Assembly (NCBI GenBank): GCA_002698785.1
Contig: PAAG01000019.1
Coordinates: forward strand, 1 to 64,000
Length of the DNA: 64,000 nucleotides
Direction of reading: 5' to 3'
Source: Verrucomicrobiales bacterium
GTDB lineage: Bacteria > Verrucomicrobiota > Verrucomicrobiia > Verrucomicrobiales > DEV007
This document shows positions 1 through 64,000 of this stretch, one piece after another. The first letter of the stretch is position 1. Each line of letters opens with the position of its first letter. A program made the translations under genes and the position numbers. The notes under the pieces were generated by a model, which had not been told where the DNA came from, made no database searches, and saw only the letters and a list, made by a program, of their open reading frames with translations.

Positions 1-908
1 CAAATCCATTGGGAGCTTCAGACATATCTAATCTCTTATGCCTTGATAAAAAGATCTACTTTTTTGCACAGGACGAAACTGAACAGCGAGCGCTGTGGAG
101 ATCAGATGGCACAGAAGAAGGAACGATACCGATCCATTTGCTCGCGGATGAGCAGGATATCGACGCCGAGTTAGTCACGAAAATGGTGGTCCTCGATGGA
201 ACGATTTACTTTGCCGCTGATGATGGAATCCATGGCGTCGAGCTCTGGATGAGCGACGGCACAAAAAATGGGACACGTCGCCTCTCAGACGATTTCAAAG
301 GACCGGGTTCGTCACTTCCAATTCCGGTTTCCACCAGAGACGGTGATCTGCTTTACTTCAGTACTGGAGGCCCTCTTGATTCATGGCGCCTTCGCCGAGG
401 TACCTACTACGAAGATGGTGACCCGGCCCTCTTTCAGCCCGACCTACTAGCAGGATACAATGATTCCACGATGCGCGGAAACGGTGACTACGATTCCCCT
501 AGTGAGACCCTATTTTTCACATCAAGAAGGGCGAAGCCGGTAATCGGTTATTTTCAGGTAGAGAACGACGGCCTTCTTCCAACAGAAATGATGTGGTCAG
601 GATCGAGAGGAAACTCTCTGTTCAGGGTAATTTATCAAACAAAAGAAAATAAAAACATTACCTCGGAAGTTACTACAGGCACTTACACCGATGATGAGTT
701 GGCCTACGCTGAGAAGGGAACAGAGATTAGAGTTTCCGTCTATCCCAACAAGCGGAAAATTCGAAAAGTCGTGCGCAGAGGCAATGGGAAACGTCGACGG
801 AAAAGAGTGAAATATTTGAGGCGTACGTTCATCACGAACGTTTCAGTAAAGTCAGTTCAAAATGATGACTTGTACGACGCGGGGAGGGTCATAATAAGAA
901 CACGCTGA
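1..908 (+). CDS. ELWxxDGT-repeat secreted protein with QNDG C-terminal domain (5' end outside window)
   Basis: The frame is open to the left edge, so only the C-terminal ~300 residues are present; the first in-window start (TTG at 9) is probably not real. Two clear ELWxxDGT-type repeats are visible (RALWRSDGTEEGT and VELWMSDGTKNGT), each preceded by an IYFxA strand; this motif family forms beta-propeller-like repeats in secreted proteins. After about residue 175 comes a different, basic domain with the motifs VENDG and NITSEVTTG, which matches the C-termini of the genes at 5796, 12105 and 15030. The last 60 residues are very rich in Lys and Arg. Substrate and role are unknown; an extracellular location is inferred from the repeat type and shared C-terminus. 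Confidence 0.75.
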   Translation, partial: NPLGASDISNLLCLDKKIYFFAQDETEQRALWRSDGTEEGTIPIHLLADEQDIDAELVTKMVVLDGTIYFAADDGIHGVELWMSDGTKNGTRRLSDDFKGPGSSLPIPVSTRDGDLLYFSTGGPLDSWRLRRGTYYEDGDPALFQPDLLAGYNDSTMRGNGDYDSPSETLFFTSRRAKPVIGYFQVENDGLLPTEMMWSGSRGNSLFRVIYQTKENKNITSEVTTGTYTDDELAYAEKGTEIRVSVYPNKRKIRKVVRRGNGKRRRKRVKYLRRTFITNVSVKSVQNDDLYDAGRVIIRTR

Positions 909-1261
909 GGGCGTTGCGTGAAGAGGGAGACATTCAGACGGTAATCTGCCAAGGACTATCTGGATATCTCGCTCGGGAAAGAGCAAAGACAGTCCCTCGT
1001 CGGGCAACAATCAGCCTCTCCCTATGAGGCGGGATTTACTCCAGATCTTTTTGCAACCTGCAATGTCCGCTGACTTCTGAAACCCCAGGAGAGCCCATTT
1101 CATATGGAAAATCGCTGAACACCTCCATTTGAGCGCGGGAAAAAGTGAATACTCGTGTCACACGCCTTAATTCGAGAACAAGTCCAAAAGGATGCCATCT
1201 CGTTTTCCCCTGATTTATTCAGTCTGGCGAGGCGGAAATTCACTGAATCCAAAAGCTCAGT
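909..1261. other. intergenic region, nothing recognised
   Basis: About 350 bases between two rightward genes. I see no convincing gene, RNA or strong hairpin. The leftward open frame overlapping it runs mostly through the antisense of the next gene and is not credible. It presumably holds the promoter of the following gene. Confidence 0.5.
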
Positions 1262-2584
1262 ATGAAAGCAGCCATCCCTTCTAAGATCACGATGCCAGCT
1301 CTGTGCATCTTCACCAGCGCGGTCGCCTTTTTTGCCAGTTTTTATCTCTACTCTCACTTTTCGAGACAGTCCGGAGATGCCATGGTCGAAAATTCTACTC
1401 TCCTGGACTCTCCAGAGCAGCCAGCTCCTGCCCCACAGGAGCCAAAGGCGGAGAAAGCAGCGATGGATCCCATCCCTGAAGTCGCGGAAAAGCCCGAAGA
1501 ACCGGCGCCGGAGCCAGAATCCCAAGCAGTAGTCGCGGAGAGCGCGCCGGAAGAGAAAGAGGCACTACCCGCCGAACCTGAGGCGCCCGTGGAGATAGTC
1601 CGAGCGGAAAACCAAGCTTCGGCAGGTAGTCCTCCGCCAGCGATAAATGAATCACTCGACGACGTCAGAGACGACCTTCTTTCGAAAGAACAAAACGTCA
1701 TTCAAGTTCCCGATTTCCCGGTTCCTGGAACGACTGCGACTCCGGAGCCGAGCGGCAGCAATTCCAGTTCGGACTCTGTCGCGAGTGCTAGTAATACTCA
1801 GTCCGAAGCGTCAGAAACTCTAACACCTGATTCACCAATCGAGCCAGGCACCGATCCCGATACGACACCCGACACGGATCCCACAGATCCGACGGATGAT
1901 GCGCCCGCCGCCGGGAGCGTACGGGAAGGCCGTCTCGTTGCCGCACTGGAAAGAGGCGGCGGTGAGAACAGCGGTTTAGCGAATGCCCTTACGCGAGGAT
2001 CATCCCGGACAGATGGGACCGAACCCGTCGAAGAGACCGAGACGACTGCCATCTCTCTCGTTTCGGACGAATCCGTGACTACCAATACACTACCAGAACA
2101 AGAAACTTCTACTGAGCAATCCATGCCTACCCGACCCGCTCCCCAACACGGTCGGGTAGTCGTTGGTCAGAGTGATCTTTACTCGAATGCGCTGGGAGGA
2201 AGCGTGAGCGGTTTGATAGGAGGAATGGACGCGCCTGCCTCGACGCAGCGGGTTCAATTTCGCGGAGGCAACGCAGAGACAGGATTTCAGCACTCGAACG
2301 GTTCCCGGTTTGCGGCCACGCCGAATGTGGTGAATGCAAACATCACTTCGCCAGCGAGGGGCATCCCGAACAATTCGGCAGTATCGGCAGCTGTCAGTAA
2401 TGGAGCTGCGGCCAGCGGAGGCAATGGTTCTTCCCCTGTGATTTCTCCATCTGTCCCGCCTGGAATCGCTAACGGCTCGCCTTCGACAAGCAACGGGAAC
2501 GCAGGCCCTCCGACGAACTTCCCGGGTAAAGCCGGATTTACTCCTCCGGGATTGTCGATCCGCGTGAATGCGGGGCGTCGCTAA
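1262..2584 (+). CDS. membrane-anchored Pro/Glu/Ser/Thr-rich low-complexity protein
   Basis: A 440-residue protein of unknown function. A short N-terminal cytosolic stretch is followed by one hydrophobic segment at about residues 12-30, then an extended region of alternating Pro, Glu and Ala (about 50-130), a Ser/Asp/Thr/Pro stretch with a DTTPDTDPTDPTD core (about 190-215), and a Gly/Asn/Ser-rich tail. There is no recognisable enzyme domain. The pattern of a single membrane anchor and long disordered acidic/proline segment resembles envelope-spanning linkers, but that is only analogy. Codon-position behaviour and the clean ATG after a long non-coding stretch support it being real. It converges on the nucleotidyltransferase-like gene, with 3 bases between the stops. 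Confidence 0.6.
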   Translation: MKAAIPSKITMPALCIFTSAVAFFASFYLYSHFSRQSGDAMVENSTLLDSPEQPAPAPQEPKAEKAAMDPIPEVAEKPEEPAPEPESQAVVAESAPEEKEALPAEPEAPVEIVRAENQASAGSPPPAINESLDDVRDDLLSKEQNVIQVPDFPVPGTTATPEPSGSNSSSDSVASASNTQSEASETLTPDSPIEPGTDPDTTPDTDPTDPTDDAPAAGSVREGRLVAALERGGGENSGLANALTRGSSRTDGTEPVEETETTAISLVSDESVTTNTLPEQETSTEQSMPTRPAPQHGRVVVGQSDLYSNALGGSVSGLIGGMDAPASTQRVQFRGGNAETGFQHSNGSRFAATPNVVNANITSPARGIPNNSAVSAAVSNGAAASGGNGSSPVISPSVPPGIANGSPSTSNGNAGPPTNFPGKAGFTPPGLSIRVNAGRR

Positions 2585-2587
2585 ATT

Positions 2588-3514
2588 TCACACATCGACA
2601 TTGGCGGCTTCTTCTTCTGTATCGATGTCTTCTGCAAGTCGGAGTATATCGACTACGGGATGCCGCACTCCCCTGCCCGATTGTTTTAACGGGCTCTCGT
2701 GACGGAGAAAGATGCCACCGATCGCGTCTTCCAGATCAGGGATGGCAAGGTCGCCTTTCCTCAGGTGATTTGCGATTTTCAGTCCGTTGCCGATCACGGA
2801 ACCGGTCAAGCGAGGAACGCGAAAGGAAACGAGCGTTCGTAGATCATCAAGCAGAAGTTTTCCTAACACGGAACGAATCATTACTCGTTTCCGGGTTTCC
2901 ACGGAGTGGTTTCGGGTCTTGTAGGCGAGGTGGAGCAATTCGTAGAGCATAGCCAGACGCATCGCGTCGGGTTGGATCACGGCGAGATGTCCGGGAAGGA
3001 TACTGACCGGGGCCTGTCCTCGCTCTGGCAGCAGGCTGTAGGCAGGCTTCCACCCGAAGGCACCGAGTTCGTCGTCCACCTCGGGCTTTCTGACAAAGGG
3101 CACCCAGACCCCACAGGGCTCATCGGTTTTGTAGCATTGATAGAGTTCGTCGAGGTCCTCGGCGGTCAATAGAACGTCGTAGGCCAATAGGCCGAGAGGA
3201 CCGTCGCCGTGATGTTCTTTGTGCCCCTCTACAGCTGCTTTGAGATTCGTTGCGACGCTGCCGTTGGTGTCGACGATTCGCGCGCCGAGGCCGAGAGGCT
3301 CGTAGATGCTCGCGGGCCCTGCGATGGTGACCGGTCCGAAGCCACTCGATTTTTCGATCTGTTCGACAAGGAGCGCGATCAATGGGACATCGCCCACTTT
3401 GACCTCGGCCCCTTTGTAAAACGTGGACAAGGAATGGAGGTCGGGACTTGTCTCAGGGAGGTGGCCAGGCGCGTGGTCGCTACCAGCCATAATGGTAATC
3501 GGGATCCGTTCCAT
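2588..3514 (-). CDS. MobA-like nucleotidyltransferase family protein
   Basis: A 308-residue cytosolic protein resembling GT-A fold NTP-transferases (MobA-like, NTP_transf_3). The N-terminus ITIMAGSD sits where the nucleotide-binding loop of the fold starts, then VPLIALLVEQI, a VTIAGP strand, and DTNGSVATNLKAAVE, which matches the usual pattern in which an Asn/Gly loop precedes the helix before the metal-binding strand; LLAYDVLL supplies the Asp of that strand. The typical G-G-x-S-x-R-M loop is not present in canonical form, so the substrate cannot be assigned and enzymatic activity is uncertain. The C-terminal half (about 170-308) is helical with no match I recognise. It stands alone, convergent with the preceding gene. 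Confidence 0.65.
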   Translation of the reverse strand: MERIPITIMAGSDHAPGHLPETSPDLHSLSTFYKGAEVKVGDVPLIALLVEQIEKSSGFGPVTIAGPASIYEPLGLGARIVDTNGSVATNLKAAVEGHKEHHGDGPLGLLAYDVLLTAEDLDELYQCYKTDEPCGVWVPFVRKPEVDDELGAFGWKPAYSLLPERGQAPVSILPGHLAVIQPDAMRLAMLYELLHLAYKTRNHSVETRKRVMIRSVLGKLLLDDLRTLVSFRVPRLTGSVIGNGLKIANHLRKGDLAIPDLEDAIGGIFLRHESPLKQSGRGVRHPVVDILRLAEDIDTEEEAANVDV

Positions 3515-3619
3515 TTCCTTTACTTTACCCGATTTTGAGAGAGTTGAAAGAGATGAGAGCGCGGAGCTAATCGGGCCAAGATCTGCATGGTCTCTCTACG
3601 ATGATAGGATAAAAAAATA

Positions 3620-4234
3620 ATGAATGCGCGGTCTCTTCTTCTATCTCTCGGAATTCTCACCGCATTTGTCTCAGCAAAAGCGGACATCACCATCGAAGTA
3701 ACTGAATTTTCCGAACCAGAAATGGTTGTGATCTCGGCCTCCGGCTCCCTGAATACATCAAGCCTATCCAGTATGATTTCCGCATACGATGGAGGCGGCA
3801 TTTCCCCGGGCGACAAACTCATTCGTTTCTCCGCTCCAGGCGGAGGCACTGCGAGAATATCTTTTATTGGGACGGGCATGATCGATTTCGGTTCCGCCAG
3901 TTTTGTTGCTTGTGACTATTTCGAAGGTGACAATCTCGGACTTGAAGAAAGCCGCCTATCCTTCCCTACTACGTATTCCTCTGGAGATCCTCTTTCGAGT
4001 TCTATGGTCTTTCTCGGGGAATCGATAGCCTCGCTGGGAATTGATGAAGCGGGAGCTCCTTTTTCGGCGACGCTCGCAACGGGAGACAGGATTACGATCC
4101 GAATCGTCAGGCTCGTCGATGCAGCCATACTTCAATCGACACAGGCAAATTTACTGAAGAGATTACGCATTCTAAAAAGGAGCAATAAGTCGCTGAAACG
4201 GAAACTCCGTGCGGCGAGACGGAGGGGGCGGTAG
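3620..4234 (+). CDS. small secreted protein with basic helical C-terminus
   Basis: A 204-residue protein with a good signal peptide (MNARSLLLSLGILTAFVSAKA, probable cleavage after residue 21), then a beta-rich domain of about 140 residues (ITIEVTEF..VVISASGSLN..) and a C-terminal amphipathic, highly basic helix (last 30 residues, about half Arg or Lys). The body resembles the secreted domain of many PEP-CTERM proteins, but there is no PEP motif or terminal hydrophobic helix; the basic helix takes that place. Two other secreted proteins in this window (47995 and 48817) also end in strongly basic segments. Function unknown. The start is preceded by an A-rich stretch (ATAAAAAAATA) with no clear ribosome-binding site. 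Confidence 0.65.
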   Translation: MNARSLLLSLGILTAFVSAKADITIEVTEFSEPEMVVISASGSLNTSSLSSMISAYDGGGISPGDKLIRFSAPGGGTARISFIGTGMIDFGSASFVACDYFEGDNLGLEESRLSFPTTYSSGDPLSSSMVFLGESIASLGIDEAGAPFSATLATGDRITIRIVRLVDAAILQSTQANLLKRLRILKRSNKSLKRKLRAARRRGR

Positions 4235-4518
4235 TTTCTCCTATCTGCCAGATTTCGATTTTATTCCGCGGCAACGGGTGGGTTGGATGGACACTCTAAA
4301 GAGGTGAACCAAGGAAGCAGACTGCACGACTTTCGCGATGCCCTCCCCTCAATCGTGCAAAATACCGAATTATCCCTACCACCTTTGATCCGCAAATCTA
4401 AGAGTCGAGAAATTCACTATAAACTACTCAATTATTAATTGTCATAGATACTGTTCGAGTAGAAATTTGGCGTCACAACACCGGATTCGTTTCCTGAATC
4501 TGCTACCCGCCTGCAAAA

Positions 4519-5739
4519 ATGAAAACCGTTCCGTTCCTCGTCGTACTGTGTCTTTTCGTATTCACAAGTCGCTCCACCCACGCAGATCAGCAAATCGCAG
4601 ACAACCTCTCAGTACAAGGTTTGGCTGTTGGTTTTGATGCGACTACGAATGAAAACTACGATTTCAGATCGTTGATCATCAAAGAGAACAACACTCGACT
4701 CTTTTTTAATGATACTAGTAACAGCGGTTCGTTCCCTACGGTCAACTGGCTGCTGGAAGCCAACGACTCCAACAACGGAGGTCGGAACCAGTTCTCCATT
4801 ATCAACGACGATGCCCAGCGTGCCCTTCTCACCCTGGAAGCAGGCGCCCCGACAAATGCGATTTATCTTACCGACGGCGGAAACCTCGGCCTGAAGACCA
4901 ACGCCGCACAAAAGGACCTTCATATCGCCAGCTCTGACAGCCCTACCATTCGATTTGACCAGAACGATTCCGACGGCCTCCCTGAGCAGGTTTGGGACAT
5001 TGCAGGTAATGAATCGGCCATCCTTTTCCGCGACGACACTAATGGAACGATCCCTTTCCGCATCACGCCTGGCAGCCCCTCTGACGCGGTAGTTTTGACT
5101 CCCCTGGGTATGGGCCTCGGGTTCAACGGAGCCGAGCATAAGTTGCACGTAAGGGAGACAGGTAATGCCGAAGCTGCGGTGATCGAGAACACCAACACGG
5201 TTGTCGGCGGGCGCACTCTTCTCGAGCTCACCAACAACGGACCTGCTACCCTCGTGCTGAAAAACGGAACGGATGCAGCCACCGTCACTGAATTTGAAAT
5301 CACTGCTGACGGTGCAGGGTCTCTTTTGATTGGAACTCCGGGCAATCCTCTCGTCACGATCGATGGCAGCGGTAACCTTACCGCATCGGGAACAGTGAAC
5401 GGTTCCTCCGACCGCAATCGAAAGGAGGGATTTGCAGGCGTTGACGGATCTCAGCTGCTTGAAAAACTCTCTACTATCCCCGTCCAGCAGTGGTCCTACA
5501 AAGGTGAAGAGACCGTCCACATCGGACCCATGGCACAGGATTTTCACAAGGCTTTTGAGTTGGGATCGAGCAACAGAGTGATTTCCATGGCAGACGCCGA
5601 CGGGGTCGCACTCGCATCGATCCAGGCCCTGCACGCGAAAGCGAAGGCAAAAGAGAAAGAGATCGCAGACCTGCGAGAGGCGAATCGGAAACTGGAAGAA
5701 CGGTTGAGCAAGCTGGAGAAGCTCCTCGAACAGCCCTGA
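4519..5739 (+). CDS. secreted fibre-like protein with peptidase S74 intramolecular chaperone domain
   Basis: A 406-residue protein with signal peptide (cleavage near residue 22, STHA-D). The body (25-285) has beta-rich, Asn/Gly/Thr-rich repeats of the kind seen in trimeric fibres (DGGNLGLKT, LHVRETGNAEAAVIEN). Residues ~295-370 match the S74 endosialidase-type intramolecular chaperone: a GSSDRNRK start, LLEKLSTIPVQQWSYKG and HIGPMAQDF. In that family the chain self-cleaves at the Ser-Asp bond at the domain start, here Ser297-Asp298. The last 45 residues form a heptad coiled coil, as expected for trimer assembly. S74 domains are best known from phage tail spikes, but also occur in bacterial surface proteins. 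No phage genes are adjacent, so a bacterial surface fibre is the better reading. Confidence 0.85.
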   Translation: MKTVPFLVVLCLFVFTSRSTHADQQIADNLSVQGLAVGFDATTNENYDFRSLIIKENNTRLFFNDTSNSGSFPTVNWLLEANDSNNGGRNQFSIINDDAQRALLTLEAGAPTNAIYLTDGGNLGLKTNAAQKDLHIASSDSPTIRFDQNDSDGLPEQVWDIAGNESAILFRDDTNGTIPFRITPGSPSDAVVLTPLGMGLGFNGAEHKLHVRETGNAEAAVIENTNTVVGGRTLLELTNNGPATLVLKNGTDAATVTEFEITADGAGSLLIGTPGNPLVTIDGSGNLTASGTVNGSSDRNRKEGFAGVDGSQLLEKLSTIPVQQWSYKGEETVHIGPMAQDFHKAFELGSSNRVISMADADGVALASIQALHAKAKAKEKEIADLREANRKLEERLSKLEKLLEQP

Positions 5740-5795
5740 GTCCACCAAAACGAAGCCGTTCTCATTCCAAGATTCCCCTTTTGCCCCAACTCGAT

Positions 5796-8700
5796 ATGCG
5801 ACGCATCAAGCCACGCGAGAATCTCTTGCGGCGGATATTTCTGCTGGCGCTCTGCTGCGCCGTGATTTCCGCAGCGAGCGCTCAAGAAACGTTAACTGCC
5901 TCAGCGACGGTGCAGAATGGTCCTGTCTCAGCCGGTGAAACGGCAACGATCCTATATCAGTTCATCAATCGCCAAGATGAGGATCTCACGAACATCGATT
6001 TTTCAGTAACTCTTCCGCCCGGAGTCACACTCGCCACCTATGCCGGGACTCCCGTTCAAATTGGCTTTACTACTACCGGTACCCCATCCGGGGCGCCAGG
6101 TGAAAGCACGGCAAGTTTCACTGGAGCGGAACTGTTCGCGGGAGAGACTCTTGAATTCGAGATAGGTGTAACTGCCGCACTGCCAGGCAACTATTCTATT
6201 GTATCAGAACCGGCCTCCTACGACGTAGGGATGGACAGTTTCACGTCGAACGTCGCATTTACTACGCTGCACGTAGTCACAGACGACGCACTGTTCGGCT
6301 CTGCGCTGGACGTGTCTGTGAATGGCACGCAACTGGGTTTCACCGTCTACCTGGAAAACCTGGATTCCGATCCCCTCACCGACCTCAGTGCGGTCCTCAA
6401 TCTGGATGAGGTCTTCGGTGACTTTCACTACGTTGTTTCTTCCCAACCCACTTTTCTGAGCGATCCGGGCACCTTTGAGCTGGATCCCAATTACAACGGA
6501 AGAACGAACACGGAGCTCATTCTCGATAAAACGAATAATCTCCGGTCCAGCGACGATGCTACTCTTGGTGCCGGAGCCTCGGCACAGATCTATTTCACAG
6601 TCGATGTCGCGAATGTTACCGACGAGGGGCTAGGATTCGGCATGTTCGAAGCGCAAGTCATGACAGGCGCACGGACTGCCGCCGGATTAGTCACCACCGA
6701 CCTATCCGACGCAGGTACAAACCCAAACCCGGGTAGCAGTGCCGGCGGTCCCGGTAACGATGACCCCACTGCTTTCTCGGTCGGCATTACCCCTTCGATT
6801 GGTGCTGCCCTGACCACGAACAACATCATTCACAACTCTAATGGAACTCACACGGTGTCTCTACAGCTGGCGGTAGAAAACCTTGGCGAAGCGGAGCTGG
6901 ACAACGTCGCAATCACCCTCGACCTCAACTCCGTTTTCGGAGTAGGTAATTTTTCAATGCTCAACAGCAGTGTGCGTAACGCAAGATACAAAGCAAACAG
7001 CGGGGAACAGCTGATCATTAACTCATCATTCAATGGAAATACGTCTCAGGAAGTGTTCAATCCTGGCAGCACTCTCCAGCCTGCGGAAAAGGCGGTGATT
7101 CTACTTGAAGTAACGATTAACACCGTCACCGATCAGGGCTTTGGCCTTGGAGTCTACCAGGCGCAATTTTCTGTGAGCGCGGACAGCGTCACCGGCCCAT
7201 CAGTGAATGATCTTTCGGACGATGGAACTGTCACCGATACTAATGGCAACAAGGATGCCACTGAAGCAGGTGAAAATGACCCTCATCAAATCGCCGTTCT
7301 TTCCAGTCTTGGCCTATCCACCGATATAACGGCCGTGGGAACCAGTGTTACGCTGGACTACTACATGGAAGTTTTCGGACCTCTCACATTCGACAACCTC
7401 ACGCTTTCTGACAATTTGGATGGCGTCTTTGGACAGGAGAATTACGAGGTTACTTCCGTGTCTCTCATTGATGACCCGGGAACAATTCTCCTCAATCCGC
7501 TTTTCAACGGTGGGCTCGACACCGAGATCATTGCCGATGGCAGCACACTTGCCGGAGGAGACACGGCCCAGATCCGAGTTGAAGTGACTCTTTTCCGCTA
7601 CATCAATCAGGGCCGTGGTATCGGCGGTTACCTGAGTACCGCCATCGCCACCGGTTTGCAGAACGGTGATCTCATGGTGACGGAAACGTCTACCTCTGGA
7701 ACGGATCCCGACCCCAATGGCGATGACAATCCGGTTGAAGCAGGGGGCACCTCTTTCGTTGCATTTCCAGAATCACTGGTCGGTGGAGCTCTTGAAGCTT
7801 CGGTATCAGGAACAGAAGTTACCTTTAATCTCTATCTGGAGAGCTTCGGTGCCAGCACCGCTAATGAAGTGACATTACCGTTCGACCTCGACGAAATCTT
7901 TGGAGAAGGAAACTACACAATGATTGTTGCCCCTTCTTTCATCGTCGATCCAGGGACAATGATCTTGAACGGGGCATACGACGGTACAAGCGACACGAGT
8001 GTGCTTGGCATAGGTTCGACATTGGCGAGCGGAGCAACTGCCCAAATCACCCTGACCGTCGACGTGGCGACCGTCGAAGATGTTTCGGACCTTGGCTTCG
8101 GTGCATACGAAGCCCAGTTCGAAGTGACATCGACGGGTCCCACAGGAGCTATCGCCAGCGACCCCTCCGATTCCGGGCTTAATCCTGATTCTAGCGGAGA
8201 TTCCAATCCATCCGGATTTGGAGAAGACGAGCCCACCCCATTCGTCATCGGTGAGGGCGCACTCGGAGTCGCACTTCGCACAGAAGTTCAGGGCACACTG
8301 GTTCGCCACATTGTTACCCTGGAGAATCTTGGCGATACCCCGATCGAAAACCTTTTCATGGAGAACCCATTGAATCCGGTTTTTGGAAGCGGCAACTATT
8401 CCATTATGCAGCAGCCCAGACTGATTGAAGGACCAAGTACGGTTCTCCTCTCGCCTCAGTTCTTCGGGTTCAACATCTTTGCCAGGACAGTAGTGGGCGG
8501 CAGCATCGGCGCCGGTGAGACGGTTCGCTTCGACTACATCGTCTCGATAAATACAGTCACGGATGTAGGCAACGGATTCGGAGTTTATCTAAACCAAGTC
8601 ACCCTCACTGGCAATAATCTCGAGGGAATGTATATGGATGTCTCCGATGAAGGTGTTTTTCCAGACAGCAATGGAAACGGGGCTGCTGACGATGCGGGAG

Positions 8701-11700
8701 AAGACGACGTTACCAGGAGCACTATCGGTGAAGAGCAGAACATCGGTATGGCTGAGACGGCATCCGTAAGCGGAACCGAAGTCACTCTGGACTTCTTTTT
8801 CGAAAACCTCGGAAATGTGACGCTGGACAATCTCAGCTTCGAAAAAGACCTCGACGAAATTTTCGGTTCGGGAAATTACACGATTACCACGCCTCCTGCT
8901 CTCATTGACGATCCCGGCACTGTGATGCTCGCTGGCACCTTCGATGGAAGTAGCAGCCAGCAGGTCTTAGGTGCAGGCAGCACGCTCGCCGTAGGAGACA
9001 CCGCGCAGATCCAGTTGGTAGTTGATGTTACGAATCCGATTGATCAAGGATACGGCTTTGGCGTATACCGAAGCACCTCACAAGTATCTGGCTCTTCGCC
9101 CACTGGACTCCCCGCATTCGACTTCTCGGACGCTGGAAACGATCCCGATCCCAATGGAAACGGAACACCATTCGAAGATGGCGAGAATGATCCCCTTTTC
9201 TTCGACGTCGATCTCTCCATTATCGGCGTGGCGCTTAATGCGAGTATCGATGGGGCTGTGGTGACCTTCGACTACACAGTGAGAAACCTGGGAGATGTGG
9301 AGCTTACCAACATAAGTATCCCCCACAATCTCGACACGATCTTCGGAGCTGGAAATTACTCCATCGAAGAAGGTCCATTTTACCCTGACCTGTACCGTGG
9401 ACTTCTTCTGAATGAAAATTACGACGGCAGCATGGATACCGAGTTGATCTTTGGTGGAAGCCTCAAAGCAGGTGTCACCGAGAGATTCCGTGTTGTCGTG
9501 AGGGTCAGTGATACACCTGAACTTGGCATGGGGCCTGGCATGTATACCACCCAGGTGACAGTCACCGCAGATGGTCCCAACGGTCAAATCACTGACGTAT
9601 CCGACGACGGAGACGATACGGACATGGATGGAAACGGTCAGGCCAGCAGTAGCGGAGAAGACGACACCACTGCATTTACCGTAGAAAGATCCCGAGTCGG
9701 TGCCGCTCTCAAAGCTACCGTAGACGGTGGTTACGTAACTTTTGACTACACCATCACGAACATTGGTGGTGCAGACCTGACAAATGTCAGCGTGCCGCAC
9801 GACTTCGACGATATCTTCGGAGAAGGAAATTACGCCATCGCCCAGGCACCATCCTTCCCAGGCATGTCGAACGGCCTCGTGTTGAACTCGAATTTCGATG
9901 GCAGCATGGATACCGAACTCATTGCAAGTGGCACTATCCCAGGTGGCGCGAGTTCGAAATTCCGCGTCGTCGTATTGCCCAATACGCTTATCGATTCGGG
10001 ATCTGGCATTGGTGTTTACAGCACTCAGTTTACCGTCACTGCCGACGATCCGATCGAACAATTCACTGATCTTTCAGATAACGGTGAGGTAGCCGACACG
10101 AATGGCAACGAAATGCCCGACGATGCGGATGAAGACGATCCCACGACGTTCACGGTGACACGCTCCCCTATCGGTATCTCTCTCACGGCAAACGTGAGCA
10201 ATCCACTGGTAACCTTCGAGTATACCGTAGAGAACTTCGGCAATCAGGTACTTACGAACGTGAGCATTCCACATGACTTCGATACCCTCTTTGGCGCGGG
10301 CAATTACACCATCGACCAAGCGCCTTTCTTCCCAGGCATGTCCAACGGATTGACCTTGAATGCGATGTTCGATGGCAGCATGGATACCGAGCTTATCGAT
10401 GGCGGAACCGTCCCGATCGGCGCTACCGAGGTCTTCCGCGTAGTCGTCCGTCTCAGCGACACGATCGACTCTGGCTCTGGGCTTGGCACCTACAGCACCC
10501 AGGTAACAGCGACAGCGAACGACGATATTAATACAGTTTCCGACATCTCGGACAATGGAACCGATCCCGATCCAAACGGAAACGGCATGCCTAACGAAGC
10601 GGGAGAAAACGACGCCACACCGTTCCAAGTCGATCGCACCTACCTCGGTGTCGCCCTGCAGGCCAGTGTTGATGGATCGCTCGTTACTTTCGATTACACC
10701 GTGGAAAACCTCGGGGCCGAGACCTTGAGCGACATCAGTCTTATTCACGATCTTGACGCTGCATTTGGTTTCGGAAACTACGTGATTGAAGAAGCACCTT
10801 TCTTCCCAGGAGCTTCCTTCAACCTCATGCTGAATGGCTCGTTCAATGGCGCCGGAGACACGCAGCTCGCCGCAGGCGGAACGATCGCTGCCGGTGTCGT
10901 TGAGACTTTCCGAGTCGTTGTTCGTGTGACTACTCCCATCAACTCGGGAATGTATTCCACCCAGGTCATCGCGAGCGCCAGCGACCCGATAGGAACAGTC
11001 ACCAACGAATCTGTCAGTGGAACCGATCCTGATCCAAATGGAAATGGCAATCCGAACGATGTCGGCGAAGATACTGAGACATCAGTCACCGTTCCGAGCA
11101 GCGTGGGAGGGCTCATCTGGTCCGACCTAGATCGCAATGGGATCTTTGATGGTGGCGACGAAGAAGGCTTCCCGAATGTCACCGTATTTCTCGACAACAA
11201 CGGGAACGGAGTTCTCGATGCAGGTGAACCTTCTGATATCACCGACGTGGATGGTATCTACCTGATTGAAAACCTCGCGGCAGGCTCCTACAACCTGACA
11301 GTTGTTCTAACAACACTTCCACCTGACATGTTCCCTACCAATGGTAGCCTACCCCATGTCACGAGTATCGGAACTGGCCAGTTCCTTCGCGGTGCCGACA
11401 TCGGCTTTGCCGTCCCCCCTCTGGTTTCCCTTCCCGACCTCAGGAACGGTGAGAAGCGCAATCCTCGCTCACACCGTTTCGATAATGTCTATGGAGGCGG
11501 CCAGCGCCTCAACGCACGAACCAAGCGACCGAGCTTCCGCTTTTTCTTCTCCGTCCAGAACGACGGCTATTACGCCGACCGGATCCTGACGCAAGGGAAA
11601 GGAATCTCGAAGCGCAAGTTCCGCGTGAAGGTTCAGAACATCGGAGGTGGCAACGTTACCGGTGCCTTCCTTTCACGAGGACATGTGGCAAATATCGAAT

Positions 11701-11888
11701 CGGGAGAAGTAAGCAATTACACCGTCCGCATCGTGAGCAAGATCAAGACACGGAACAATAGATTCAATGCACGGATCCGCTCACGCTCGATCGCACTTCC
11801 CGGACCGAGAGACTTGAACCGAATAAAAATTCGATTCGACGCCAGCAGAACGGAGACAGACACATCCATTCGCCCACCGGGACTCTAG
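5796..11888 (+). CDS. giant secreted protein: DUF11-like domain, ten tandem modules, SdrD-B-like domain, QNDG C-terminal domain
   Basis: A 2,030-residue secreted protein. I prefer the ATG at 5796 over the in-frame TTG at 5781 because it gives a normal signal peptide (MRRIKPRENLLRRIF.. cleaving near SAQ). Order of domains: an N-terminal DUF11/CARDB-type beta domain (about 30-165); ten copies of a ~160-residue module (about 168-1765), each with VTFDYTVENLG, DxIFGxGNY, a DGSxDTELI strand and a terminal acidic loop such as DPDPNGNGxPxEAGEND, likely to bind calcium; an SdrD B-like domain (GLIWSDLDRNGIFDG .. NGNGVLDAGE, about 1770-1840); and the QNDG domain (about 1880-2030) with the motifs NVYGG, VQNDGYYAD and NVTG. 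It is probably an extracellular adhesin or surface-layer-like fibre. The flanking genes are also secreted proteins. Confidence 0.85.
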   Translation: MRRIKPRENLLRRIFLLALCCAVISAASAQETLTASATVQNGPVSAGETATILYQFINRQDEDLTNIDFSVTLPPGVTLATYAGTPVQIGFTTTGTPSGAPGESTASFTGAELFAGETLEFEIGVTAALPGNYSIVSEPASYDVGMDSFTSNVAFTTLHVVTDDALFGSALDVSVNGTQLGFTVYLENLDSDPLTDLSAVLNLDEVFGDFHYVVSSQPTFLSDPGTFELDPNYNGRTNTELILDKTNNLRSSDDATLGAGASAQIYFTVDVANVTDEGLGFGMFEAQVMTGARTAAGLVTTDLSDAGTNPNPGSSAGGPGNDDPTAFSVGITPSIGAALTTNNIIHNSNGTHTVSLQLAVENLGEAELDNVAITLDLNSVFGVGNFSMLNSSVRNARYKANSGEQLIINSSFNGNTSQEVFNPGSTLQPAEKAVILLEVTINTVTDQGFGLGVYQAQFSVSADSVTGPSVNDLSDDGTVTDTNGNKDATEAGENDPHQIAVLSSLGLSTDITAVGTSVTLDYYMEVFGPLTFDNLTLSDNLDGVFGQENYEVTSVSLIDDPGTILLNPLFNGGLDTEIIADGSTLAGGDTAQIRVEVTLFRYINQGRGIGGYLSTAIATGLQNGDLMVTETSTSGTDPDPNGDDNPVEAGGTSFVAFPESLVGGALEASVSGTEVTFNLYLESFGASTANEVTLPFDLDEIFGEGNYTMIVAPSFIVDPGTMILNGAYDGTSDTSVLGIGSTLASGATAQITLTVDVATVEDVSDLGFGAYEAQFEVTSTGPTGAIASDPSDSGLNPDSSGDSNPSGFGEDEPTPFVIGEGALGVALRTEVQGTLVRHIVTLENLGDTPIENLFMENPLNPVFGSGNYSIMQQPRLIEGPSTVLLSPQFFGFNIFARTVVGGSIGAGETVRFDYIVSINTVTDVGNGFGVYLNQVTLTGNNLEGMYMDVSDEGVFPDSNGNGAADDAGEDDVTRSTIGEEQNIGMAETASVSGTEVTLDFFFENLGNVTLDNLSFEKDLDEIFGSGNYTITTPPALIDDPGTVMLAGTFDGSSSQQVLGAGSTLAVGDTAQIQLVVDVTNPIDQGYGFGVYRSTSQVSGSSPTGLPAFDFSDAGNDPDPNGNGTPFEDGENDPLFFDVDLSIIGVALNASIDGAVVTFDYTVRNLGDVELTNISIPHNLDTIFGAGNYSIEEGPFYPDLYRGLLLNENYDGSMDTELIFGGSLKAGVTERFRVVVRVSDTPELGMGPGMYTTQVTVTADGPNGQITDVSDDGDDTDMDGNGQASSSGEDDTTAFTVERSRVGAALKATVDGGYVTFDYTITNIGGADLTNVSVPHDFDDIFGEGNYAIAQAPSFPGMSNGLVLNSNFDGSMDTELIASGTIPGGASSKFRVVVLPNTLIDSGSGIGVYSTQFTVTADDPIEQFTDLSDNGEVADTNGNEMPDDADEDDPTTFTVTRSPIGISLTANVSNPLVTFEYTVENFGNQVLTNVSIPHDFDTLFGAGNYTIDQAPFFPGMSNGLTLNAMFDGSMDTELIDGGTVPIGATEVFRVVVRLSDTIDSGSGLGTYSTQVTATANDDINTVSDISDNGTDPDPNGNGMPNEAGENDATPFQVDRTYLGVALQASVDGSLVTFDYTVENLGAETLSDISLIHDLDAAFGFGNYVIEEAPFFPGASFNLMLNGSFNGAGDTQLAAGGTIAAGVVETFRVVVRVTTPINSGMYSTQVIASASDPIGTVTNESVSGTDPDPNGNGNPNDVGEDTETSVTVPSSVGGLIWSDLDRNGIFDGGDEEGFPNVTVFLDNNGNGVLDAGEPSDITDVDGIYLIENLAAGSYNLTVVLTTLPPDMFPTNGSLPHVTSIGTGQFLRGADIGFAVPPLVSLPDLRNGEKRNPRSHRFDNVYGGGQRLNARTKRPSFRFFFSVQNDGYYADRILTQGKGISKRKFRVKVQNIGGGNVTGAFLSRGHVANIESGEVSNYTVRIVSKIKTRNNRFNARIRSRSIALPGPRDLNRIKIRFDASRTETDTSIRPPGL
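6298..11095 (+). repeat. ten in-frame tandem repeats of about 455-505 bp
   Basis: Unit starts, read from the IGVAL-type strand, lie near 6298, 6796, 7300, 7780, 8264, 8740, 9222, 9697, 10170 and 10645; the last ends near 11095. The early units are most divergent. Units 7-10 are closest to each other: three of them (9850, 10330 and 10800 regions) share APxFPG, and MDTEL recurs, which suggests recent duplication at the C-terminal end of the array. Every unit keeps the reading frame and ends in an Asp/Asn-rich loop. Confidence 0.85.
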
Positions 11889-11906
11889 AACCGTCCCCAG
11901 CCAGTG

Positions 11907-11940
11907 CGTTCCGTGTGAGAAGCAATACTCACACGGGACG
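11907..11940 (+). terminator. strong hairpin after the giant secreted protein gene
   Basis: Thirteen-base arms 11907-11919 (CGTTCCGTGTGAG) and 11928-11940 (CTCACACGGGACG) pair fully except for one G-T wobble, around an 8-base loop. It lies 19 bases after the stop at 11888. No T-run follows, so a factor-independent terminator is likely but not certain; an mRNA 3'-end stabiliser is an alternative. Confidence 0.6.
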
Positions 11941-12104
11941 AATACTTCTACCAGGTCGTTTCGTGCTCTATGCACTGGGCAAATTGCACGGCAGAAATTT
12001 GAATATTTCTGAAAGTGTCACGTTCTAACGGGGTAGTTGCCTTTTGAGAGGCTCACATGCTGTGATAGTATGTAGTCCCCTCGAACCCAAACCACCCTCT
12101 CACG

Positions 12105-13652
12105 ATGACCTCTTCCCATCACTATAGAACGAAGATTCTCACCGTCCTCACCTTCGCACTTCTCGGTATGGCACCCCTACACGCCGACCTTGGGGACATT
12201 TCTACCGTGGCAGGTACTGGCGGAACCCTGCACACTCCCGAGAACGTTCCCGGACCTGCTACGAGTAATGGCCTGGCTGATCCGACGGCGGTGGCATTCG
12301 ACACAAACGCGAACGCTTTTTATCTCATCGCCGGTAACCTCGTCCGAAGAGTCGACGTCCCCACTGGCACTCTCACGGCCTTCGCCGGAACAGGTGCCCC
12401 TGACTACACCGGTGATGGTGGCCAGGCGACAGCCGCTACTTTCGACAACCCTCAGGGACTGGCAGTCGACGGAGACGGAAATGTCTTTGTCGCTGATACG
12501 TTCAACGGCGTCGTCCGAAAAATCGATATCGTCACAGGAATCATCACGACCATCGCCGGAACGGGAGTGAACGGAACCACGGGAGCAGATGGTGACCCCG
12601 CCACGTCTTCGCAGTTGAATAATCCGGTAGGTCTCGCATTCGATTTGGATGGCGACTTACTGATCGGCACATTCGACGTCATCCGGAAAGTCGATATCTC
12701 GGAAGGCACGATTTTCACCATCGCGGGAACTGGCGGCGACCCCGGATACAGCGGTGACGGTGGTCTCGCGGTCAATGCAAAATTGCGTTTTGCGAAGGAT
12801 ATCGCCGTGGTATTCGATGGTGATATTGTGTTTACGGATCATCTCTCACACGTAATCCGGAGGATCGACTCAATCACTGGAAACATTACGACCATCGCGG
12901 GAAATGGAATGGCAGGTTTTGCGGGAGACGATATGGATGCTGGAAGCTCCCAGATCGATGAGCCAAACGGAATCGCTGTCGACTTGTCCGGAAACATCTA
13001 TTTTGCCGACCGCAACAACGAGCGAATTCGAAAGATCAATTCTACGACTAACATTATCACCACCATCGCCGGGAATGGAAACACTGGCTTCGCCGGGGAT
13101 GGCGGTTCCGCCCTCCTCGCCGAGTTTAACTCACCGCTTGGAATCGCGCCCAGCAATAACCAGACGCTCTATGTCGCGGACTACGCCAACAATCGCATCC
13201 GAGCCATTGAGGGTGTTGGAACATTCCTTCCCATCTTTCGGCCTGACAACCTCATCGGTCCGAAGTTTTCTAAACTGAAAGGTAATAATATTTACGGTGG
13301 TCCCGGAGGGCAGAAGAGCCGTGAGAAAATCACAAAAGGTCGCAGAGCGAAGATCTTCTACATCATCCAGAACGATGGGAATACTGACGACCAATACCGC
13401 CTGCGAGTGAACAAAGGGAGACGCAAGTTTTTCAAACCGAAATGGATCGCTGGCGGACGGAACATCACCGCGGCCATCCAGACAGGAAATTACGTGACAC
13501 CATCAGTCCCCGAAGGCGGTTCCTTTCTCGTAAAGGGCAAGATCAAGCTCAAGACCGACAGAAAGAAAAACGTCTACCGATTCTCGTGTTCGTCGGTTTC
13601 CAACGGTTCGAAGAGAGACTCTGCTATCGGCCTGATCAAGGTGAAGAAGTGA
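12105..13652 (+). CDS. NHL-repeat beta-propeller secreted protein with QNDG C-terminal domain
   Basis: A 515-residue secreted protein with a signal peptide (cleavage near LHA-D, residue 27). Residues ~30-375 hold six to seven NHL repeats of the form TIAGTGxxGYSGDGG..LxxPxGLAVDxxGNVFVADxxNxxIRKID, which fold as a beta propeller used for binding proteins or polysaccharide. The C-terminal ~135 residues are the QNDG domain: DNLIG, GNNIYGG, AKIFYIIQNDG, NITAAIQTGNY and a strand-rich basic tail. There are no catalytic residues I can identify. A binding or surface role is inferred. Its 3' end overlaps that of the next, convergent gene by 17 bases. Confidence 0.85.
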   Translation: MTSSHHYRTKILTVLTFALLGMAPLHADLGDISTVAGTGGTLHTPENVPGPATSNGLADPTAVAFDTNANAFYLIAGNLVRRVDVPTGTLTAFAGTGAPDYTGDGGQATAATFDNPQGLAVDGDGNVFVADTFNGVVRKIDIVTGIITTIAGTGVNGTTGADGDPATSSQLNNPVGLAFDLDGDLLIGTFDVIRKVDISEGTIFTIAGTGGDPGYSGDGGLAVNAKLRFAKDIAVVFDGDIVFTDHLSHVIRRIDSITGNITTIAGNGMAGFAGDDMDAGSSQIDEPNGIAVDLSGNIYFADRNNERIRKINSTTNIITTIAGNGNTGFAGDGGSALLAEFNSPLGIAPSNNQTLYVADYANNRIRAIEGVGTFLPIFRPDNLIGPKFSKLKGNNIYGGPGGQKSREKITKGRRAKIFYIIQNDGNTDDQYRLRVNKGRRKFFKPKWIAGGRNITAAIQTGNYVTPSVPEGGSFLVKGKIKLKTDRKKNVYRFSCSSVSNGSKRDSAIGLIKVKK

Positions 13653-14937
13653 TGTGAATCCCATCAATATCCACGTCGCACTGGCATCCGGATAGCTCGC
13701 AGGTTTTCAGCAAGGCGTCGAGAAGTGTAATGTTAGTAACCCTGAGAGAGATGCGATTCTCCGATGGATCGAATTCTTTCCATTCGCCTTGGATGATATT
13801 TTGTCGCCCTGAAAATGAGGTCCGATAAAACTCGAAATCAAGTTTCCTCGCATAATGATTGAGAAACTGGATCGCCACTCCGAGCGGAACATTTTCCCAA
13901 TCAATCAAAGGGATACGCTCCTCGTGCAATAAATCTACCAGCCTTCGCCTACCCGCCTCCCGCATCGGTTCGGTCCATTCCATCTGCGTGCTTTCGAGAT
14001 ATTCTCTGATGCGTTCGTGTTTATCCGGGTAGTTCCGCACGATCAACTGATCGGAATCAGAATCGAAGACTGCAAGGGTCCCCGTCGGAAACGGAATGCC
14101 CGCGTTGACAAAGACAGTCTTGATATCGGCTTCCGACTGTTTCATTAGCGCTACAAAGTCCGAGGGTGGAACATAGACATTGGTGAACAAATGTCCTTCT
14201 CCTAATGATATCGGCTCCAGCCCGATCGTATCCGGATAGACCTTGTATTGTAAGTAGGCGAGCGAAGCCGTGTATCGCAGTGCCTCATTGAGAGGGACGT
14301 TGTGCAGTCGCAAGGTGATCGGTGTTTTCTTCAACTCTGCGAAATCCTTCTCGGAAAAAATCGGATGATTGTCCCGACCAAAGCCGAAGGGAACCAATTC
14401 GTCAGCTGAGCGCCCTTCCCCAAGAAGGACTTCTACGCCGAGTTTGTGTAACGTTTCGAGAGCGGTTTCGAGATCTGTATCCTTGAATTCTACCTTCGAG
14501 ATCAACAACTCGTCCAACAGCTGCTGATTACGAGCCACAGCCGCCTCTTCTTCTCTCAACCGCTGCCCCCCTCTACTATCACTCCACTCCACGACAGCTT
14601 TGACCATCAACTGCTGGTAGGGAGCGTTCTGAACAATGATCTCCTCAGTCTCTTCGTCCACTTCTATACTCGCGCCGGTCGGAAACTCGACCCCGTTTTC
14701 GGCAAGAAATAGCTTTGGATTGTTCTTCGCTACCTTTTCTGAGAGATAGTATCGACGTGTCTGAAACCCGTCTTCGTCGGCTGTTTGTTCTTCTGCTGGT
14801 TGGAAGGTAATAGATTCAGCGATGACAGTGTCCTCCCCCTCTGGCAAGACATTGTCATCGCTCTTCTGAATCAGTATCACTCCCACCAAGACAGCGATCC
14901 CGACAACTGCGAGAGAAATCTGTTTTCGAAGTATCAT
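13636..14937 (-). CDS. membrane-anchored protein with secretin/STN-like repeats
   Basis: A 433-residue protein when started at the ATG (14937); the upstream TTG adds only seven residues. One transmembrane anchor (about residues 8-24) is followed by a mostly periplasmic region. Segments such as VEFPTGASIEVDEETEEIIVQNAP and IPFPTGTLAVFDSDSDQLIVRN repeat the same pattern, and each is followed by conserved stretches with VPLNEALRYTASLAYLQY and VPLGVAIQFLNHYA. These resemble the short N0/STN beta-alpha domains of secretins and TonB-dependent proteins, which are common in verrucomicrobial proteins of unknown role. There is no secretin barrel. Likely an envelope scaffolding or sensing protein; this is inference. 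Confidence 0.65.
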   Translation of the reverse strand: MILRKQISLAVVGIAVLVGVILIQKSDDNVLPEGEDTVIAESITFQPAEEQTADEDGFQTRRYYLSEKVAKNNPKLFLAENGVEFPTGASIEVDEETEEIIVQNAPYQQLMVKAVVEWSDSRGGQRLREEEAAVARNQQLLDELLISKVEFKDTDLETALETLHKLGVEVLLGEGRSADELVPFGFGRDNHPIFSEKDFAELKKTPITLRLHNVPLNEALRYTASLAYLQYKVYPDTIGLEPISLGEGHLFTNVYVPPSDFVALMKQSEADIKTVFVNAGIPFPTGTLAVFDSDSDQLIVRNYPDKHERIREYLESTQMEWTEPMREAGRRRLVDLLHEERIPLIDWENVPLGVAIQFLNHYARKLDFEFYRTSFSGRQNIIQGEWKEFDPSENRISLRVTNITLLDALLKTCELSGCQCDVDIDGIHITSSP

Positions 14938-15029
14938 CAGGGATGACGACTGAAGCAATCCGTCACCCGGTTGTATCGCGGCAAGAAAGGGAGGTCAATA
15001 GCAATGCCCCCTCATGAACAAACCAAGGC

Positions 15030-16055
15030 TCAGCGGAACTGGATGTAAGCAGCAGCGTTGTCTTTCTCTTTACCAGAGCGGGCGAGAAACCGAACTTCGT
15101 TGTCCCGGCCAGGGTAGAGACCTCCCCAGAGTGGTCGGGTATTGAGGCGATACGTGATGCGGACCCTATTTCCGGGAGCAAGGCTGAATCTCAACTTTCC
15201 GGTCTTCACCTTGGCGGTGACGTTTTTCTTCTTCCCATTTATGCGCGAGAAAACCGTGGAGTCGGTTCCCTGCGGACGTTGCACGAACGCACGGAAGGCG
15301 ATGTTATCGTTCTGCGTTCCATCATTTTGAAGTTGTAGAAAAACCTGCGCCGTATGAGCACGCGCGATAACACCAGCGTATTTCAATGTCTGCTTTTTAG
15401 AGACCTTTTTCTTGTTGTAGATATTATCTCCTCGTAGACGGGGAAAAGAACGCCCGATCAGGATATCAGGAAGTGAAGTTTTCCCAACACCGCCACCGAG
15501 GTTTACAGGAGGGTCGGGTAAAATGTTGATGATATAATTGTAGGTCACCCCATTGCTGGTGGTGGAAAATGTGCCGGGGTTGAATAGCTCGCCGACCGTC
15601 GATTGTGGAGAGGCACCGGGAATAATGAACACTCCCGTGCCGGAGGCCGAAATCGTGACCGCACCAGCATTGAAGCCGCCGATTGTACCACCTGCCCCAG
15701 CGATACCCATGCCCTGTGGAGGACCGCTGCCGAATTGAAAAAGCGTAATCGCCTGCTCGGCACCTCCTGATCCAGCAGTCACTGCCATGAGGTCGCTGCC
15801 TGCTTGTGCGGGAATCTGAAACGTAGTCGTATTATTCAGGAAATCCCCCGGCCCAGGCTCCGCGATCAATCCGGTGGAGAACGTGAACGGCGTCGGTGCC
15901 TGCGATCCAGAGCCCGTCACCGTGAACTGATTCGATGATTCCTGCCCTGTGATGGTGATATTTATCTGCGCCATCGAAGGCAAAGCAGCAACGAGCAGGC
16001 AGAAAAACAATGAGGCGAATACGGCCCTACGAGCCGAGGATTGATGAGCGATCAT
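15030..16055 (-). CDS. secreted protein with QNDG C-terminal domain
   Basis: A 341-residue protein with a clear signal peptide (cleavage near SMAQ, residue 30). The N-terminal body (31-190) is Gly/Ser/Thr-rich and beta-like, with no family I recognise; it resembles the PEP-CTERM type of secreted body seen in the 3620 gene. From about residue 195 it carries the QNDG domain: LPDILIG, RLRGDNIY, AQVFLQLQNDG, NVTAKVKTG and a basic strand-rich end. The arrangement, variable body plus conserved C-terminus, is the same as in the genes at 1, 5796 and 12105, though this one is on the opposite strand and therefore a separate unit. Confidence 0.75.
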   Translation of the reverse strand: MIAHQSSARRAVFASLFFCLLVAALPSMAQINITITGQESSNQFTVTGSGSQAPTPFTFSTGLIAEPGPGDFLNNTTTFQIPAQAGSDLMAVTAGSGGAEQAITLFQFGSGPPQGMGIAGAGGTIGGFNAGAVTISASGTGVFIIPGASPQSTVGELFNPGTFSTTSNGVTYNYIINILPDPPVNLGGGVGKTSLPDILIGRSFPRLRGDNIYNKKKVSKKQTLKYAGVIARAHTAQVFLQLQNDGTQNDNIAFRAFVQRPQGTDSTVFSRINGKKKNVTAKVKTGKLRFSLAPGNRVRITYRLNTRPLWGGLYPGRDNEVRFLARSGKEKDNAAAYIQFR

Positions 16056-16261
16056 GGCAGGTCACAAGGAAACAGCGAATTACGGATACGAGGGTAATGA
16101 ACTATCCGCAACCCCTAAAGTGAGCATTGTCCATGCCAGCGAAGACATCCGCCACCTGAGTTTCCTTACCTGAAGTGAACCACTACATACAGTGACATTT
16201 CTATTTGGCCGCGCCGATTTCCGTGCAACTATCGGTAACCTCTCTACTGATTTCCAAATAA

Positions 16262-16888
16262 ATGAAAGCACTCCTGGTATTCCTTCTCATAATTGTCGGC
16301 GCCTATGCCGCATGGGTTCAATATGATGCGAGGAAGACTGTGAAGCATGCAGAAGCCACCGTCGCTGAAGCTACTGACTCCGTCGAGAAAGCACGATCCG
16401 AGAGGGACGAAGCGAGGGAGCGTGTCCGGGAACTGGAAGTAGAACTCGAAAGGCAGAATCGGGAGAACGAGTGGCTCGAGAAGAAAAATTCAGCAGAGCA
16501 AAAGCTGGAAAACATGAATGCAAAGATCACCGAGGTGGAACAGATCTATAATGAAAACAAGGTCCGCCTGGCAGATGAGAAAGCTGCACTGGAGGAGCAA
16601 TTGATCACGGTTAGATCGCAAGTTGATACGCTTCGTAGAAGTCGCCCCACTTTCTCCGAACAATCCCCCCGATATGACGAATATGGAGTTCGCGCGGGGA
16701 ATAAAGGAATCCGCACCTCGATGGCAGATCGAGCTGAGGTCATGGAAGAATACAATGAGGAGCTTACCGAATTGACCAATCAACTCGCGACCTTGGAAGC
16801 CCAAGAGTATCGGCTTAGGGAAGAAGAGAAGCGTCTCCAGGAGCAATACCGCCAGGCGGTCATGCGCGCCCGGAGACTGAACAAATGA
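16262..16888 (+). CDS. membrane-anchored coiled-coil protein
   Basis: A 208-residue protein with an N-terminal transmembrane segment (about 2-19) and then almost continuous heptad-rich coiled coil (25-120 and 150-205), very rich in Glu, Arg and Lys. A short less-helical break around residues 125-145 (RPTFSEQSPRYDEYG) separates the two coils. No known family. The shape suggests an envelope spacer or scaffold, but function cannot be assigned. Confidence 0.65.
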   Translation: MKALLVFLLIIVGAYAAWVQYDARKTVKHAEATVAEATDSVEKARSERDEARERVRELEVELERQNRENEWLEKKNSAEQKLENMNAKITEVEQIYNENKVRLADEKAALEEQLITVRSQVDTLRRSRPTFSEQSPRYDEYGVRAGNKGIRTSMADRAEVMEEYNEELTELTNQLATLEAQEYRLREEEKRLQEQYRQAVMRARRLNK

Positions 16889-16918
16889 GGGACGAGTTGT
16901 TCACTCGTGCCAATTTGA

Positions 16919-17413
16919 TTACGCAGCTTGAGCGAGCTCAAGAGTGTAGATGGAGATTGTGGCGAGAGCTTCTTCGCTGATTACTTCGTTGAGGTGTGTG
17001 AAGCGGTTCGGAAGATCTCCCACCTCGATACCGAGAGGAAGAAGCTCCTGCAACCAGAGACAGGATTCAGCAACCAGTCTTACGAGAGTATCGACCCGGT
17101 CGTCGATCTCGTGAAAACTCGCCTGCTCCGAAGCGTAGTTCAGTTCAAAGGCCCAAGTCTCAAGCAACTCCAGTTGCTGAAGCAAGGATGGCTTTCTCTC
17201 ATCGGAAAGAAAGCGATGAATATCATCTCGCACATCTTTCAGAAACACGAGGACGTTTTGCGTCGCGTCGTAGGATTGGCTATCGAGCGGTAAATCCTGA
17301 ACGGCACGGGTGGCCCAAAGGACTGCGTCTACACTCTCGAAGAGTTGCTTCCATTCGTTCAAGTTCTCAAACGGAACGAATGCCTGGGGAAACTGGACTT
17401 GGTTCGTCTGCAT
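16919..17413 (-). CDS. hypothetical helical protein
   Basis: A 164-residue, acidic, probably all-helical cytosolic protein with no signal, no membrane segment and no motif I recognise. I prefer it over the overlapping rightward open frame because its composition (Leu, Glu, Ala-rich, evenly distributed) is protein-like. It lies downstream of the TIR module on the same strand, 329 bases away, so a shared transcript is possible but unsupported. Confidence 0.5.
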   Translation of the reverse strand: MQTNQVQFPQAFVPFENLNEWKQLFESVDAVLWATRAVQDLPLDSQSYDATQNVLVFLKDVRDDIHRFLSDERKPSLLQQLELLETWAFELNYASEQASFHEIDDRVDTLVRLVAESCLWLQELLPLGIEVGDLPNRFTHLNEVISEEALATISIYTLELAQAA

Positions 17414-17742
17414 GGTTCCCTATTTTGCACCCAATGTGCCAAACACCTCCCAAACAGCCACAAGGCACGTATCAAAAAGGCCTTACAAATACTTCCGCCT
17501 GTTTCTTCAATCCCTCAAAACTCTCTCAATCACGCATTTTGCAATCAATTTCGGGAAATCTGAAATGATGCCCCCTGTCTTCCGCCGGCTCGACATCTTA
17601 TCTATGCTTTGATACCAAGAGATCACAGTCCGTTTTGAAAAACCGCAGTCTCATCTTCGCAACCAGCCTCTCCATCGTAACAACCACAACTGCTGCCGTA
17701 TTGCCGGATCGATAGAAGCTCGCCATCGCGTCGATTTACTTT
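17414..17742. other. intergenic region downstream of the TIR module
   Basis: No convincing gene, hairpin terminator or repeat is visible. It may carry the 3' end of the TIR-WD40 mRNA and the promoter of the leftward hypothetical gene. Confidence 0.4.
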
Positions 17743-20541
17743 TCATCGAATTATTTCTTCCGCCTTACGAATCCAAATATCTGAATCGAGTGGAAGGCGA
17801 ACGATAACTCTGTTTGCGACCACTGCATAGACATGTTCGTCATCGCAGCCCAACCCGAGTGAAAAGTTCGCCTGGAGCGTCCCGCTTACGGAACGGTCCT
17901 TCAACGACCAGAAAACGATGGAGCTTTCATCGAGGGTGACCGCGGAAGCTCGTTTTGAGAATACGTGCATTCCCGAAATACCGGTCTCATGGGGAGAAGC
18001 AGAAGAACTTGTGTAAGGCGAACCATCATCCTTCCAGAAATCTACATCGCCCGAAGAAGTAGCCGAGATAATTCCCGAATCGTACCATCTTACAAACCTT
18101 GCAGGGAAAGATTTCTCTCTTTGAAGCGGGAAAGACTGACCACTCTCCATATCCAAACGGATCAGTCCTGACATCTCATCCGTGCCAAGATACAATATTG
18201 TCCCATTCTCATTTGCCATTACCGATTCTACGGAGAACTCCGAGTGGTGAAACATGGTTGATTGATATCCTTCTTCTTGACTCCGGTCCCACCGAAGAAT
18301 TGTGCCGTCGTCAGAAGAAGTAAGCAGCCATTCTTCTCCTTCCGGAGAACATACCCCTGTGACCATGGATGAGTGGGCTCCAGGAAAGGTCGCCACAATC
18401 TCACCAGAATCGCGTTCCAGAAAGTAGACAGCTCCTTCTTTGCTTCCGAGAACAATATGCTTCTGGTCATCTGATAGGTATGAGGCAGATAAATAATCTT
18501 CGAATTTCAATTCAGACCACGGAGCAATGTTTCCGGACTCAATATTCAACTCATACAAGGCTCCCTCACTCGTCAATAAAATCGTACCATCCCAATACCC
18601 TGCAGCGAGAATACGGACGTCAACATCGGCAACACCAACAGCTTCGGCCACGGCTGGAAAAATGACAGGATATTTCATATCAAAGAATTCCTCACCATGC
18701 TCCCGCACAGGAGAACTTCTCCGATAAATCATGCCATCATTGCCGGATGAAATGAGTGTCTTACCACCATCTGCAACCGCGATTCCAGTGGTTTGTTTGC
18801 TGTCGAAGTGGTATCTAGCCTTCGGCTTAGCATGGCCGGCAAACTTAGCCGCTACGCCACCTCTTGGGAGGTCGAACATATAGATATTTTTTGTAGCGGC
18901 AACAGCGATGAATTTGCCCGCTCTCCCCAAACGAAGCTGGACAATTCTGTCTGGAAGATGGGTGCTTCGAGTCTCGTATTCGCCAGTCTCCAGATCGAGT
19001 ATTCCCACACGCCCGTGATCTCCGCCTGTCCATACCTGGTTTTCTACGGTATCGATTTCCGCTTCATAAAAAGGGCCCTCGAACTCCGACCGAGCCTCCC
19101 GAAGAAGTTCCAGGGTTTCTCTCCTCCAGACACGAACTCTGCCATCGCCACCTGCTGTAACAAGCCTCTGCTCACCGCAGTCGATATCGTAAACAGGCCC
19201 TTCATGCGCTTTCTTCACGGATTCGGGTGCGCCGCCTTCATTGGGTTCCCATCGGTAGATTTCTCCGGAATCAGCCCCTATCCAAACCACCAAACCAGCG
19301 CTATCGAATGTACAGGACAACCATGTCTCCAATACTCTGGAATGATTCCTGATTTCAATCGATTCGCCAATCGATACGTCGAAAATATCCCCCGAAGCAC
19401 AGCTGACAACCAACCTCCCTTTCTCGGTCGGATGAAATCGCATATCCGTAATTCCTCGAACCGGAATGGAATTCACACCGCTGGTCAGGGTGAATATCGG
19501 ATCATTTCCGAACGGTAGAGTGAGTTCACCAATTTCCTCAAGCGAAGATAATTCTCGAACTCGTAGAGTATCCGCATTCGCGACACATAGATATTTCTCG
19601 GTAGGGTCGAGTTCGACTGTCCCGATTCTATCTTCGGTGAATTCGGGAGTAATCCGATCGATATTCTGGACGTCATCCAGCACGCGCAGCAACTGCCGTT
19701 GCGCCGGATCAGAAGAACGAACTCGGTTTCCTTGAATAACAAGGTCGAGGGACTGGTAGAGATCAGTTTCCCGAACGGACTCTGAGTCCCGAATCAACAA
19801 CTCGGACTTCAGCTGTCTGTTTTTCTGCTGGGTTTGTAAATATAAGAAAACCACCGCCACAAGAAAACCGGCCAGAACGAATGCAACAACGGTAGCCACT
19901 CGCATCTTTCGGCGCGCCTGTTCTTTCTCTTCCTGAACCCAGAGCGGAAAAATTTCACCCACCGTTGTTTCGTGGAGATACGCCGCGATTTGAACCCGAG
20001 CCTCGTCATAATCCCTTACTTTTTCCCATGAGCTTGAATCGACGCCCGGTCGTCCGCGGAAGTCGATAAACGGGCGTTTGTGGAGATTCTTTTCGATGAT
20101 TGAGGGGCAAAATACCTCCTCTTCTGTCGCCGGATCCCGCCCTTCGGTGATTACCAAGAGAATTTGTTCCGGATTCCGATGTTCGAGAAACCAACGCACT
20201 TCAAAATCCACGTACTCTGATTTAGCCGATGCACGGGAGCAAAAGACAATCAGTTTTGAGCTTTTCTCGAGGTTCTCTGCAATCGTTCGCTTCACCTCAC
20301 TTTCATCCTTCTCCTTACCTACGAGCTGCCTCTTGCTTCCACTTAATTTGAAGTCGCTGCCATCTCGACAAATATTCAAGGTCCTCAGTTTCGTGCCTTC
20401 GCCAGTTTTCGGAACCGACCGATGGAACGACTCCAGAAATCGTTCTGCCTCTCGCACCAGGGCGTAATCGGGAAGAGTCGAGAAACTCAGGAATGCGTCG
20501 AACTCCCTTTCTTGTCCTGAGGTTTCATTCGCTTCTCCCAT
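17743..20541 (-). CDS. TIR-transmembrane-WD40 protein, candidate immune sensor-effector
   Basis: A 932-residue protein. I prefer the ATG at 20541 over the in-frame GTG at 20550, because AAGAAGG lies at ribosome-binding distance upstream. Domain order: TIR (about 14-190) with FDAFLSFST at its start, LIVFCSRAS, and Glu114 in SEYVDFEV, which occupies the place of the catalytic Glu of NAD-cleaving TIR domains; a transmembrane helix (about 214-235) preceded by a basic stretch (QARRKMR); a short helical linker; then beta-propeller repeats from about 300 to the end (VRVWRRE, GTILRWD, GDVDFWKDD, SIVFWSL), enough for roughly two seven-bladed propellers. By the positive-inside rule the TIR domain is probably cytosolic and the WD40 part outside the inner membrane; this topology is inferred. 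It follows the TIR gene at 20563 by 21 bases, so the two are probably co-expressed. Candidate function: sensing through WD40 and NAD depletion through TIR. Confidence 0.8.
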   Translation of the reverse strand: MGEANETSGQEREFDAFLSFSTLPDYALVREAERFLESFHRSVPKTGEGTKLRTLNICRDGSDFKLSGSKRQLVGKEKDESEVKRTIAENLEKSSKLIVFCSRASAKSEYVDFEVRWFLEHRNPEQILLVITEGRDPATEEEVFCPSIIEKNLHKRPFIDFRGRPGVDSSSWEKVRDYDEARVQIAAYLHETTVGEIFPLWVQEEKEQARRKMRVATVVAFVLAGFLVAVVFLYLQTQQKNRQLKSELLIRDSESVRETDLYQSLDLVIQGNRVRSSDPAQRQLLRVLDDVQNIDRITPEFTEDRIGTVELDPTEKYLCVANADTLRVRELSSLEEIGELTLPFGNDPIFTLTSGVNSIPVRGITDMRFHPTEKGRLVVSCASGDIFDVSIGESIEIRNHSRVLETWLSCTFDSAGLVVWIGADSGEIYRWEPNEGGAPESVKKAHEGPVYDIDCGEQRLVTAGGDGRVRVWRRETLELLREARSEFEGPFYEAEIDTVENQVWTGGDHGRVGILDLETGEYETRSTHLPDRIVQLRLGRAGKFIAVAATKNIYMFDLPRGGVAAKFAGHAKPKARYHFDSKQTTGIAVADGGKTLISSGNDGMIYRRSSPVREHGEEFFDMKYPVIFPAVAEAVGVADVDVRILAAGYWDGTILLTSEGALYELNIESGNIAPWSELKFEDYLSASYLSDDQKHIVLGSKEGAVYFLERDSGEIVATFPGAHSSMVTGVCSPEGEEWLLTSSDDGTILRWDRSQEEGYQSTMFHHSEFSVESVMANENGTILYLGTDEMSGLIRLDMESGQSFPLQREKSFPARFVRWYDSGIISATSSGDVDFWKDDGSPYTSSSASPHETGISGMHVFSKRASAVTLDESSIVFWSLKDRSVSGTLQANFSLGLGCDDEHVYAVVANRVIVRLPLDSDIWIRKAEEIIR

Positions 20542-20562
20542 CAAAATCACCTTCTTTTTGAC

Positions 20563-21420
20563 CTACCCTGAGGCGAGAAGTCGATATTCTTCGCTCAGTT
20601 GAAAGGGCGCACAGTCGCATGGGTTGTATCCGTAGAGCCTGGCGTTGTTATGGCGATGATTACGAAGTTCGGTGAGAATATCCTTCCAAATAACATAATT
20701 CGAAATCACTTCCCAACGATCCTTTTCACACTCTGAAAAGCTCGACTCTCGTTGTTGTAACGCACGGTATAGCAGTGAGACATCCTTATCAGTCAAATCC
20801 AACACAAAATGCACGGGCTTCCGGTTGTTCTGATAAAAATCGACCTCCTTACCGGTCCAACGGGACCCCAGCGAGGCGCTCGACAAGTATACCATGCACT
20901 CCTCCGCCGTGGAGATCGCTTCAATAATGTTCTCGTTTATTCCATCATATTTTTGAATCTCTACCTCAGCTAGCCACGGTCGCCAATCTAAGGAGACATC
21001 ATTAGCCACTTCGACAACCTTTCTAAAATCCTTGTGGCTGTGTGACACGAATAACGACGGACGTGGAGTATCCTCTTTCCTATCAAGATCAATGTTATCT
21101 TCGAATGAGATCCTTTCGGCAATGTCGTACTTTTCGAGTGGTTTGAGGTTTTTCACGTGAACATGTTCGGTATGTGCCCAAATCACCTCAAGAGACCTTC
21201 TGGAAGGAAAATTTGAGTATCGTGCGTGCAGAGGGCCCGGCCCTCCGCCCCAATTTTGGTAGTGGCGATAGAGTCCTTTTTCAACCCGTTCAGCCAGCCC
21301 TGCTTCACCGAAGCAATTCACGGCCAGTGTTTTTGCAGTTCGCCACGGTTTCGAACGGCACCGGACTGTTCTCAACTCTTCAAAAACAGGCGCCAGATCT
21401 ATCTCACCATTGTTCCTCAC
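20563..21420 (-). CDS. TIR-domain protein with novel N-terminal domain
   Basis: A 285-residue protein starting at GTG (21420); an in-frame stop nine bases further upstream leaves no earlier start. Residues 1-115 form a domain I do not recognise, with a WGGGPGPLHARYSNFPS core and RSLEVIWAHTEHVHV. Residues ~120-222 are a TIR domain: LFVSHSHKDF, WRPWLAEVEI, a helix ending IIEAISTAEECMVYLSSAS, and Glu192 in SRWTGKEVDF, which aligns with the catalytic Glu of SARM1 (DWVHKE). The C-terminal 60 residues hold two Cys in NPCDCAP. It is the first gene of a two-gene unit with TIR-TM-WD40, and starts 62 bases after the stop of a DUF1549/1553 gene on the same strand. A sampled line of this gene (20701-20760) has 26 of 60 G+C, against 41 of 60 at 21721-21780 in the gene before it, consistent with acquisition. 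Confidence 0.75.
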   Translation of the reverse strand: MRNNGEIDLAPVFEELRTVRCRSKPWRTAKTLAVNCFGEAGLAERVEKGLYRHYQNWGGGPGPLHARYSNFPSRRSLEVIWAHTEHVHVKNLKPLEKYDIAERISFEDNIDLDRKEDTPRPSLFVSHSHKDFRKVVEVANDVSLDWRPWLAEVEIQKYDGINENIIEAISTAEECMVYLSSASLGSRWTGKEVDFYQNNRKPVHFVLDLTDKDVSLLYRALQQRESSFSECEKDRWEVISNYVIWKDILTELRNHRHNNARLYGYNPCDCAPFQLSEEYRLLASG

Positions 21421-21482
21421 GTGGCAAGCCTAACGATAGGCTCTACCACGTCAAACCTCTATATCAACATTCGCCCCGCTCT

Positions 21483-23912
21483 CTACTGCACAAACAGGAA
21501 CTGCTGGGTGTTGAGGAGGGCCCAGACGATGCCTTCGTAAGCGTCCTCTCCTTCGATGGCAACTTCTGTGGAGACGATGTCGAGTTCTTCTTCGGTCGGC
21601 TCGCGGGTGAGCATAGCCTGGAAGATCATACGGGTTTTCTCCTCGGGTGTGGCGGCTTCTTTGAGACGTTTTCCGAAAGCGGAATATGGATTCGTCAGGG
21701 CCTCGACCATTTGTCCGTTCAGCAGGTTGAGGGCCTGGGGGACGGAGGCGTGGCTGGAGGCGTTCTCGATGACTTCGCGGTCGGACTGACCGAAGTCACG
21801 CAGGAAGTGTCCGGGGCGAGCGGGTGACTGGATTTCGGAGGCCCGAGCCATTCCAGAAACAAGCTTGTTGTATACGGCGTAGTCGTTGCGCATTTCCATC
21901 ATCTGTTCTTTGCGCTCGTCGCGATCTCCCATTTTCTTGTATTGCTTCTTCAGCTTGCGACGATTGACGCCGGGCAGATCAGTCATGACGTACTGGGTTT
22001 GCTCAAGGTCGTTCATATTGCCCTCTCCTGCCATTTCGGCGTCGGTCCCTACGTCGACGACGCCCATCGCAAGGAGGAGCTCTCCCCCATCAATCTTTTC
22101 CTGAAGGTGCGTGTATGCGATGTCGGCGATCTTGCGCTCCATCTGCTTTTTGATGCGGCCGTTTTTCCTGCGAAGATCTCGCAGCGCTTCCTGATCATCG
22201 GCTTCGCGAGCTTCTACAAGTTCGGCGCGCAGGGCCTCCTGTTGCTCTCGCTGTTCGGCGACAACGGGTGCGAGTTCGCGAACCATTGTCATGAAGTCTT
22301 CTGGAGATTTCTCTTCGAGACTTTCATAGATGCGCTTTACCCGTTCGATACCGGCGAGCTGTTTCTCGAGGTTTGGCTTATAGAGGTCGACTTCGGGAAG
22401 TGCCAATGCGACGAGGGAATCCCAGATCTGCTCGGCGCTGAGGCGACGCAGGACGGGCCCCTGGAAATAGAACGGCGCGCCGAGTTCGACTTCACTGGCG
22501 TAGGCGGTGCGCTGATAGGTCTCGGTGTTGTAGAGGACCTGACGGAAAGAGCGAAGGTCGTAGTCGAGCTCGCGCATGAGTTCTTCCAGATAGGCGAGAA
22601 GCTCGGGATTGGAAACGGTAGTCGCGTCGGTCAATTCGTCGATGGGCTCGAAAATACCGTGGCCAAAAACGTCCTTCCAGATGCGGTTGGCGATGACTTT
22701 GGTGAAGGTCGGATTCTCTGAGGAGGTGAGCCATGCGGCGTAGGCGTCGATACGATCCGAGCCTTTTGAAAGGTCGATGTCAGCACCGAACATGGTGTCG
22801 GGAGCGATGACGTCGTTGGGTTTCGCGTCGTCATACTGGTAGTCGTGAGGGAGTTTCACCTCTTTGTCGCCACGAGCGACGTTAATGTATCGAAGTGGAT
22901 CGTAGAGTTCTTTGACGAGTTGGCGGGCAACATCGCTGCCGATGGCCTGGTCATCTGCTGCAGCAAAACACTGGCGGGCGATGTTGACGAATTCATCTTT
23001 GGTGAGACCGAGGCGTTCGTGTGGAGTCATCCCGGCGCGCTTTCCTTTTCGATCGCGCTTTACCTCCTTGAGTTTCCCCTTTCTCATTTTCATGGTGGGA
23101 CCGTCTTCGCCTTTCTCTGGCATCTTCTCGATGTAGCGATCGAGCATGGATTCTTTGCGGAGGTAGGGAAAATCACGGTTGCCGGTGAGCTCTTCGGCTT
23201 TGTCGAGGTAGGCCTGCTCGGCGTTCCCCTTCATCGCTTTCTCGACCAAGCTGCGATTTTTGGAAGCGTAGCCACGTGTGTTGATGCCGTAGGTGAAGGC
23301 CGCCATCTTGAAGTAGTCCATCTGCGTCCACTTATCGAAGGGATGATCGTGGCACTGGGCGCACTCAAGCCGAGTGCCCAGGAAAATGCGGACGGTGTTG
23401 GACATGTTGTCGAGTGGCATGCCCCGGTCCCGGTAGTAGTAGCCGATGGCACCGTTTTCCCAGACTTTCCCCTCGGCGGTAATGAGCGAATAGACGAGTT
23501 CGTCGTAGGGCATGTTGGAGCGGATGGCATCCTTGACCCAGAGTTCGTAAGCATTACTGACGATCCGATCGGGTTCGCCATTGATCCGAAGCAGGTCCGC
23601 CCAAAAATGGTAATTATTCGACACAAAGGCTTCGCTGTTCAACAGGGAGTCAATGAGGCGCTCGCGCTTGTTGGGATAGGTGTTGGCGTTGAACCCTTCG
23701 ACTTCTTCGAGGGTCGGAATGCGACCGGCAATATCAAGATAGGCGCGGCGAAGAAAGACATCGTCTGCGGTCCGGGCGTTTGGTTGGAGCCCCTGCTCTT
23801 CGAGCTTCGCACTGACGAGAGCGTCGATTTTCTGTGCAGGATTCAGCGTTTCCCCTACCGCGACGGAGAGGCACAGAATGGAAAACGAAACAGAAAAGAG
23901 AGCGTGTTTCAT
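21483..23912 (-). CDS. DUF1549/DUF1553 (PSCyt2/PSD1-type) secreted protein
   Basis: An 809-residue protein with a signal peptide (cleavage near VGE, residue 20). DUF1549 lies in the first ~230 residues: FLRRAYLDIAGRIPT, then CAQCHDHPFDKWTQ, a CxxCH motif that could bind haem c. A basic insertion with KMRKGKLKEVKRDRKGK follows. DUF1553 covers about 370-800 (ANRIWKDVFGHGIFEP, GPVLRRLSAEQIWDS, SPARPGHFLRDFGQSDREVIENAS). A Glu/Arg-rich coiled stretch (about 540-610) splits the DUF1553 part. The family is typical of PVC bacteria and is linked to surface polysaccharide (sulfated glycan) use, usually with a DUF1501 protein encoded next door. No DUF1501 gene is present here; the TIR module occupies the downstream position. 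The catalytic role is not established. Confidence 0.9.
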   Translation of the reverse strand: MKHALFSVSFSILCLSVAVGETLNPAQKIDALVSAKLEEQGLQPNARTADDVFLRRAYLDIAGRIPTLEEVEGFNANTYPNKRERLIDSLLNSEAFVSNNYHFWADLLRINGEPDRIVSNAYELWVKDAIRSNMPYDELVYSLITAEGKVWENGAIGYYYRDRGMPLDNMSNTVRIFLGTRLECAQCHDHPFDKWTQMDYFKMAAFTYGINTRGYASKNRSLVEKAMKGNAEQAYLDKAEELTGNRDFPYLRKESMLDRYIEKMPEKGEDGPTMKMRKGKLKEVKRDRKGKRAGMTPHERLGLTKDEFVNIARQCFAAADDQAIGSDVARQLVKELYDPLRYINVARGDKEVKLPHDYQYDDAKPNDVIAPDTMFGADIDLSKGSDRIDAYAAWLTSSENPTFTKVIANRIWKDVFGHGIFEPIDELTDATTVSNPELLAYLEELMRELDYDLRSFRQVLYNTETYQRTAYASEVELGAPFYFQGPVLRRLSAEQIWDSLVALALPEVDLYKPNLEKQLAGIERVKRIYESLEEKSPEDFMTMVRELAPVVAEQREQQEALRAELVEAREADDQEALRDLRRKNGRIKKQMERKIADIAYTHLQEKIDGGELLLAMGVVDVGTDAEMAGEGNMNDLEQTQYVMTDLPGVNRRKLKKQYKKMGDRDERKEQMMEMRNDYAVYNKLVSGMARASEIQSPARPGHFLRDFGQSDREVIENASSHASVPQALNLLNGQMVEALTNPYSAFGKRLKEAATPEEKTRMIFQAMLTREPTEEELDIVSTEVAIEGEDAYEGIVWALLNTQQFLFVQ

Positions 23913-24314
23913 AGGAAAGATCCGATTGGCAGGTTGAGGATAGAACTCCGGTAGATTTTGCCAGTTTCAGGGAATTTGGGCAATGGGAATTTCAGAGGTC
24001 GGATGGCGGAGGTCAGATGTCAGAGGCTGTGCATCCGCGCTTCCCCTGGGGTTGCGGATTTGCTCGGGTAATATTCCAAAATGATGGGAAATGATGGGAG
24101 TTTCAGGAGCTAGTAGTGGGAAGTTAGGAGTTAGAATCGTTCGTTCGGACGCATTGTTTTTATCTCTGTGCATGGCTCTGCTCGAATCTCTCACGAGATT
24201 CGCTACATTGTCGCTTGGTCACAATTCTAACAAAACATTAAATCGATGTCGAGATTGTGTTTTACTGTGGATGGCCTTGTGGAATGTTCTCGGAATATGA
24301 TACGGTTTGGGTAG
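23913..24314. other. intergenic region between divergent genes
   Basis: About 400 bases, likely holding promoters for both flanking genes. It contains short direct repeats (GAGGTCGGATGGCGGAGGTCAG and TGATGGGAAATGATGGGAG) and one perfect small hairpin at 24183-24202. The second half is AT-rich. No gene is credible here. Confidence 0.5.
24183..24202. promoter_or_regulatory. perfect 8-bp inverted repeat
   Basis: CGAATCTC at 24183-24190 and GAGATTCG at 24195-24202 are perfect complements separated by TCAC. No T-run follows on either strand. It could be an operator or an mRNA leader hairpin of the gene at 24315. Confidence 0.35.
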
Positions 24315-24761
24315 ATGAGATCTTTGGTGTGTTTCGTTCTTGGATTGATGCTGTCTGCACAGGCGGATGAAATGAAGGGATGGAAGGATACGCTTTCCGG
24401 AGTTGTTTTCGAGAATCCACCGTTGAAGACTTTGCCTGTGGTTTCTTCCCCGAAACGGGAGGGCGAATCGTTATTGGTCCAAGTGACAAACGAATCGGAC
24501 ACGGTGATTCACTATCAGGATTATCTCGGCAAAAGGCCTTCGATTTACACGGAGGAGAAGTTTGAGGGAAAATGGATCCGATCCGAATGGGACTCGTGTG
24601 GGACAGGCTGTGAACCACAATCGATAAAACCCGGCAAATCCGTGACTCTGACGATTCCGATCTCCTATGAGGACAAGAAGATCTACGTCGCGTTTTTTGA
24701 TGGCTGGGAAAAGAATAGCGCCTCTTCGTTGGTGCTGGTTTATGCCCCGGGGGCCGGGTAG
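24315..24761 (+). CDS. small secreted protein of unknown function
   Basis: A 148-residue protein with a signal peptide (MRSLVCFVLGLMLSAQA, cleavage before D18 or so). The mature part is beta-rich and carries one pair of nearby Cys (DSCGTGCEP), likely a disulfide in the periplasm. The pattern VQVTNESDTVIHYQDYLG .. PGKSVTLTIPI resembles an immunoglobulin-like fold. No family recognised. It begins a run of small same-strand genes to 25745. Confidence 0.6.
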   Translation: MRSLVCFVLGLMLSAQADEMKGWKDTLSGVVFENPPLKTLPVVSSPKREGESLLVQVTNESDTVIHYQDYLGKRPSIYTEEKFEGKWIRSEWDSCGTGCEPQSIKPGKSVTLTIPISYEDKKIYVAFFDGWEKNSASSLVLVYAPGAG

Positions 24762-24778
24762 GTGCTGGATATTTATCA

Positions 24779-25102
24779 ATGAAGTGCACGGAGAACCAAA
24801 GAAAACAGATCGAAACTATCCTCAGTTGCGCATTGATGGAAATTCGAGATCGATCTGGAAACGGTGAAAACCAGGCAGCATCCGATTTGGCATATGCTTG
24901 CCACAACCTTCCAAGCTGCCATCGAAATGATCATTTCGACTGGGATTATTTTGAAAATTGGTTCTCAAAATATTTCCATGACCACGGATCTCATCTGTAT
25001 AACTACCTCGGCATGCTGGACGCAGCGCGCGATGATACGGAAATCACTCATGAGATCATGTTTGTCGAAGAGATTTCAGCAGAAAACAATAATTTGAATT
25101 AA
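24779..25102 (+). CDS. hypothetical protein
   Basis: A 107-residue, acidic, probably helical protein without signal or membrane segment, 17 bases after the previous stop, so probably co-transcribed. Two Cys pairs are not close enough to suggest a zinc site. Nothing in it is recognised. Confidence 0.5.
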   Translation: MKCTENQRKQIETILSCALMEIRDRSGNGENQAASDLAYACHNLPSCHRNDHFDWDYFENWFSKYFHDHGSHLYNYLGMLDAARDDTEITHEIMFVEEISAENNNLN

Positions 25103-25120
25103 CCACCCAAGTGTTTTGGT

Positions 25121-25222
25121 ATGATCTACAACCTTCTCGTCGCTGCAGGCGTCGTTGTCCTGATGATATGCGGAATTCTTTTTGCTATGTGGCAGGCCGC
25201 AAAAGGGAAGGACGAGGAGTGA
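25121..25222 (+). CDS. 33-residue single-span membrane protein
   Basis: ATG at 25121 to TGA at 25222 encodes a short protein with a hydrophobic helix over residues ~5-22 (LLVAAGVVVLMICGILFA) followed by a charged tail (AAKGKDEE). It sits in the same-strand gene run, 18 bases after the previous stop and 28 before the next start. The short length makes chance occurrence possible, but the helix-plus-charged-tail pattern is typical of real small membrane proteins. Confidence 0.45.
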   Translation: MIYNLLVAAGVVVLMICGILFAMWQAAKGKDEE

Positions 25223-25250
25223 GCGAGCGACAAATGAGAAGCCTTGAGAA

Positions 25251-25745
25251 ATGAGGAACGGGTTTCTGCTCGCAATAGGAATCGTGGCCCTGATGGCCGG
25301 TGGGCTGTGGTTTGCCGCCTGGGATTTTTGCAGGATCAAGGATTGGGGAGTGAATGAGACCTCCGTCGAAATCGACTGGATCCCACCCGAAGCGACGGAG
25401 GTGACGTTTGTATCGGGCAATATCGAAAAGAGGGCCGAATTTTCCATCGACCAGCAGATTTTCGAAGAGTGGTGTGCGTCGATCGGAAAGCCGCTAACGG
25501 TGGTCAGCAAAGGATCAGAATCAGGGGGCTTCTCTGAAGCCATGCTATTCCGTTCTAATCCCCTACTGGCATTGAAAGGGATTACCGAGAAGCCGAATGA
25601 TGACGATGCCGCGTTTGCTTGGGAATATAAGTCTTTCGACAAAGGCGATCTGTTTTTCGAGGAAAGATGGCCGAATGCCGGAGGCTATGCGATCGGTTAC
25701 GATGTCTCGGAAGGGCGTGGATACTATGAATATGCCCATCACTGA
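25251..25745 (+). CDS. membrane-anchored protein of unknown function
   Basis: A 164-residue protein with one N-terminal transmembrane helix (about 5-24) and an acidic periplasmic domain rich in Trp, Phe and Tyr (ETSVEIDWIPPEATEVTF). The end is aromatic and His-rich (GYYEYAHH). It is the last gene of the small-protein run. No family recognised. Confidence 0.6.
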   Translation: MRNGFLLAIGIVALMAGGLWFAAWDFCRIKDWGVNETSVEIDWIPPEATEVTFVSGNIEKRAEFSIDQQIFEEWCASIGKPLTVVSKGSESGGFSEAMLFRSNPLLALKGITEKPNDDDAAFAWEYKSFDKGDLFFEERWPNAGGYAIGYDVSEGRGYYEYAHH

Positions 25746-26040
25746 GACAAATGGTTGATCTGCTCATCAATCTGCAGGTCAGCCACCAGATGACCTTGCA
25801 TCGTTCGCTCATTCTCGCTTGCGTTCCCGAGTTCTACTACTATTCTGAAACCAGTTATGCGCATTCGCAGAACATTTCTCACCTGGGTCTGATAGGCATC
25901 CCTCTTCGGATGTCCCACTACTCTTTTGTGCCCACCCTCTCCTCCTGACCGGAGATCATTGGGCCTACTTCTCTCTTTGCGCGGCACTCGCCGCAACGCG
26001 GTCGCCTGACCGTGTAACGATTTCTTACAAGACCCTAACA

Positions 26041-27345
26041 ATGAATTCTATTTCTTGCGTAATGCGCAGGAACTATCTGCGCGAACGTGGACAAAAACGT
26101 CCCATCATGGGGAAAATCATTCGAGGTGAATACCGGTCACGAAAGTATCCGGGCAGTGTTCGCTTCGCCCATTATTGCAGCAAACTACGAAAGGCCTTTG
26201 ACCTGGCGAAACGACACCGATCCCGGAAGGAACCGGCGATTCGCATGTTCGAGGCATTGGAGTCTCACTCGTGTGTTTTCGATGAGTATCCCGTAAATCG
26301 AGGAAAGCTCATTACGATTCTCCTCGATTTCGCGACGCATCATGAACGCTGGCAATCGCCTCCTGAAGAGTGGCGACCTGAACCAGACTGTCTTTATGCA
26401 GAGTCACAACTGCGCAGTTTCCTCTGCCATGTCCTGATGAAATACCCCGTGCCTCGTTTCTTCGAATCGGTGTTTCACGACCGGAACTGGATAGCGACCC
26501 CGGAATTTCAATGGTGCCTGCATGTAGGCTCGGGAGAGAATCTCCGGACGGTATCGAACCTTCCTTTCACCCTAACAAAGCGCGAAATGCACCTGGCCAT
26601 GATGGCTCCGTCTGACCTGGGAGTATGCGAAGCGCTTTTCTGGGGAAAGTTCAAGGCCGTCGACGCACCGGACTGGCTGGCTCGCGAACTACTACACACT
26701 ACCTGGGTGCACGCGAACGCCAGACCGGCACGTGGTCCCGATAAAACGGATTGCAAATGGCTTGTTGATTTAACTTCATTCTTCGTGAGAACGGGGCTAG
26801 ATCAGGTCAGGCTTGTCGGTCCACTGGTAGACTATGTATCGGACCAAGGAAGGGCGAAATCGTTCCTGAAAGGACGAACGCTGACTTCTTTGATCCGTGA
26901 TATGGAAAACTGGCATCTTGAAGTGGCGAGACGCCACGGATATTGCCCTCGATATCCAAAGGAAATAGTCACCTGGGATAAGGCCCCCGGAGTCTACCCG
27001 AAGAAATGGGAAGCCGACTGGAATGGTATGACTGACGGGGAGTGGATATTGAGTGAACTGCTCAGTTCCGAGGAACTCGCTCGTGAGGGAGGCCGGATGC
27101 ACCATTGCGTTGGAACCTACACGGAACGATGCAAAACCGGTATTTGTTCCATATGGAGTCTTCGCCACCAGACGGAGTCTGGATCAACTTCGCATATCAC
27201 TATTGAGGTGCAGAAGTCCAACTCTCGCAATCGAATCGCTCAGGCACGAGGCAAACACAACAGTAAGCCCGTTTCCGAACTTATCCCCATGGTGATCCAG
27301 TGGGCCAATGCGAACCAGATCGAGTATGGTGTTTTATTGAGGTAA
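26041..27345 (+). CDS. PcfJ-like domain protein
   Basis: A 434-residue cytosolic protein, very rich in Arg, His and Trp. The C-terminal part (about 340-430) matches the PcfJ pattern: LLSSEELAREGGRMHHCVGTY, an ICSIWSLR strand, SHITIEV, and a final QARGKHN. PcfJ was named from an enterococcal conjugative plasmid, and relatives occur in many mobile elements and chromosomes without a known biochemical function. The Cys/His spacing in MHHCVGTYTERCKTGIC looks like a possible metal site. Later in-frame starts at Met8 or Met23 are possible. No conjugation or recombinase genes are next to it, so it is either an isolated remnant of a mobile element or a chromosomal family member. Confidence 0.75.
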   Translation: MNSISCVMRRNYLRERGQKRPIMGKIIRGEYRSRKYPGSVRFAHYCSKLRKAFDLAKRHRSRKEPAIRMFEALESHSCVFDEYPVNRGKLITILLDFATHHERWQSPPEEWRPEPDCLYAESQLRSFLCHVLMKYPVPRFFESVFHDRNWIATPEFQWCLHVGSGENLRTVSNLPFTLTKREMHLAMMAPSDLGVCEALFWGKFKAVDAPDWLARELLHTTWVHANARPARGPDKTDCKWLVDLTSFFVRTGLDQVRLVGPLVDYVSDQGRAKSFLKGRTLTSLIRDMENWHLEVARRHGYCPRYPKEIVTWDKAPGVYPKKWEADWNGMTDGEWILSELLSSEELAREGGRMHHCVGTYTERCKTGICSIWSLRHQTESGSTSHITIEVQKSNSRNRIAQARGKHNSKPVSELIPMVIQWANANQIEYGVLLR

Positions 27346-27407
27346 GCCTCGCTCTCCGCTACAGCTAGACCTTTTGCCTTCCACCCGCTTCTGACACGCC
27401 TACGGGT

Positions 27408-28130
27408 CTACAACAACGAAAGCAAATACTGGAGCTCGTCTTCGATTTCGTCTTCGCCTACGAGGTCGGATACCACCTGGCGGAGATATTGGCGGAAGCG
27501 CACACGGAAGATTCGCATCCGCTGTTTGACAGATTCGACGGATATCCCTAGCTGCTCGGCGATTTCGACGTAGGCGATGGCTTCGGAGTCGCCTCCCCTG
27601 GCTTCGAGATTCTGGAGCAGGAGACGGAACTCGTTCTCTTTTCCTTTCTTCACGTAGGACTCGCCGAGACGCTGAGTTGTCTGATTGACGATGGCGGCGG
27701 CCCACTCTCGATCACTGTAGGATGCCGGGTCTCCACTACCGATCTGGTTTTCGTAGTAGCTTTCGGCCCATTGCAGGCCTTTGGCGAATCGTTCTTCTAC
27801 CTCGCTTCCGCCACGCTTGACGGCAACTTCGCTGCGGATGGCGTTCTTCCGGTAGCGATCGAGACAGACTTTCAGGTAGGTGCGGAGTCTTCCCAGAGAG
27901 GGGTCCCAGCTGGCGAGTTGCTCTCGCTCGAGGATCTCGCGTTCTATGAATCCCTGGAGTATGTCGGATGCTCGCTCATGGGTTTCCCCTTTCTCCCGAA
28001 GGAAGAAATATAGCGGGACCCAGTATTGGAGAAAGAATTCGTTCAGGGCGTTGACGCAGTATTCCGGCACTCGTATCCGCTGTACGAGTGTGAGATTTGT
28101 CGTAGGAAAATTGCGCTGCCCTCCCTCCAT
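27408..28130 (-). CDS. ECF-type RNA polymerase sigma factor
   Basis: A 240-residue sigma factor. Region sigma2 is at about 25-100 (FFLQYWVPLYFFLREKG, ILQGFIER, LRTYLKVCLDRY) and sigma4 helix-turn-helix at about 180-220 (YVEIAEQLGISVESVKQRMRIFRVRF). A long linker of ~80 residues separates them, and the C-terminus has an acidic extension (GEDEIEDELQ). There is no adjacent anti-sigma factor. A receptor-like Ser/Thr kinase is encoded divergently 398 bases away. ECF groups paired with Ser/Thr kinases are known in which phosphorylation replaces an anti-sigma factor, so control by the kinase is a reasonable inference. Confidence 0.9.
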   Translation of the reverse strand: MEGGQRNFPTTNLTLVQRIRVPEYCVNALNEFFLQYWVPLYFFLREKGETHERASDILQGFIEREILEREQLASWDPSLGRLRTYLKVCLDRYRKNAIRSEVAVKRGGSEVEERFAKGLQWAESYYENQIGSGDPASYSDREWAAAIVNQTTQRLGESYVKKGKENEFRLLLQNLEARGGDSEAIAYVEIAEQLGISVESVKQRMRIFRVRFRQYLRQVVSDLVGEDEIEDELQYLLSLL

Positions 28131-28365
28131 AAGCTGCTCAGTTTCAATCGAGTGTTGTAAATATCGACAATAAATCTAACCACAAAGAATCGTGAATGGA
28201 AAGCTCTCGCAAAAATGCAGGGCTTTGAAACCCGCTGCAGAAGATCGCTACACACAAAGCGCCGGATTCCTGCTGCACTCATACGGTCGAAGCCCTCACT
28301 CCGGTTCCCTTGGTCGGGGATTTACTCTGGGTGCTCTGAATTTACAAGCGAGTTCTCGCTCCACT

Positions 28366-28394
28366 TTGAGGAATTTTTTTCATCACTTCCTCAA
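28366..28394. promoter_or_regulatory. 8-bp inverted repeat with T-rich loop
   Basis: TTGAGGAA at 28366-28373 and TTCCTCAA at 28387-28394 are perfect complements around a 13-base loop starting with seven T. Its place in the sigma/kinase intergenic region suggests an operator or leader structure. Confidence 0.4.
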
Positions 28395-28476
28395 TCCAAC
28401 GGGTAATAGGAAATCTGGAGGAGGGCACATTCGAAAATCCATCGAAATAGCCATAGTTGCTCTACTTCTCGATTGC

Positions 28477-28516
28477 GATACCGGGGAGCGCATAATGTGT
28501 TGCGCTCTCCGGTATC
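28477..28516 (+). promoter_or_regulatory. large hairpin immediately upstream of the kinase gene
   Basis: Arms GATACCGGGGAGCGCA (28477-28492) and TGCGCTCTCCGGTATC (28501-28516) pair in 15 of 16 positions, the other being a G-T wobble, around an 8-base loop. It ends 12 bases before the GTG start, so in the mRNA it would sit just upstream of the ribosome-binding region. It could control kinase translation or be a dyad operator; the sequence does not decide between them. Confidence 0.55.
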
Positions 28517-28528
28517 CCATCACTATGT

Positions 28529-30583
28529 GTGACGACGCTTTGTATGGACTGTATCAATTGTGGTAGAACGTTCTATTCTCCACCGGGGAATCTTGTTCCC
28601 ATATGCAGTCACTGCATCGTGGAGGGAGCCTCCGAACAGCGGACACCTGTTCCCAATGAAGATTTGAAAGAGATGCTGGATGAGGAGCGCATCGGGGATT
28701 TGTTCCCCGAGTTTGAGATGCTGGGTGTGCTGGGAAGGGGCGGCATGGGTGTCGTCTACAAGGCAAGGCAACGGAGTCTGGACCGTCTCGTCGCAATCAA
28801 GGTTCTGAATACCGACTTACAGGGAGAGGAGGAGTTCGAGGTTCGCTTTGAACGCGAGGCGAAAGCGATGGCTCAGCTGAACCATCCGAATATCGTGGGT
28901 GTTCTCGACTTTGGGAACCGTGAGGGCCTGCACTATTTTGTAATGGAATACGTGCCGGGACAAACGGTGCAGCAATTGCTCGCAAAAGGTGAAGTCCATC
29001 GAGAGATGGCTTTTTCGATACTCGAACAGCTGTGTGTCGCTCTGCACTATGCCCACCAGAATGGGGTCATCCACCGAGACATCAAACCGGGGAATATCCT
29101 GGTGTCCGTGGACGGTATCGTGAAGGTAGGAGACTTCGGGCTGGCCAGCCTCTCTTCGGCCAATGATGACGTGAGCCTGACAGGACCAGATGTAGCGATG
29201 GGCACGCCGACTTTTGCGGCACCTGAACAGGTATCGGGAAAGGGCTCTGTCGATGCGCGAACGGATATCTATTCGCTTGGGGTGGTGGCGTATGTGTTAT
29301 TTACCGGACAGCTGCCCTCGGGAAACTATCCGGCACCGACTTCTCGATTTTCCAAGCAGAATGCGAGGCTCGATGAAACGGTTCTGCGTGCGATGTCATC
29401 TGACCCGGACGATCGCTTTTCTAATGTAGAGGAGATCTTGCAGGCGATTCGAGATTTTTCGCAGCAACCGATTGCTGCACCGCCGCCGGAGAGTTCGAAT
29501 CGATCCTTCCTGCTGATCTACGCGCTCGGGCTGATTTTTATCGTAATTTTCTGCACGGTAGCATTGCAGAGAGGAAACGAGTCTGTTGCTCCGGCCGGTG
29601 ATATCCGGATGAGTTTCTCGCGTCCGGTATCGGTGGATCGACTGCTCCCGGCTTCTCCCCTGCCCGGTCTATCGACGTATGAAACCGAACGAAGAAAGGG
29701 TGGTAAATTACGTGTCTGGACGGAACGGGATGATGTGGATATCGATACTTCTGCCGCGGACGGGATCGAAGATCTCGTGTTTGTCTCGGAGGGGATCAAT
29801 ACTGCGATGTCTTGGTATGCAGCGCGGGCGAATGGAACGATGCTCAGCTCCATTCCCGGATGGAACAAGCGGGAGGACTATGTGAGATTTTACCACTCTT
29901 TCTGGATCGAACGCCCGAATGTCTTACACATCCACAATGACTCGAGATCAAACTCTCTCCCGATACTCACTGACACGAAGAGAGTCACCGACCTGAGGCA
30001 GACATATGATGTGGCTCTCCTGATGGAGCCTGATGGCGGTCTGGGTGTGGCGGCGAAAGAAGACTGGGTGAGATCTCACCAGGAATTGTTGGAGCGTCTC
30101 ACAGGTATCAACGATGTCCTCCAGGTCGACACATGGGGAAATGTACATTCGGTGCTGAGACAAAACGGAGAGTCTTTCGGCTGGATCGAACCGCATGGCA
30201 CCTTCGAACCGCCGAAGGACGATCGCAAACTCGTCCATGTCGAGGCGGGTGGGAGCTTTCTGATCGGTCTGTATGAAGATGGATCTGTAGCTACCTGGTG
30301 CCATCCCATTTCCAAAAGGCATTCACGAATCGATGCCGTGCTGGCTCGGCCGGAGTATGAAGGGCCGGTGATCCGGGTAGCGGCATTTGACTTTACCTGT
30401 GCGATCCAGCGCCCGGACGGAACCTGGTATGCCTGGGGCGACGACCAGGGTCGGGGCCTTATCGACAAGGTCAACTCGCTCGGTGTTGCTCTCGACCTTT
30501 GCTTCTTTTCCATCAATAAAGCGAGCGGTGCAAAGCTGCTCTGGATCGAACCGAGGGAGATAGTAGCGGGAGATAGCTCGTAA
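28529..30583 (+). CDS. zinc-ribbon Ser/Thr protein kinase with transmembrane helix and RCC1-like sensor
   Basis: A 684-residue kinase (start GTG at 28529, or ATG at 28544). The N-terminus has paired Cys (CINC .. CSHC), a zinc ribbon. The kinase domain (about 62-310) is complete: LGRGGMGVVYKA loop, Lys91 in VAIK, Asp184 in VIHRDIKPGN, GDFGLA, and AAPEQV. A transmembrane helix (about 326-346) leads to a ~340-residue C-terminal domain with RCC1-like blades (YEDGSVATW, PDGTWYAWGDDQGRG). The kinase is thus cytosolic and the propeller outside, as in receptor kinases. The divergent ECF sigma factor is its likely partner. No phosphatase gene is adjacent. Confidence 0.9.
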   Translation: MTTLCMDCINCGRTFYSPPGNLVPICSHCIVEGASEQRTPVPNEDLKEMLDEERIGDLFPEFEMLGVLGRGGMGVVYKARQRSLDRLVAIKVLNTDLQGEEEFEVRFEREAKAMAQLNHPNIVGVLDFGNREGLHYFVMEYVPGQTVQQLLAKGEVHREMAFSILEQLCVALHYAHQNGVIHRDIKPGNILVSVDGIVKVGDFGLASLSSANDDVSLTGPDVAMGTPTFAAPEQVSGKGSVDARTDIYSLGVVAYVLFTGQLPSGNYPAPTSRFSKQNARLDETVLRAMSSDPDDRFSNVEEILQAIRDFSQQPIAAPPPESSNRSFLLIYALGLIFIVIFCTVALQRGNESVAPAGDIRMSFSRPVSVDRLLPASPLPGLSTYETERRKGGKLRVWTERDDVDIDTSAADGIEDLVFVSEGINTAMSWYAARANGTMLSSIPGWNKREDYVRFYHSFWIERPNVLHIHNDSRSNSLPILTDTKRVTDLRQTYDVALLMEPDGGLGVAAKEDWVRSHQELLERLTGINDVLQVDTWGNVHSVLRQNGESFGWIEPHGTFEPPKDDRKLVHVEAGGSFLIGLYEDGSVATWCHPISKRHSRIDAVLARPEYEGPVIRVAAFDFTCAIQRPDGTWYAWGDDQGRGLIDKVNSLGVALDLCFFSINKASGAKLLWIEPREIVAGDSS

Positions 30584-30624
30584 GGTTACGAACCATCATT
30601 TGGTGCTGGCACCGGGCCGGACAT

Positions 30625-31368
30625 TCAGCTTCCGCAACCTCCGCAACCGCCCCCTCCGCCACAACCAGTGTCTGTTCCGCAGCCAGCACCTCCGCACCCT
30701 CCTCCGCCACCACATCCGTGGCCGCCTTTCCCCCCACCGCCTTTGGTGAAGGCGGCTATCATGAGCACGAAGCCTAGCACTAATGCTGCTACGATCACAA
30801 CCCAGCCAATGTCGTCGCCCAGGAAGACATTGCCTTCGCATCCTGCGACCAGCATAGCCAGGACGGAGACCGCCACGGCAGCTGCGCCGGCTCTTTTCGG
30901 AATGATCCAGTTGCTGCCGCGATCAATCCGCTCGAATCGAATGCTGCGAAATCTTTTCCCTGGAGACGGCCACACGGCTTCCGGCGGTGGGGTGTCGAAC
31001 TCTCGCTGGTAGGCGGAGAGGGTTCGGGAATACCAGTCAGAGAACTTTGTGCGCTCGCTCTTTCCGCCCTTTGTCGGACCGTGGTGGATCTCGGTTCCGA
31101 TGGTGTCTCGGCACAGGTCGTTCCAGTAGGAGCGGGTGTAGCAAAGGTGCAGGTGCCATGCCTGATCGACCTCGTCTGACGGGGTGACGGGCTCGTTTTC
31201 CACACAGCAGAGGTAGAGAAACTTTCGGTATTCTTCGATGACTCGCCGGGAGTATTCGAGGGTCCATCCGTTCTCGCGAGCTAGCCGCGCAGAGAATGAG
31301 AAATCTGCTTCAGGATCATCGAAGCTGAATTGCTTGAGCTTTGTCCAAAGTAGCGGGTCCTTTTTCAT
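30625..31368 (-). CDS. glycine-rich domain membrane protein (GRDP / TIGR04222-like)
   Basis: A 247-residue protein. I choose the start at 31368 (MKKDPLLWTK) because longer frames run upstream to overlap the divergent gene at 31536. Residues ~10-140 show the family pattern DDPEADFSFSARLARENGW and DEVDQAWHLHLCYTRSYWNDLC, seen in plant and bacterial glycine-rich-domain proteins. Two hydrophobic segments lie at about 160-175 and 188-206. The C-terminal 35 residues are almost entirely Gly and Cys in GCGGGGGCGG-type units, suggesting a metal-binding or flexible exposed tail. Function is unknown in bacteria. It converges on the kinase gene. Confidence 0.7.
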   Translation of the reverse strand: MKKDPLLWTKLKQFSFDDPEADFSFSARLARENGWTLEYSRRVIEEYRKFLYLCCVENEPVTPSDEVDQAWHLHLCYTRSYWNDLCRDTIGTEIHHGPTKGGKSERTKFSDWYSRTLSAYQREFDTPPPEAVWPSPGKRFRSIRFERIDRGSNWIIPKRAGAAAVAVSVLAMLVAGCEGNVFLGDDIGWVVIVAALVLGFVLMIAAFTKGGGGKGGHGCGGGGGCGGAGCGTDTGCGGGGGCGGCGS

Positions 31369-31535
31369 CAGTGTCGAGAATGGAGTATGGAAATCAATGC
31401 GCCGATTGCAATGTTGACGGATTTTTATAACCACTTCGCGCATGCAGCGGAAGCGCGATTTCCCTCTGGACCTAAGGGAGCGGATCAGCTTCGATAGCCG
31501 AGGATGTTCGGATCGATCATAGCTGCTACCTAACA

Positions 31536-31982
31536 ATGAACTTTCAACCGAAGAGACTACTCGCCTACGTCCAGTGGCGGAAATTCTGGCTGATCCTGAT
31601 GCCGTTTCTTCTGTGCTGGGGCGATGCTGCAGTGACTTTGATAGGACAGCCTGAGCAATACTGGACGGATGGATACTCGCGGGTGAATGAGGGAAACCCC
31701 GTGGCGCGCTCTGCGCTGGGGATTTCTCCTATCCACTTTGTTTTACACAGCCTGGGATACACGGCGATCTGGGCGGGTGCGATCCTGCTAGTGTCCCCGA
31801 GGATCGCGCTGGTGGTATCACTATGGGTGAGCATGGCTCATGTGATCGGAATTGCGTCGTGGATCTACTGGGGAACTGGTCGCAGCTATGAGGAGTTCTG
31901 CGTGTATGTCTTTGTCGTGGCAGTGGCGCTCGGTGCAAGCTGGTTTAAGAGTGGGTATTTTGTGGTGCGGCGGGATGGGTAG
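31536..31982 (+). CDS. four-span membrane protein
   Basis: A 148-residue integral membrane protein with about four hydrophobic segments (roughly 17-36, 67-85, 86-110 and 120-138). No catalytic motif recognised. It diverges from the glycine-rich gene, so the 167 bases between 31368 and 31536 probably hold both promoters. Its ATG overlaps the longest alternative start of the other gene, which is the reason for choosing a shorter start there. Confidence 0.65.
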   Translation: MNFQPKRLLAYVQWRKFWLILMPFLLCWGDAAVTLIGQPEQYWTDGYSRVNEGNPVARSALGISPIHFVLHSLGYTAIWAGAILLVSPRIALVVSLWVSMAHVIGIASWIYWGTGRSYEEFCVYVFVVAVALGASWFKSGYFVVRRDG

Positions 31983-32166
31983 AGGAAAGCCCCTACGGCA
32001 CGGGGAAATTTTTCTTTGAGGGCCTCGCCCTGGCATCGAATTATTTCGAGAAAGAATCTTGAATTCTCCCGCGACTATCCACGAAGATACTGACAAGGAC
32101 ATCCCAAGTCACGATAAGGGTGAGGAGTTCAAAGGGGCTTTGAAGGCCCGGAATAGCAGGTAGTCG

Positions 32167-32616
32167 ATGGAAAGTTATATCATTCTGGGAATACGGGATT
32201 TACGACTGGATGCGGTGTCTTCTTTGCTGACGCCGCTGGAGGGATCTTCCGAATCGTCGGGAAATATTGATGTTTCCATTGCAGAAACCGAAGAGGGAAC
32301 GGTCTTGCGAGGAAAACTGGTCGAGGTATTGGGAGAAGCTTTTGCGCGGGCGGCTTCGGAGGAAGCCAAGGGGCGCGTCTCGTTTGGCCATTCCGACTTT
32401 GTGAAGAATCACTGCATCGCCCGCTACGATTCCGGGAATCTGGTCGGCAGATCGGAGGTATCGAACTATGACGTCATCGAAGACGGACTTGGGGTCTTCG
32501 AGGAGACCAATTCTTTCTCGGGTTCTGCTGAGATTTTAGTAGATGGAGAATTCGAATGGGTTTTAGGATCCTATCCCAAGAAGCTGGATTGGAAGCCATA
32601 CCTCGCACGGAAGTAG
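32167..32616 (+). CDS. hypothetical protein
   Basis: A 149-residue acidic soluble protein with no signal or membrane segment. Nothing is recognised; alternating strands such as IDVSIAETEEGTVLRGKLVEVLG suggest an alpha/beta fold. It stands alone between two unrelated genes. Confidence 0.5.
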   Translation: MESYIILGIRDLRLDAVSSLLTPLEGSSESSGNIDVSIAETEEGTVLRGKLVEVLGEAFARAASEEAKGRVSFGHSDFVKNHCIARYDSGNLVGRSEVSNYDVIEDGLGVFEETNSFSGSAEILVDGEFEWVLGSYPKKLDWKPYLARK

Positions 32617-32729
32617 GAGGTGGGGAACGTTTCACCAAACGTCATTCCTTCATTTTTGCGACAGGTGTCTACGGTAATGCGTGGCAGTGGTGAATTTGTA
32701 ATTGTGCGGTGGGATAGGATTTTCTGAGT

Positions 32730-35297
32730 ATGCGTTTCTGGTGCCCCTGTATTCTTTTTTGCTCGGCTTGTTTTGCTCCGTTTGCCTCGGGGCAAATTGG
32801 AGACCGTCTGGACAAGCCAGGCATGGTGCAGAAGTCATTGGTCCCCAAAGACGAGATTCCTCCTGCCCCGGTTCTTTCTCCTGAGGAAGCGCTAAAATCG
32901 TTCACGGTTGCGCCGGGATATCGCCTGGAACTCGCTGCCTCAGAGCCGCAGGTGCAGGAGCCCGTGGCGGTCGTGTTTGATGGCGATGGCAGGATGTGGG
33001 TAGCCGAGATGCGAGGCTACATGCCGGATGTAGACGGCCAGGGAGAGGATGAACCGACAGGAAGAATCTCGTGCCTCGAAGACAAGGACGGGGATGGCTT
33101 TTACGAACACGCGACGGTCTTTATCGACGAACTGGTGATGCCGAGGGCACTCCTGCGAGTGGCAGACGGGTTGCTGGTCGGAGCACCTCCGGAGCTCGCG
33201 TTCTATCGGGACACAGATGGTGATGGCAAAGCGGATGAAAAGCAGGTGGTGGCGACGGACTACGGGGTAAAGGTGGACCCGGAACGCCCGCACCTGGCGA
33301 ATCCCGAACGGGCCCCTAACAGTCTGCTATGGGGATTTGATAACTGGATTTACAGCGCAGCGTATACCCGGCGTTTTCGCTACCGTGATGGAGAATGTGA
33401 ACTTGGCGCGACGAGTTTTCGAGGTCAGTGGGGTTTGACTCAGGATGACTACGGCCGGCTCTATTATGGCTCTAACAGTGACCACATTCGCATGGATGTG
33501 ATCGATGCCCGTTATCTCTCGAGGCAATCGCATTTCCCCTCGCTCGGTGGGACGAATGTAAAAGCGACGAAAGATCAACTGGTGTGGCCAGCGCGGGTAA
33601 CGCCGGGGATCAATCGCGGGTATCGACCGGAGATGCTTCGCGAAGGACGACTGAAGGAATTTACTGCTGCGGGCGGTCAGTGGATTTACAAGGGCGACCG
33701 CCTGCCGGGACTCCGTGGAAATTACTTTGTTCCCGAGCCGGGTGGAAACCTGGTGCGGCGCAGTGTGCTGACTCGCGAGGGCGGGATGGTGAATGCGGAG
33801 AACGCGTATGTAGAGTCGGAGTTTATCGCCTCGACGGACGAGAGATTTCGCCCGGTGAATATGGCGACGGGACCGGATGGATCGCTCTACGTGGTGGATT
33901 TTTACCGAGGTATCCTGCAGCATCGCATTTCCCTGACAAGCTACCTACGCGACCAGATTCTGGATCGCGGGTTGGACAAGGGCCTGCACCTGGGCCGCAT
34001 CTATCGTGTGGTGGCGGATGAGACGACCAATGTCGAGACAACAACGAAACCGGAGAGTCCTGCTAAATGGGTGCCGCTGCTGAGCCATCCGAATGGCTGG
34101 TGGCGTGCGGAGGCGCAGAAGGAGTTGGTCGCGCTGGCAGATCCGTCGACGGTCGATGCGATCCGTGCTGTGGCGACTGATGGAGAAACGGCAATCGGGC
34201 GGGTTCGAGCACTCTCCACGCTGGAGGGAATCGGTGACGGGGCGTTGGATTTCGAGACGGTGCGAGCGGCTTTGAAATCGGACGAGGCTCTGGTTCAGGC
34301 GCATGGGGTACGACAGGCCGAACCTTGGCTCACAAGCGATCGGCAGGATGAGTTACTTTCTTTACTTTTGCCCCTGGCCTCGCAGGGACCGGAGGAGGTT
34401 CGCCTGCAGGCAGTACTGAGTGTAAGCGCCGTGACGAAAGAAGAAGTGTCGGTGAAGCTGGCTGAACTCGTGCGGGAACATGGGGAACAAAAGTATCTGC
34501 TGGATGCGTTCTTGAGCGGCGTGATGAACCGCGAGACTTCCCTTTTACAAACGCTGTGTGAACGGGAGGGTTGGTCACCGAAAGACCCGATGGCAAATCG
34601 TATCCTGGCCGGACTCGCACGCGGCGTGATGGGATCTCGAAACCTCGAAGATGTCTCGATGGTTGTGGCTCTGGCAGGAGAAGCAATTGAGAAGGACCAA
34701 GGATACAGAGCGGCGGCTCTTTTGACCGGACTGGTGCCCGTGTCGGGCTCGTCTCGACGTCCTCTGGTTTTCGAATCCGCTCCTGAACAATGGTCGGCGC
34801 TGGCAGACCATGCCTCCACGAAAAAGGCGGTCGCGTCTCTCATGAACACGCTGGTCTGGCCCGACAAGAAGGGCGTCACAGTGGTCACCGATCCGCCGAA
34901 GCTAACCGATTCCCAGCAGGAGCTTTTCGACATGGGGAGCACGATGTATGCGGCGGTTTGTGCAGCATGCCACCAGGCCGATGGGCGCGGATTGGAAGGA
35001 CTGGCTCCCCCGCTCTTGGACTCTGAGTGGGTACTGGGTCCTTCGGAAAGACCGGTGCGGATTGTTCTGCATGGCGTGCGAGGACCCATCCGGGTTCTCG
35101 GTAAAACTCATACGGGTGATATGCCTCCGCTAGGCGTATTACCCGATGATCAGATTGCCGCGATCCTCACGTATGTGCGGCGGGCCTGGGGTCATACGGC
35201 TTCCCCCGTCGAACCGGAAGAGGTGGCGAGAATCCGCGCTGCGACAGCCGATCACACCGACGCCTGGAGCCCCGAGGAGTTGAAACAGATCCCTTGA
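32730..35297 (+). CDS. PVC-type membrane-bound dehydrogenase fused to cytochrome c
   Basis: An 855-residue secreted protein (signal peptide cleaving near ASGQ, residue 21). Residues ~50-430 form a beta-propeller dehydrogenase-like domain of the PVC type (TIGR02604): FTVAPGYRLELAASEP, VAVVFDGDGRMWVAEMRGY, GSLYVVDFYRGILQHR. A HEAT-like helical middle follows (about 450-720). The C-terminus holds a cytochrome c domain with CAACHQADGRGLEGLAPPL, a single CxxCH, and distal Met in TGDMPPLGVL as axial ligand. Such proteins are widespread in Planctomycetota and Verrucomicrobiota, thought to oxidise sugars or alcohols in the periplasm and pass electrons to cytochromes; the exact substrate is not known. 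The nearby XylR-like regulator may control it. Confidence 0.9.
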   Translation: MRFWCPCILFCSACFAPFASGQIGDRLDKPGMVQKSLVPKDEIPPAPVLSPEEALKSFTVAPGYRLELAASEPQVQEPVAVVFDGDGRMWVAEMRGYMPDVDGQGEDEPTGRISCLEDKDGDGFYEHATVFIDELVMPRALLRVADGLLVGAPPELAFYRDTDGDGKADEKQVVATDYGVKVDPERPHLANPERAPNSLLWGFDNWIYSAAYTRRFRYRDGECELGATSFRGQWGLTQDDYGRLYYGSNSDHIRMDVIDARYLSRQSHFPSLGGTNVKATKDQLVWPARVTPGINRGYRPEMLREGRLKEFTAAGGQWIYKGDRLPGLRGNYFVPEPGGNLVRRSVLTREGGMVNAENAYVESEFIASTDERFRPVNMATGPDGSLYVVDFYRGILQHRISLTSYLRDQILDRGLDKGLHLGRIYRVVADETTNVETTTKPESPAKWVPLLSHPNGWWRAEAQKELVALADPSTVDAIRAVATDGETAIGRVRALSTLEGIGDGALDFETVRAALKSDEALVQAHGVRQAEPWLTSDRQDELLSLLLPLASQGPEEVRLQAVLSVSAVTKEEVSVKLAELVREHGEQKYLLDAFLSGVMNRETSLLQTLCEREGWSPKDPMANRILAGLARGVMGSRNLEDVSMVVALAGEAIEKDQGYRAAALLTGLVPVSGSSRRPLVFESAPEQWSALADHASTKKAVASLMNTLVWPDKKGVTVVTDPPKLTDSQQELFDMGSTMYAAVCAACHQADGRGLEGLAPPLLDSEWVLGPSERPVRIVLHGVRGPIRVLGKTHTGDMPPLGVLPDDQIAAILTYVRRAWGHTASPVEPEEVARIRAATADHTDAWSPEELKQIP

Positions 35298-35393
35298 GCG
35301 GTTCCAGATAGAGGGGGGCTTCCGCAGGGACATCTTGACTTTCAGGGGAAGGTCTCGTTTTGTTATCTCCCCCCTCTCTGTTTCTTTTAGTCT

Positions 35394-36539
35394 ATGCCCT
35401 CGCGGGAACGTATTGTCGCAGTCACGATTCCAGTAGGTCCGCCCCACACCGAAAGGATACGCCGTGGGATTTTTGATTATGCCGCTGAGCATGGAAACTG
35501 GAGCCTGAGATTCGGTCTCGATGGAACGTCGATATCTCTGGAAGGCCTCGATCATTTCAAAGGCGACGGCGTCCTGGTAATGCCGGAAACGTCCCGTGAT
35601 TTCGAGATCGCTCGCTCGATCCAGTTGCCGGTTGTGAACCTCGCATCAAGCGATAGTGCGAACACGCTGAATACGGTAACGGTGGACAATTTTCAGGCAG
35701 GCGTCGAAGCGGGTCATCATCTTATCGACCGGGGTTACCAGCGCTTCGCCTATTATGGCGTGGAAGGGCTGCACTATTCCGATGAGAGATTGGCTGGCTT
35801 TCGCGAAGCGACAAAAGAGATTGGGCAGGACATCGAAGTGTTTCTGGAGCCGAGCGATCTCGATCCCGCCACGCGATGGCGAACATCCCATACAGAGCTC
35901 GATGAATGGCTGGCCCGAATCGAGAAGCCAGTCGGACTACTCGCTGCCCACGATTACCGGGCGGCTCTGATACACGAGCGCTGCCCGTCTTTGAATATTC
36001 ATATCCCCCGTGATCTTGGGCTGGTCGGCATGGATGACGATGCGTGTGTCTGCGAGGGAACGAAGCCGTCCATCACCAGTGTCCGACACGATGGAGAAAC
36101 GATCGGCTACGAAGCGGCGTCTCTACTCGACCGACTGATGGATGAGGCGGATAAGGGAACTCTTGGAGAGCCTGTCAGGATACAGTTTCCTCCTGCCAAA
36201 GTCGTGGTTCGCGGTTCTACAGAAGTCTACGTGACTACCGATCCGAGACTCGCTGCGGCGGTGACTTACATGCGGGAGAATTTTCACACCGGGATTGGGG
36301 TACCCGATGTTGTAGAGAATATGCGTGCCTCTCGTCGGTGGCTGGAAAGGGCGTGCATGGAGCAATTTGGTGTTAGCCCCTACCAGTTTCTCTGTCGGCT
36401 TCGCGTCAAGCAGGTGGAAATCCTGCGAAGCCAAAACCCAGACATTCGCCCCGACGAGCTTGTATCGTTGTGCGGCTTCAGCGATACACGGAATCTGAAC
36501 CAAGTGTGTCGCCGGTTTGCGGATTCGAAGTTGAATTGA
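35394..36539 (+). CDS. XylR-type regulator: LacI-like sensor with AraC DNA-binding domain
   Basis: A 381-residue transcription regulator. Residues ~5-270 form a periplasmic-binding-like (LacI/GalR type) sugar-sensing domain (GIFDYAAEHGNWSLRF, GVLVMPETSRDFEIA, VGMDDDACVCEGTKPSITSVRHD). The C-terminal ~100 residues hold two AraC-type helix-turn-helix motifs (VPDVVENMRASRRWLERACMEQFG and PDELVSLCGFSDTRNLNQVCRRF). This order is typical of XylR-like regulators that sense sugars, which expand strongly in Verrucomicrobiota. It ends 17 bases before the convergent BatE gene and follows the dehydrogenase gene by 96 bases on the same strand; a role in controlling that gene is possible. Confidence 0.9.
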   Translation: MPSRERIVAVTIPVGPPHTERIRRGIFDYAAEHGNWSLRFGLDGTSISLEGLDHFKGDGVLVMPETSRDFEIARSIQLPVVNLASSDSANTLNTVTVDNFQAGVEAGHHLIDRGYQRFAYYGVEGLHYSDERLAGFREATKEIGQDIEVFLEPSDLDPATRWRTSHTELDEWLARIEKPVGLLAAHDYRAALIHERCPSLNIHIPRDLGLVGMDDDACVCEGTKPSITSVRHDGETIGYEAASLLDRLMDEADKGTLGEPVRIQFPPAKVVVRGSTEVYVTTDPRLAAAVTYMRENFHTGIGVPDVVENMRASRRWLERACMEQFGVSPYQFLCRLRVKQVEILRSQNPDIRPDELVSLCGFSDTRNLNQVCRRFADSKLN

Positions 36540-36556
36540 TCTGGTGTGCTTTTGCT

Positions 36557-37291
36557 TCAGGAATCTGCGCAGACTTTCTGGAGGTCCTCTTTTGAGACCC
36601 AGCCTTTTGAAAGAAGATAAAAACCTTCGTGCTCTTCTTGAATCTGCACGCCTTGCCCCTCCCTCAATGTCGCTACGACATCTGCCGTGGAGAATGGAGA
36701 AAGTCGCACTTCTGTTCCCGGCCGTAGCACAATCGCTCGGTCGAGTTCTCCTTGGCGAAGAATCAAAGCACTGACTCCAATAGCGAGCACGAACAGCGAA
36801 ACCACGGTCACCCAGCGGAGAGAAACCTGCCCTTTTCGACCGGAAAGGAAAGCACGCATCAGACTCACCACCGCGAGAAGGCCAGCAGCAATACCGCACG
36901 CGAGAAACCATTCATTCAGGCTCAGCCAGTGAAGCGGCTTCTCCCAGATGGCCGGTTCACTTTTCTCTTCGAAGGCAGTGGTCGCGTTCCGAGCCATTTC
37001 GAGATTAGTGCGTATGTCAGAGGCACGTGGATCGAGAAAGAGAGCCCGCTCGTAGTCGACAATGGCTTGCCCATAATTTCCGGACTGATAGTGGGCATTC
37101 CCGAGATTGTAGAGCAATGAAGCGTTTGAGCCGTTCTGTTCGAGAGCCTCATTGAATGCTTTCGCCGCTCCTTCGAAGTCTCCCCTTTCGTAGGCGATCG
37201 CCCCCTTCTCCACAAAGGTGGAAGCTTCCTCCTGAGCAATTGCGGGGAGGATGGAGAGAACGAATGAGAATATGGCAATCAAGTATCTCAT
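36557..37291 (-). CDS. batE: BatE-like TPR protein with SH3 domain
   Basis: A 244-residue protein with signal peptide or anchor (residues 1-19), two to three TPR units (about 22-112: AIAYERGDFEGAAKAFNEALEQ, YNLGNAHYQSGNYGQAIVDYERAL), two transmembrane helices (about 130-148 and 158-177), and a C-terminal SH3b-like domain (about 188-240, VLRPGTEVRLSPFSTADVV). It is the last gene of the bat operon and overlaps batD by four bases (ATGA). The family is thought to support a periplasmic complex related to oxidative or envelope stress; the mechanism is not known. Confidence 0.8.
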   Translation of the reverse strand: MRYLIAIFSFVLSILPAIAQEEASTFVEKGAIAYERGDFEGAAKAFNEALEQNGSNASLLYNLGNAHYQSGNYGQAIVDYERALFLDPRASDIRTNLEMARNATTAFEEKSEPAIWEKPLHWLSLNEWFLACGIAAGLLAVVSLMRAFLSGRKGQVSLRWVTVVSLFVLAIGVSALILRQGELDRAIVLRPGTEVRLSPFSTADVVATLREGQGVQIQEEHEGFYLLSKGWVSKEDLQKVCADS

Positions 37292-39207
37292 GAGGCGTTT
37301 GAGGGAACAGTGTCAGGACGTTTCACCGAATAAGATGGGTTGGCCAGGGTTTCCTGCAGGAGGCGATTCCAGCGATCCAGTTCGGTGGTCGATATGGATC
37401 CAGCAGGCGCGTATGATACCGCATCGGCCTTGGAGAAAAATTGCACGATCGCAGTGTCACCGTCGAATCGCTGGCGAACTTCGGAAAGGGTAATAGCCTC
37501 CGCGGGCTTGTCCCATATCGAACCAAGTCGAACCTGCAATGCCCGGCGGGCAGAATCGAAGAAAACCGATGCGTCACCCGATTTCGAGGATTCAGCGGCA
37601 GCTTCTATCGCTTCGCGCTCGCGCTGTTGGGCAGCACGGGCCGCCACTCGCGAGGGTTCGCTATGCCGCTGGCGCAGGCCACCAATGACAAATCCTGCCA
37701 CGATACCGAGGATCCCGAGACCGACCGATATCTGGAAAGCCGGATGATAGAGTAGCGGCTGAAGCGAGGCTGAAGAGATCACACCGATTTCCCGAAGAGG
37801 TGCTAGCTGGGTGGGCGCTTTGGCTTTTTGCGAGGACTTCTCTTGCTTTGGATCTAGTGCTGCAGCTGCCATTGTATTGGCACCGGAAGAAAGGTCTTCG
37901 CCAGCAATATCAAGAGGCACTTCGGGGCTGGCTATGGTTTCATATTTTCCGGTGTCGGGATCAAAGTAGCTGGTTGTTAGTTTGACCCGTTGCTCCCCTC
38001 CCTTTCGAGGAACGGCGCTGAATTCGAATGTCTTGCTTCCAGAGAAAGCCGCGACGTCATCGCCTTGGAATTCGGTTTTCGGAGCATAAGTTTTCCAAGA
38101 ATCTCCCGGCTCGAGCACTGGGGCGCTCATGCGATCAAAGTTCCCTTTTCCCTTCACAGTTACGCGAACTCTCTGGGGTTCACCTGTGGTGGCATCGGCC
38201 GGGAGCTTGAATCCGCCAAATGAGAACTTTCCAACAGCCCCGCTGAAATCGGCTGGACGCCCTTCAGTCGGGAGAGAGCGCACCTCAAGAGGATCGCCCT
38301 TAGAAGAGAGGGTCACTTCGCGCGGAATCACTCGAGTGAAGGCGTTGTCGAAAAAATCATCAAAGAAGGGGTCGTTGAAAAAGCTGCCCCCAAAGGGAGA
38401 GCGTGGTCGAGCGGAGCGACCTCCCGATTGATCGCGAACCATCACGGTGGCATCCAGGGAGACCTTTACCGGATACTCCCCTGCTTTAGCCACGGAGATT
38501 CCACCATACCAAGTGACAGCCCGATAGGTTTCACCGTCTTTCTCCACCAACTGCTGCTCGGGCTCTTCGCTCAGGTTATGGAGGGTAAATCCCGGGCCTT
38601 CAGGGCGAGGCTGAGAGGTGAGCTGCACTCGAGTTCTCGGTGGAAAGAAAGCGGTAATCCTGACAGGCGCCATTTCCCCAACATAGAGGTGCTCACGATC
38701 GCGGGCGGGAAACTGCATTTCCAGAAACCCTAGAGATTGAGAATCCGCTGCGGGTGCATTCCCCTGCGGTGCAGCACTCGATCCGCCGGGCAAACTCTGC
38801 GGTGCTGATCCGCCAGCAGTTACAGTGAACGTGACAGGATCGGTCTGAATCGTTTCGCCATTCACGCTGACCTCGAAGGAAGGGATCGTGTATTCACCTT
38901 CCTTGTCCGCAGTGACAACGAAGTTCTGAGCCTCCGAGCGGGTCATGCTGCCATTGATAATCTGGATGTTGCTGCTCTTTCCGTAGGGACGTAGAGAAAC
39001 GCCGTCTGGTATGGGTGGATTGATAGGCTGGTCGGAACTCCCCCCATTCACTGTAACCGATAATTTTGCACCCTGGTCGGCACCGAAGGTCGAGGGCTGG
39101 ATACTAACGGAGACATCCGCTGCCAATACGGCAGCAGGGAGAAAGGCGGCACATGCCACAGCAAGCGACCAGATAGCTCCAGAAAGGAATTGGGAATGCG
39201 ATTTCAT
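37288..39207 (-). CDS. batD: BatD (oxygen tolerance) protein
   Basis: A 639-residue protein; I prefer ATG at 39207 over the in-frame TTG at 39216. A signal peptide (cleavage near LAADV, residue 29) is followed by several beta-sandwich domains (VSVSIQPSTFGADQGAKLSVTVNG; FTVTADKEGEYTIPSFEV) characteristic of BatD, then a transmembrane helix around residue 515 (GLGILGIVAGFVIGGL), and a cytosolic tail of ~110 residues rich in helix. It sits between the BatB/C and BatE genes. Confidence 0.85.
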   Translation of the reverse strand: MKSHSQFLSGAIWSLAVACAAFLPAAVLAADVSVSIQPSTFGADQGAKLSVTVNGGSSDQPINPPIPDGVSLRPYGKSSNIQIINGSMTRSEAQNFVVTADKEGEYTIPSFEVSVNGETIQTDPVTFTVTAGGSAPQSLPGGSSAAPQGNAPAADSQSLGFLEMQFPARDREHLYVGEMAPVRITAFFPPRTRVQLTSQPRPEGPGFTLHNLSEEPEQQLVEKDGETYRAVTWYGGISVAKAGEYPVKVSLDATVMVRDQSGGRSARPRSPFGGSFFNDPFFDDFFDNAFTRVIPREVTLSSKGDPLEVRSLPTEGRPADFSGAVGKFSFGGFKLPADATTGEPQRVRVTVKGKGNFDRMSAPVLEPGDSWKTYAPKTEFQGDDVAAFSGSKTFEFSAVPRKGGEQRVKLTTSYFDPDTGKYETIASPEVPLDIAGEDLSSGANTMAAAALDPKQEKSSQKAKAPTQLAPLREIGVISSASLQPLLYHPAFQISVGLGILGIVAGFVIGGLRQRHSEPSRVAARAAQQREREAIEAAAESSKSGDASVFFDSARRALQVRLGSIWDKPAEAITLSEVRQRFDGDTAIVQFFSKADAVSYAPAGSISTTELDRWNRLLQETLANPSYSVKRPDTVPSNAS

Positions 39208-39209
39208 GA

Positions 39210-41267
39210 TTACCAAGTTTTTCCGTTCGTTGTATTGTCAGGGACAGAACGCCTATACTGCCCCTGGTCTGGAAGAGGGAGAACGGATCGCTCATCGCTC
39301 TTGAGAGCTTCGAGGAGCTGGGCCGCTTCCTCCTTCGACATCTCGCCGGGATTTCGACGTTCTTCAGAAAAGGAAGCGTCACCCGGCGTCGCATTTGTCT
39401 CTTGTGGCTGTTCTTCCGATGGCTCTCCTTTCTGCGGAAGGGTGGATTCCCCCTGTTTCTGCTCGGCTTCTTTTTGTTCGGGCTGAGGTGATGTTTCGTC
39501 AGGATCAGTTTCACCTTGCTCCTCCTTTTCGCCCCCCTGCTGCGATGCCTGTTGTTCTTTATCCTGATCCTCTTCGGATTCTCCACCGGAGGACTGCTGC
39601 TCCTTCTGATTTTCCTCCGCGCTTTCTTCTTTGGAAGATTGAGATTGGGCGTCGTTTTGCTCTTCTGATTCTTGTTCGGACGAATCGGACTGCTGGTCTT
39701 CTTTCTGTTTCTCGTCTGATTGCTCGCTAGTTTTGGAATCGTCGGACTGCTCTTGCTCTTGCTCTTGCTCTTGCTGATCCTGCTGCTGCTTCAACTCATC
39801 GAGCTTCTTCTTTACGAAGTCCCGATTGAAAGCAGCATCTTCGTCCTCTGGGTCCAGAGCGAGAGCATCTTCGAAGGCTTTGACGCTGGACTCCCATGAT
39901 TTGATCGTCGCCTCGGGATTCTCCTGCTGCGATTGCTGCCCGATTCGATAGCGTGCATTTCCAAGGTTGTAGTAGCCCTTTTGCTGGAGGCCAAGATCAG
40001 TAGTCGCTTCGAGGCCGTCGCCAAGGACTTCCGCCGCACGCTCAAACTCTCCCGCATTGTAGGCCTCGGTTCCCAGATTGTAGATCTCGCGAGGATCGCT
40101 CGGAAGAATTTCGACAGTATCGTCCTGGCTGATGCCCATTGTTGCCGTAACGATCAAGGACAGGACAAGAAGGGCAACCTTTACCGACTCCGCAGGTGCT
40201 GCGTGGAAATCACGTCTCGCATCGGATACGACCGGTGTCTTTTTCTTCCGGGCTCTGCGCCTTCGATCACCTAACAGAAACTCAATAGAGAGAAGCAAAA
40301 TACCAAGTGCCAACGGCCATTCAAATCTCTCCAGCGGGATGCGGTCGAGTCTTTGGTCGAACTCCGACTCGGGAGCCAGGCGAAGTTTCTCGCGATAGAT
40401 CTGGTTCAAACCCTCACCGGCGCGGCCAAGAGGTGCGTAGATACCGCCTGTCTGGTCGGCGATGAGTTTGAGCGTCTCTTCGTCGAGAGCCGTGCGAACA
40501 GGCTCTCCGCTCTGATCCCTGACAAAATCCTGACTTCCATCAGTCTGGGTGATGGGAATGAGCGCACCTTTGGGATCCCCCACGCCAACCGTGTAGATGA
40601 CCATGCCCTTCTCCTTTGCCGTATCGAGGGCTGTTTTCACGGCACCCTGGAGATCCTCACCATCCGTTACGAGGACCAGAATACGGTAGTTGTTCCCCTC
40701 TTCGTTGAAGAGTCGATTCGCCTCCTCTACTGCGGTTGCGAGATCGGTGCCCTGATGAGGAATGATGTCCGTGTCGAGAGCATCAAGCGATTGCTGAAAC
40801 GCTCCGTAGTCTAATGTCAGTGGGCAAAGTGAGAAGGCATTTCCCGCGAAAGGAATCAGGGCCACACGGTCCCCTTCCAGCAGATTGACAAAATCTGTGA
40901 TCGCCAACCGAGCGCGCTCGAGGCGGTTCGGGGCGACATCTTCCGCCAGCATACTTCGAGACGTATCCACAGCGAAGACGATATCGATACCCCTTCGTTT
41001 TACCTCGCGATATTCAAAGCCGTATTGTGGCCTTGCCAGTGCGGCAAAAACACAGAACACGCCAAGAATCCAGAGCGCCTGTCGGATTCGCCGACGGCGA
41101 CGCGAGACGGACGCAGTCAACTCCTCAAGAAGCCTCGTATGAGCGAGCTTTTCCAGATCTCGCTCCCGACGGCGATTCCAGCTCACCATACCGAAAACCA
41201 ATGCGATGCAGACGGCGAGTCCGATCCAAAGGGTGACAGGGTAGGCAAACTGGAAGGTTTCGTTCAT
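39210..41267 (-). CDS. batB: BatB-BatC fusion: VWA domain, TPR repeats and acidic low-complexity tail
   Basis: A 685-residue protein. The N-terminal part is BatB: transmembrane helices (about 8-25, 60-78), a VWA domain (about 90-300) with an intact metal-binding DTSRS motif (VDTSRSMLAED) and later helix around 315-330. A further hydrophobic segment (about 363-380) precedes TPR-like repeats (about 390-480: YNLGTEAYNAGEFERAAEVLGDGLE, YNLGNARYRIGQQ), which correspond to BatC. The region from 490 to about 650 is extreme low complexity, dominated by Gln, Glu, Ser, Lys and Asp, probably disordered. In other bacteria BatB and BatC are separate proteins. The next gene starts two bases after the stop. 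Confidence 0.85.
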   Translation of the reverse strand: MNETFQFAYPVTLWIGLAVCIALVFGMVSWNRRRERDLEKLAHTRLLEELTASVSRRRRRIRQALWILGVFCVFAALARPQYGFEYREVKRRGIDIVFAVDTSRSMLAEDVAPNRLERARLAITDFVNLLEGDRVALIPFAGNAFSLCPLTLDYGAFQQSLDALDTDIIPHQGTDLATAVEEANRLFNEEGNNYRILVLVTDGEDLQGAVKTALDTAKEKGMVIYTVGVGDPKGALIPITQTDGSQDFVRDQSGEPVRTALDEETLKLIADQTGGIYAPLGRAGEGLNQIYREKLRLAPESEFDQRLDRIPLERFEWPLALGILLLSIEFLLGDRRRRARKKKTPVVSDARRDFHAAPAESVKVALLVLSLIVTATMGISQDDTVEILPSDPREIYNLGTEAYNAGEFERAAEVLGDGLEATTDLGLQQKGYYNLGNARYRIGQQSQQENPEATIKSWESSVKAFEDALALDPEDEDAAFNRDFVKKKLDELKQQQDQQEQEQEQEQSDDSKTSEQSDEKQKEDQQSDSSEQESEEQNDAQSQSSKEESAEENQKEQQSSGGESEEDQDKEQQASQQGGEKEEQGETDPDETSPQPEQKEAEQKQGESTLPQKGEPSEEQPQETNATPGDASFSEERRNPGEMSKEEAAQLLEALKSDERSVLPLPDQGQYRRSVPDNTTNGKTW

Positions 41268-41272
41268 AAGTA

Positions 41273-42283
41273 TCAGGGAAGGCGTCTCAATCGGGTTTCA
41301 CCGAGGAGCCGCTCCAGACCGAGCAACAGCAGTCCGGGAAAAAGGACATAGAAAAACAGCTCATCGACGTTTTCGTATTTCTTCAGTTTTCGCTTGGTCG
41401 TCTCAAGCTCGTTGATCTCGGCATAGACCCGCTCGAGTGAATTGGTATCTGTGGCACGGAAATACTGGCCGCCGGTATCGTCGGCAACCTGCTGCCACGT
41501 CTCTTCATCAATGTCCACTTCCATCATGCGGAATCGCTTTCTACCAAACTGGTCTGTGACCGGCATGGGAGCCTCTCCGCGCGTTCCGGCTCCGACGGTA
41601 TAAATCTTGATGTTAAGTGCTTTGGCCGCTTCCGCAGCGGTCGCTGGGTTGGCCGCCCCGGAATTATTCATTCCGTCAGTGAGGAGAATGACGATGCGGG
41701 ATTTGGCATCCTGCTCTTTCAGGTGATTCGATGCCGATACAATGGCAGACCCGATCGCCGTTCCGTCTTCCACCTGACCGATCTTCACTGACTTCAGTCG
41801 CTTCAAAAGCCAATCGTGGTCGAGAGTCAGAGGACTCACCAGATAAGGACGACCGGCAAAAGCGAGAATCCCGATACGGTCGTTCGGCCGCTCTTCCACA
41901 AACTTGGCGACGACATCCTTTACCACTTCGAGGCGATTTGCGCGCTGACCGTTCAGCTCGAAGTCGAGAGCTTCCATCGATCCGGAAACATCGATGGACA
42001 GCATGATATCAATCCCGCTCGCATCGACTTCCGTAGTACCGCGCCCGAATTGTGGACGAGCAAGAGCAACGATCAATGCCGCAAGCGCAAGAAGACGAAG
42101 CGCGGCCAGCCAGCCACCAGCACGATTGCGAGGCTTACCACCTGCGGCCGTAGCAGCGCCTACCGAAGGAAATCGCAATGCCGCCGCTCCACCTAATTTT
42201 CCTTTCAACAAGGCAAAGAGAGGCAGGAGTAGCAGCAGAAAGAGCAACTCCGGATGGGCAAACTGGAAATTCACGCTCGTCAT
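41273..42283 (-). CDS. batA: BatA VWA-domain protein
   Basis: A 336-residue membrane-anchored VWA protein: hydrophobic segments at about 12-26 and 60-78, VWA core (about 95-290) with intact MIDAS (MLSIDVSGSMEAL), and a terminal transmembrane helix (about 310-330). The order matches BatA in the canonical bat operon. Interaction with BatB through the VWA domains is inferred from known members of the family. Confidence 0.85.
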   Translation of the reverse strand: MTSVNFQFAHPELLFLLLLLPLFALLKGKLGGAAALRFPSVGAATAAGGKPRNRAGGWLAALRLLALAALIVALARPQFGRGTTEVDASGIDIMLSIDVSGSMEALDFELNGQRANRLEVVKDVVAKFVEERPNDRIGILAFAGRPYLVSPLTLDHDWLLKRLKSVKIGQVEDGTAIGSAIVSASNHLKEQDAKSRIVILLTDGMNNSGAANPATAAEAAKALNIKIYTVGAGTRGEAPMPVTDQFGRKRFRMMEVDIDEETWQQVADDTGGQYFRATDTNSLERVYAEINELETTKRKLKKYENVDELFFYVLFPGLLLLGLERLLGETRLRRLP

Positions 42284-42289
42284 AAAAAA

Positions 42290-42886
42290 TCAGGCAGCAA
42301 CTGGGTCTATCGATTTGGGTTGGGCCACATCGGTCTCGGACCGGCTAGTCGACTCCACAAACCGGCGCGCGCTTTCGATCAGTTTGACGCGGCGCTCTCT
42401 GTCAACTGATCCACGACCGAATTTCAATTCATCACAGAAGCGAAGGAAACGACTCAAGTCCTCGGCGAATGGAGTAATGCCAGGGTAACCGTGCGTGCTG
42501 ACATCCTGGAAAAACTCCTCCGTCGTGCGACGCGGCGCAGCAATACCGAAGCGCTCCTCGATGTAGCGGCGGACGGTGGCGGTGACGGCGTTTGCGAGAG
42601 GCTCCGGGCTTTCGGACTCGATGAGGTTCTCGGAATCCTTCAATTCGGCAAGCGCCCGCTCGGCAGAACTGCGGGCGGGAGCGGGACGCTTACGCGAAAG
42701 GAGTTTCCAGATCAGGGCAGCCAGCAGGAGCGCGCCGAGCGCAATCCCTGCCCAAAGGCCGTAATTCGGCGGAACGGGGATTTCGATCAAATTTTTCACT
42801 CCCCGGATGTCGTCCATCTCCTGCCCTAATGCAGGCGAACCGACAGACGCCGAAGTCATCAGTGCTATGGAAAGAAAATATCTCAT
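42290..42886 (-). CDS. DUF4381-like membrane protein
   Basis: A 198-residue protein with a signal segment (1-21), a transmembrane helix (about 45-63, LWAGIALGALLLAALIW) and a cytosolic helical domain with RYIEERFGIAAPRRTTEEFFQDV and FLRFCDELKFGRG, both typical of the DUF4381 protein found between DUF58 and BatA genes. It lies 6 bases from each neighbour's boundary, so co-transcription is likely. Confidence 0.8.
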   Translation of the reverse strand: MRYFLSIALMTSASVGSPALGQEMDDIRGVKNLIEIPVPPNYGLWAGIALGALLLAALIWKLLSRKRPAPARSSAERALAELKDSENLIESESPEPLANAVTATVRRYIEERFGIAAPRRTTEEFFQDVSTHGYPGITPFAEDLSRFLRFCDELKFGRGSVDRERRVKLIESARRFVESTSRSETDVAQPKSIDPVAA

Positions 42887-42893
42887 GGCTTTG

Positions 42894-43853
42894 CTAGGCA
42901 GCTCTTTGTCTTCTGCTTTGGAAAAATCTCATCAGTTCCGGCATCCAGTCGGTGCCGTTTTCAAATTCCAGCAGATCGGCACCGAGGGAACGGATCGCTT
43001 TCCTCACGGCATCCTGTCGATTCGCAGCCTGGGTGGAATAGGCAGCCCTGACTTTCGCACTGCCGGTATCGATCTCGACCAACTCGCCCGTCTCCGCGTC
43101 CTCGACGGTGAGTCGACCTACATTGGGAATCTCGAACTCACGGGGATCATTTACGGAAACAGCGATTACATCGTGGTGCTTGTTGGTGACCTGAAGCTTT
43201 CGCCGAGTCTCGGCGAGTTCGTTTTCAAAATTCCCGGTGAGCGAAAAATCGGAAACCAGGAACACGACCGACTTGCGACTGATCATTCTATTCACAAAAT
43301 CGAGCGCGACCTTGATGTCGGTTCCGTGACCTTTCGGTTCGAAGAACAGCGCTTCGCGTATCAAGCGCATGATGTGCGTCTGTCCCTTCGCTGGCGGGAT
43401 GTAGAGTTCCACCTCATCAGTGAACAAAACGAGCCCGACCTTGTCTCGGTTTCGAATGGCCGAAGCCGCAAGGACACCGGCTGCTTCCGTTGCCAGTTCG
43501 CGTTTCGTCTGTCGCACCGATCCGAAAGCGGAAGAAGCACTCACATCGATCATCAGCATTATCGTCAGTTCGCGCTCTTCGGTGAAGAGTTTGATGTGTG
43601 GCGTGCCGGTCCGGGCAGTCACGTTCCAGTCGATCGTGCGAACGTCGTCGCCTGCGACATAGTCCCGCACCCGATCGAAATCCATCCCCCGGCCTTTGAA
43701 CACCGAGGCATAGCGCCCCGCCATGGCATCGTCGACGAGGCGGTTCGTTCGCACTTCCATCTTGCGAACTTTCGCCAGGATCTCAGCAGCACGAGCTTCC
43801 GCCTCGGCATCACCGAGTTGAGGCTCGCGGGCTTCTTTTTTCTTGGGCCACAT
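42894..43853 (-). CDS. DUF58 domain protein of the MoxR-associated operon
   Basis: A 319-residue cytosolic protein with a DUF58 core (RDYVAGDDVRTIDWNVTARTG) and a VWA-like fold containing MLMIDVSASSAFG. DUF58 proteins normally follow a MoxR ATPase in operons and are thought to be acted on by it. The gene ends 7 bases before the next. Confidence 0.9.
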   Translation of the reverse strand: MWPKKKEAREPQLGDAEAEARAAEILAKVRKMEVRTNRLVDDAMAGRYASVFKGRGMDFDRVRDYVAGDDVRTIDWNVTARTGTPHIKLFTEERELTIMLMIDVSASSAFGSVRQTKRELATEAAGVLAASAIRNRDKVGLVLFTDEVELYIPPAKGQTHIMRLIREALFFEPKGHGTDIKVALDFVNRMISRKSVVFLVSDFSLTGNFENELAETRRKLQVTNKHHDVIAVSVNDPREFEIPNVGRLTVEDAETGELVEIDTGSAKVRAAYSTQAANRQDAVRKAIRSLGADLLEFENGTDWMPELMRFFQSRRQRAA

Positions 43854-43883
43854 ACGTCAGGGAAAAGATTAATAGGGTTACTG

Positions 43884-44903
43884 TCAGGGAACGGGAAGGA
43901 GATCAAGAATACGAGCAATCAGTTGATCGCTCGTGATCCCTTCTGCTTCGGCCTCGTAGCTGACCGTTACGCGATGGCGAAGCACATCTGGCGCAACTGA
44001 TTTGATGTCGTGCGGCGTGACGTAGCTACGACCTTCGAGAAAGGCGTGCGCTTTTCCTGCCAAAGCCAGACTAATCGAGGCACGCGGCGAAGCACCCACC
44101 CTCAGGTACGGGCCGAGATTCAAACCAAAAGAATCCGGATCGCGAGTCGAATGAACCAGCGTGACGAGGTAAGACTTCACCTTATCGTCGAGATAAAGGC
44201 TATTCACCACCTCGCGGGCATTGCGGATGTGATCGAGGGAAACGACCGGCTTCGGCTCGACGGGATCCGCCGTAGTCGCGGCGAGATCGACCACGCGCAT
44301 CTCTTCCTCCATTGATGGATAGTCGACCACCACTTTCAGCATGAAACGGTCGACCTGCGCCTCGGGGAGAGGATAGGTTCCTTCCTGCTCCAGCGGGTTC
44401 TGCGTCGCCATGACAAGGAACGGCTTTGGTAGTGAAAACGTGTGATCGCCGATGGTGACCTGCTTCTCCTGCATCGCTTCGAGGAGGGCGCTCTGCACTT
44501 TTGCGGGAGCCCGGTTGATCTCATCAGCAAGGATGAAATTGGCAAAAACAGGGCCGTGTTTCACTTCAAAGCTGGAGCTTTTCGGATCAAAGATCTGCGT
44601 CCCCACAATGTCTGCAGGGAGCATGTCAGGGGTGAACTGGATACGGCGAAAATCAGCATCGACAAGCGAAGCGAGCGTCTTTAGTGCGAGTGTTTTCGCG
44701 AGTCCCGGCACGCCTTCCAGGAGAATGTGTCCCTTCACAAGAAGAGCGATCAAGAGCCGGTCGACGAGCATAGTCTGGCCGACGAGATGCTTCGCAATTT
44801 CACCCCGTAGCGGATGAATCCAGGCGGCTGCCTGCTCAATTTGTTGCTCCGCCAGGGCACTGTCCGGCGTTGTGGTCTGGGAAGTTTGACTATCTGTTGT
44901 CAT
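43884..44903 (-). CDS. moxR: MoxR-family AAA+ ATPase
   Basis: A 339-residue ATPase started at ATG 44903, since the longer frame adds ~60 residues without resemblance to MoxR. Walker A is in [12 protein letters not shown] (about 50-62), Walker B in [15 protein letters not shown], sensor 1 in [13 protein letters not shown], and the arginine-containing QVDRFMLKV. The C-terminal lid follows ([19 protein letters not shown]). MoxR proteins act as chaperones for assembling VWA-domain complexes, here the Bat and DUF58 proteins encoded downstream. It is the first gene of the seven-gene operon. Confidence 0.92.
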
Positions 44904-44972
44904 AGCAAAAGGTCGTTTTGAGGTATAGCGAAGAGCGCCCGGAAATTTGTTCCCAGAATACAAAATTTCCCC

Positions 44973-44998
44973 GAGAACTCCCGAAATGTGGAGTTCTT
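44973..44998 (-). promoter_or_regulatory. hairpin upstream of the bat operon
   Basis: Arms around GAACTCC (44975-44981) and GGAGTTC (44990-44996), extended by an A-T and a G-T pair, enclose an 8-base loop. It lies between the isomerase stop (45111) and the moxR start. On the minus strand GGGGAAATTTTG follows, so it may terminate the upstream unit or act in the moxR leader. Confidence 0.45.
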
Positions 44999-45110
44999 CG
45001 ATCGCGATCCCGAACCGAGACCGACCTGATTCTTTGTAGATATACCGGTGCGCTACGCCTCTAAAAATGGAGACATACCGAGACAACTACTGCTTGGAAA
45101 TCGAGACGAC

Positions 45111-45971
45111 TCAGCCCTCCACTTTGCGAGCGAGGGCTTCGAGTTCGTTGGCGTAGTCGACCCACACTTTGACAGCGGCTTCGGCGTCTTCGACGTCTTT
45201 CCCAGCGTGGACGGCGGCCATGATGTGGGGCTCGATGGAAAGCCATCCGTTATACCCGCGCTCGGCGAGGTCCTTGAGAATTCTCTCCTGAACGGGATCT
45301 TCGTGAGGGAAACAGGTGATGTAGTCGCCGCCTTCGGGATTCGGCTTGGCGCACTTGATGTGCACATGGGCAGTGCGATCGCGTGTGGCTTCGTAGTATT
45401 TCCACGTAGCTTCGACGTCATTCTCATGAAGACTGGTATTCCCGGTATCCATGACGAGTTGGAAAGCGGGATTAGGAACTGCTTCCATGAGCTCGAGGAC
45501 TCCTTCGAGTGACTCGCCGTAGCCAGAGCAGTTCTCGTGAACGAGGATGATGCCCTCTTTCTCTGCATGCTCAGCAAGGATGGCGACGCGGCGGATGGCT
45601 TCATCGCGATACTGCTCACGTGGGAGTGGATTGTCAGGGTCGTTCGGGTAGGACATGATGCGGAGAAACTGGCAGCCGACCTCCTTCATGCGAGGTGCGA
45701 CACGCTGGATCTCGTCGATGTCTTTCTGCATATCCCCGGTGATGGGGCGCGCCCAGTTTCCGACCTGTCCGCCGAAACCGACAATCTCGATGCCAGAGTC
45801 GGCAAGCTGATCGCGAACGGATGCCCATTTATCATCCGAAAGGTCGCACACATTCGTGCCCTCGATGAGGCGCAGTTCGATGGCACTCCAGTTAGCACGC
45901 TTGAGAGTTTCGATTTGTCCGGCGAGTGTCTTGTCGGCTTCGTCTGCGAAGCCTGTGAAGGAAAAGCTCAT
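45111..45971 (-). CDS. sugar phosphate isomerase/epimerase (AP endonuclease 2-like TIM barrel)
   Basis: A 286-residue cytosolic TIM-barrel protein. Visible strands and metal-site segments include WSAIELRLIEGTNVCDLSD, IILVHENCSGYG (Glu and His positions), FQLVMDTGNTSL and GWLSIEPHIM (Glu, His at the end of the barrel). The family (IolE/IolI, hydroxypyruvate isomerase and epimerases) uses a divalent metal to isomerise sugar derivatives. It follows the NagB-like gene by 21 bases on the same strand, so it probably acts on the same catabolic route; substrate not determined. Confidence 0.85.
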   Translation of the reverse strand: MSFSFTGFADEADKTLAGQIETLKRANWSAIELRLIEGTNVCDLSDDKWASVRDQLADSGIEIVGFGGQVGNWARPITGDMQKDIDEIQRVAPRMKEVGCQFLRIMSYPNDPDNPLPREQYRDEAIRRVAILAEHAEKEGIILVHENCSGYGESLEGVLELMEAVPNPAFQLVMDTGNTSLHENDVEATWKYYEATRDRTAHVHIKCAKPNPEGGDYITCFPHEDPVQERILKDLAERGYNGWLSIEPHIMAAVHAGKDVEDAEAAVKVWVDYANELEALARKVEG

Positions 45972-45992
45972 GGGTTATTGGGAAAAGTATTA

Positions 45993-46754
45993 TCAGGATT
46001 CCACCAGAGAAGCGGATATCGTGTTCCCCGATAACAGCGATGCAGCATCCCTGTCCAGAAAAAGATGACAATCGGGGTGTTCTTGCAGGATGGAGGCAGG
46101 GACATCGGGCGTCACGGGGCCTTCGACGGAGTTCTTCACAGCCTCGGCCTTTCGTAGATCGGGAACGGTGCAGATGATGCGATCGCTTTTCATGATCTGC
46201 TTGATTGTCATGGAAATCGCGTGCGTCGGAACATCGGCCAGTTTCTTAAACCACCCCTCCCCTACCTGCTGTTTGCGGCAGGGTTTGTCGAGCTCGACGA
46301 CATGGTAAGGCACTTCGGTCTCAAAATCGGCTGGTGGATCGTTGAAGGCGAGGTGCCCGTTTTCTCCGATACCTACGAAAGCGACGGAAATGGGATTTCG
46401 CAGGATCTGACGTCCGACCCGTTTGCACTCGGCCTCGGGATCCGTCTCGGCATTCAGGAGGTAGAACCGCTTTAACGCCTTCGGCAATTCATCGGCAAAT
46501 CGCTCTTTCAAATACTTCCGAAAGGAGGCAGGATGGGTATCTGGCAGACCCACATACTCGTCCAGATGGAAAGCCGTAATCTTGCTCCAGTCGATTCCGT
46601 GCTCGTCGCGCACGAGGTGCGAAAGAGTATCGAACTGGGATGCCCCTGTCGCCACAATGATGGCGGCGGCTTCGTCTTTCGGGATCACCTCCACTCCCTT
46701 GGCGGCGGCAGCGCGACCCATGTCGCATTTTGAATCGAAGCAGTAAATGTTCAT
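45993..46754 (-). CDS. nagB: glucosamine-6-phosphate deaminase-like protein
   Basis: A 253-residue protein of the NagB/SugarP isomerase family. Diagnostic stretches: [13 protein letters not shown] (the catalytic Asp region), [19 protein letters not shown] (phosphate-binding and His), and [21 protein letters not shown]. NagB converts glucosamine-6-phosphate to fructose-6-phosphate and ammonia. The neighbours are an isomerase/epimerase and a DUF6807 protein rather than NagA, so the substrate may be a different amino sugar; the assignment to true NagB is tentative. Confidence 0.8.
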
Positions 46755-46772
46755 CTGTCTGGAAAAGGATCC

Positions 46773-47774
46773 CTATTCCGCGATATATTTCGCGTATTGG
46801 TCGGCGACTCCTGCTGTGTCCGGATTACCGTGGTGGATGTAGAATCTGTGGCGTAATGTCAGGGTCTCTCCCGCCTTGATGGTATAATCCCCGTCGCCTT
46901 TCTTTGCTCCTTTGTAGGCTTCGAAAAATCCGGTCCCGAATCGGTTCGCAGCGAGAAGCCCATAGGTCCGTGCATGCCACGTCGTCGGGTAGCGAAGGTT
47001 GGACGGGTGGTCAAAGATCGCGATTCCCACCATTTTCCCACTCGGATCGGGACCGAAGTAATCGCACCACTCGGCCCGCTTGCCCCAGGCTTCATCATTG
47101 ATCTCTCCGTTGCTGTTCTGGATCGTGCCGTCGCCTGTTTTGGTCTTGCGATCGGCTACCTTCATGGATCCGGCGACGCGTATACTGAGTCCCCCATCCT
47201 TTTCATCTTCAAAGAGCACATCCTCGTCCAGAGCAGTCAGCGCCATATCGTAGTCCATGAGGACCTGGTGTTTCTCCAAGGGAATGAAGCGTAGAGTTAC
47301 GATCTCCGAAATGATGGGCTTACCGTCACCGATCCAACTGTTCTTCAGAACGACGGTTCCGGTCTCGCCATTCTCAATCTTTTCGACCTCGACCAAATCG
47401 ATCTTTGCCGTGCGACCGTCACGCATGGTATCGGGCGACCAGAAGCTGAGACCGTTCACCTTGCGGTGGGAAAAGCGAATCGAGCGATGATGGGGATGGT
47501 CTTCCTGCTCACCTGGGACTCCCTTTTTCATGGGAAAATGGCGAGTGATGTTTTCTCCGTTCGGACCGATCACCGGGTAGAGATATGGAACGCTCCAGGC
47601 TTTGTGCTGCCACTCGGTGAAAAGCTCTCCATCGATCTCGACACGGATACTTTCCTCCCCCTCGGTGATGATGACCTCGGCGCGGAGGAGATCCGCGCCG
47701 AAGGTAGTCATGATTGCAATAGAACAGAGCAGCAGGCCGCTTTTCAGTTGGGTCAGATTCATGGAATGGCGCAT
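46773..47774 (-). CDS. DUF6807 (PmoA-like) secreted protein
   Basis: A 333-residue protein starting at ATG 47774 (or 47762), because only then does a signal peptide (SGLLLCSIAIMTTFGADLLRA) come near the N-terminus. The mature part shows the family pattern: VPYLYPVIGPNGENITRHFPM, DHPHHRSIRFSHRKVNG, DHPSNLRYPTTWHARTYGLLAANRFG. The His cluster in DHPHHRS is the likely functional centre. The family is frequent in PVC and Bacteroidota genomes near sugar-degradation genes; an enzymatic role is not established. It leads a three-gene cluster with the NagB-like and isomerase genes (18 and 21 bases between them). Confidence 0.85.
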   Translation of the reverse strand: MRHSMNLTQLKSGLLLCSIAIMTTFGADLLRAEVIITEGEESIRVEIDGELFTEWQHKAWSVPYLYPVIGPNGENITRHFPMKKGVPGEQEDHPHHRSIRFSHRKVNGLSFWSPDTMRDGRTAKIDLVEVEKIENGETGTVVLKNSWIGDGKPIISEIVTLRFIPLEKHQVLMDYDMALTALDEDVLFEDEKDGGLSIRVAGSMKVADRKTKTGDGTIQNSNGEINDEAWGKRAEWCDYFGPDPSGKMVGIAIFDHPSNLRYPTTWHARTYGLLAANRFGTGFFEAYKGAKKGDGDYTIKAGETLTLRHRFYIHHGNPDTAGVADQYAKYIAE

Positions 47775-47950
47775 ATCTCCACGAGCAGTGCTCGATGAGA
47801 CATAAAACTGACAGGAAAAGGCCCTGCGAACGAGACCCGGAATCGAGCGCAAGGTGACGCAGAAATGCATCCGCCGCCGCAAGGGTGTTTTTCATCAACG
47901 TCACTCCCTCCTGATCGCGCAGAATGAAAGCGTTTGTACGAAAATCACTA

Positions 47951-47977
47951 GACTGCTCCACATGTGCTGGAGCAGTC
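47951..47977 (-). terminator. intrinsic terminator after the small secreted protein gene
   Basis: GACTGCTCCA (47951-47960) and TGGAGCAGTC (47968-47977) pair perfectly over ten bases with a 7-base loop. On the minus strand it starts 17 bases after the stop at 47995 and is followed by TAGTGATTTTCG. This is the best terminator in the window. Confidence 0.75.
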
Positions 47978-47994
47978 CCGGTGAATGCAAAGAC

Positions 47995-48633
47995 TTACGT
48001 TGGCTCGACGCAAAGGCTGTCTTTGAACTTCTTGACCGTTTTCTCTTCGGCTCGAATCTTTCGCTTTAGCTTTCGTATCCGCCGCTTTTTTGATGCAGGG
48101 GTTTTCCTGAGTCTCATCTTGAGCTTCTTCAAGCGCTTCTTGGCCCTGGCAATGTCCTTTTGAATGGCCACATTGACGGACACCGTGGAGGTAACGACAT
48201 CGTATGTAATCGTTCCCGTGACATCGACTGGTGTCACTCGAATATAAACGGTCTTCACTCCCCTACTGATCGGGAATTTCAGCTTCGCCGATTGCGTTCC
48301 TAGAATTGTTGCCTCGGCCAGGACATTCGTTGGCGGGGTAAAAACTCCGAGATACAGCTCCACTTTAACCGCGTCGAGAATAGTTCCGTTGTTACCAACT
48401 CGCACGGTGAGTTCGTCGCAGCTCTTTTTTGTGACCAGAATCCAGTCTTCATCAGACTGATCCATCGCATTGGTCACGACGGACATGTTCGGTGCCGTCA
48501 GGGGATCAGCGCCGACATAGGTATTGTTTCCTGGTTCCGTTTCCGCCCGGAGAAAGCTCCCCGACGTGAGTAGTGCCGCAGTGGCACAGATTACGATCCA
48601 TCTTGTGACCGATTTTCTTCTGGATGAGTTCAT
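47995..48633 (-). CDS. secreted protein with basic coiled C-terminus
   Basis: A 212-residue protein when started at ATG 48633, which gives a clear signal peptide (WIVICATAALLTSGSFLRA). The mature domain (about 35-150) is beta-rich and resembles bacterial pre-peptidase C-terminal (PPC-like) domains: SDEDWILVTKKSCDELTVRV, VELYLGVFTPPTN, and VKTVYIRVTPV. The last ~60 residues form a strongly basic helix (AKKRLKKLKMRLRK .. KKRRIRKLKRKIR). Longer starts further upstream give no signal peptide at the terminus. It may bind anionic polymers at the cell surface; that is speculation. Confidence 0.7.
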   Translation of the reverse strand: MNSSRRKSVTRWIVICATAALLTSGSFLRAETEPGNNTYVGADPLTAPNMSVVTNAMDQSDEDWILVTKKSCDELTVRVGNNGTILDAVKVELYLGVFTPPTNVLAEATILGTQSAKLKFPISRGVKTVYIRVTPVDVTGTITYDVVTSTVSVNVAIQKDIARAKKRLKKLKMRLRKTPASKKRRIRKLKRKIRAEEKTVKKFKDSLCVEPT

Positions 48634-48816
48634 AACAAAACAAGTTGGTGTCCTTGAATGGGATGCATGCTGTCCGAGCATTATGCAACTGACATCAAAT
48701 ATTAAAGAAAACCAAAAGCAGCAACATTGTCACGCTCATTACAGAACATCTCAGCAATGCCCCCTTCCCGTAGAAGAGAGCAGTCAGGTAAGGGCACAGA
48801 AGAGATTGATACAAGA

Positions 48817-50157
48817 TCAGGGCCGGACCACACGGATAGTCTGCTTCTTCGACTTCAGTCCTGCACGGTCGATCGCGTTCAATCGAACGACAGCTCTCGA
48901 GCGTCGCATTTTCAGGACTACCTTAAATCGATTTCCACCTATCACACGAGTCTTCCTGACTTTGGCTCCACCGGCTTTCGCGAGAACTCGAGCAACAGTA
49001 AAATTATCATTTACTCTTCCTTTGATCACCACATTCGATCGGCGAGTGACGATCTTTCTTTTTCCTTTTACCTTCAAGGAAGGTCGAGCAGTATCCCTCG
49101 GCAGGAATGCCACATCAGGGACGCTGGGAAAAAAGGCATCGGCATCTCCGATTCCGTTCACCGAGACGATATTTCCTCCCGAACTGGGGATCGCTCCGAC
49201 ACCAGCGTTGTTTGGATCGATTGATGTGAGGAAGTTTCCAAACAACTGCAATTGTTGTGCTACGCCGAAAATAAGATGAGTTCCGTCGCGCGACCAAGCT
49301 AGACCGGCAGGGTAGATTCCCGAATTAAATGTCGCCAGAACCGTTGCACCGTTGCCCGTCGCAGCATCAGCAACTATCAGCCGAGTTGTAACAGCACTCC
49401 CCACACCTGGAAAATGAACATCAAAATAGGCCAGGCCAGCACCGGAGGGAGATAAGGCCGGGTACATCTGGACGGTGACGGCTGGGAAATTGTTCACCGG
49501 TGTAGACAAGTGTCCCACATACTGCCAGTCACCAGGTGCAACTTCGGCAATGCGAACGATGCCTGTCAGCAATCCATTCACTTGCATAGGGGTAACAAAT
49601 GAGGTTCCACTTGGATCCCAGGAAAGCCCAACAAACTCACTGCCCGTGCTATCGGCTAGAGGGCTCAACCTCGGGGTATCGATCTGCACACCGTTCGCTG
49701 CGTTGGCAATAATAAGGTTTCTGCCACTGCTGGGATTCGCAGTTCCCTGCCGGGTAGTAAACTCCATTCCGAACGCAAGGATTCTATTGTTTGGAGAGAG
49801 TGCCGCAGAGAGTGGGCGAGAGGAGAGAACTGTTGCTGGATTTTGAACGACCGTATTGTTGTTGATCACTCTGCGGGAATTATTAAAAACGCGATCGTAA
49901 ATAATAACATCCGAACTTGGCGGGACTTGAAGAGCTGGAATGACCGGGTCAGGGGTAGAAAATACGATGAACCGGCTGTCTCGAGAAACGATAGGAAAGT
50001 TGTGCTCGTTAAAGCCAGTGGGGAGTTGAACGACATTTCCATTCTCAACTTGGAACAGAAGAATGCTGTTACCAGAGGTGCGTGAATAGACAACCTGAGA
50101 GTGCGCAAGGCTTGTAGAGGCCAACGCTACACTCAAAGCAAGGATTAGGTGTTTCAT
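48817..50157 (-). CDS. secreted TolB/WD40-like propeller protein with basic Ig-like C-terminus
   Basis: A 446-residue protein. I choose ATG 50157, where a good signal peptide starts (MKHLILALSVALASTSLAHSQ), over the longer frame to 50298. Residues ~22-350 form a beta propeller of TolB/PD40 type (RDSRFIVFSTPDP, LSPNNRILAFGMEF, WSRDGTHLIFGVAQ). The last ~90 residues form a basic Ig-like domain (PSLKVKGKRKIVTRRSNVVI .. FTVARVLAKAGGAKVRKTRV .. AVVRLNAIDRAGLKSKK). The role is unknown; surface binding is suggested by composition. Confidence 0.75.
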   Translation of the reverse strand: MKHLILALSVALASTSLAHSQVVYSRTSGNSILLFQVENGNVVQLPTGFNEHNFPIVSRDSRFIVFSTPDPVIPALQVPPSSDVIIYDRVFNNSRRVINNNTVVQNPATVLSSRPLSAALSPNNRILAFGMEFTTRQGTANPSSGRNLIIANAANGVQIDTPRLSPLADSTGSEFVGLSWDPSGTSFVTPMQVNGLLTGIVRIAEVAPGDWQYVGHLSTPVNNFPAVTVQMYPALSPSGAGLAYFDVHFPGVGSAVTTRLIVADAATGNGATVLATFNSGIYPAGLAWSRDGTHLIFGVAQQLQLFGNFLTSIDPNNAGVGAIPSSGGNIVSVNGIGDADAFFPSVPDVAFLPRDTARPSLKVKGKRKIVTRRSNVVIKGRVNDNFTVARVLAKAGGAKVRKTRVIGGNRFKVVLKMRRSRAVVRLNAIDRAGLKSKKQTIRVVRP

Positions 50158-50584
50158 GGAAAGATTGATGAGTGGATGCAGATCACCCGAGAGAGATGTC
50201 ATCCCCCAATCCAGCGACCTCTGAGAATTTTTCCTGGAAAAGAAATCGAAGTCAAGTGACGAAGGGACACTGACGCTTTGCATATTGCACAAAAGCACAC
50301 AGTATCCACTAACAGTTATAGATTTTCTAGGGCGAGCAGTAATCTACTTCTCCCAGTCTCTAGATTTCACCTAACTGGGAATACGATGCGAAACCTGCAA
50401 GGCCGGCACCTTGCCTGATTTTGCAAACTGCATGAAATAAAACAAGTTACCTCGAAATCGACGTATTCTCAGGAGCGCACAAGGCGCAATCAAAAGCCTT
50501 GTATCCGTTGTCTTTCAGCGAGTTGCAGAAGAATCAGCCTCCGCCCCCACCCAACCGGACTGAATCCAGCGATGTAAGGGATGC
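50158..50584. other. divergent intergenic region with two inverted repeats
   Basis: About 430 bases between two divergent genes. TCCCAGT (50351-50357) with ACTGGGA (50374-50380), and GCAAGG (50397-50402) with CCTTGC (50409-50414), each pair perfectly. Neither is followed by a T-run. It presumably holds the promoters of the propeller protein and the amidase. No gene is seen. Confidence 0.45.
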
Positions 50585-51709
50585 ATGAAGCGCATGAAGA
50601 CATTGCTGGGGGTCTTTCTGATGCTCGCTGCGGGGTATTCTCTCGCGGTGTTCCCCGAGTGGCCAAGTTATGACATCGAGGAACACGAGTACGTCGACCT
50701 ACTCGACGTAGCGGGGAAATATCACCTCACCCTGACAAAGCACGATAAGTATCCGAACTACGTCTCGCTGATCAGCTATGACCGGACAGTTCGCTTCAAA
50801 GAAGATCGCCGCGAGGCACTGATCGATGGCGTACGCTACTGGATGTCGTTCCCAGCGAGGAAACGTGGCAGCAACTTTTATATCTCCTCTCTTGACGCCA
50901 AAAAGCTATTGCAGCCCGCTCTTCAACCAAGCCAGATATACATTCCCAAAAAGGTCGATACTGTGGTGATTGATCCGGGTCACGGGGGCCGGGATACGGG
51001 AGCGAAAAGCGCCTATGGTCTTGAAAAGGATTACACGCTGGATATATCGAACCGGCTCCACGACATCCTTGAGGAAAAAGGAATCACAGCTATCTGCACC
51101 AGAACCGAGGACAAGTTCATCCCGCTCGAAAATCGCCCAACGATTGCCAACGAGATCGACAACAGTGTCTTTGTCAGTATACATATGAACTCGTCCTCGC
51201 CCGGATCGAATGCGAAGGGAATTGAGGTATTTTCTTTCACTCCCCAAGGGGGCCCATCCACAGCTGACGCTTATGATCCCGATGCTGTGAAACGCTACTG
51301 GCCGGGCAATGCACTGGACGATGCCAGCTTCGTTCTCGCAGATACAGTACATCGTCACCTGATTGACGATGTGAATGCCTTCGATCGTGGCGTGAAGCGA
51401 GCTCGTTTCAAAGTGCTGAAGCATGCCGAGGTGCCAGCCATACTGATCGAGGGAGGTTTCCTGACCAACGATGAAGATGCGACCCGGATCGATTCGGCAG
51501 AATGGCGTCAGAAATTTGCCCAGTCCATCGCTGAAGGGATACTGGCATACACAGAATATGCCAACGAGAAATCAGATGAACCCTATGAGATAGAAACTCC
51601 TGACAACTCTGACTTTATTACTTTGACCGGCCCGGGGGGCGAACATCGTATAGCACTCAGCCAGCTCCGTTTCGCCATCATTCCTCGGGTCGGTCGTCTC
51701 TCTTTGTGA
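50585..51709 (+). CDS. N-acetylmuramoyl-L-alanine amidase (Amidase_3)
   Basis: A 374-residue periplasmic amidase that cleaves the bond between MurNAc and the stem peptide of peptidoglycan. The signal segment (about 5-21) is followed by a small N-terminal domain (about 33-115, similar to copper amine oxidase-N/AMIN-like wall-binding domains). The zinc amidase domain (about 124-325) has His133 in DPGHGG, Glu147 (ligand position), His200 in SIHMNSS and the catalytic Glu289 in LIEGGFL; all four are present. A C-terminal tail of ~45 residues follows. Its role is likely daughter-cell separation or wall remodelling. Other wall genes lie 2-8 kb away on the opposite strand. Confidence 0.9.
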   Translation: MKRMKTLLGVFLMLAAGYSLAVFPEWPSYDIEEHEYVDLLDVAGKYHLTLTKHDKYPNYVSLISYDRTVRFKEDRREALIDGVRYWMSFPARKRGSNFYISSLDAKKLLQPALQPSQIYIPKKVDTVVIDPGHGGRDTGAKSAYGLEKDYTLDISNRLHDILEEKGITAICTRTEDKFIPLENRPTIANEIDNSVFVSIHMNSSSPGSNAKGIEVFSFTPQGGPSTADAYDPDAVKRYWPGNALDDASFVLADTVHRHLIDDVNAFDRGVKRARFKVLKHAEVPAILIEGGFLTNDEDATRIDSAEWRQKFAQSIAEGILAYTEYANEKSDEPYEIETPDNSDFITLTGPGGEHRIALSQLRFAIIPRVGRLSL

Positions 51710-51730
51710 CGGCTCCCCGACCCAGGCTTC

Positions 51731-52384
51731 TCATTCCGGCCAAAGATACCCAAGATCCACACCATTTTCGATGAGGCGGATTGCTCCGTTGACGGGATTA
51801 GGCTCGGCTTCGAACCACTCGACTGTGAGGTGAAGCCATTGCATGACGAAGGCGCGTAGCGTCACCCCGTGGCAGACAACGACGATGTCATTCACGCCGT
51901 GTTTGTCGGCATCGCGGTGGAATGTTCCGAAGGCCTGATGCACGCGCACGGCGACATCGAAGCGACTCTCTCCTAATGGCATACGCGCCCAGAATCGCCC
52001 CTCATGGCGTTCGCACTTCTCGTAGTGGGCATGTTCTTCGGGGAAACGCTCGGCAAGCTCGTCCTCGGGGATTCCATCGAAAAGGCCAAACTGCTGTTCG
52101 CAGAGATTGATGTGCTCGCGGATGTCGGTGTGATAAGCGCCGAATTGCGCCCGCATCACGTTGGCAGTTTCGCGAGCACGGCTGTATGGGCTGGTCCAGA
52201 AGCGAATCGACTCGGGCGAACCGCCGTCCCTTATCTCCAGATGTCTTGCGAGAAACTGCCCCGCCTCCTTTGCCTGCTCCCGTCCCAGATCGCTCAAGGG
52301 AATGGCGTGGTCGGCAGTGTGGGTGTAGATCGTTGGATCAATGTTACCTTCTGACTGACCGTGGCGGACAAGGTAGATGTTCAT
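51731..52384 (-). CDS. histidine phosphatase family protein
   Basis: A 217-residue protein of the phosphoglycerate mutase-like superfamily: catalytic RHGQSEGN motif at residues 7-14 (phospho-His8), SPYSRARET and VVCHGVTLRAF with the second His. The fold hydrolyses phosphate esters or transfers phosphate; the substrate cannot be read from sequence. It converges on the amidase gene, with 21 bases between stops. Confidence 0.88.
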   Translation of the reverse strand: MNIYLVRHGQSEGNIDPTIYTHTADHAIPLSDLGREQAKEAGQFLARHLEIRDGGSPESIRFWTSPYSRARETANVMRAQFGAYHTDIREHINLCEQQFGLFDGIPEDELAERFPEEHAHYEKCERHEGRFWARMPLGESRFDVAVRVHQAFGTFHRDADKHGVNDIVVVCHGVTLRAFVMQWLHLTVEWFEAEPNPVNGAIRLIENGVDLGYLWPE

Positions 52385-52447
52385 GAGGATGTCAGGTCTT
52401 CGAGTCCCGCCAACTGTAAAGATGCGGTATGGAAATGGCGATTACTT

Positions 52448-53776
52448 TTACCGCTGCCATCCTTCTATCTTGAAGACGCGCTCGAGGAGTTTTCGCTCAT
52501 CCTCGCCACTGTCCGGAATAAACCACAGTTCAAACCGAGCCGCGTAGGGCTTACCCCAATCTCCCTCGTAAATCGTGATGTTGGTGTTCGAAAGAAACAA
52601 CTCTGCGGGATCGTCCGACCAACCGACGCGCTCGTTTGATTTGTCATACAGTCGACCGGCGGAAAGAGGTGTTTCTTTGGAAACCTCAAAAGCCTTGAGA
52701 TAGATCGTCCCCGATTCTCCCGGGTTGACTCGAATCTGCGTGTCGTAGATGCCTGGCTGGAATCCATCGACCAGGTTGATGGATGGGGCTCCCTTTACCA
52801 TAGCCTCCGAATCGAGGAGGACTTTTGCCGTCTCCCAAGTCGGATCATCCAAGAGAGGTGTGAGCTTTTTTTGAAGGTATGTCAGGGACGCCTTCGTCAG
52901 TTGCCTCTCCTCCCCTGCTGATTGCTCGAAAATTTCCACAAGTATCCGATCGCCGCGAATGACGGTATGACTCTCCTGCACGCTGACTCCTGCGGAAACC
53001 CTCACCTTTCCGGTCTCTCCCGGAGCCAGAATGGTGGAGGCTTTATCGGCGCGCGCCCATGGGCTGCCGGAGAATCCAAATGTCAGCCTTGTCTGCAAGA
53101 GGCGATTCCCTTCATTCCAATTGCTGAGGTCATGCCCCGTGTAATACCCGTGTAGTTTGTATTTCCACATCGGACCAATGACCATCCGGCGGGTCGCAAA
53201 GCGCTTTCCTCCCTCCTCAAAGACTCGCCACGCAGGACTGGCAGCAAGATAACGTTGCAGCAGATCGGGATGTTTTTCGGCCAGAGCTGTAACAGCAGAA
53301 ATCTCTGCCGTAATGGTGGAGTCACCTTCGGGAAAATCTTCGACGGCACCAACCAGGACGTCTTTGTAAGCATCGGAAATGGTTCCTTTTGCCAGATCGA
53401 ATTTCGCCGGTTCCGCCACTTCGATATCGGCAGGAATGACCAGTTCGTCGGCAAAGCCATCTTCGCTGGGACCAAATGCTGCTGAAAAGACGACCGTTAA
53501 AAAAGCAAGTCCACTGGCGCCAGCACAAACAAGTAAGAGGATCGTGTTAGTTACTCCCTGCCCGATACGTTTCTTCGTAAAATTCACAATGGCTGCGATC
53601 AGGATGCCAAGTATGGAAAGGCTCAGGAGGACAAATAAGAAGTCGGAAAGATGATATCTCTCCCCAGTCTCCGCCATTGCTGTGACGAAGAAGCCTCCCA
53701 GAAACAGGAGGCAAAGAAACGTGGGTAGCCAATAGCTACGCCAGTAATAAGTGCTGATACTACGAAAAAGGTTCAT
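52448..53776 (-). CDS. membrane protein of unknown function
   Basis: A 442-residue protein with three hydrophobic segments near the N-terminus (about 17-34, 46-63, 77-101), then a large periplasmic domain (about 120-442) rich in beta structure. ILAPGETGKVRVSAGVSVQES and VNPGESGTIYLKAFEVSKET repeat the same pattern, suggesting two related beta-sandwich units. No family recognised. It lies between the phosphatase and L,D-transpeptidase genes on the same strand. Confidence 0.65.
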   Translation of the reverse strand: MNLFRSISTYYWRSYWLPTFLCLLFLGGFFVTAMAETGERYHLSDFLFVLLSLSILGILIAAIVNFTKKRIGQGVTNTILLLVCAGASGLAFLTVVFSAAFGPSEDGFADELVIPADIEVAEPAKFDLAKGTISDAYKDVLVGAVEDFPEGDSTITAEISAVTALAEKHPDLLQRYLAASPAWRVFEEGGKRFATRRMVIGPMWKYKLHGYYTGHDLSNWNEGNRLLQTRLTFGFSGSPWARADKASTILAPGETGKVRVSAGVSVQESHTVIRGDRILVEIFEQSAGEERQLTKASLTYLQKKLTPLLDDPTWETAKVLLDSEAMVKGAPSINLVDGFQPGIYDTQIRVNPGESGTIYLKAFEVSKETPLSAGRLYDKSNERVGWSDDPAELFLSNTNITIYEGDWGKPYAARFELWFIPDSGEDERKLLERVFKIEGWQR

Positions 53777-53842
53777 GCGCGAGACTGGAGTCCAGTCTCA
53801 CGCGCCACCTATTTTCGTCAAATGTTTTGACCGTCTCGTCTA

Positions 53843-54850
53843 TTACTCAATAGTTACCGATGTGCCGATTCCGATCTTTTCTCCGAGGGCTTTGGCGTCC
53901 CAGTTGGCGAGGCGAATACAGCCGTGGCTAACGCTGCGGCCAATAGTTTCAGGATCGGATGTGCCATGGAGACCGATGCCGTCTGAGTTCAATCCAAGCC
54001 AAATAATTCCTACGGGGCTGTTCGGACCTGATGGGAGAAAATGAGCTTCATCGCTTCTCGTTCCATCTTCGAGCATCGACTTGTCATAGCGGAATGTAGG
54101 TAGCCAAGCTTTGCTTTCGACCTTCCAATCACCCGGAGGCGCCGGGTTGTCGGATGCACCCGGAGTGATGGGGTAGCATGCTATTGTTCTCCCACTTTCA
54201 TTGACCTGCAGCATACGTGTCTGGCGATCCACCGTCACGCTGATGCTACTGTCGGAACTACTGTCGCCACCGGTCTCATCTTCATCCTTCTTCACGGAAG
54301 AAAGGACAAACGGCTCTGCCACGTTCGGCACTTCCAAGATTTGACCGACCTGTAGTTCCGAGCCGGGTTCAAGGCCATTCAGCTCTGCAATCAGTTCGGG
54401 AAAAGAATGAAAGCGCTCCGCGACTGCTTCCATCAGGCTCTCATAGGGCAAGGACTCAAGCTTACTCATTGCCTCGGGTTCTTCAGGCAGACTACCCACG
54501 TTATCTGCGTCAGCCTGTTGTATCTGGTAGTCTGTCGTCAGCGGAGAATTCCATGAAACCTGCTCCATTCCCTTGGTGTCCACTTCGCCGTTTTCCCCAA
54601 CAGGAATCGCTTTGTCAGGATTTGCTTCGTTGTAGCAGGTGACCGCTTTTTCAGTGAACTCCCCCCACCACGCATCAAGGCGTCCGGGACGATAGCCCTC
54701 GCTATCGAGAAACAATTGCAGCTTCAAAGCCGCCTGCCGCTTTTTCGAATCGATACGGTCTTCCTTCGAGACCTTCTCCTGTGCACCCGCGATTCCCAAA
54801 GTTAGAATCGCGCAGAAAACCACGCTTAGGTAATTATTGAATATTCTCAT
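53843..54850 (-). CDS. L,D-transpeptidase with peptidoglycan-binding and LysM-like domains
   Basis: A 335-residue periplasmic enzyme started at ATG 54850, which gives a signal peptide (FNNYLSVVFCAILTLGIAGAQ). A PG-binding-like domain (about 35-75, LQLFLDSEGYRPGRLD) and a LysM-like domain (about 130-178, AERFHSFPELIAELNGL .. LQVGQILEVPN) precede the YkuD catalytic domain (about 205-335). The active-site signature SHGCIRL has Cys311 as nucleophile; LHGTSDPETIGRSVSHG gives the first His. It forms 3-3 crosslinks or attaches proteins to peptidoglycan. It overlaps the 3' end of the PBP gene by 17 bases, so the two are translationally linked. Confidence 0.9.
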   Translation of the reverse strand: MRIFNNYLSVVFCAILTLGIAGAQEKVSKEDRIDSKKRQAALKLQLFLDSEGYRPGRLDAWWGEFTEKAVTCYNEANPDKAIPVGENGEVDTKGMEQVSWNSPLTTDYQIQQADADNVGSLPEEPEAMSKLESLPYESLMEAVAERFHSFPELIAELNGLEPGSELQVGQILEVPNVAEPFVLSSVKKDEDETGGDSSSDSSISVTVDRQTRMLQVNESGRTIACYPITPGASDNPAPPGDWKVESKAWLPTFRYDKSMLEDGTRSDEAHFLPSGPNSPVGIIWLGLNSDGIGLHGTSDPETIGRSVSHGCIRLANWDAKALGEKIGIGTSVTIE

Positions 54851-57146
54851 GAGTCTTTTGTTTTTTGCCAAAGTCGCCGCCGCGGAGAACACCGTACGAG
54901 TCACCTCCGACCACAGGAGCGATCTTGGATTTTACTACACCGCGAGGCTTGCGAATAGGCTGTGCTCTCGTCAGCGAAACGGGTCGGGCCTGAGGGATTT
55001 CCTGTTCGACGGTATCTCGAACGGTATCGGCACCACAGTATTTCCTAATTCGGTAATCTCCGACAACAGGAACGGGACAGATCTGGTGTCCCGCAGCGAG
55101 ACAGCCTTTGTGCCCAGCTTTTCCTGACTCCAGGCACACATAAACATTGTTGCAGCGGCCTGAGAATGGGAGGCGTTCTCCCGTGTCAAGAAGGCTGCCC
55201 AGATCCGCCCAGATTGGCATAGCGGTATCACGGGAAAAAGCTTTGTCGTAGATCGGCTTTGCATCATCGAAACCTAACCAGACGCCCCATGTGTATTTCG
55301 CGTTCGATCCGATATACCAGTTGTCCTCGCTGTTGTAGGAGGTGCCGCCCATCCCCGCAACTTCCCCTTTCAGGTCGGCTAGAATTGCGGCGGCTTCAGG
55401 CGAAGCTTTCATGTTCGTGCGTTGCTTCAAAGTCTCGCCAATAATCGACGCCGTATTCTCCTTCACCGCAGAGACAAGGCGACCCGATTCCAGTTCTCGA
55501 TCGTAAAGGACATTTCCATTTTCATCTGTGATTCGATCGACCAATCCCACGGTAGCAGGGCGCTTCCCCATATTGGGAAAGATGGTGTACGCTTGAGCAA
55601 GTTCACGGAGACTTACCTCGCTCGCTCCAAGAAAGGTGGATGGGTAATCTCGCAGCTTGGATTCAATCCCCGTAAGCAGGGCTTTCATCTTCACCTCTTT
55701 CAGACCGGTGTCGAAACCAATCCTCGCGGTGGCGGCATTCTTTCCTGACAAGAGCCCATAGGAAGCGGGAATTCTTCCCAGGTATTGGTTTTGTTCGTTT
55801 TCCGAACTCCATTCTCCAAGGATCCCAGATTGTCCGCCCATCATGACGTGGCGGTTGTCGATGGGAACATCGTAAAGCGAAGCCAAAGGCGAGCTTTTCT
55901 CCGAATCAAAAGCCGCCGCATAGACAAAAGGCGCAAAAGCAAAACCAGCGGGCCTCTTCATCAAAGAGACGCGGTCGTAGTGGCTCGACAGGTGATCTCG
56001 GCTCCCAACGGAAGTAATGACCCTCCCCGTCTTGTTCTCGATGATCACAGCAGCACCTTGAAGGAAATCGGGATCGCTCATCTCACCCTCCTGATATTCT
56101 GTCAGGGTCTGGTGAGGAAATTCAATTCCCTCGCTCCGCTCCAGCTTCTCAATTTTTCTAGAAAGCATCGACTCGGCTTTTCTTTGCAGTTCGAGGTCGA
56201 GCGATGTCTGGATGATCAGCCCTTGGACACCTTCAAATCCGAGGTCCTTCACTACTTCGCGTCGCACCGCAGAGATCAGGTATAGCGGACGCCCCCTTTT
56301 CGATCGCGCGACAGGCAACTTGAGTTCTTCCTGAACGGCTAGGTTTGCCATTTCTGGAGTGATGTATCCCTCGTCCAGCATGCGAGCGACGACTCGATTT
56401 TTACATTCGATCGAGGCATCGCGATTGTTGAATGGGGAGAGGCGATTCGGGCTGCGAATGAGGCCAGCGAGAGCGGCAGCCTCGCCAAGTGACAGGTCCG
56501 CAGCGTCTTTCCCAAAGTAGCCGTTCGCCGCCGCGCCGAGGCCATGATAGCCACTTCCGAAATAGACCCGATTCGCATAGTGAGTAAGAATCTCCTCTTT
56601 GGAAAAGGCTTCTTCGATACGAAACGAAAGAAACAGTTCAACCAGCTTTCGATCGAGCGTACGCCCGCCGATGTCAGCCGAGTTTCGCGCCAACTGTTGT
56701 GTGATCGTGCTACCGCCCTGACTGATTCCTCCTTCTTTCACATTCGCAACCATGGCACGGGCGATGCCCTGTGGATCGAATCCATTGTGCTGATAGAAAC
56801 GACTGTCTTCCGCAGCGAGGAGCGCCATTTTAAACGTCTCAGGCACTTCACCTTTTCCTAACAGGAATCTACCATCCGGATTCAGTGAGCCAATGACTTT
56901 GCCGCCCTGGTCGAGGACAACACCACTTGCTCCAAAACTGGAGACATCGGCGAGATTTACATTTTGCGCCCGTTGGTAATAAGAAAACCCGAGGACCGAT
57001 CCCACCGCGATCGTCGAAATAGCCAGAACCGCGGCAGTATAAACGCCGAAACGCCACAACGGCTTCGATCTCCAAATATGCCCGGGGAGCCAGGCAAGAA
57101 GCCCTGCTTCAAAAAGGTAATGTCCTTTGATTTTTCTATTGGTCAT
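54834..57146 (-). CDS. class A PBP with intact transglycosylase and degenerate transpeptidase domain
   Basis: A 770-residue protein started at ATG 57146. An N-terminal transmembrane helix (about 35-56) precedes a GT51 transglycosylase domain (about 75-250) with its two catalytic Glu positions, in LLAAEDSRFYQHNGFD and KLVELFLSFRIEEAFSKEEIL, and the family motifs STITQQLARN and YFGSGYHGLGAAA; it should polymerise glycan strands. The transpeptidase-like domain (about 360-660) keeps the fold but lost its active site: SxxK is replaced by GFAFAPF (Phe402 and Ala405 in place of Ser and Lys), SxN by GKN, and KTG by MGG. A C-terminal Cys-rich tail (RCNNVYVC .. KGCLAAGHQICP) follows. Next to it lie an intact PBP2-like transpeptidase gene and an L,D-transpeptidase gene. 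Confidence 0.88.
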   Translation of the reverse strand: MTNRKIKGHYLFEAGLLAWLPGHIWRSKPLWRFGVYTAAVLAISTIAVGSVLGFSYYQRAQNVNLADVSSFGASGVVLDQGGKVIGSLNPDGRFLLGKGEVPETFKMALLAAEDSRFYQHNGFDPQGIARAMVANVKEGGISQGGSTITQQLARNSADIGGRTLDRKLVELFLSFRIEEAFSKEEILTHYANRVYFGSGYHGLGAAANGYFGKDAADLSLGEAAALAGLIRSPNRLSPFNNRDASIECKNRVVARMLDEGYITPEMANLAVQEELKLPVARSKRGRPLYLISAVRREVVKDLGFEGVQGLIIQTSLDLELQRKAESMLSRKIEKLERSEGIEFPHQTLTEYQEGEMSDPDFLQGAAVIIENKTGRVITSVGSRDHLSSHYDRVSLMKRPAGFAFAPFVYAAAFDSEKSSPLASLYDVPIDNRHVMMGGQSGILGEWSSENEQNQYLGRIPASYGLLSGKNAATARIGFDTGLKEVKMKALLTGIESKLRDYPSTFLGASEVSLRELAQAYTIFPNMGKRPATVGLVDRITDENGNVLYDRELESGRLVSAVKENTASIIGETLKQRTNMKASPEAAAILADLKGEVAGMGGTSYNSEDNWYIGSNAKYTWGVWLGFDDAKPIYDKAFSRDTAMPIWADLGSLLDTGERLPFSGRCNNVYVCLESGKAGHKGCLAAGHQICPVPVVGDYRIRKYCGADTVRDTVEQEIPQARPVSLTRAQPIRKPRGVVKSKIAPVVGGDSYGVLRGGDFGKKQKTHENIQ

Positions 57147-57177
57147 CAATTACGTCTGGTGGTCGGTGTGAAATTTG

Positions 57178-59160
57178 TTAGTTGCGGCGACCGAAGAGCG
57201 CAGAGAAAATCCCTCTCCTCTGCCTGGGCTGCGAACGTCGCTGAGCCTGTTGGGCGCGTCTCCTCTCTTCATATGATTCGGATCGACCGAACAAACCCAT
57301 TGAGCCGCCACCATCATCCGTCCTGTCATATACCGAGCGAGCGGGCTGCCGAACACTGTAGCTCGCGTAGTAGTTGGCGGGACCGCTTGGGGCGGTAACG
57401 GCGAACTGTTCTGGCTGTTCATACACTTTCCGGAATACTTCCCCTGCGAGGGTTCCCGAATTTCGCCCCCCTGACATTGACTCGCCCGACCGGCCTTCGG
57501 TCACGACGGCGAAAGCGATTTTCGGCGTCGATGCATTCACGAATCCTGTGAACCAGGCCAGTCGTCTCTCTTCTCCTTCGTTCATCCACTGCGCGGTTCC
57601 TGTTTTACCGAAGACCTGGGGATTGTCGACTCGTGCACGACCTCCGGTTCCCTGCCCTTGGTTGACCACACCCCACATCCCTTCTCGGATGACATTCATG
57701 TTCATCGACTGCACGCCAAGTGACTGAAACTTGGGTTCAAAAACGGAAGGCTCGTCAGGGGAAATCGCGTCTTGCGTCTGAACCACCAGACGTGGCAGCG
57801 CTATCCGCGTTCCATTGGCAAAGCCAGTCATAGCGGTGGCCATCTGTAGAGGAGAAGTCAGCACTTCACCTTGGCCAATGGATAAGTTGGCCAGCCCCCT
57901 TCTAGAAGGCGCCTTTGCGGGGAGATTACCTGTGGCAACTCCTTCCAACGGTACATCAGGCGCATATCCGAGACCAAATCTATGAGCCAGAGAAAGAATC
58001 GGTTTATCTTTTGTCAGGAAGGCAGCCTGATAAAACCACGTGTTGCAGGACCGCATCAGCGCGTAGCGTACATCGAAATAACCTTCGTGATCGCTGTTCC
58101 AATTCCGGAATACTTTTCCGTCGATCTCCATGGCAGGAGGACCAGAGAGATGCGTTCCCGGATTCACGTTTGACGTGGAAAGAGCGGCAAGCCCAAGGAT
58201 CGGCTTGAATGTCGAGCCGGGTGGATATTCTCCGCTCACCGCACGGTGATATAGAGGCGCATCAGGATCCTGAGAAAGTTCCGCATAGCGAGCGCTGGAA
58301 ATACCGGAAATAAACTCTTCGGGATCAAAGCCGGGATTTGAGGCAAGTGTCAGGATGTCACCGGTTTCCGAATCCACCGCCACGAAAGCCCCGTTGTGCC
58401 CTGAGTTCTTGAGGACTTTGTCCGCGAGAATCTGCATCTCCAAGTTGATCGAAGTAACAACCGTCTTGCCCGGAACCGGTGGCTCTACCACATCTCGGTA
58501 CACTTCGTTGCCATCGTTATCGAAGACAATGCTCATCACACCTGGCTTCCCAGTCAGGGTCTCATTCATGGACTTTTCCAATCCACTTCTGCCTTCGTAT
58601 GGCGGCCACAGGGATTCTTCCCGGCCCACTGCGACGTATTGCTCAGGATAGGCACGACCGACATACCCGGTGACGTGCGAAAGCACCTCACCACCTGGAA
58701 TCTTTCGAATGTAATATGGCTGAAATTCGAACGCGCCATCGTTCTCGCCGATTCCGTATTCCAGCAATCGCATTTGATTCGGAGTGACCGCTTCCGTCAG
58801 GGACAGAGGAAAGAAGGGACGATTCTCCCAGTGGGAGCGAATGTCACTCTTTGAAATGCGGATGGTATCGATGCCGACGCACTCAAGGTAAGAGAGGACA
58901 TCTTCGACTTGAGCTACGACCTCCTTCGGCGTCTCCGTATCCTTGAGGCGCTTCAGGTAGAGCGCGCCTCGCTTTGCTTCCTGAGAATAGGCAAGAGGAT
59001 TTCCTTGGTTATCGAGGATGAGTCCACGAGGCGCTGGAATATTGATGAGGAAATGGTGGAAGCCTTCCTTACTTTCGAGAGACGGAGAGAAGTCCGCATC
59101 GTCTCCGAAAGAGAAAAAGCAGCAAAGCAAAATGGACGTAGAAAGGCAGAAGGATTTCAC
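57178..59160 (-). CDS. mrdA: PBP2-type peptidoglycan transpeptidase
   Basis: A 660-residue class B penicillin-binding protein starting at GTG 59160. A short hydrophobic N-terminus (about 3-18) serves as signal or anchor. A PBP dimerisation-type region (about 40-200, APRGLILDNQGNPLAYS and GRSGLEKSMNETLTG) is followed by a transpeptidase domain (about 255-590) with all motifs: Ser316 in PPGSTFKPI (SxxK), SCN at 371-373, and FGKTGTAQW (KTG at 519-521). The C-terminal tail is Arg/Gln-rich. The gene directly precedes the PBP with the dead transpeptidase domain (31 bases between them), so both probably work together in elongation. Assignment to mrdA rather than ftsI rests on the order of motifs and is moderately secure. 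Confidence 0.88.
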   Translation of the reverse strand: MKSFCLSTSILLCCFFSFGDDADFSPSLESKEGFHHFLINIPAPRGLILDNQGNPLAYSQEAKRGALYLKRLKDTETPKEVVAQVEDVLSYLECVGIDTIRISKSDIRSHWENRPFFPLSLTEAVTPNQMRLLEYGIGENDGAFEFQPYYIRKIPGGEVLSHVTGYVGRAYPEQYVAVGREESLWPPYEGRSGLEKSMNETLTGKPGVMSIVFDNDGNEVYRDVVEPPVPGKTVVTSINLEMQILADKVLKNSGHNGAFVAVDSETGDILTLASNPGFDPEEFISGISSARYAELSQDPDAPLYHRAVSGEYPPGSTFKPILGLAALSTSNVNPGTHLSGPPAMEIDGKVFRNWNSDHEGYFDVRYALMRSCNTWFYQAAFLTKDKPILSLAHRFGLGYAPDVPLEGVATGNLPAKAPSRRGLANLSIGQGEVLTSPLQMATAMTGFANGTRIALPRLVVQTQDAISPDEPSVFEPKFQSLGVQSMNMNVIREGMWGVVNQGQGTGGRARVDNPQVFGKTGTAQWMNEGEERRLAWFTGFVNASTPKIAFAVVTEGRSGESMSGGRNSGTLAGEVFRKVYEQPEQFAVTAPSGPANYYASYSVRQPARSVYDRTDDGGGSMGLFGRSESYEERRRAQQAQRRSQPRQRRGIFSALFGRRN

Positions 59161-59177
59161 GCCTTTCTTTTTTTGCA

Positions 59178-59196
59178 GGAGCTATGCCGAAGCTCC
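59178..59196 (-). promoter_or_regulatory. hairpin in the leader of the PBP2 gene
   Basis: GGAGCT (59178-59183) and AGCTCC (59191-59196) pair perfectly around a 7-base loop, 18 bases upstream of the GTG. An A-rich stretch and GAAAGG lie between the hairpin and the start on the minus strand. Confidence 0.4.
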
Positions 59197-59298
59197 AGCC
59201 CCCATTCTTACGTGGAGTGCAATACTATCACCTTGCGAAAAGCAGCCGCGAATCTTTGCACCGCGCAAGTTGCACGGCACAGCAAAACCCTCATTAAC

Positions 59299-60759
59299 CT
59301 AGGAAAGGTGCTCAAGGTAATCGAGCAAAAGCCTCACTCCCACTCCTGTCCCCTGTGTGCTGCTCTGGTAGTCGCGCTCCTTGCTCCCCCATGCGCTACC
59401 CGCGATGTCGAGATGAGCCCAGGAGACGTCGCCGACAAAATTTGAAAGAAACGCAGCTGCTGTAGACGCACCGGCACCAGTGCTCGGGCTGCCGATGTTT
59501 TTCAGATCACCGACTCGGCCCTTCATATCCTTTTTGTGTAAATCGTGGATGGGAAGCGGCCATACGAGTTCGCCCGTCCGCTTGCCCGACTCCACCAAAG
59601 CATCGATGAGAGTCTGGTCCATGCCGAACACACCACTGTATTCATGACCGAGAGCAACCACCGCCGCACCAGTCAGAGTGGCGAGGTCGATCATGTGATC
59701 GGGCTTGATCTTCTCCACCGCATAGGACATGGCATCGGCGAGAATCAGGCGCCCCTCGGCATCGGTGTTCAGCACCTCGATGCTGAGACCGTTCATGGCC
59801 ACGACAAGGTCGCCCGGCTTGTTCGCCTTTCCGTCTGGCAGATTCTCAGAAGTCGGAACAAGACCGTGAACCTCCATTCCCGGCTCAAGATCGGCGATAG
59901 CGTCGAATGCGCCTAACACTGCCGCCCCACCTGACATGTCGTATTTCATTTCTTCCATACGCGCCGAGGGTTTGATGCTGATTCCACCAGCGTCAAAAGT
60001 CAGCCCCTTTCCTACCAAGCATACCTTTTTGGAAGAAGACTTCGGTTTCTTATAGGTGAGATGAATGAGATACGCTGGCTCGGACGAACCTCGGGAAACG
60101 GAAAGAAGAGATCCCATTCCCAGCTCTTTCATCTTCTTTTCGTCGATCACATCGATAGAGATGTATTTGCTCCTTCGTGCGATCTTGCGCGCCTCGGCAA
60201 CGAGATCCCGCGGGCGCATCAGATTCCCCGGAGTATCCTGTAGCCGTTTCGCGAGGCAGTTCGCAGCACCGATGACTTCACCTTTCCGGGCTCCTCGGTT
60301 GAACTCCGTGCTGTTTCCGTAGATCACAGTGCGTTTTAGAGAAGGCTCGGCTGGATCTTTTTTGAAATCATCCAAGTGATACGTCCCCATCACGACACCT
60401 TCCGCGAGCGCCTGACCAACAGCCTCTGCCGTTTTACCTGCAGCAATGTCAAACCAGATCGCTGCGGTCACCACGTCGGCTTTTTCCGCCTGCTTCGAAG
60501 CGATGGCTCCACACCGCCGAACCGTTTCCGTATCGATATTTCGTCCACCACCAATTCCGATCAGCAGCACTCGCTTCGCCGCCCCCGCAGTCGGGTCCAC
60601 CATACGGATCTCACGCGACTTCCCCTCGAAGGAATCGACCGCATGTTTCGGAAGTTTCACGCCGTCGGGGAGAGCCAGTTTTGCTCCCTTTTTTGAGAGA
60701 ACAACGAGGAGGTCCGTCTGGGTAAACTTTTGCTTGGTGGTTTTGATAGAAAGCTTCAT
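59299..60759 (-). CDS. pepA: leucyl aminopeptidase (M17 family)
   Basis: A 486-residue cytosolic metallopeptidase started at ATG 60759; the longer frame adds ~70 residues with no family resemblance. The N-terminal domain (about 1-150) is variable. The catalytic domain holds the two-metal site: KGLTFDAGGISIKPS and MKYDMSGGAAV, then NTDAEGRLILADA with Asp, Glu and catalytic Arg. GRVGDLKNIGSPSTGAG and AHLDIAGSAW complete the family pattern. It releases N-terminal amino acids, and some members also bind DNA. It lies upstream of the PBP2 gene on the same strand, separated by 138 bases. Confidence 0.93.
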   Translation of the reverse strand: MKLSIKTTKQKFTQTDLLVVLSKKGAKLALPDGVKLPKHAVDSFEGKSREIRMVDPTAGAAKRVLLIGIGGGRNIDTETVRRCGAIASKQAEKADVVTAAIWFDIAAGKTAEAVGQALAEGVVMGTYHLDDFKKDPAEPSLKRTVIYGNSTEFNRGARKGEVIGAANCLAKRLQDTPGNLMRPRDLVAEARKIARRSKYISIDVIDEKKMKELGMGSLLSVSRGSSEPAYLIHLTYKKPKSSSKKVCLVGKGLTFDAGGISIKPSARMEEMKYDMSGGAAVLGAFDAIADLEPGMEVHGLVPTSENLPDGKANKPGDLVVAMNGLSIEVLNTDAEGRLILADAMSYAVEKIKPDHMIDLATLTGAAVVALGHEYSGVFGMDQTLIDALVESGKRTGELVWPLPIHDLHKKDMKGRVGDLKNIGSPSTGAGASTAAAFLSNFVGDVSWAHLDIAGSAWGSKERDYQSSTQGTGVGVRLLLDYLEHLS

Positions 60760-60955
60760 AGAAAAGGTAACGAGAATAGAAGCACAAGGAGAACGGAAAG
60801 GGAACCCGGATCTCCGATATCTTAACCAGGGGCAAGACGCGTTTTTTGTGCAGACTGCAATCGGGACCGGAGCGGAATGCAAACTCGCAGCTCTCCAAGG
60901 AACGAATGAATGGGGTCTCCAGCCCAGGCACACAATTAGCGATAGGTGAGAAAGC

Positions 60956-61795
60956 ATGAATGTTTCCCACACTCAGTCCACGTCAAAGAAATCATCCATG
61001 CTATCTGGCCACAACACCGAAATCCTGAGAAGGATTGGCTACGGCGCCAAAGGAATTCTCTATGGTGTTCTCGGCATGCTTGCTGTCACCTCCGCATTCG
61101 GAGCAGGTTCCCAGAACCTGGGATTCAAAGACGCGATTCAGTGGGTCACAGAACAGCCATTTGGAGCCGTCATCCTCGGCATCCTCATTCTCGGGCTCGT
61201 TTCCTATTCCCTCTACCGCCTGGGCACCGCCATCTTCGACCTGGAGAATAATGGTTCTGACAAAAAGGCAATCGCGAAAAGAATCGGTTATCTCTGTAGT
61301 GGCCTCGCCTACGCGGCCCTGGCAGTCTTTGCGAGTTCACAACTTTTCGCCGGACAGTCCAGTTCTGGAGGCACGACTAAAAACCAGCTTGTAGGGATGC
61401 TCCTCGACAACACGGCTGGGATGATCTTTCTCGGAGTCGTCGCCGGCGGACTGATCCTTGCAGGTCTCAACCAGCTTTATCGCGGCTGGACCGGGAAGTA
61501 TCGTGATCGCTTTGCCATGTCCGAACTTCCCTCTGGCACCAGCCGTTTTGTGAAATGGTCAGCTCGCCTTGGTCTCACTTCGCGCGCCATTATTTTCGGG
61601 CTCATGGGTTACCTGTTAGTCTTGGCGGTTCTGCAGTCGAATCCCAACCAGGCGGGTGGAACGGAGAAAGCACTTTCCTGGCTTTCCGGCACTACAGCCA
61701 GTTCCTGGCTCTTCGCGCTCGTTGCCGCCGGCCTTGTCGCCTACGCAATTTATGCAGCAGCAATCGCCTACTGTGGCAAATTCCGGACGGCGTAA
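60956..61795 (+). CDS. DUF1206 six-span membrane protein
   Basis: A 279-residue membrane protein with six hydrophobic segments arranged as three repeats of a two-helix unit, each opening with a variant of the motif (RRIGYGAKGILYGVLGMLA, KRIGYLCSGLAYAALAVFA, SARLGLTSRAIIFGLMGYL), as in DUF1206 proteins. No function is known for the family. It diverges from pepA, with 196 bases for both promoters, and its stop is 140 bases before the TIR-LRR-Roc gene. Confidence 0.9.
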   Translation: MNVSHTQSTSKKSSMLSGHNTEILRRIGYGAKGILYGVLGMLAVTSAFGAGSQNLGFKDAIQWVTEQPFGAVILGILILGLVSYSLYRLGTAIFDLENNGSDKKAIAKRIGYLCSGLAYAALAVFASSQLFAGQSSSGGTTKNQLVGMLLDNTAGMIFLGVVAGGLILAGLNQLYRGWTGKYRDRFAMSELPSGTSRFVKWSARLGLTSRAIIFGLMGYLLVLAVLQSNPNQAGGTEKALSWLSGTTASSWLFALVAAGLVAYAIYAAAIAYCGKFRTA

Positions 61796-61935
61796 CGCGC
61801 GAAGTATATTGCTTAGGGCCTACGCTGCGTCGATCTTCGTCTGAAATACAGAGGAGCTTCCGTCTCTTCTACTACACAAATCGCGGACTAACTTCCCGTT
61901 GAAAACCTATCGGGCCTCGCTACCATGCCAAGTCC

Positions 61936-64000
61936 ATGGCCGAAACCGATAACCATACTCACGACGTTTTTCTCAGTTACGCCCACGAAGACAAAGCAAC
62001 GGTCCAATCAATCGCATCAAAATTGGAACGTAAAGGCATCAAAGTCTGGTTCGACAGTTGGGAGATTGACGCGGGGGAAATAACAAAAAAAAGAATTCTG
62101 GAGGGTTTATACAACTCTCGCAAGATTGTTGTATTCACCTCAAAGAACTCCAGAAATTCGGATTGGGTGGAGTTTGAATACCTACACGGAAGTGAAGAAG
62201 ACATTTTAAATAAAAAGCAAAAAATCATCCCCGTAAAACTAGATAAGGAACCGGTCCCCCCTCATCTTAATATACTAAACTACATCGATTGGACCGCAGA
62301 CCAAAATGCCGCATTCAAACAACTCCTCTCTGCTTGCGAGCCAAACAAAACCTCGAACAAAGTTCTACCTTCACCAGAAATTGAGCTACTTGAATCAATT
62401 CTTAACCGACCTCTATTCGACATCAAAAACTATGATTGGTACTACGAATCATTAAAGTCACCAGTAGTTACCTCGAGCGAGAAACTAATACAATGGAAAT
62501 ACAGAAAGTTTTACAGAACCAATGAAAAAGGAAGTTTAATCTCTCTCAACTTAGCCAATTGCAATCTAAAAAATATTTCATTTTTAGGAAATTACCCCCA
62601 AATTCAGCATCTGAATATTGGAGGAAATAATATAATTTCATACGAGCCTCTTCAACATTTAAAACGGCTTAAATCACTAAACATAAGCTCGACTCGGATA
62701 TCGAATACCGAAAACATTGCACATCTGACAAACCTACATCATCTTGACCTCAGCTACTGCCAATTGCCGGATTACACTTTTCTAGCGGACTTCCGAGAAT
62801 TAAGAACCTTAAATCTTACTGGTAACCGAATTCAAGATTATTCATTTTTACTCAATCTTGAAAATCTCGTAAATTTAAACTTGTTTGATACTGGATTTAC
62901 TAATGGAGAATTCCTAACTCACCTCGAAAACCTTAAAGCGCTCAGCTTAGGAGCAAATTTCATTAGCTTTACGTCATTTTTCACCTCCCTGCAGGATCTC
63001 CAGTCGATCGATCTGAGTTCAAGCCGAATCTCCGATTATTCATTCCTTAGAAACCACCCAAACCTAAAAACATTAGACCTAAGCAACAATAGCATAGCAG
63101 ACACTTCATTCCTAAAATCACTACCGCAGCTCGAAACACTTAACATGCGTTCCACATTCATTTCAGACGCGACTTTTTTACATACACTCAATCAAATTCG
63201 CAATCTGAATCTAAGTTCCAATTTTCTTTCTAATCTTACTATTCTCACTAATCTCCTGAAACTAAATTCATTGAATATTAGTGAAAACCGAATCTCTGAT
63301 TTCAGCTTTTTAAAATCACTTTCGAATCTTAGAGCACTCGATATAAGCGAAAACCGAATCTTCAATTTCTCATTCTTGAAGAATGTTTCAAATCTCAGAA
63401 CGCTTAGCTTGAGGAATACTCAAATCACAGATCTCTCAATACTTGATTGCCTTTGTGATATTCAATCACTTGATCTTAGAAGAAATTCAGTTGCTGACGC
63501 TTCCCCGCTTCGAAACCACACGCAAATCCAGTTGCTAGCGCTCAGTCAGAATCTCATTGCGGATGCATCCTTCTTGACTTCCTTGGATAGAATTTCAACT
63601 GTCAGCCTGACAAATAACGAAATAAAGACAATTCCCGATTCTCTTTTGGAGAAAGACATCGAGGTCGAGGAAAACAAGGACTACGAGATACTACCCGGTT
63701 CTTTTAATTGGCATGGAAATCCAGTTGAATTACCGCCAATCGAGATCCTTCGGCGTGGGCATCAGTCCATAAAGGACTTCCTTGCGGCAGGGAAGACCCA
63801 GCCATTGAGCGAGGCAAAACTCCTCGTCGTTGGAGAAGCTGGTGTTGGCAAGACATCACTAATCAAACAGATTCGCGGGGAGCCATTTAATATAGGGGAA
63901 GAGACGACACATGACATTGTAAGACATAGACACAGGCTTAGGTGCGGCACAAAAGGTGAGATCGACCTTCGTATTTGGGATTTCGGAGGTCAGGAAATAA
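61936..64000 (+). CDS. TIR-LRR-Roc GTPase protein (3' end outside window)
   Basis: Open to the right edge with 688 residues present; start at ATG 61936 gives the correct TIR N-terminus. Residues 8-135 are a TIR domain (HDVFLSYAHEDKATV, KIVVFTSKNSRNSDWVEFEY) with Glu81 where catalytic Glu lies in NADase TIR domains. Residues ~180-600 contain many leucine-rich repeats of the SDS22-like type (LNISENRISDFSFLKSLSNLR). A Roc GTPase domain starts at about 628: P-loop VGEAGVGKTSLI (633-640) and DFGGQEI (682-688). Roco proteins normally continue with a COR domain, expected beyond the window. This architecture is known from Roco proteins and from prokaryotic STAND-like immune receptors. Sampled lines have 28-43% G+C (17, 23 and 26 of 60) against 40 of 60 just upstream, suggesting acquired DNA. 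Confidence 0.92.
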   Translation, partial: MAETDNHTHDVFLSYAHEDKATVQSIASKLERKGIKVWFDSWEIDAGEITKKRILEGLYNSRKIVVFTSKNSRNSDWVEFEYLHGSEEDILNKKQKIIPVKLDKEPVPPHLNILNYIDWTADQNAAFKQLLSACEPNKTSNKVLPSPEIELLESILNRPLFDIKNYDWYYESLKSPVVTSSEKLIQWKYRKFYRTNEKGSLISLNLANCNLKNISFLGNYPQIQHLNIGGNNIISYEPLQHLKRLKSLNISSTRISNTENIAHLTNLHHLDLSYCQLPDYTFLADFRELRTLNLTGNRIQDYSFLLNLENLVNLNLFDTGFTNGEFLTHLENLKALSLGANFISFTSFFTSLQDLQSIDLSSSRISDYSFLRNHPNLKTLDLSNNSIADTSFLKSLPQLETLNMRSTFISDATFLHTLNQIRNLNLSSNFLSNLTILTNLLKLNSLNISENRISDFSFLKSLSNLRALDISENRIFNFSFLKNVSNLRTLSLRNTQITDLSILDCLCDIQSLDLRRNSVADASPLRNHTQIQLLALSQNLIADASFLTSLDRISTVSLTNNEIKTIPDSLLEKDIEVEENKDYEILPGSFNWHGNPVELPPIEILRRGHQSIKDFLAAGKTQPLSEAKLLVVGEAGVGKTSLIKQIRGEPFNIGEETTHDIVRHRHRLRCGTKGEIDLRIWDFGGQEI

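Follow-up and report, generated by a model that had tools for sequence, protein, structure and literature searches.

Four proteins encoded in a 64,000-nucleotide stretch of Verrucomicrobiales DNA (the whole of which we call the window) end in copies of one strongly basic domain, and the same domain closes dozens of otherwise unrelated, apparently exported proteins of the same genome. We propose that this QNDG-type tail is a putative C-terminal surface- or matrix-retention module, a reading of inferred localisation that we hold to be about evenly balanced between right and wrong.

Results

The four proteins are referred to as ELW (the ELWxxDGT repeat protein), FIB (fibre-like), NHL (propeller) and BET (the fourth, minus-strand protein), and their parts are given in Table 1. 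The window begins at the end of a contig (C22), so the N-terminus of the ELW protein is missing. The earlier note had taken the C-terminal regions of these proteins, ~140–160 aa in size, for copies of one domain, and this was borne out: profiles built from the other 57 tails of a 58-tail set recovered each window tail (ELW, 7.2e-17; FIB, 9.3e-28; NHL, 1.8e-35; BET, 2.7e-25). The places given for the regions were right, except that the ELW domain begins ~100 bases earlier than had been proposed. Pairwise identity to the NHL tail is low (20–28%) yet beyond chance; phmmer with the NHL tail as query matched BET (1.4e-8) and ELW (2e-6) and left the FIB tail unmatched, as did the single-query genome search. 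The shared motif pattern also held, in a looser form, with ELW carrying VENDG instead of QNDG and LLAG instead of LIG, and FIB carrying LRNG. The upstream parts are as unlike as had been claimed: ELWxxDGT repeats, DUF11/DUF7507/SdrD_B domains, an NHL/teneurin propeller and, in BET, nothing recognisable. None of the four window tails matched any Pfam or NCBIfam family, and membership of the tail in a Pfam family was ruled out by a scan of all 58 tails, in which the best E value was 0.0037 and no family appeared in more than 2 members. No earlier description of the domain was recognised among the papers listed by searches of an open-access library.

Table 1. Positions in the window of the four tailed proteins and of a further basic C-terminus
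Feature	Position	Strand	Evidence or remark
ELW head, N-terminus missing	3..428	+	TIGR04534 5.5e-26
ELW QNDG-type C-terminal domain, 159 aa, net +12	429..905	+	2 aa before ORF end
Basic helical C-terminus of apparently exported protein 3620-4234	4121..4231	+	last 60 aa net +15, rest -11
FIB head: DUF7507/DUF11 modules, SdrD_B-like domain	5781..11423	+	Pfam
FIB QNDG-type C-terminal domain, 154 aa, net +21	11424..11885	+	17 aa before ORF end
NHL/teneurin-type propeller head, signal-peptide-like start	12105..13232	+	TEN_NHL 2.7e-29, NHL 1.3e-15 (Pfam)
NHL QNDG-type C-terminal domain, 139 aa, net +25	13233..13649	+	AlphaFold2 pLDDT 93.4; profile recovery; charge
BET QNDG-type C-terminal domain, 149 aa, net +21	15033..15479	-	2 aa before ORF end
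BET head, signal-peptide-like start	15480..16055	-	Pfam/NCBIfam scan: no known family

With the NHL tail as a single query, 56 places were found in the genome of the window, and a profile of 58 tails found 62 copies, so the domain has many members beyond the cluster in the window. All 62 copies are C-terminal, one per ORF (the 58 and 4 more, with ORFs defined stop-to-stop), and the 58 tails lie ≤5 aa from the ORF end in 43 cases and ≤38 aa in all. A profile made without the four window tails matched 0 ORFs of this genome outside the 58. In 36 regions from 10 other genomes of the genus, drawn from the best-scoring matches, the distance to the ORF end is ≤40 aa for 39 of 40 profile rows and 41 aa for the remaining one. 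Four of the 40 rows are surplus: L343 contributes a further gene, L345 a pair of partial rows and L352 a frame that overlaps another; locus L097 is truncated at its end, with its C-terminus outside view. Of the 55 tailed proteins of this genome whose N-terminus is intact, 51 have a signal-peptide-like start as judged, in place of SignalP, by a crude rule that asks for a positively charged n-region, a hydrophobic stretch and small residues. A near-identical rule passed 118 of 262 ORFs of a 400-kb sample; starts were looked for within 150 codons in tailed proteins and within 200 in sampled ORFs. C-terminal place, one copy per protein, unrelated heads and many copies per genome are the general marks of a sorting or anchoring domain, and the tails of this genome have all of them, which upholds the pattern that the earlier note had recognised.

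The families recurring among the heads are mostly propellers, FG-GAP, Ig and haem-type; of glycoside-hydrolase domains, GH85_C alone appears (2 members) among the 25 of 54 head families listed. The choice-of-anchor Q domain (NCBI) is present in 10 of 55 heads. One head is an M36 peptidase whose nearest family is the T9SS-dependent M36 one (2e-197), at 658 bits where the cut-off is 885, and one head resembles a hyaluronic acid endo-lyase family (6.3e-20, far under the cut-off). Genes that look by eye like sulfatases are repeatedly found close to tail genes (7 ORFs in 5 loci).

Tail pI is at least 9.79 in all 58 tails, with a median net charge of +21 and a net charge of +12 or more in 57, and the heads are acidic (median pI 4.33; 1 of 58 above 7). 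A high-pI terminal region on a low-pI body is the arrangement of electrostatic surface anchors. That exported proteins here generally have basic C-termini was ruled out, since the last 100 aa have a net charge of at least +12 in 47 of 58 tailed proteins vs 2 of 118 exported ones sampled from stretches of two contigs placed away from known tails. Head and tail charges are not balanced against each other (rho -0.05, n=55). Weakly basic tails exist (+1 in G003, +2 in G010), and a groundwater Verrucomicrobia MAG has one C-terminal copy with net 0; both count against a retention model.

An AlphaFold2 model of the NHL tail is all beta except for one short helix and a turn, and the fold is confidently predicted to be an Ig-like/FnIII-like beta-sandwich. 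In fold comparison, 253 of 983 aligned chains reached Z ≥8 (best Z 10.8, 3.0 A over 123 residues). The best VIA match was the N-terminal domain of PorA, a T9SS cargo, followed closely by many Ig-like folds. Among the best 50 of either fold list no solved T9SS C-terminal domain was recognised, an absence that carries no weight.

The dense form, with many copies per genome, was seen in one genus only. Within it the pattern is patchy, with dozens of tails or none: of 33 genus genomes, 8 carry at least 20 tails and 18 carry none; 7 changes are needed on the rpoB tree, which rules out a single tail-bearing clade. Tail number rises with genome size (rho 0.38); counts for the tail-richest relatives are lower bounds (71 candidates scored), and several genus genomes with no match are incomplete assemblies. 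Homologues also occur in other phyla, so the domain itself is not specific to this lineage, contrary to what the earlier note had supposed. In phylum-wide searches scoring at most 10 or 13 candidates per genome, the copies examined in other phyla were mostly internal and acidic, yet with the QNDG motif. Internal copies in a Candidatus Zipacnadia MAG, a Rhizobium MAG and other Verrucomicrobia MAGs share the fold motifs of the tails but are mostly tandem and acidic, with 5–8 per genome confined to one or two proteins. Of 18 internal stretches (two in L288 partial, and further G434 copies lying outside the measured set), 17 are net negative and the remaining one is +2. The profile search proposed in the earlier note gave a divided answer: own-genome matches are all C-terminal and mostly on proteins with a signal-peptide-like start, and outside the lineage there are internal copies, the result it had named as refuting. 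One Chloroflexi MAG has 3 of 3 copies at the C-terminus, with net charges of +15 to +16. Viral contigs scanned with one pattern from an 11-row alignment gave no relative, and a phage origin was set aside.

Comparison of tails with internal copies showed that the motif residues (PD, G, Y, Q, ND, T, S, D) are mostly common to both. Because the motifs listed in the earlier note are also present in internal acidic copies, they belong to the fold and do not encode sorting. Conserved in the tails alone are a few positions (G9, N77, V78 and G85) plus charge; G9, N77 and G85 could be part of a specific signal. At 33 columns K/R is present in ≥35% of tails, and at 30 of these in ≤15% of internal copies. 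These data indicate that charge, and not the "QNDG" motif, is the hallmark of the C-terminal copies, and that what sets this lineage apart is a surface rich in lysine and arginine.

The slot after the choice-of-anchor Q domain can hold a QNDG tail or either of two other basic tails, 50 and 90 aa long. Over 33 genus genomes the 50-aa tail co-occurs with QNDG (rho 0.71), although independent events are few (4.7 of 5 pairs agree in direction, p 0.0625), and the rise of tail number with genome size also tells against the retention reading. Counting against a common role, the choice-of-anchor Q domain is followed by some other end in three proteins of tail-bearing genomes (net +11, 0 and +12). This survey used a home-made choice-of-anchor profile, covers part of the 77 matches found earlier and omits rows whose end lies outside the fetched stretch, among them L107 (visible end basic, +14). 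Three modules, namely the QNDG beta-sandwich, the 50-aa helix-like tail and the 90-aa tail, make up a charge-coded reading, in which at least three unrelated basic C-terminal modules would serve retention in one choice-of-anchor slot and QNDG would derive from an acidic internal Ig-like repeat that became a terminal domain covered in lysine and arginine, also in Chloroflexi; we put this forward tentatively, as plausible but somewhat short of an even chance. In the window, protein 3620-4234 also ends in a basic stretch, for which a single-sequence model, of low confidence overall (pLDDT 39), gives a helix at 168-201. Homology of this stretch to the type-b tail was not borne out, there being no significant match to the type-b profile and a likeness in composition only.

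Discussion

Of the known C-terminal sorting signals considered here, one kind combines a peptide motif with a membrane helix and is recognised by a sortase-like enzyme, and the other is the T9SS domain, recognised by its translocon. The QNDG tail, on up to 62 proteins per genome, is without such a motif and helix and has no match to the T9SS tail family in the window's genome above cut-off. The earlier note was right that it is neither PEP-CTERM nor T9SS: this genome, with its 62 QNDG tails, has 0 PEP-CTERM (TIGR02595) matches, and its TIGR04183 matches, at 21.3 and 19.4 bits, are both below the 23-bit cut-off, the better one sitting inside a 1185-aa ORF well before its QNDG tail. A membrane-like or hydrophobic stretch was found in 0 of 58 tails, and a loose LPxT[GAN] string in 1 of 58, none with a membrane-like stretch, so the tails do not fit LPXTG signals either. 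Whether QNDG stands in for PEP-CTERM within the genus was also considered, but the two showed no relation (rho 0.12, n=33). PEP-CTERM, LPXTG and GlyGly-CTERM are described as lineage-specific paralogous suffixes, numerous in a genome and the sole point of likeness between the proteins that bear them (PMC3237569). QNDG tails resemble them as a lineage-specific, paralogous, many-copy suffix on otherwise unrelated proteins, but are without the tripartite motif, membrane helix and basic cluster.

A model for the charge may be the S-layer anchors, in which a conserved positively charged terminal region ties a variable exported protein to cell-wall polymers, and body and anchor regions of L. brevis S-layer proteins differ sharply in predicted pI (PMC2571106). 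The SlpA-type anchors of L. acidophilus and L. brevis belong to Gram-positive S-layer proteins, whereas QNDG is an Ig-like domain on dozens of unrelated Verrucomicrobiales proteins. We suggest that the tailed proteins would be exported by the Sec route via their N-terminal signal peptide, as their sequences imply, and that the last ~140 residues would then fold as the predicted Ig-like beta-sandwich, many strand and loop positions of which have turned to lysine or arginine. This basic surface may bind polyanionic glycans of the envelope or extracellular matrix and so would keep the acidic, variable head at the cell; the two other, non-homologous basic tails in the same slot might do the same job.

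Alternatively, the tail may be a secretion and attachment signal for a dedicated outer-membrane translocon, comparable to the T9SS C-terminal domain (TIGR04183), which is likewise C-terminal on many unrelated exported proteins. That domain is also beta-rich; the QNDG tail is twice as long. The strict C-terminal place and suffix behaviour, the choice-of-anchor Q heads, the M36 peptidase head and the fold match to PorA, though many Ig-like folds are close, all agree with this explanation. A dozens-or-none distribution with 7 changes on the rpoB tree is also expected from a dedicated machine and so counts against passive retention. However, the window's genome has no match to the T9SS C-terminal domain above the cut-off of 23 bits, and of 33 genus genomes 4 have one each, at 23–28 bits (among them G028, which has many QNDG tails). 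SprA was found in 0 of 33 genus genomes by a search in which the control genomes gave no match either, so this result carries no weight. The scarcity of tail-only conserved positions, the presence of three unrelated basic tails in the same slot and the C-terminal basic form in a Chloroflexi MAG, most Chloroflexi being without an outer membrane, also argue against a translocon, and we consider it unlikely.

It is rather improbable that the tail targets food and not the producing cell by binding an external polyanion, for instance the sulfated polysaccharides of algae, hyaluronan, alginate or extracellular DNA. A basic Ig-like domain, the sulfatase-like genes near tail genes and the head resembling a hyaluronic acid endo-lyase would suit this function, but GH85_C is the sole glycoside-hydrolase domain in the head families listed, and strict C-terminal confinement is atypical of carbohydrate-binding modules, which are usually not restricted to the C-terminus. 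Periplasmic retention by binding to peptidoglycan or anionic lipid, so that the proteins never get outside, agrees with the Sec-type signal being the sole one seen and with an outer-membrane route not having been identified, but is very improbable for heads such as FG-GAP, choice-of-anchor, Ig arrays and the M36 peptidase, which are found on surface proteins elsewhere.

If electrostatic retention is true, salt, polyanions or charge neutralisation should free the tailed proteins. The profile can be used for naming exported proteins of this little-studied, uncultured Verrucomicrobiales group, and, with up to 62 tailed proteins per genome, the tail could be a main means by which these bacteria equip their surface.

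Results

The earlier note had claimed that four otherwise unrelated secreted proteins of the window end in one shared C-terminal domain. Alignment and profile recovery showed that this domain, the QNDG tail (∼140–160 residues, the variable part upstream being the head), is real, with small corrections. Common to the four tails are an early PD, a Y, NDG, N(I/V)T and, towards the end, a D. This core of the proposed motif stood, although the longer strings did not hold throughout: the ELWxxDGT-repeat protein (ELW) has VENDG and LAG, the fibre-like protein (FIB) shows RNG instead, and in ELW the domain starts ∼100 bases earlier than had been given. The other window tails were 20–28% identical to that of the NHL-propeller protein (NHL). 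With phmmer, the NHL tail was linked to those of ELW (2e-6) and of BET, the protein with an unknown beta head (1.4e-8), and not to that of FIB, which was also missed in the NHL-tail search of the own genome. Profiles built from the other 57 tails of this genome recovered each one (ELW, 7.2e-17; FIB, 9.3e-28; NHL, 1.8e-35; BET, 2.7e-25). The four heads matched different families or none, and no Pfam or NCBIfam model covered the four tails.

Positions of the QNDG tails and of other features in the window
Feature	Position	Strand	Basis
ELW tail	429-905	+	
FIB tail	11424-11885	+	
NHL tail	13233-13649	+	
BET tail	15479-15033	-	
Apparently exported protein, 204 aa	3620-4234	+	
Peptidase_S74 (endosialidase-chaperone) protein, domain near C-terminus	4519-5739	+	Pfam
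440-aa protein, stretches match Amuc_1098 type IV pilus outer-membrane family	13636-14958	-	4e-30, far below cut-off

The NHL-tail search (single query) of the 7.0-Mb own genome gave 56 places, and 58 tail-bearing ORFs were read in the loci around them. Every ORF carried one copy, ending 1–38 residues from the ORF end (within 5 in 43 of the 58). Profile A1, built from these 58 tails, found 62 in the genome, the four extra tails ending 0–19 residues short of the ORF end. A signal-peptide-like start was present in 51 of 55 tailed proteins with a complete N-terminus by a crude rule, a near-identical form of which also passed 118 of 262 sampled ORFs; the four failing proteins still had a hydrophobic N-terminal stretch. 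None of the 58 tails contained a membrane-like stretch or was covered by a Pfam model.

Fifty-five heads were scanned, those of three giant proteins being left out. They matched 54 Pfam families, and the 25 shown include SGL (11), NHL (10), SBBP (6), FG-GAP families (4–5) and beta-helix (3). One head is an M36 peptidase nearest the T9SS-dependent M36 family but below its cut-off, and another resembles hyaluronan lyase with a score far below the family cut-off. The NCBI choice-of-anchor Q domain occurred in 10 heads; in NCBI usage, choice-of-anchor domains precede differing C-terminal sorting signals in different species.

An AlphaFold2 tail model from 35 sequences (pLDDT 93.4, pTM 0.86) was nearly all beta, and Foldseek with VIA-align placed it among Ig-like sandwiches. 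The best VIA-align match was the PorA N-terminal domain (Z 10.8), and glycosidase, complement-type and HAP2 domains came within ∼1 Z unit of it; such matches to a predicted structure give a fold and no function.

The tails are strongly basic (pI at least 9.79 in all 58, median 10.99; net charge median +21, minimum +8), and their heads had a median pI of 4.33 and a median net charge of -34.5 (pI above 7 in 1 of 58; three heads are cut at the locus end). A net charge of at least +12 in the last 100 residues was found in 47 of the 58 tailed proteins versus 2 of 118 signal-peptide-type proteins from 400 kb of the same genome. Among 36 regions from the best hits in 10 other genus genomes, the median tail charge was +17; the weakest of these (+1 and +2) were in G003 and G010. 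Internal stretches in other genomes were net negative in 17 of 18, the remaining one being +2; terminal copies elsewhere carried +15, +16 and +16 (a Chloroflexi genome) and 0 (a groundwater Verrucomicrobia).

K or R occupied at least 35% of tails at 33 columns, 18 of them in predicted strands and often at alternate strand positions (28-30-32, 101-103-105, 112-114-116, 132-134-136). At 30 of these columns (all except 70, 101 and 132), K or R was present in no more than 15% of the 13 internal copies compared. D5, G17, Y21, Q27, N47, D48, T79, S121 and D129 were equally conserved in the internal copies, and the main non-charge differences were at G9, N77, V78 (I in internal copies) and G85. Since the conserved residues are mostly common to the internal copies and the K/R columns are not, the motif consists mostly of fold residues, and charge is what changed most.

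QNDG tails were found in 15 of 33 genus genomes, the own genome included, and in none of the 18 others, 2 family genomes or 21 order genomes (56 genomes in total). Eight tail-rich genomes had 62, 62, 45, 40, 39, 35, 28 and 26 copies, some of these high counts being at least values, and seven others had 1–8. Mapped onto an rpoB tree covering 26 genomes, possession of 20 or more tails (the tail-rich state) requires 7 changes. A search of 387 phylum genomes matched two others: G422, from another family of the phylum, with one internal acidic copy in a 10950-residue open frame (L068, contig C6), and, weakly, G191. A second profile over 288 phylum genomes matched the own genome alone; both searches scored at most 10–13 candidates per genome. 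A DNA pattern run against 84,980 named genomes matched at 24 loci; the domain is encoded at 21 of them and not at the other 3. Sixteen of the 21 have a single terminal copy and come from 8 Verrucomicrobiales-type MAGs (the end of L097 is cut off). The outlying loci had several internal copies (L083, Rhizobium MAG; L092, Zipacnadia; L100, Verrucomicrobia) or a single terminal copy (L079, groundwater Verrucomicrobia; L084, Chloroflexi), with 1–8 copies in each of these five genomes, the MAG assignments being subject to possible binning errors.

Choice-of-anchor Q gave 77 matches in 13 of the 21 genus genomes searched, and readable protein ends after it were read with a home-made profile. In tail-bearing genomes, QNDG followed directly or within ∼90 residues in 17 proteins, one of which runs up to the border of the retrieved locus, and much farther downstream in one more. 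Fourteen proteins ended instead in a 50-residue basic tail (type b; net +14 to +25, helical-looking by eye), two in a third basic tail of ∼90 residues (L106, G000:C49, +26; L129, G000:C6, +24) and three in other ends (+11, 0 and +12). Two ends were seen in QNDG-less genomes: L114 (net -15) and L234, which stops with the choice-of-anchor Q domain itself. Most of the remaining matches in QNDG-less genomes lay in long frames of up to 18544 residues that ran past the stretches read; in G004, G007, G024 and G029, all genus members without QNDG, the domain sat mostly inside such very long frames (1905–18544 residues, one of 503).

The 50-residue tail occurred in 8 of 15 QNDG-positive versus 1 of 18 QNDG-negative genomes, the lone match being weak and in a 60-residue ORF. 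Its counts correlated with those of QNDG (rho 0.71); over five independent pairs the two agreed in 4.7 and opposed in none, which was non-significant (p 0.0625). PEP-CTERM showed no relation to QNDG across the genus (rho 0.12). The C-terminus of the apparently exported 204-residue window protein is unrelated, basic and predicted to be helical (net +15 over its final 60 residues), and it recalls the type-b tail in composition.

By eye, ECF-sigma-like genes adjoin tailed genes in six loci (L023, L028, L035, L036, L046 and L047), five with a Ser/Thr-kinase-like gene alongside; these neighbors may regulate the tailed genes. The endosialidase-chaperone domain found in the window is associated with phage tail spikes.

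Discussion

The QNDG tail is a strictly C-terminal, single, very basic domain, predicted to be Ig-like, that dozens of apparently exported proteins carry, and the same place is taken in other proteins by different basic modules. We recognized no description of it in searches of an open-access library. The logic by which a suffix marks a sorting system is that of Haft and Varghese (PMC3237569). The main alternative is a dedicated translocon that reads the tail. The dozens-or-none distribution fits such a translocon; however, PEP-CTERM is absent from the own genome, as is any T9SS tail above the cut-off (four genus genomes each have one marginal T9SS match), and unrelated tails sharing charge are better explained by a bulk property than by a specific receptor. 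A search for the T9SS translocon protein SprA matched none of the 33 genus genomes and none of the control genomes either, so it weighs on neither side. Among working analogues, the nearest is the basic region by which Lactobacillus S-layer proteins bind the cell wall (PMC2571106). We infer that the charge of the QNDG tail would hold its proteins on the cell surface or within the matrix.
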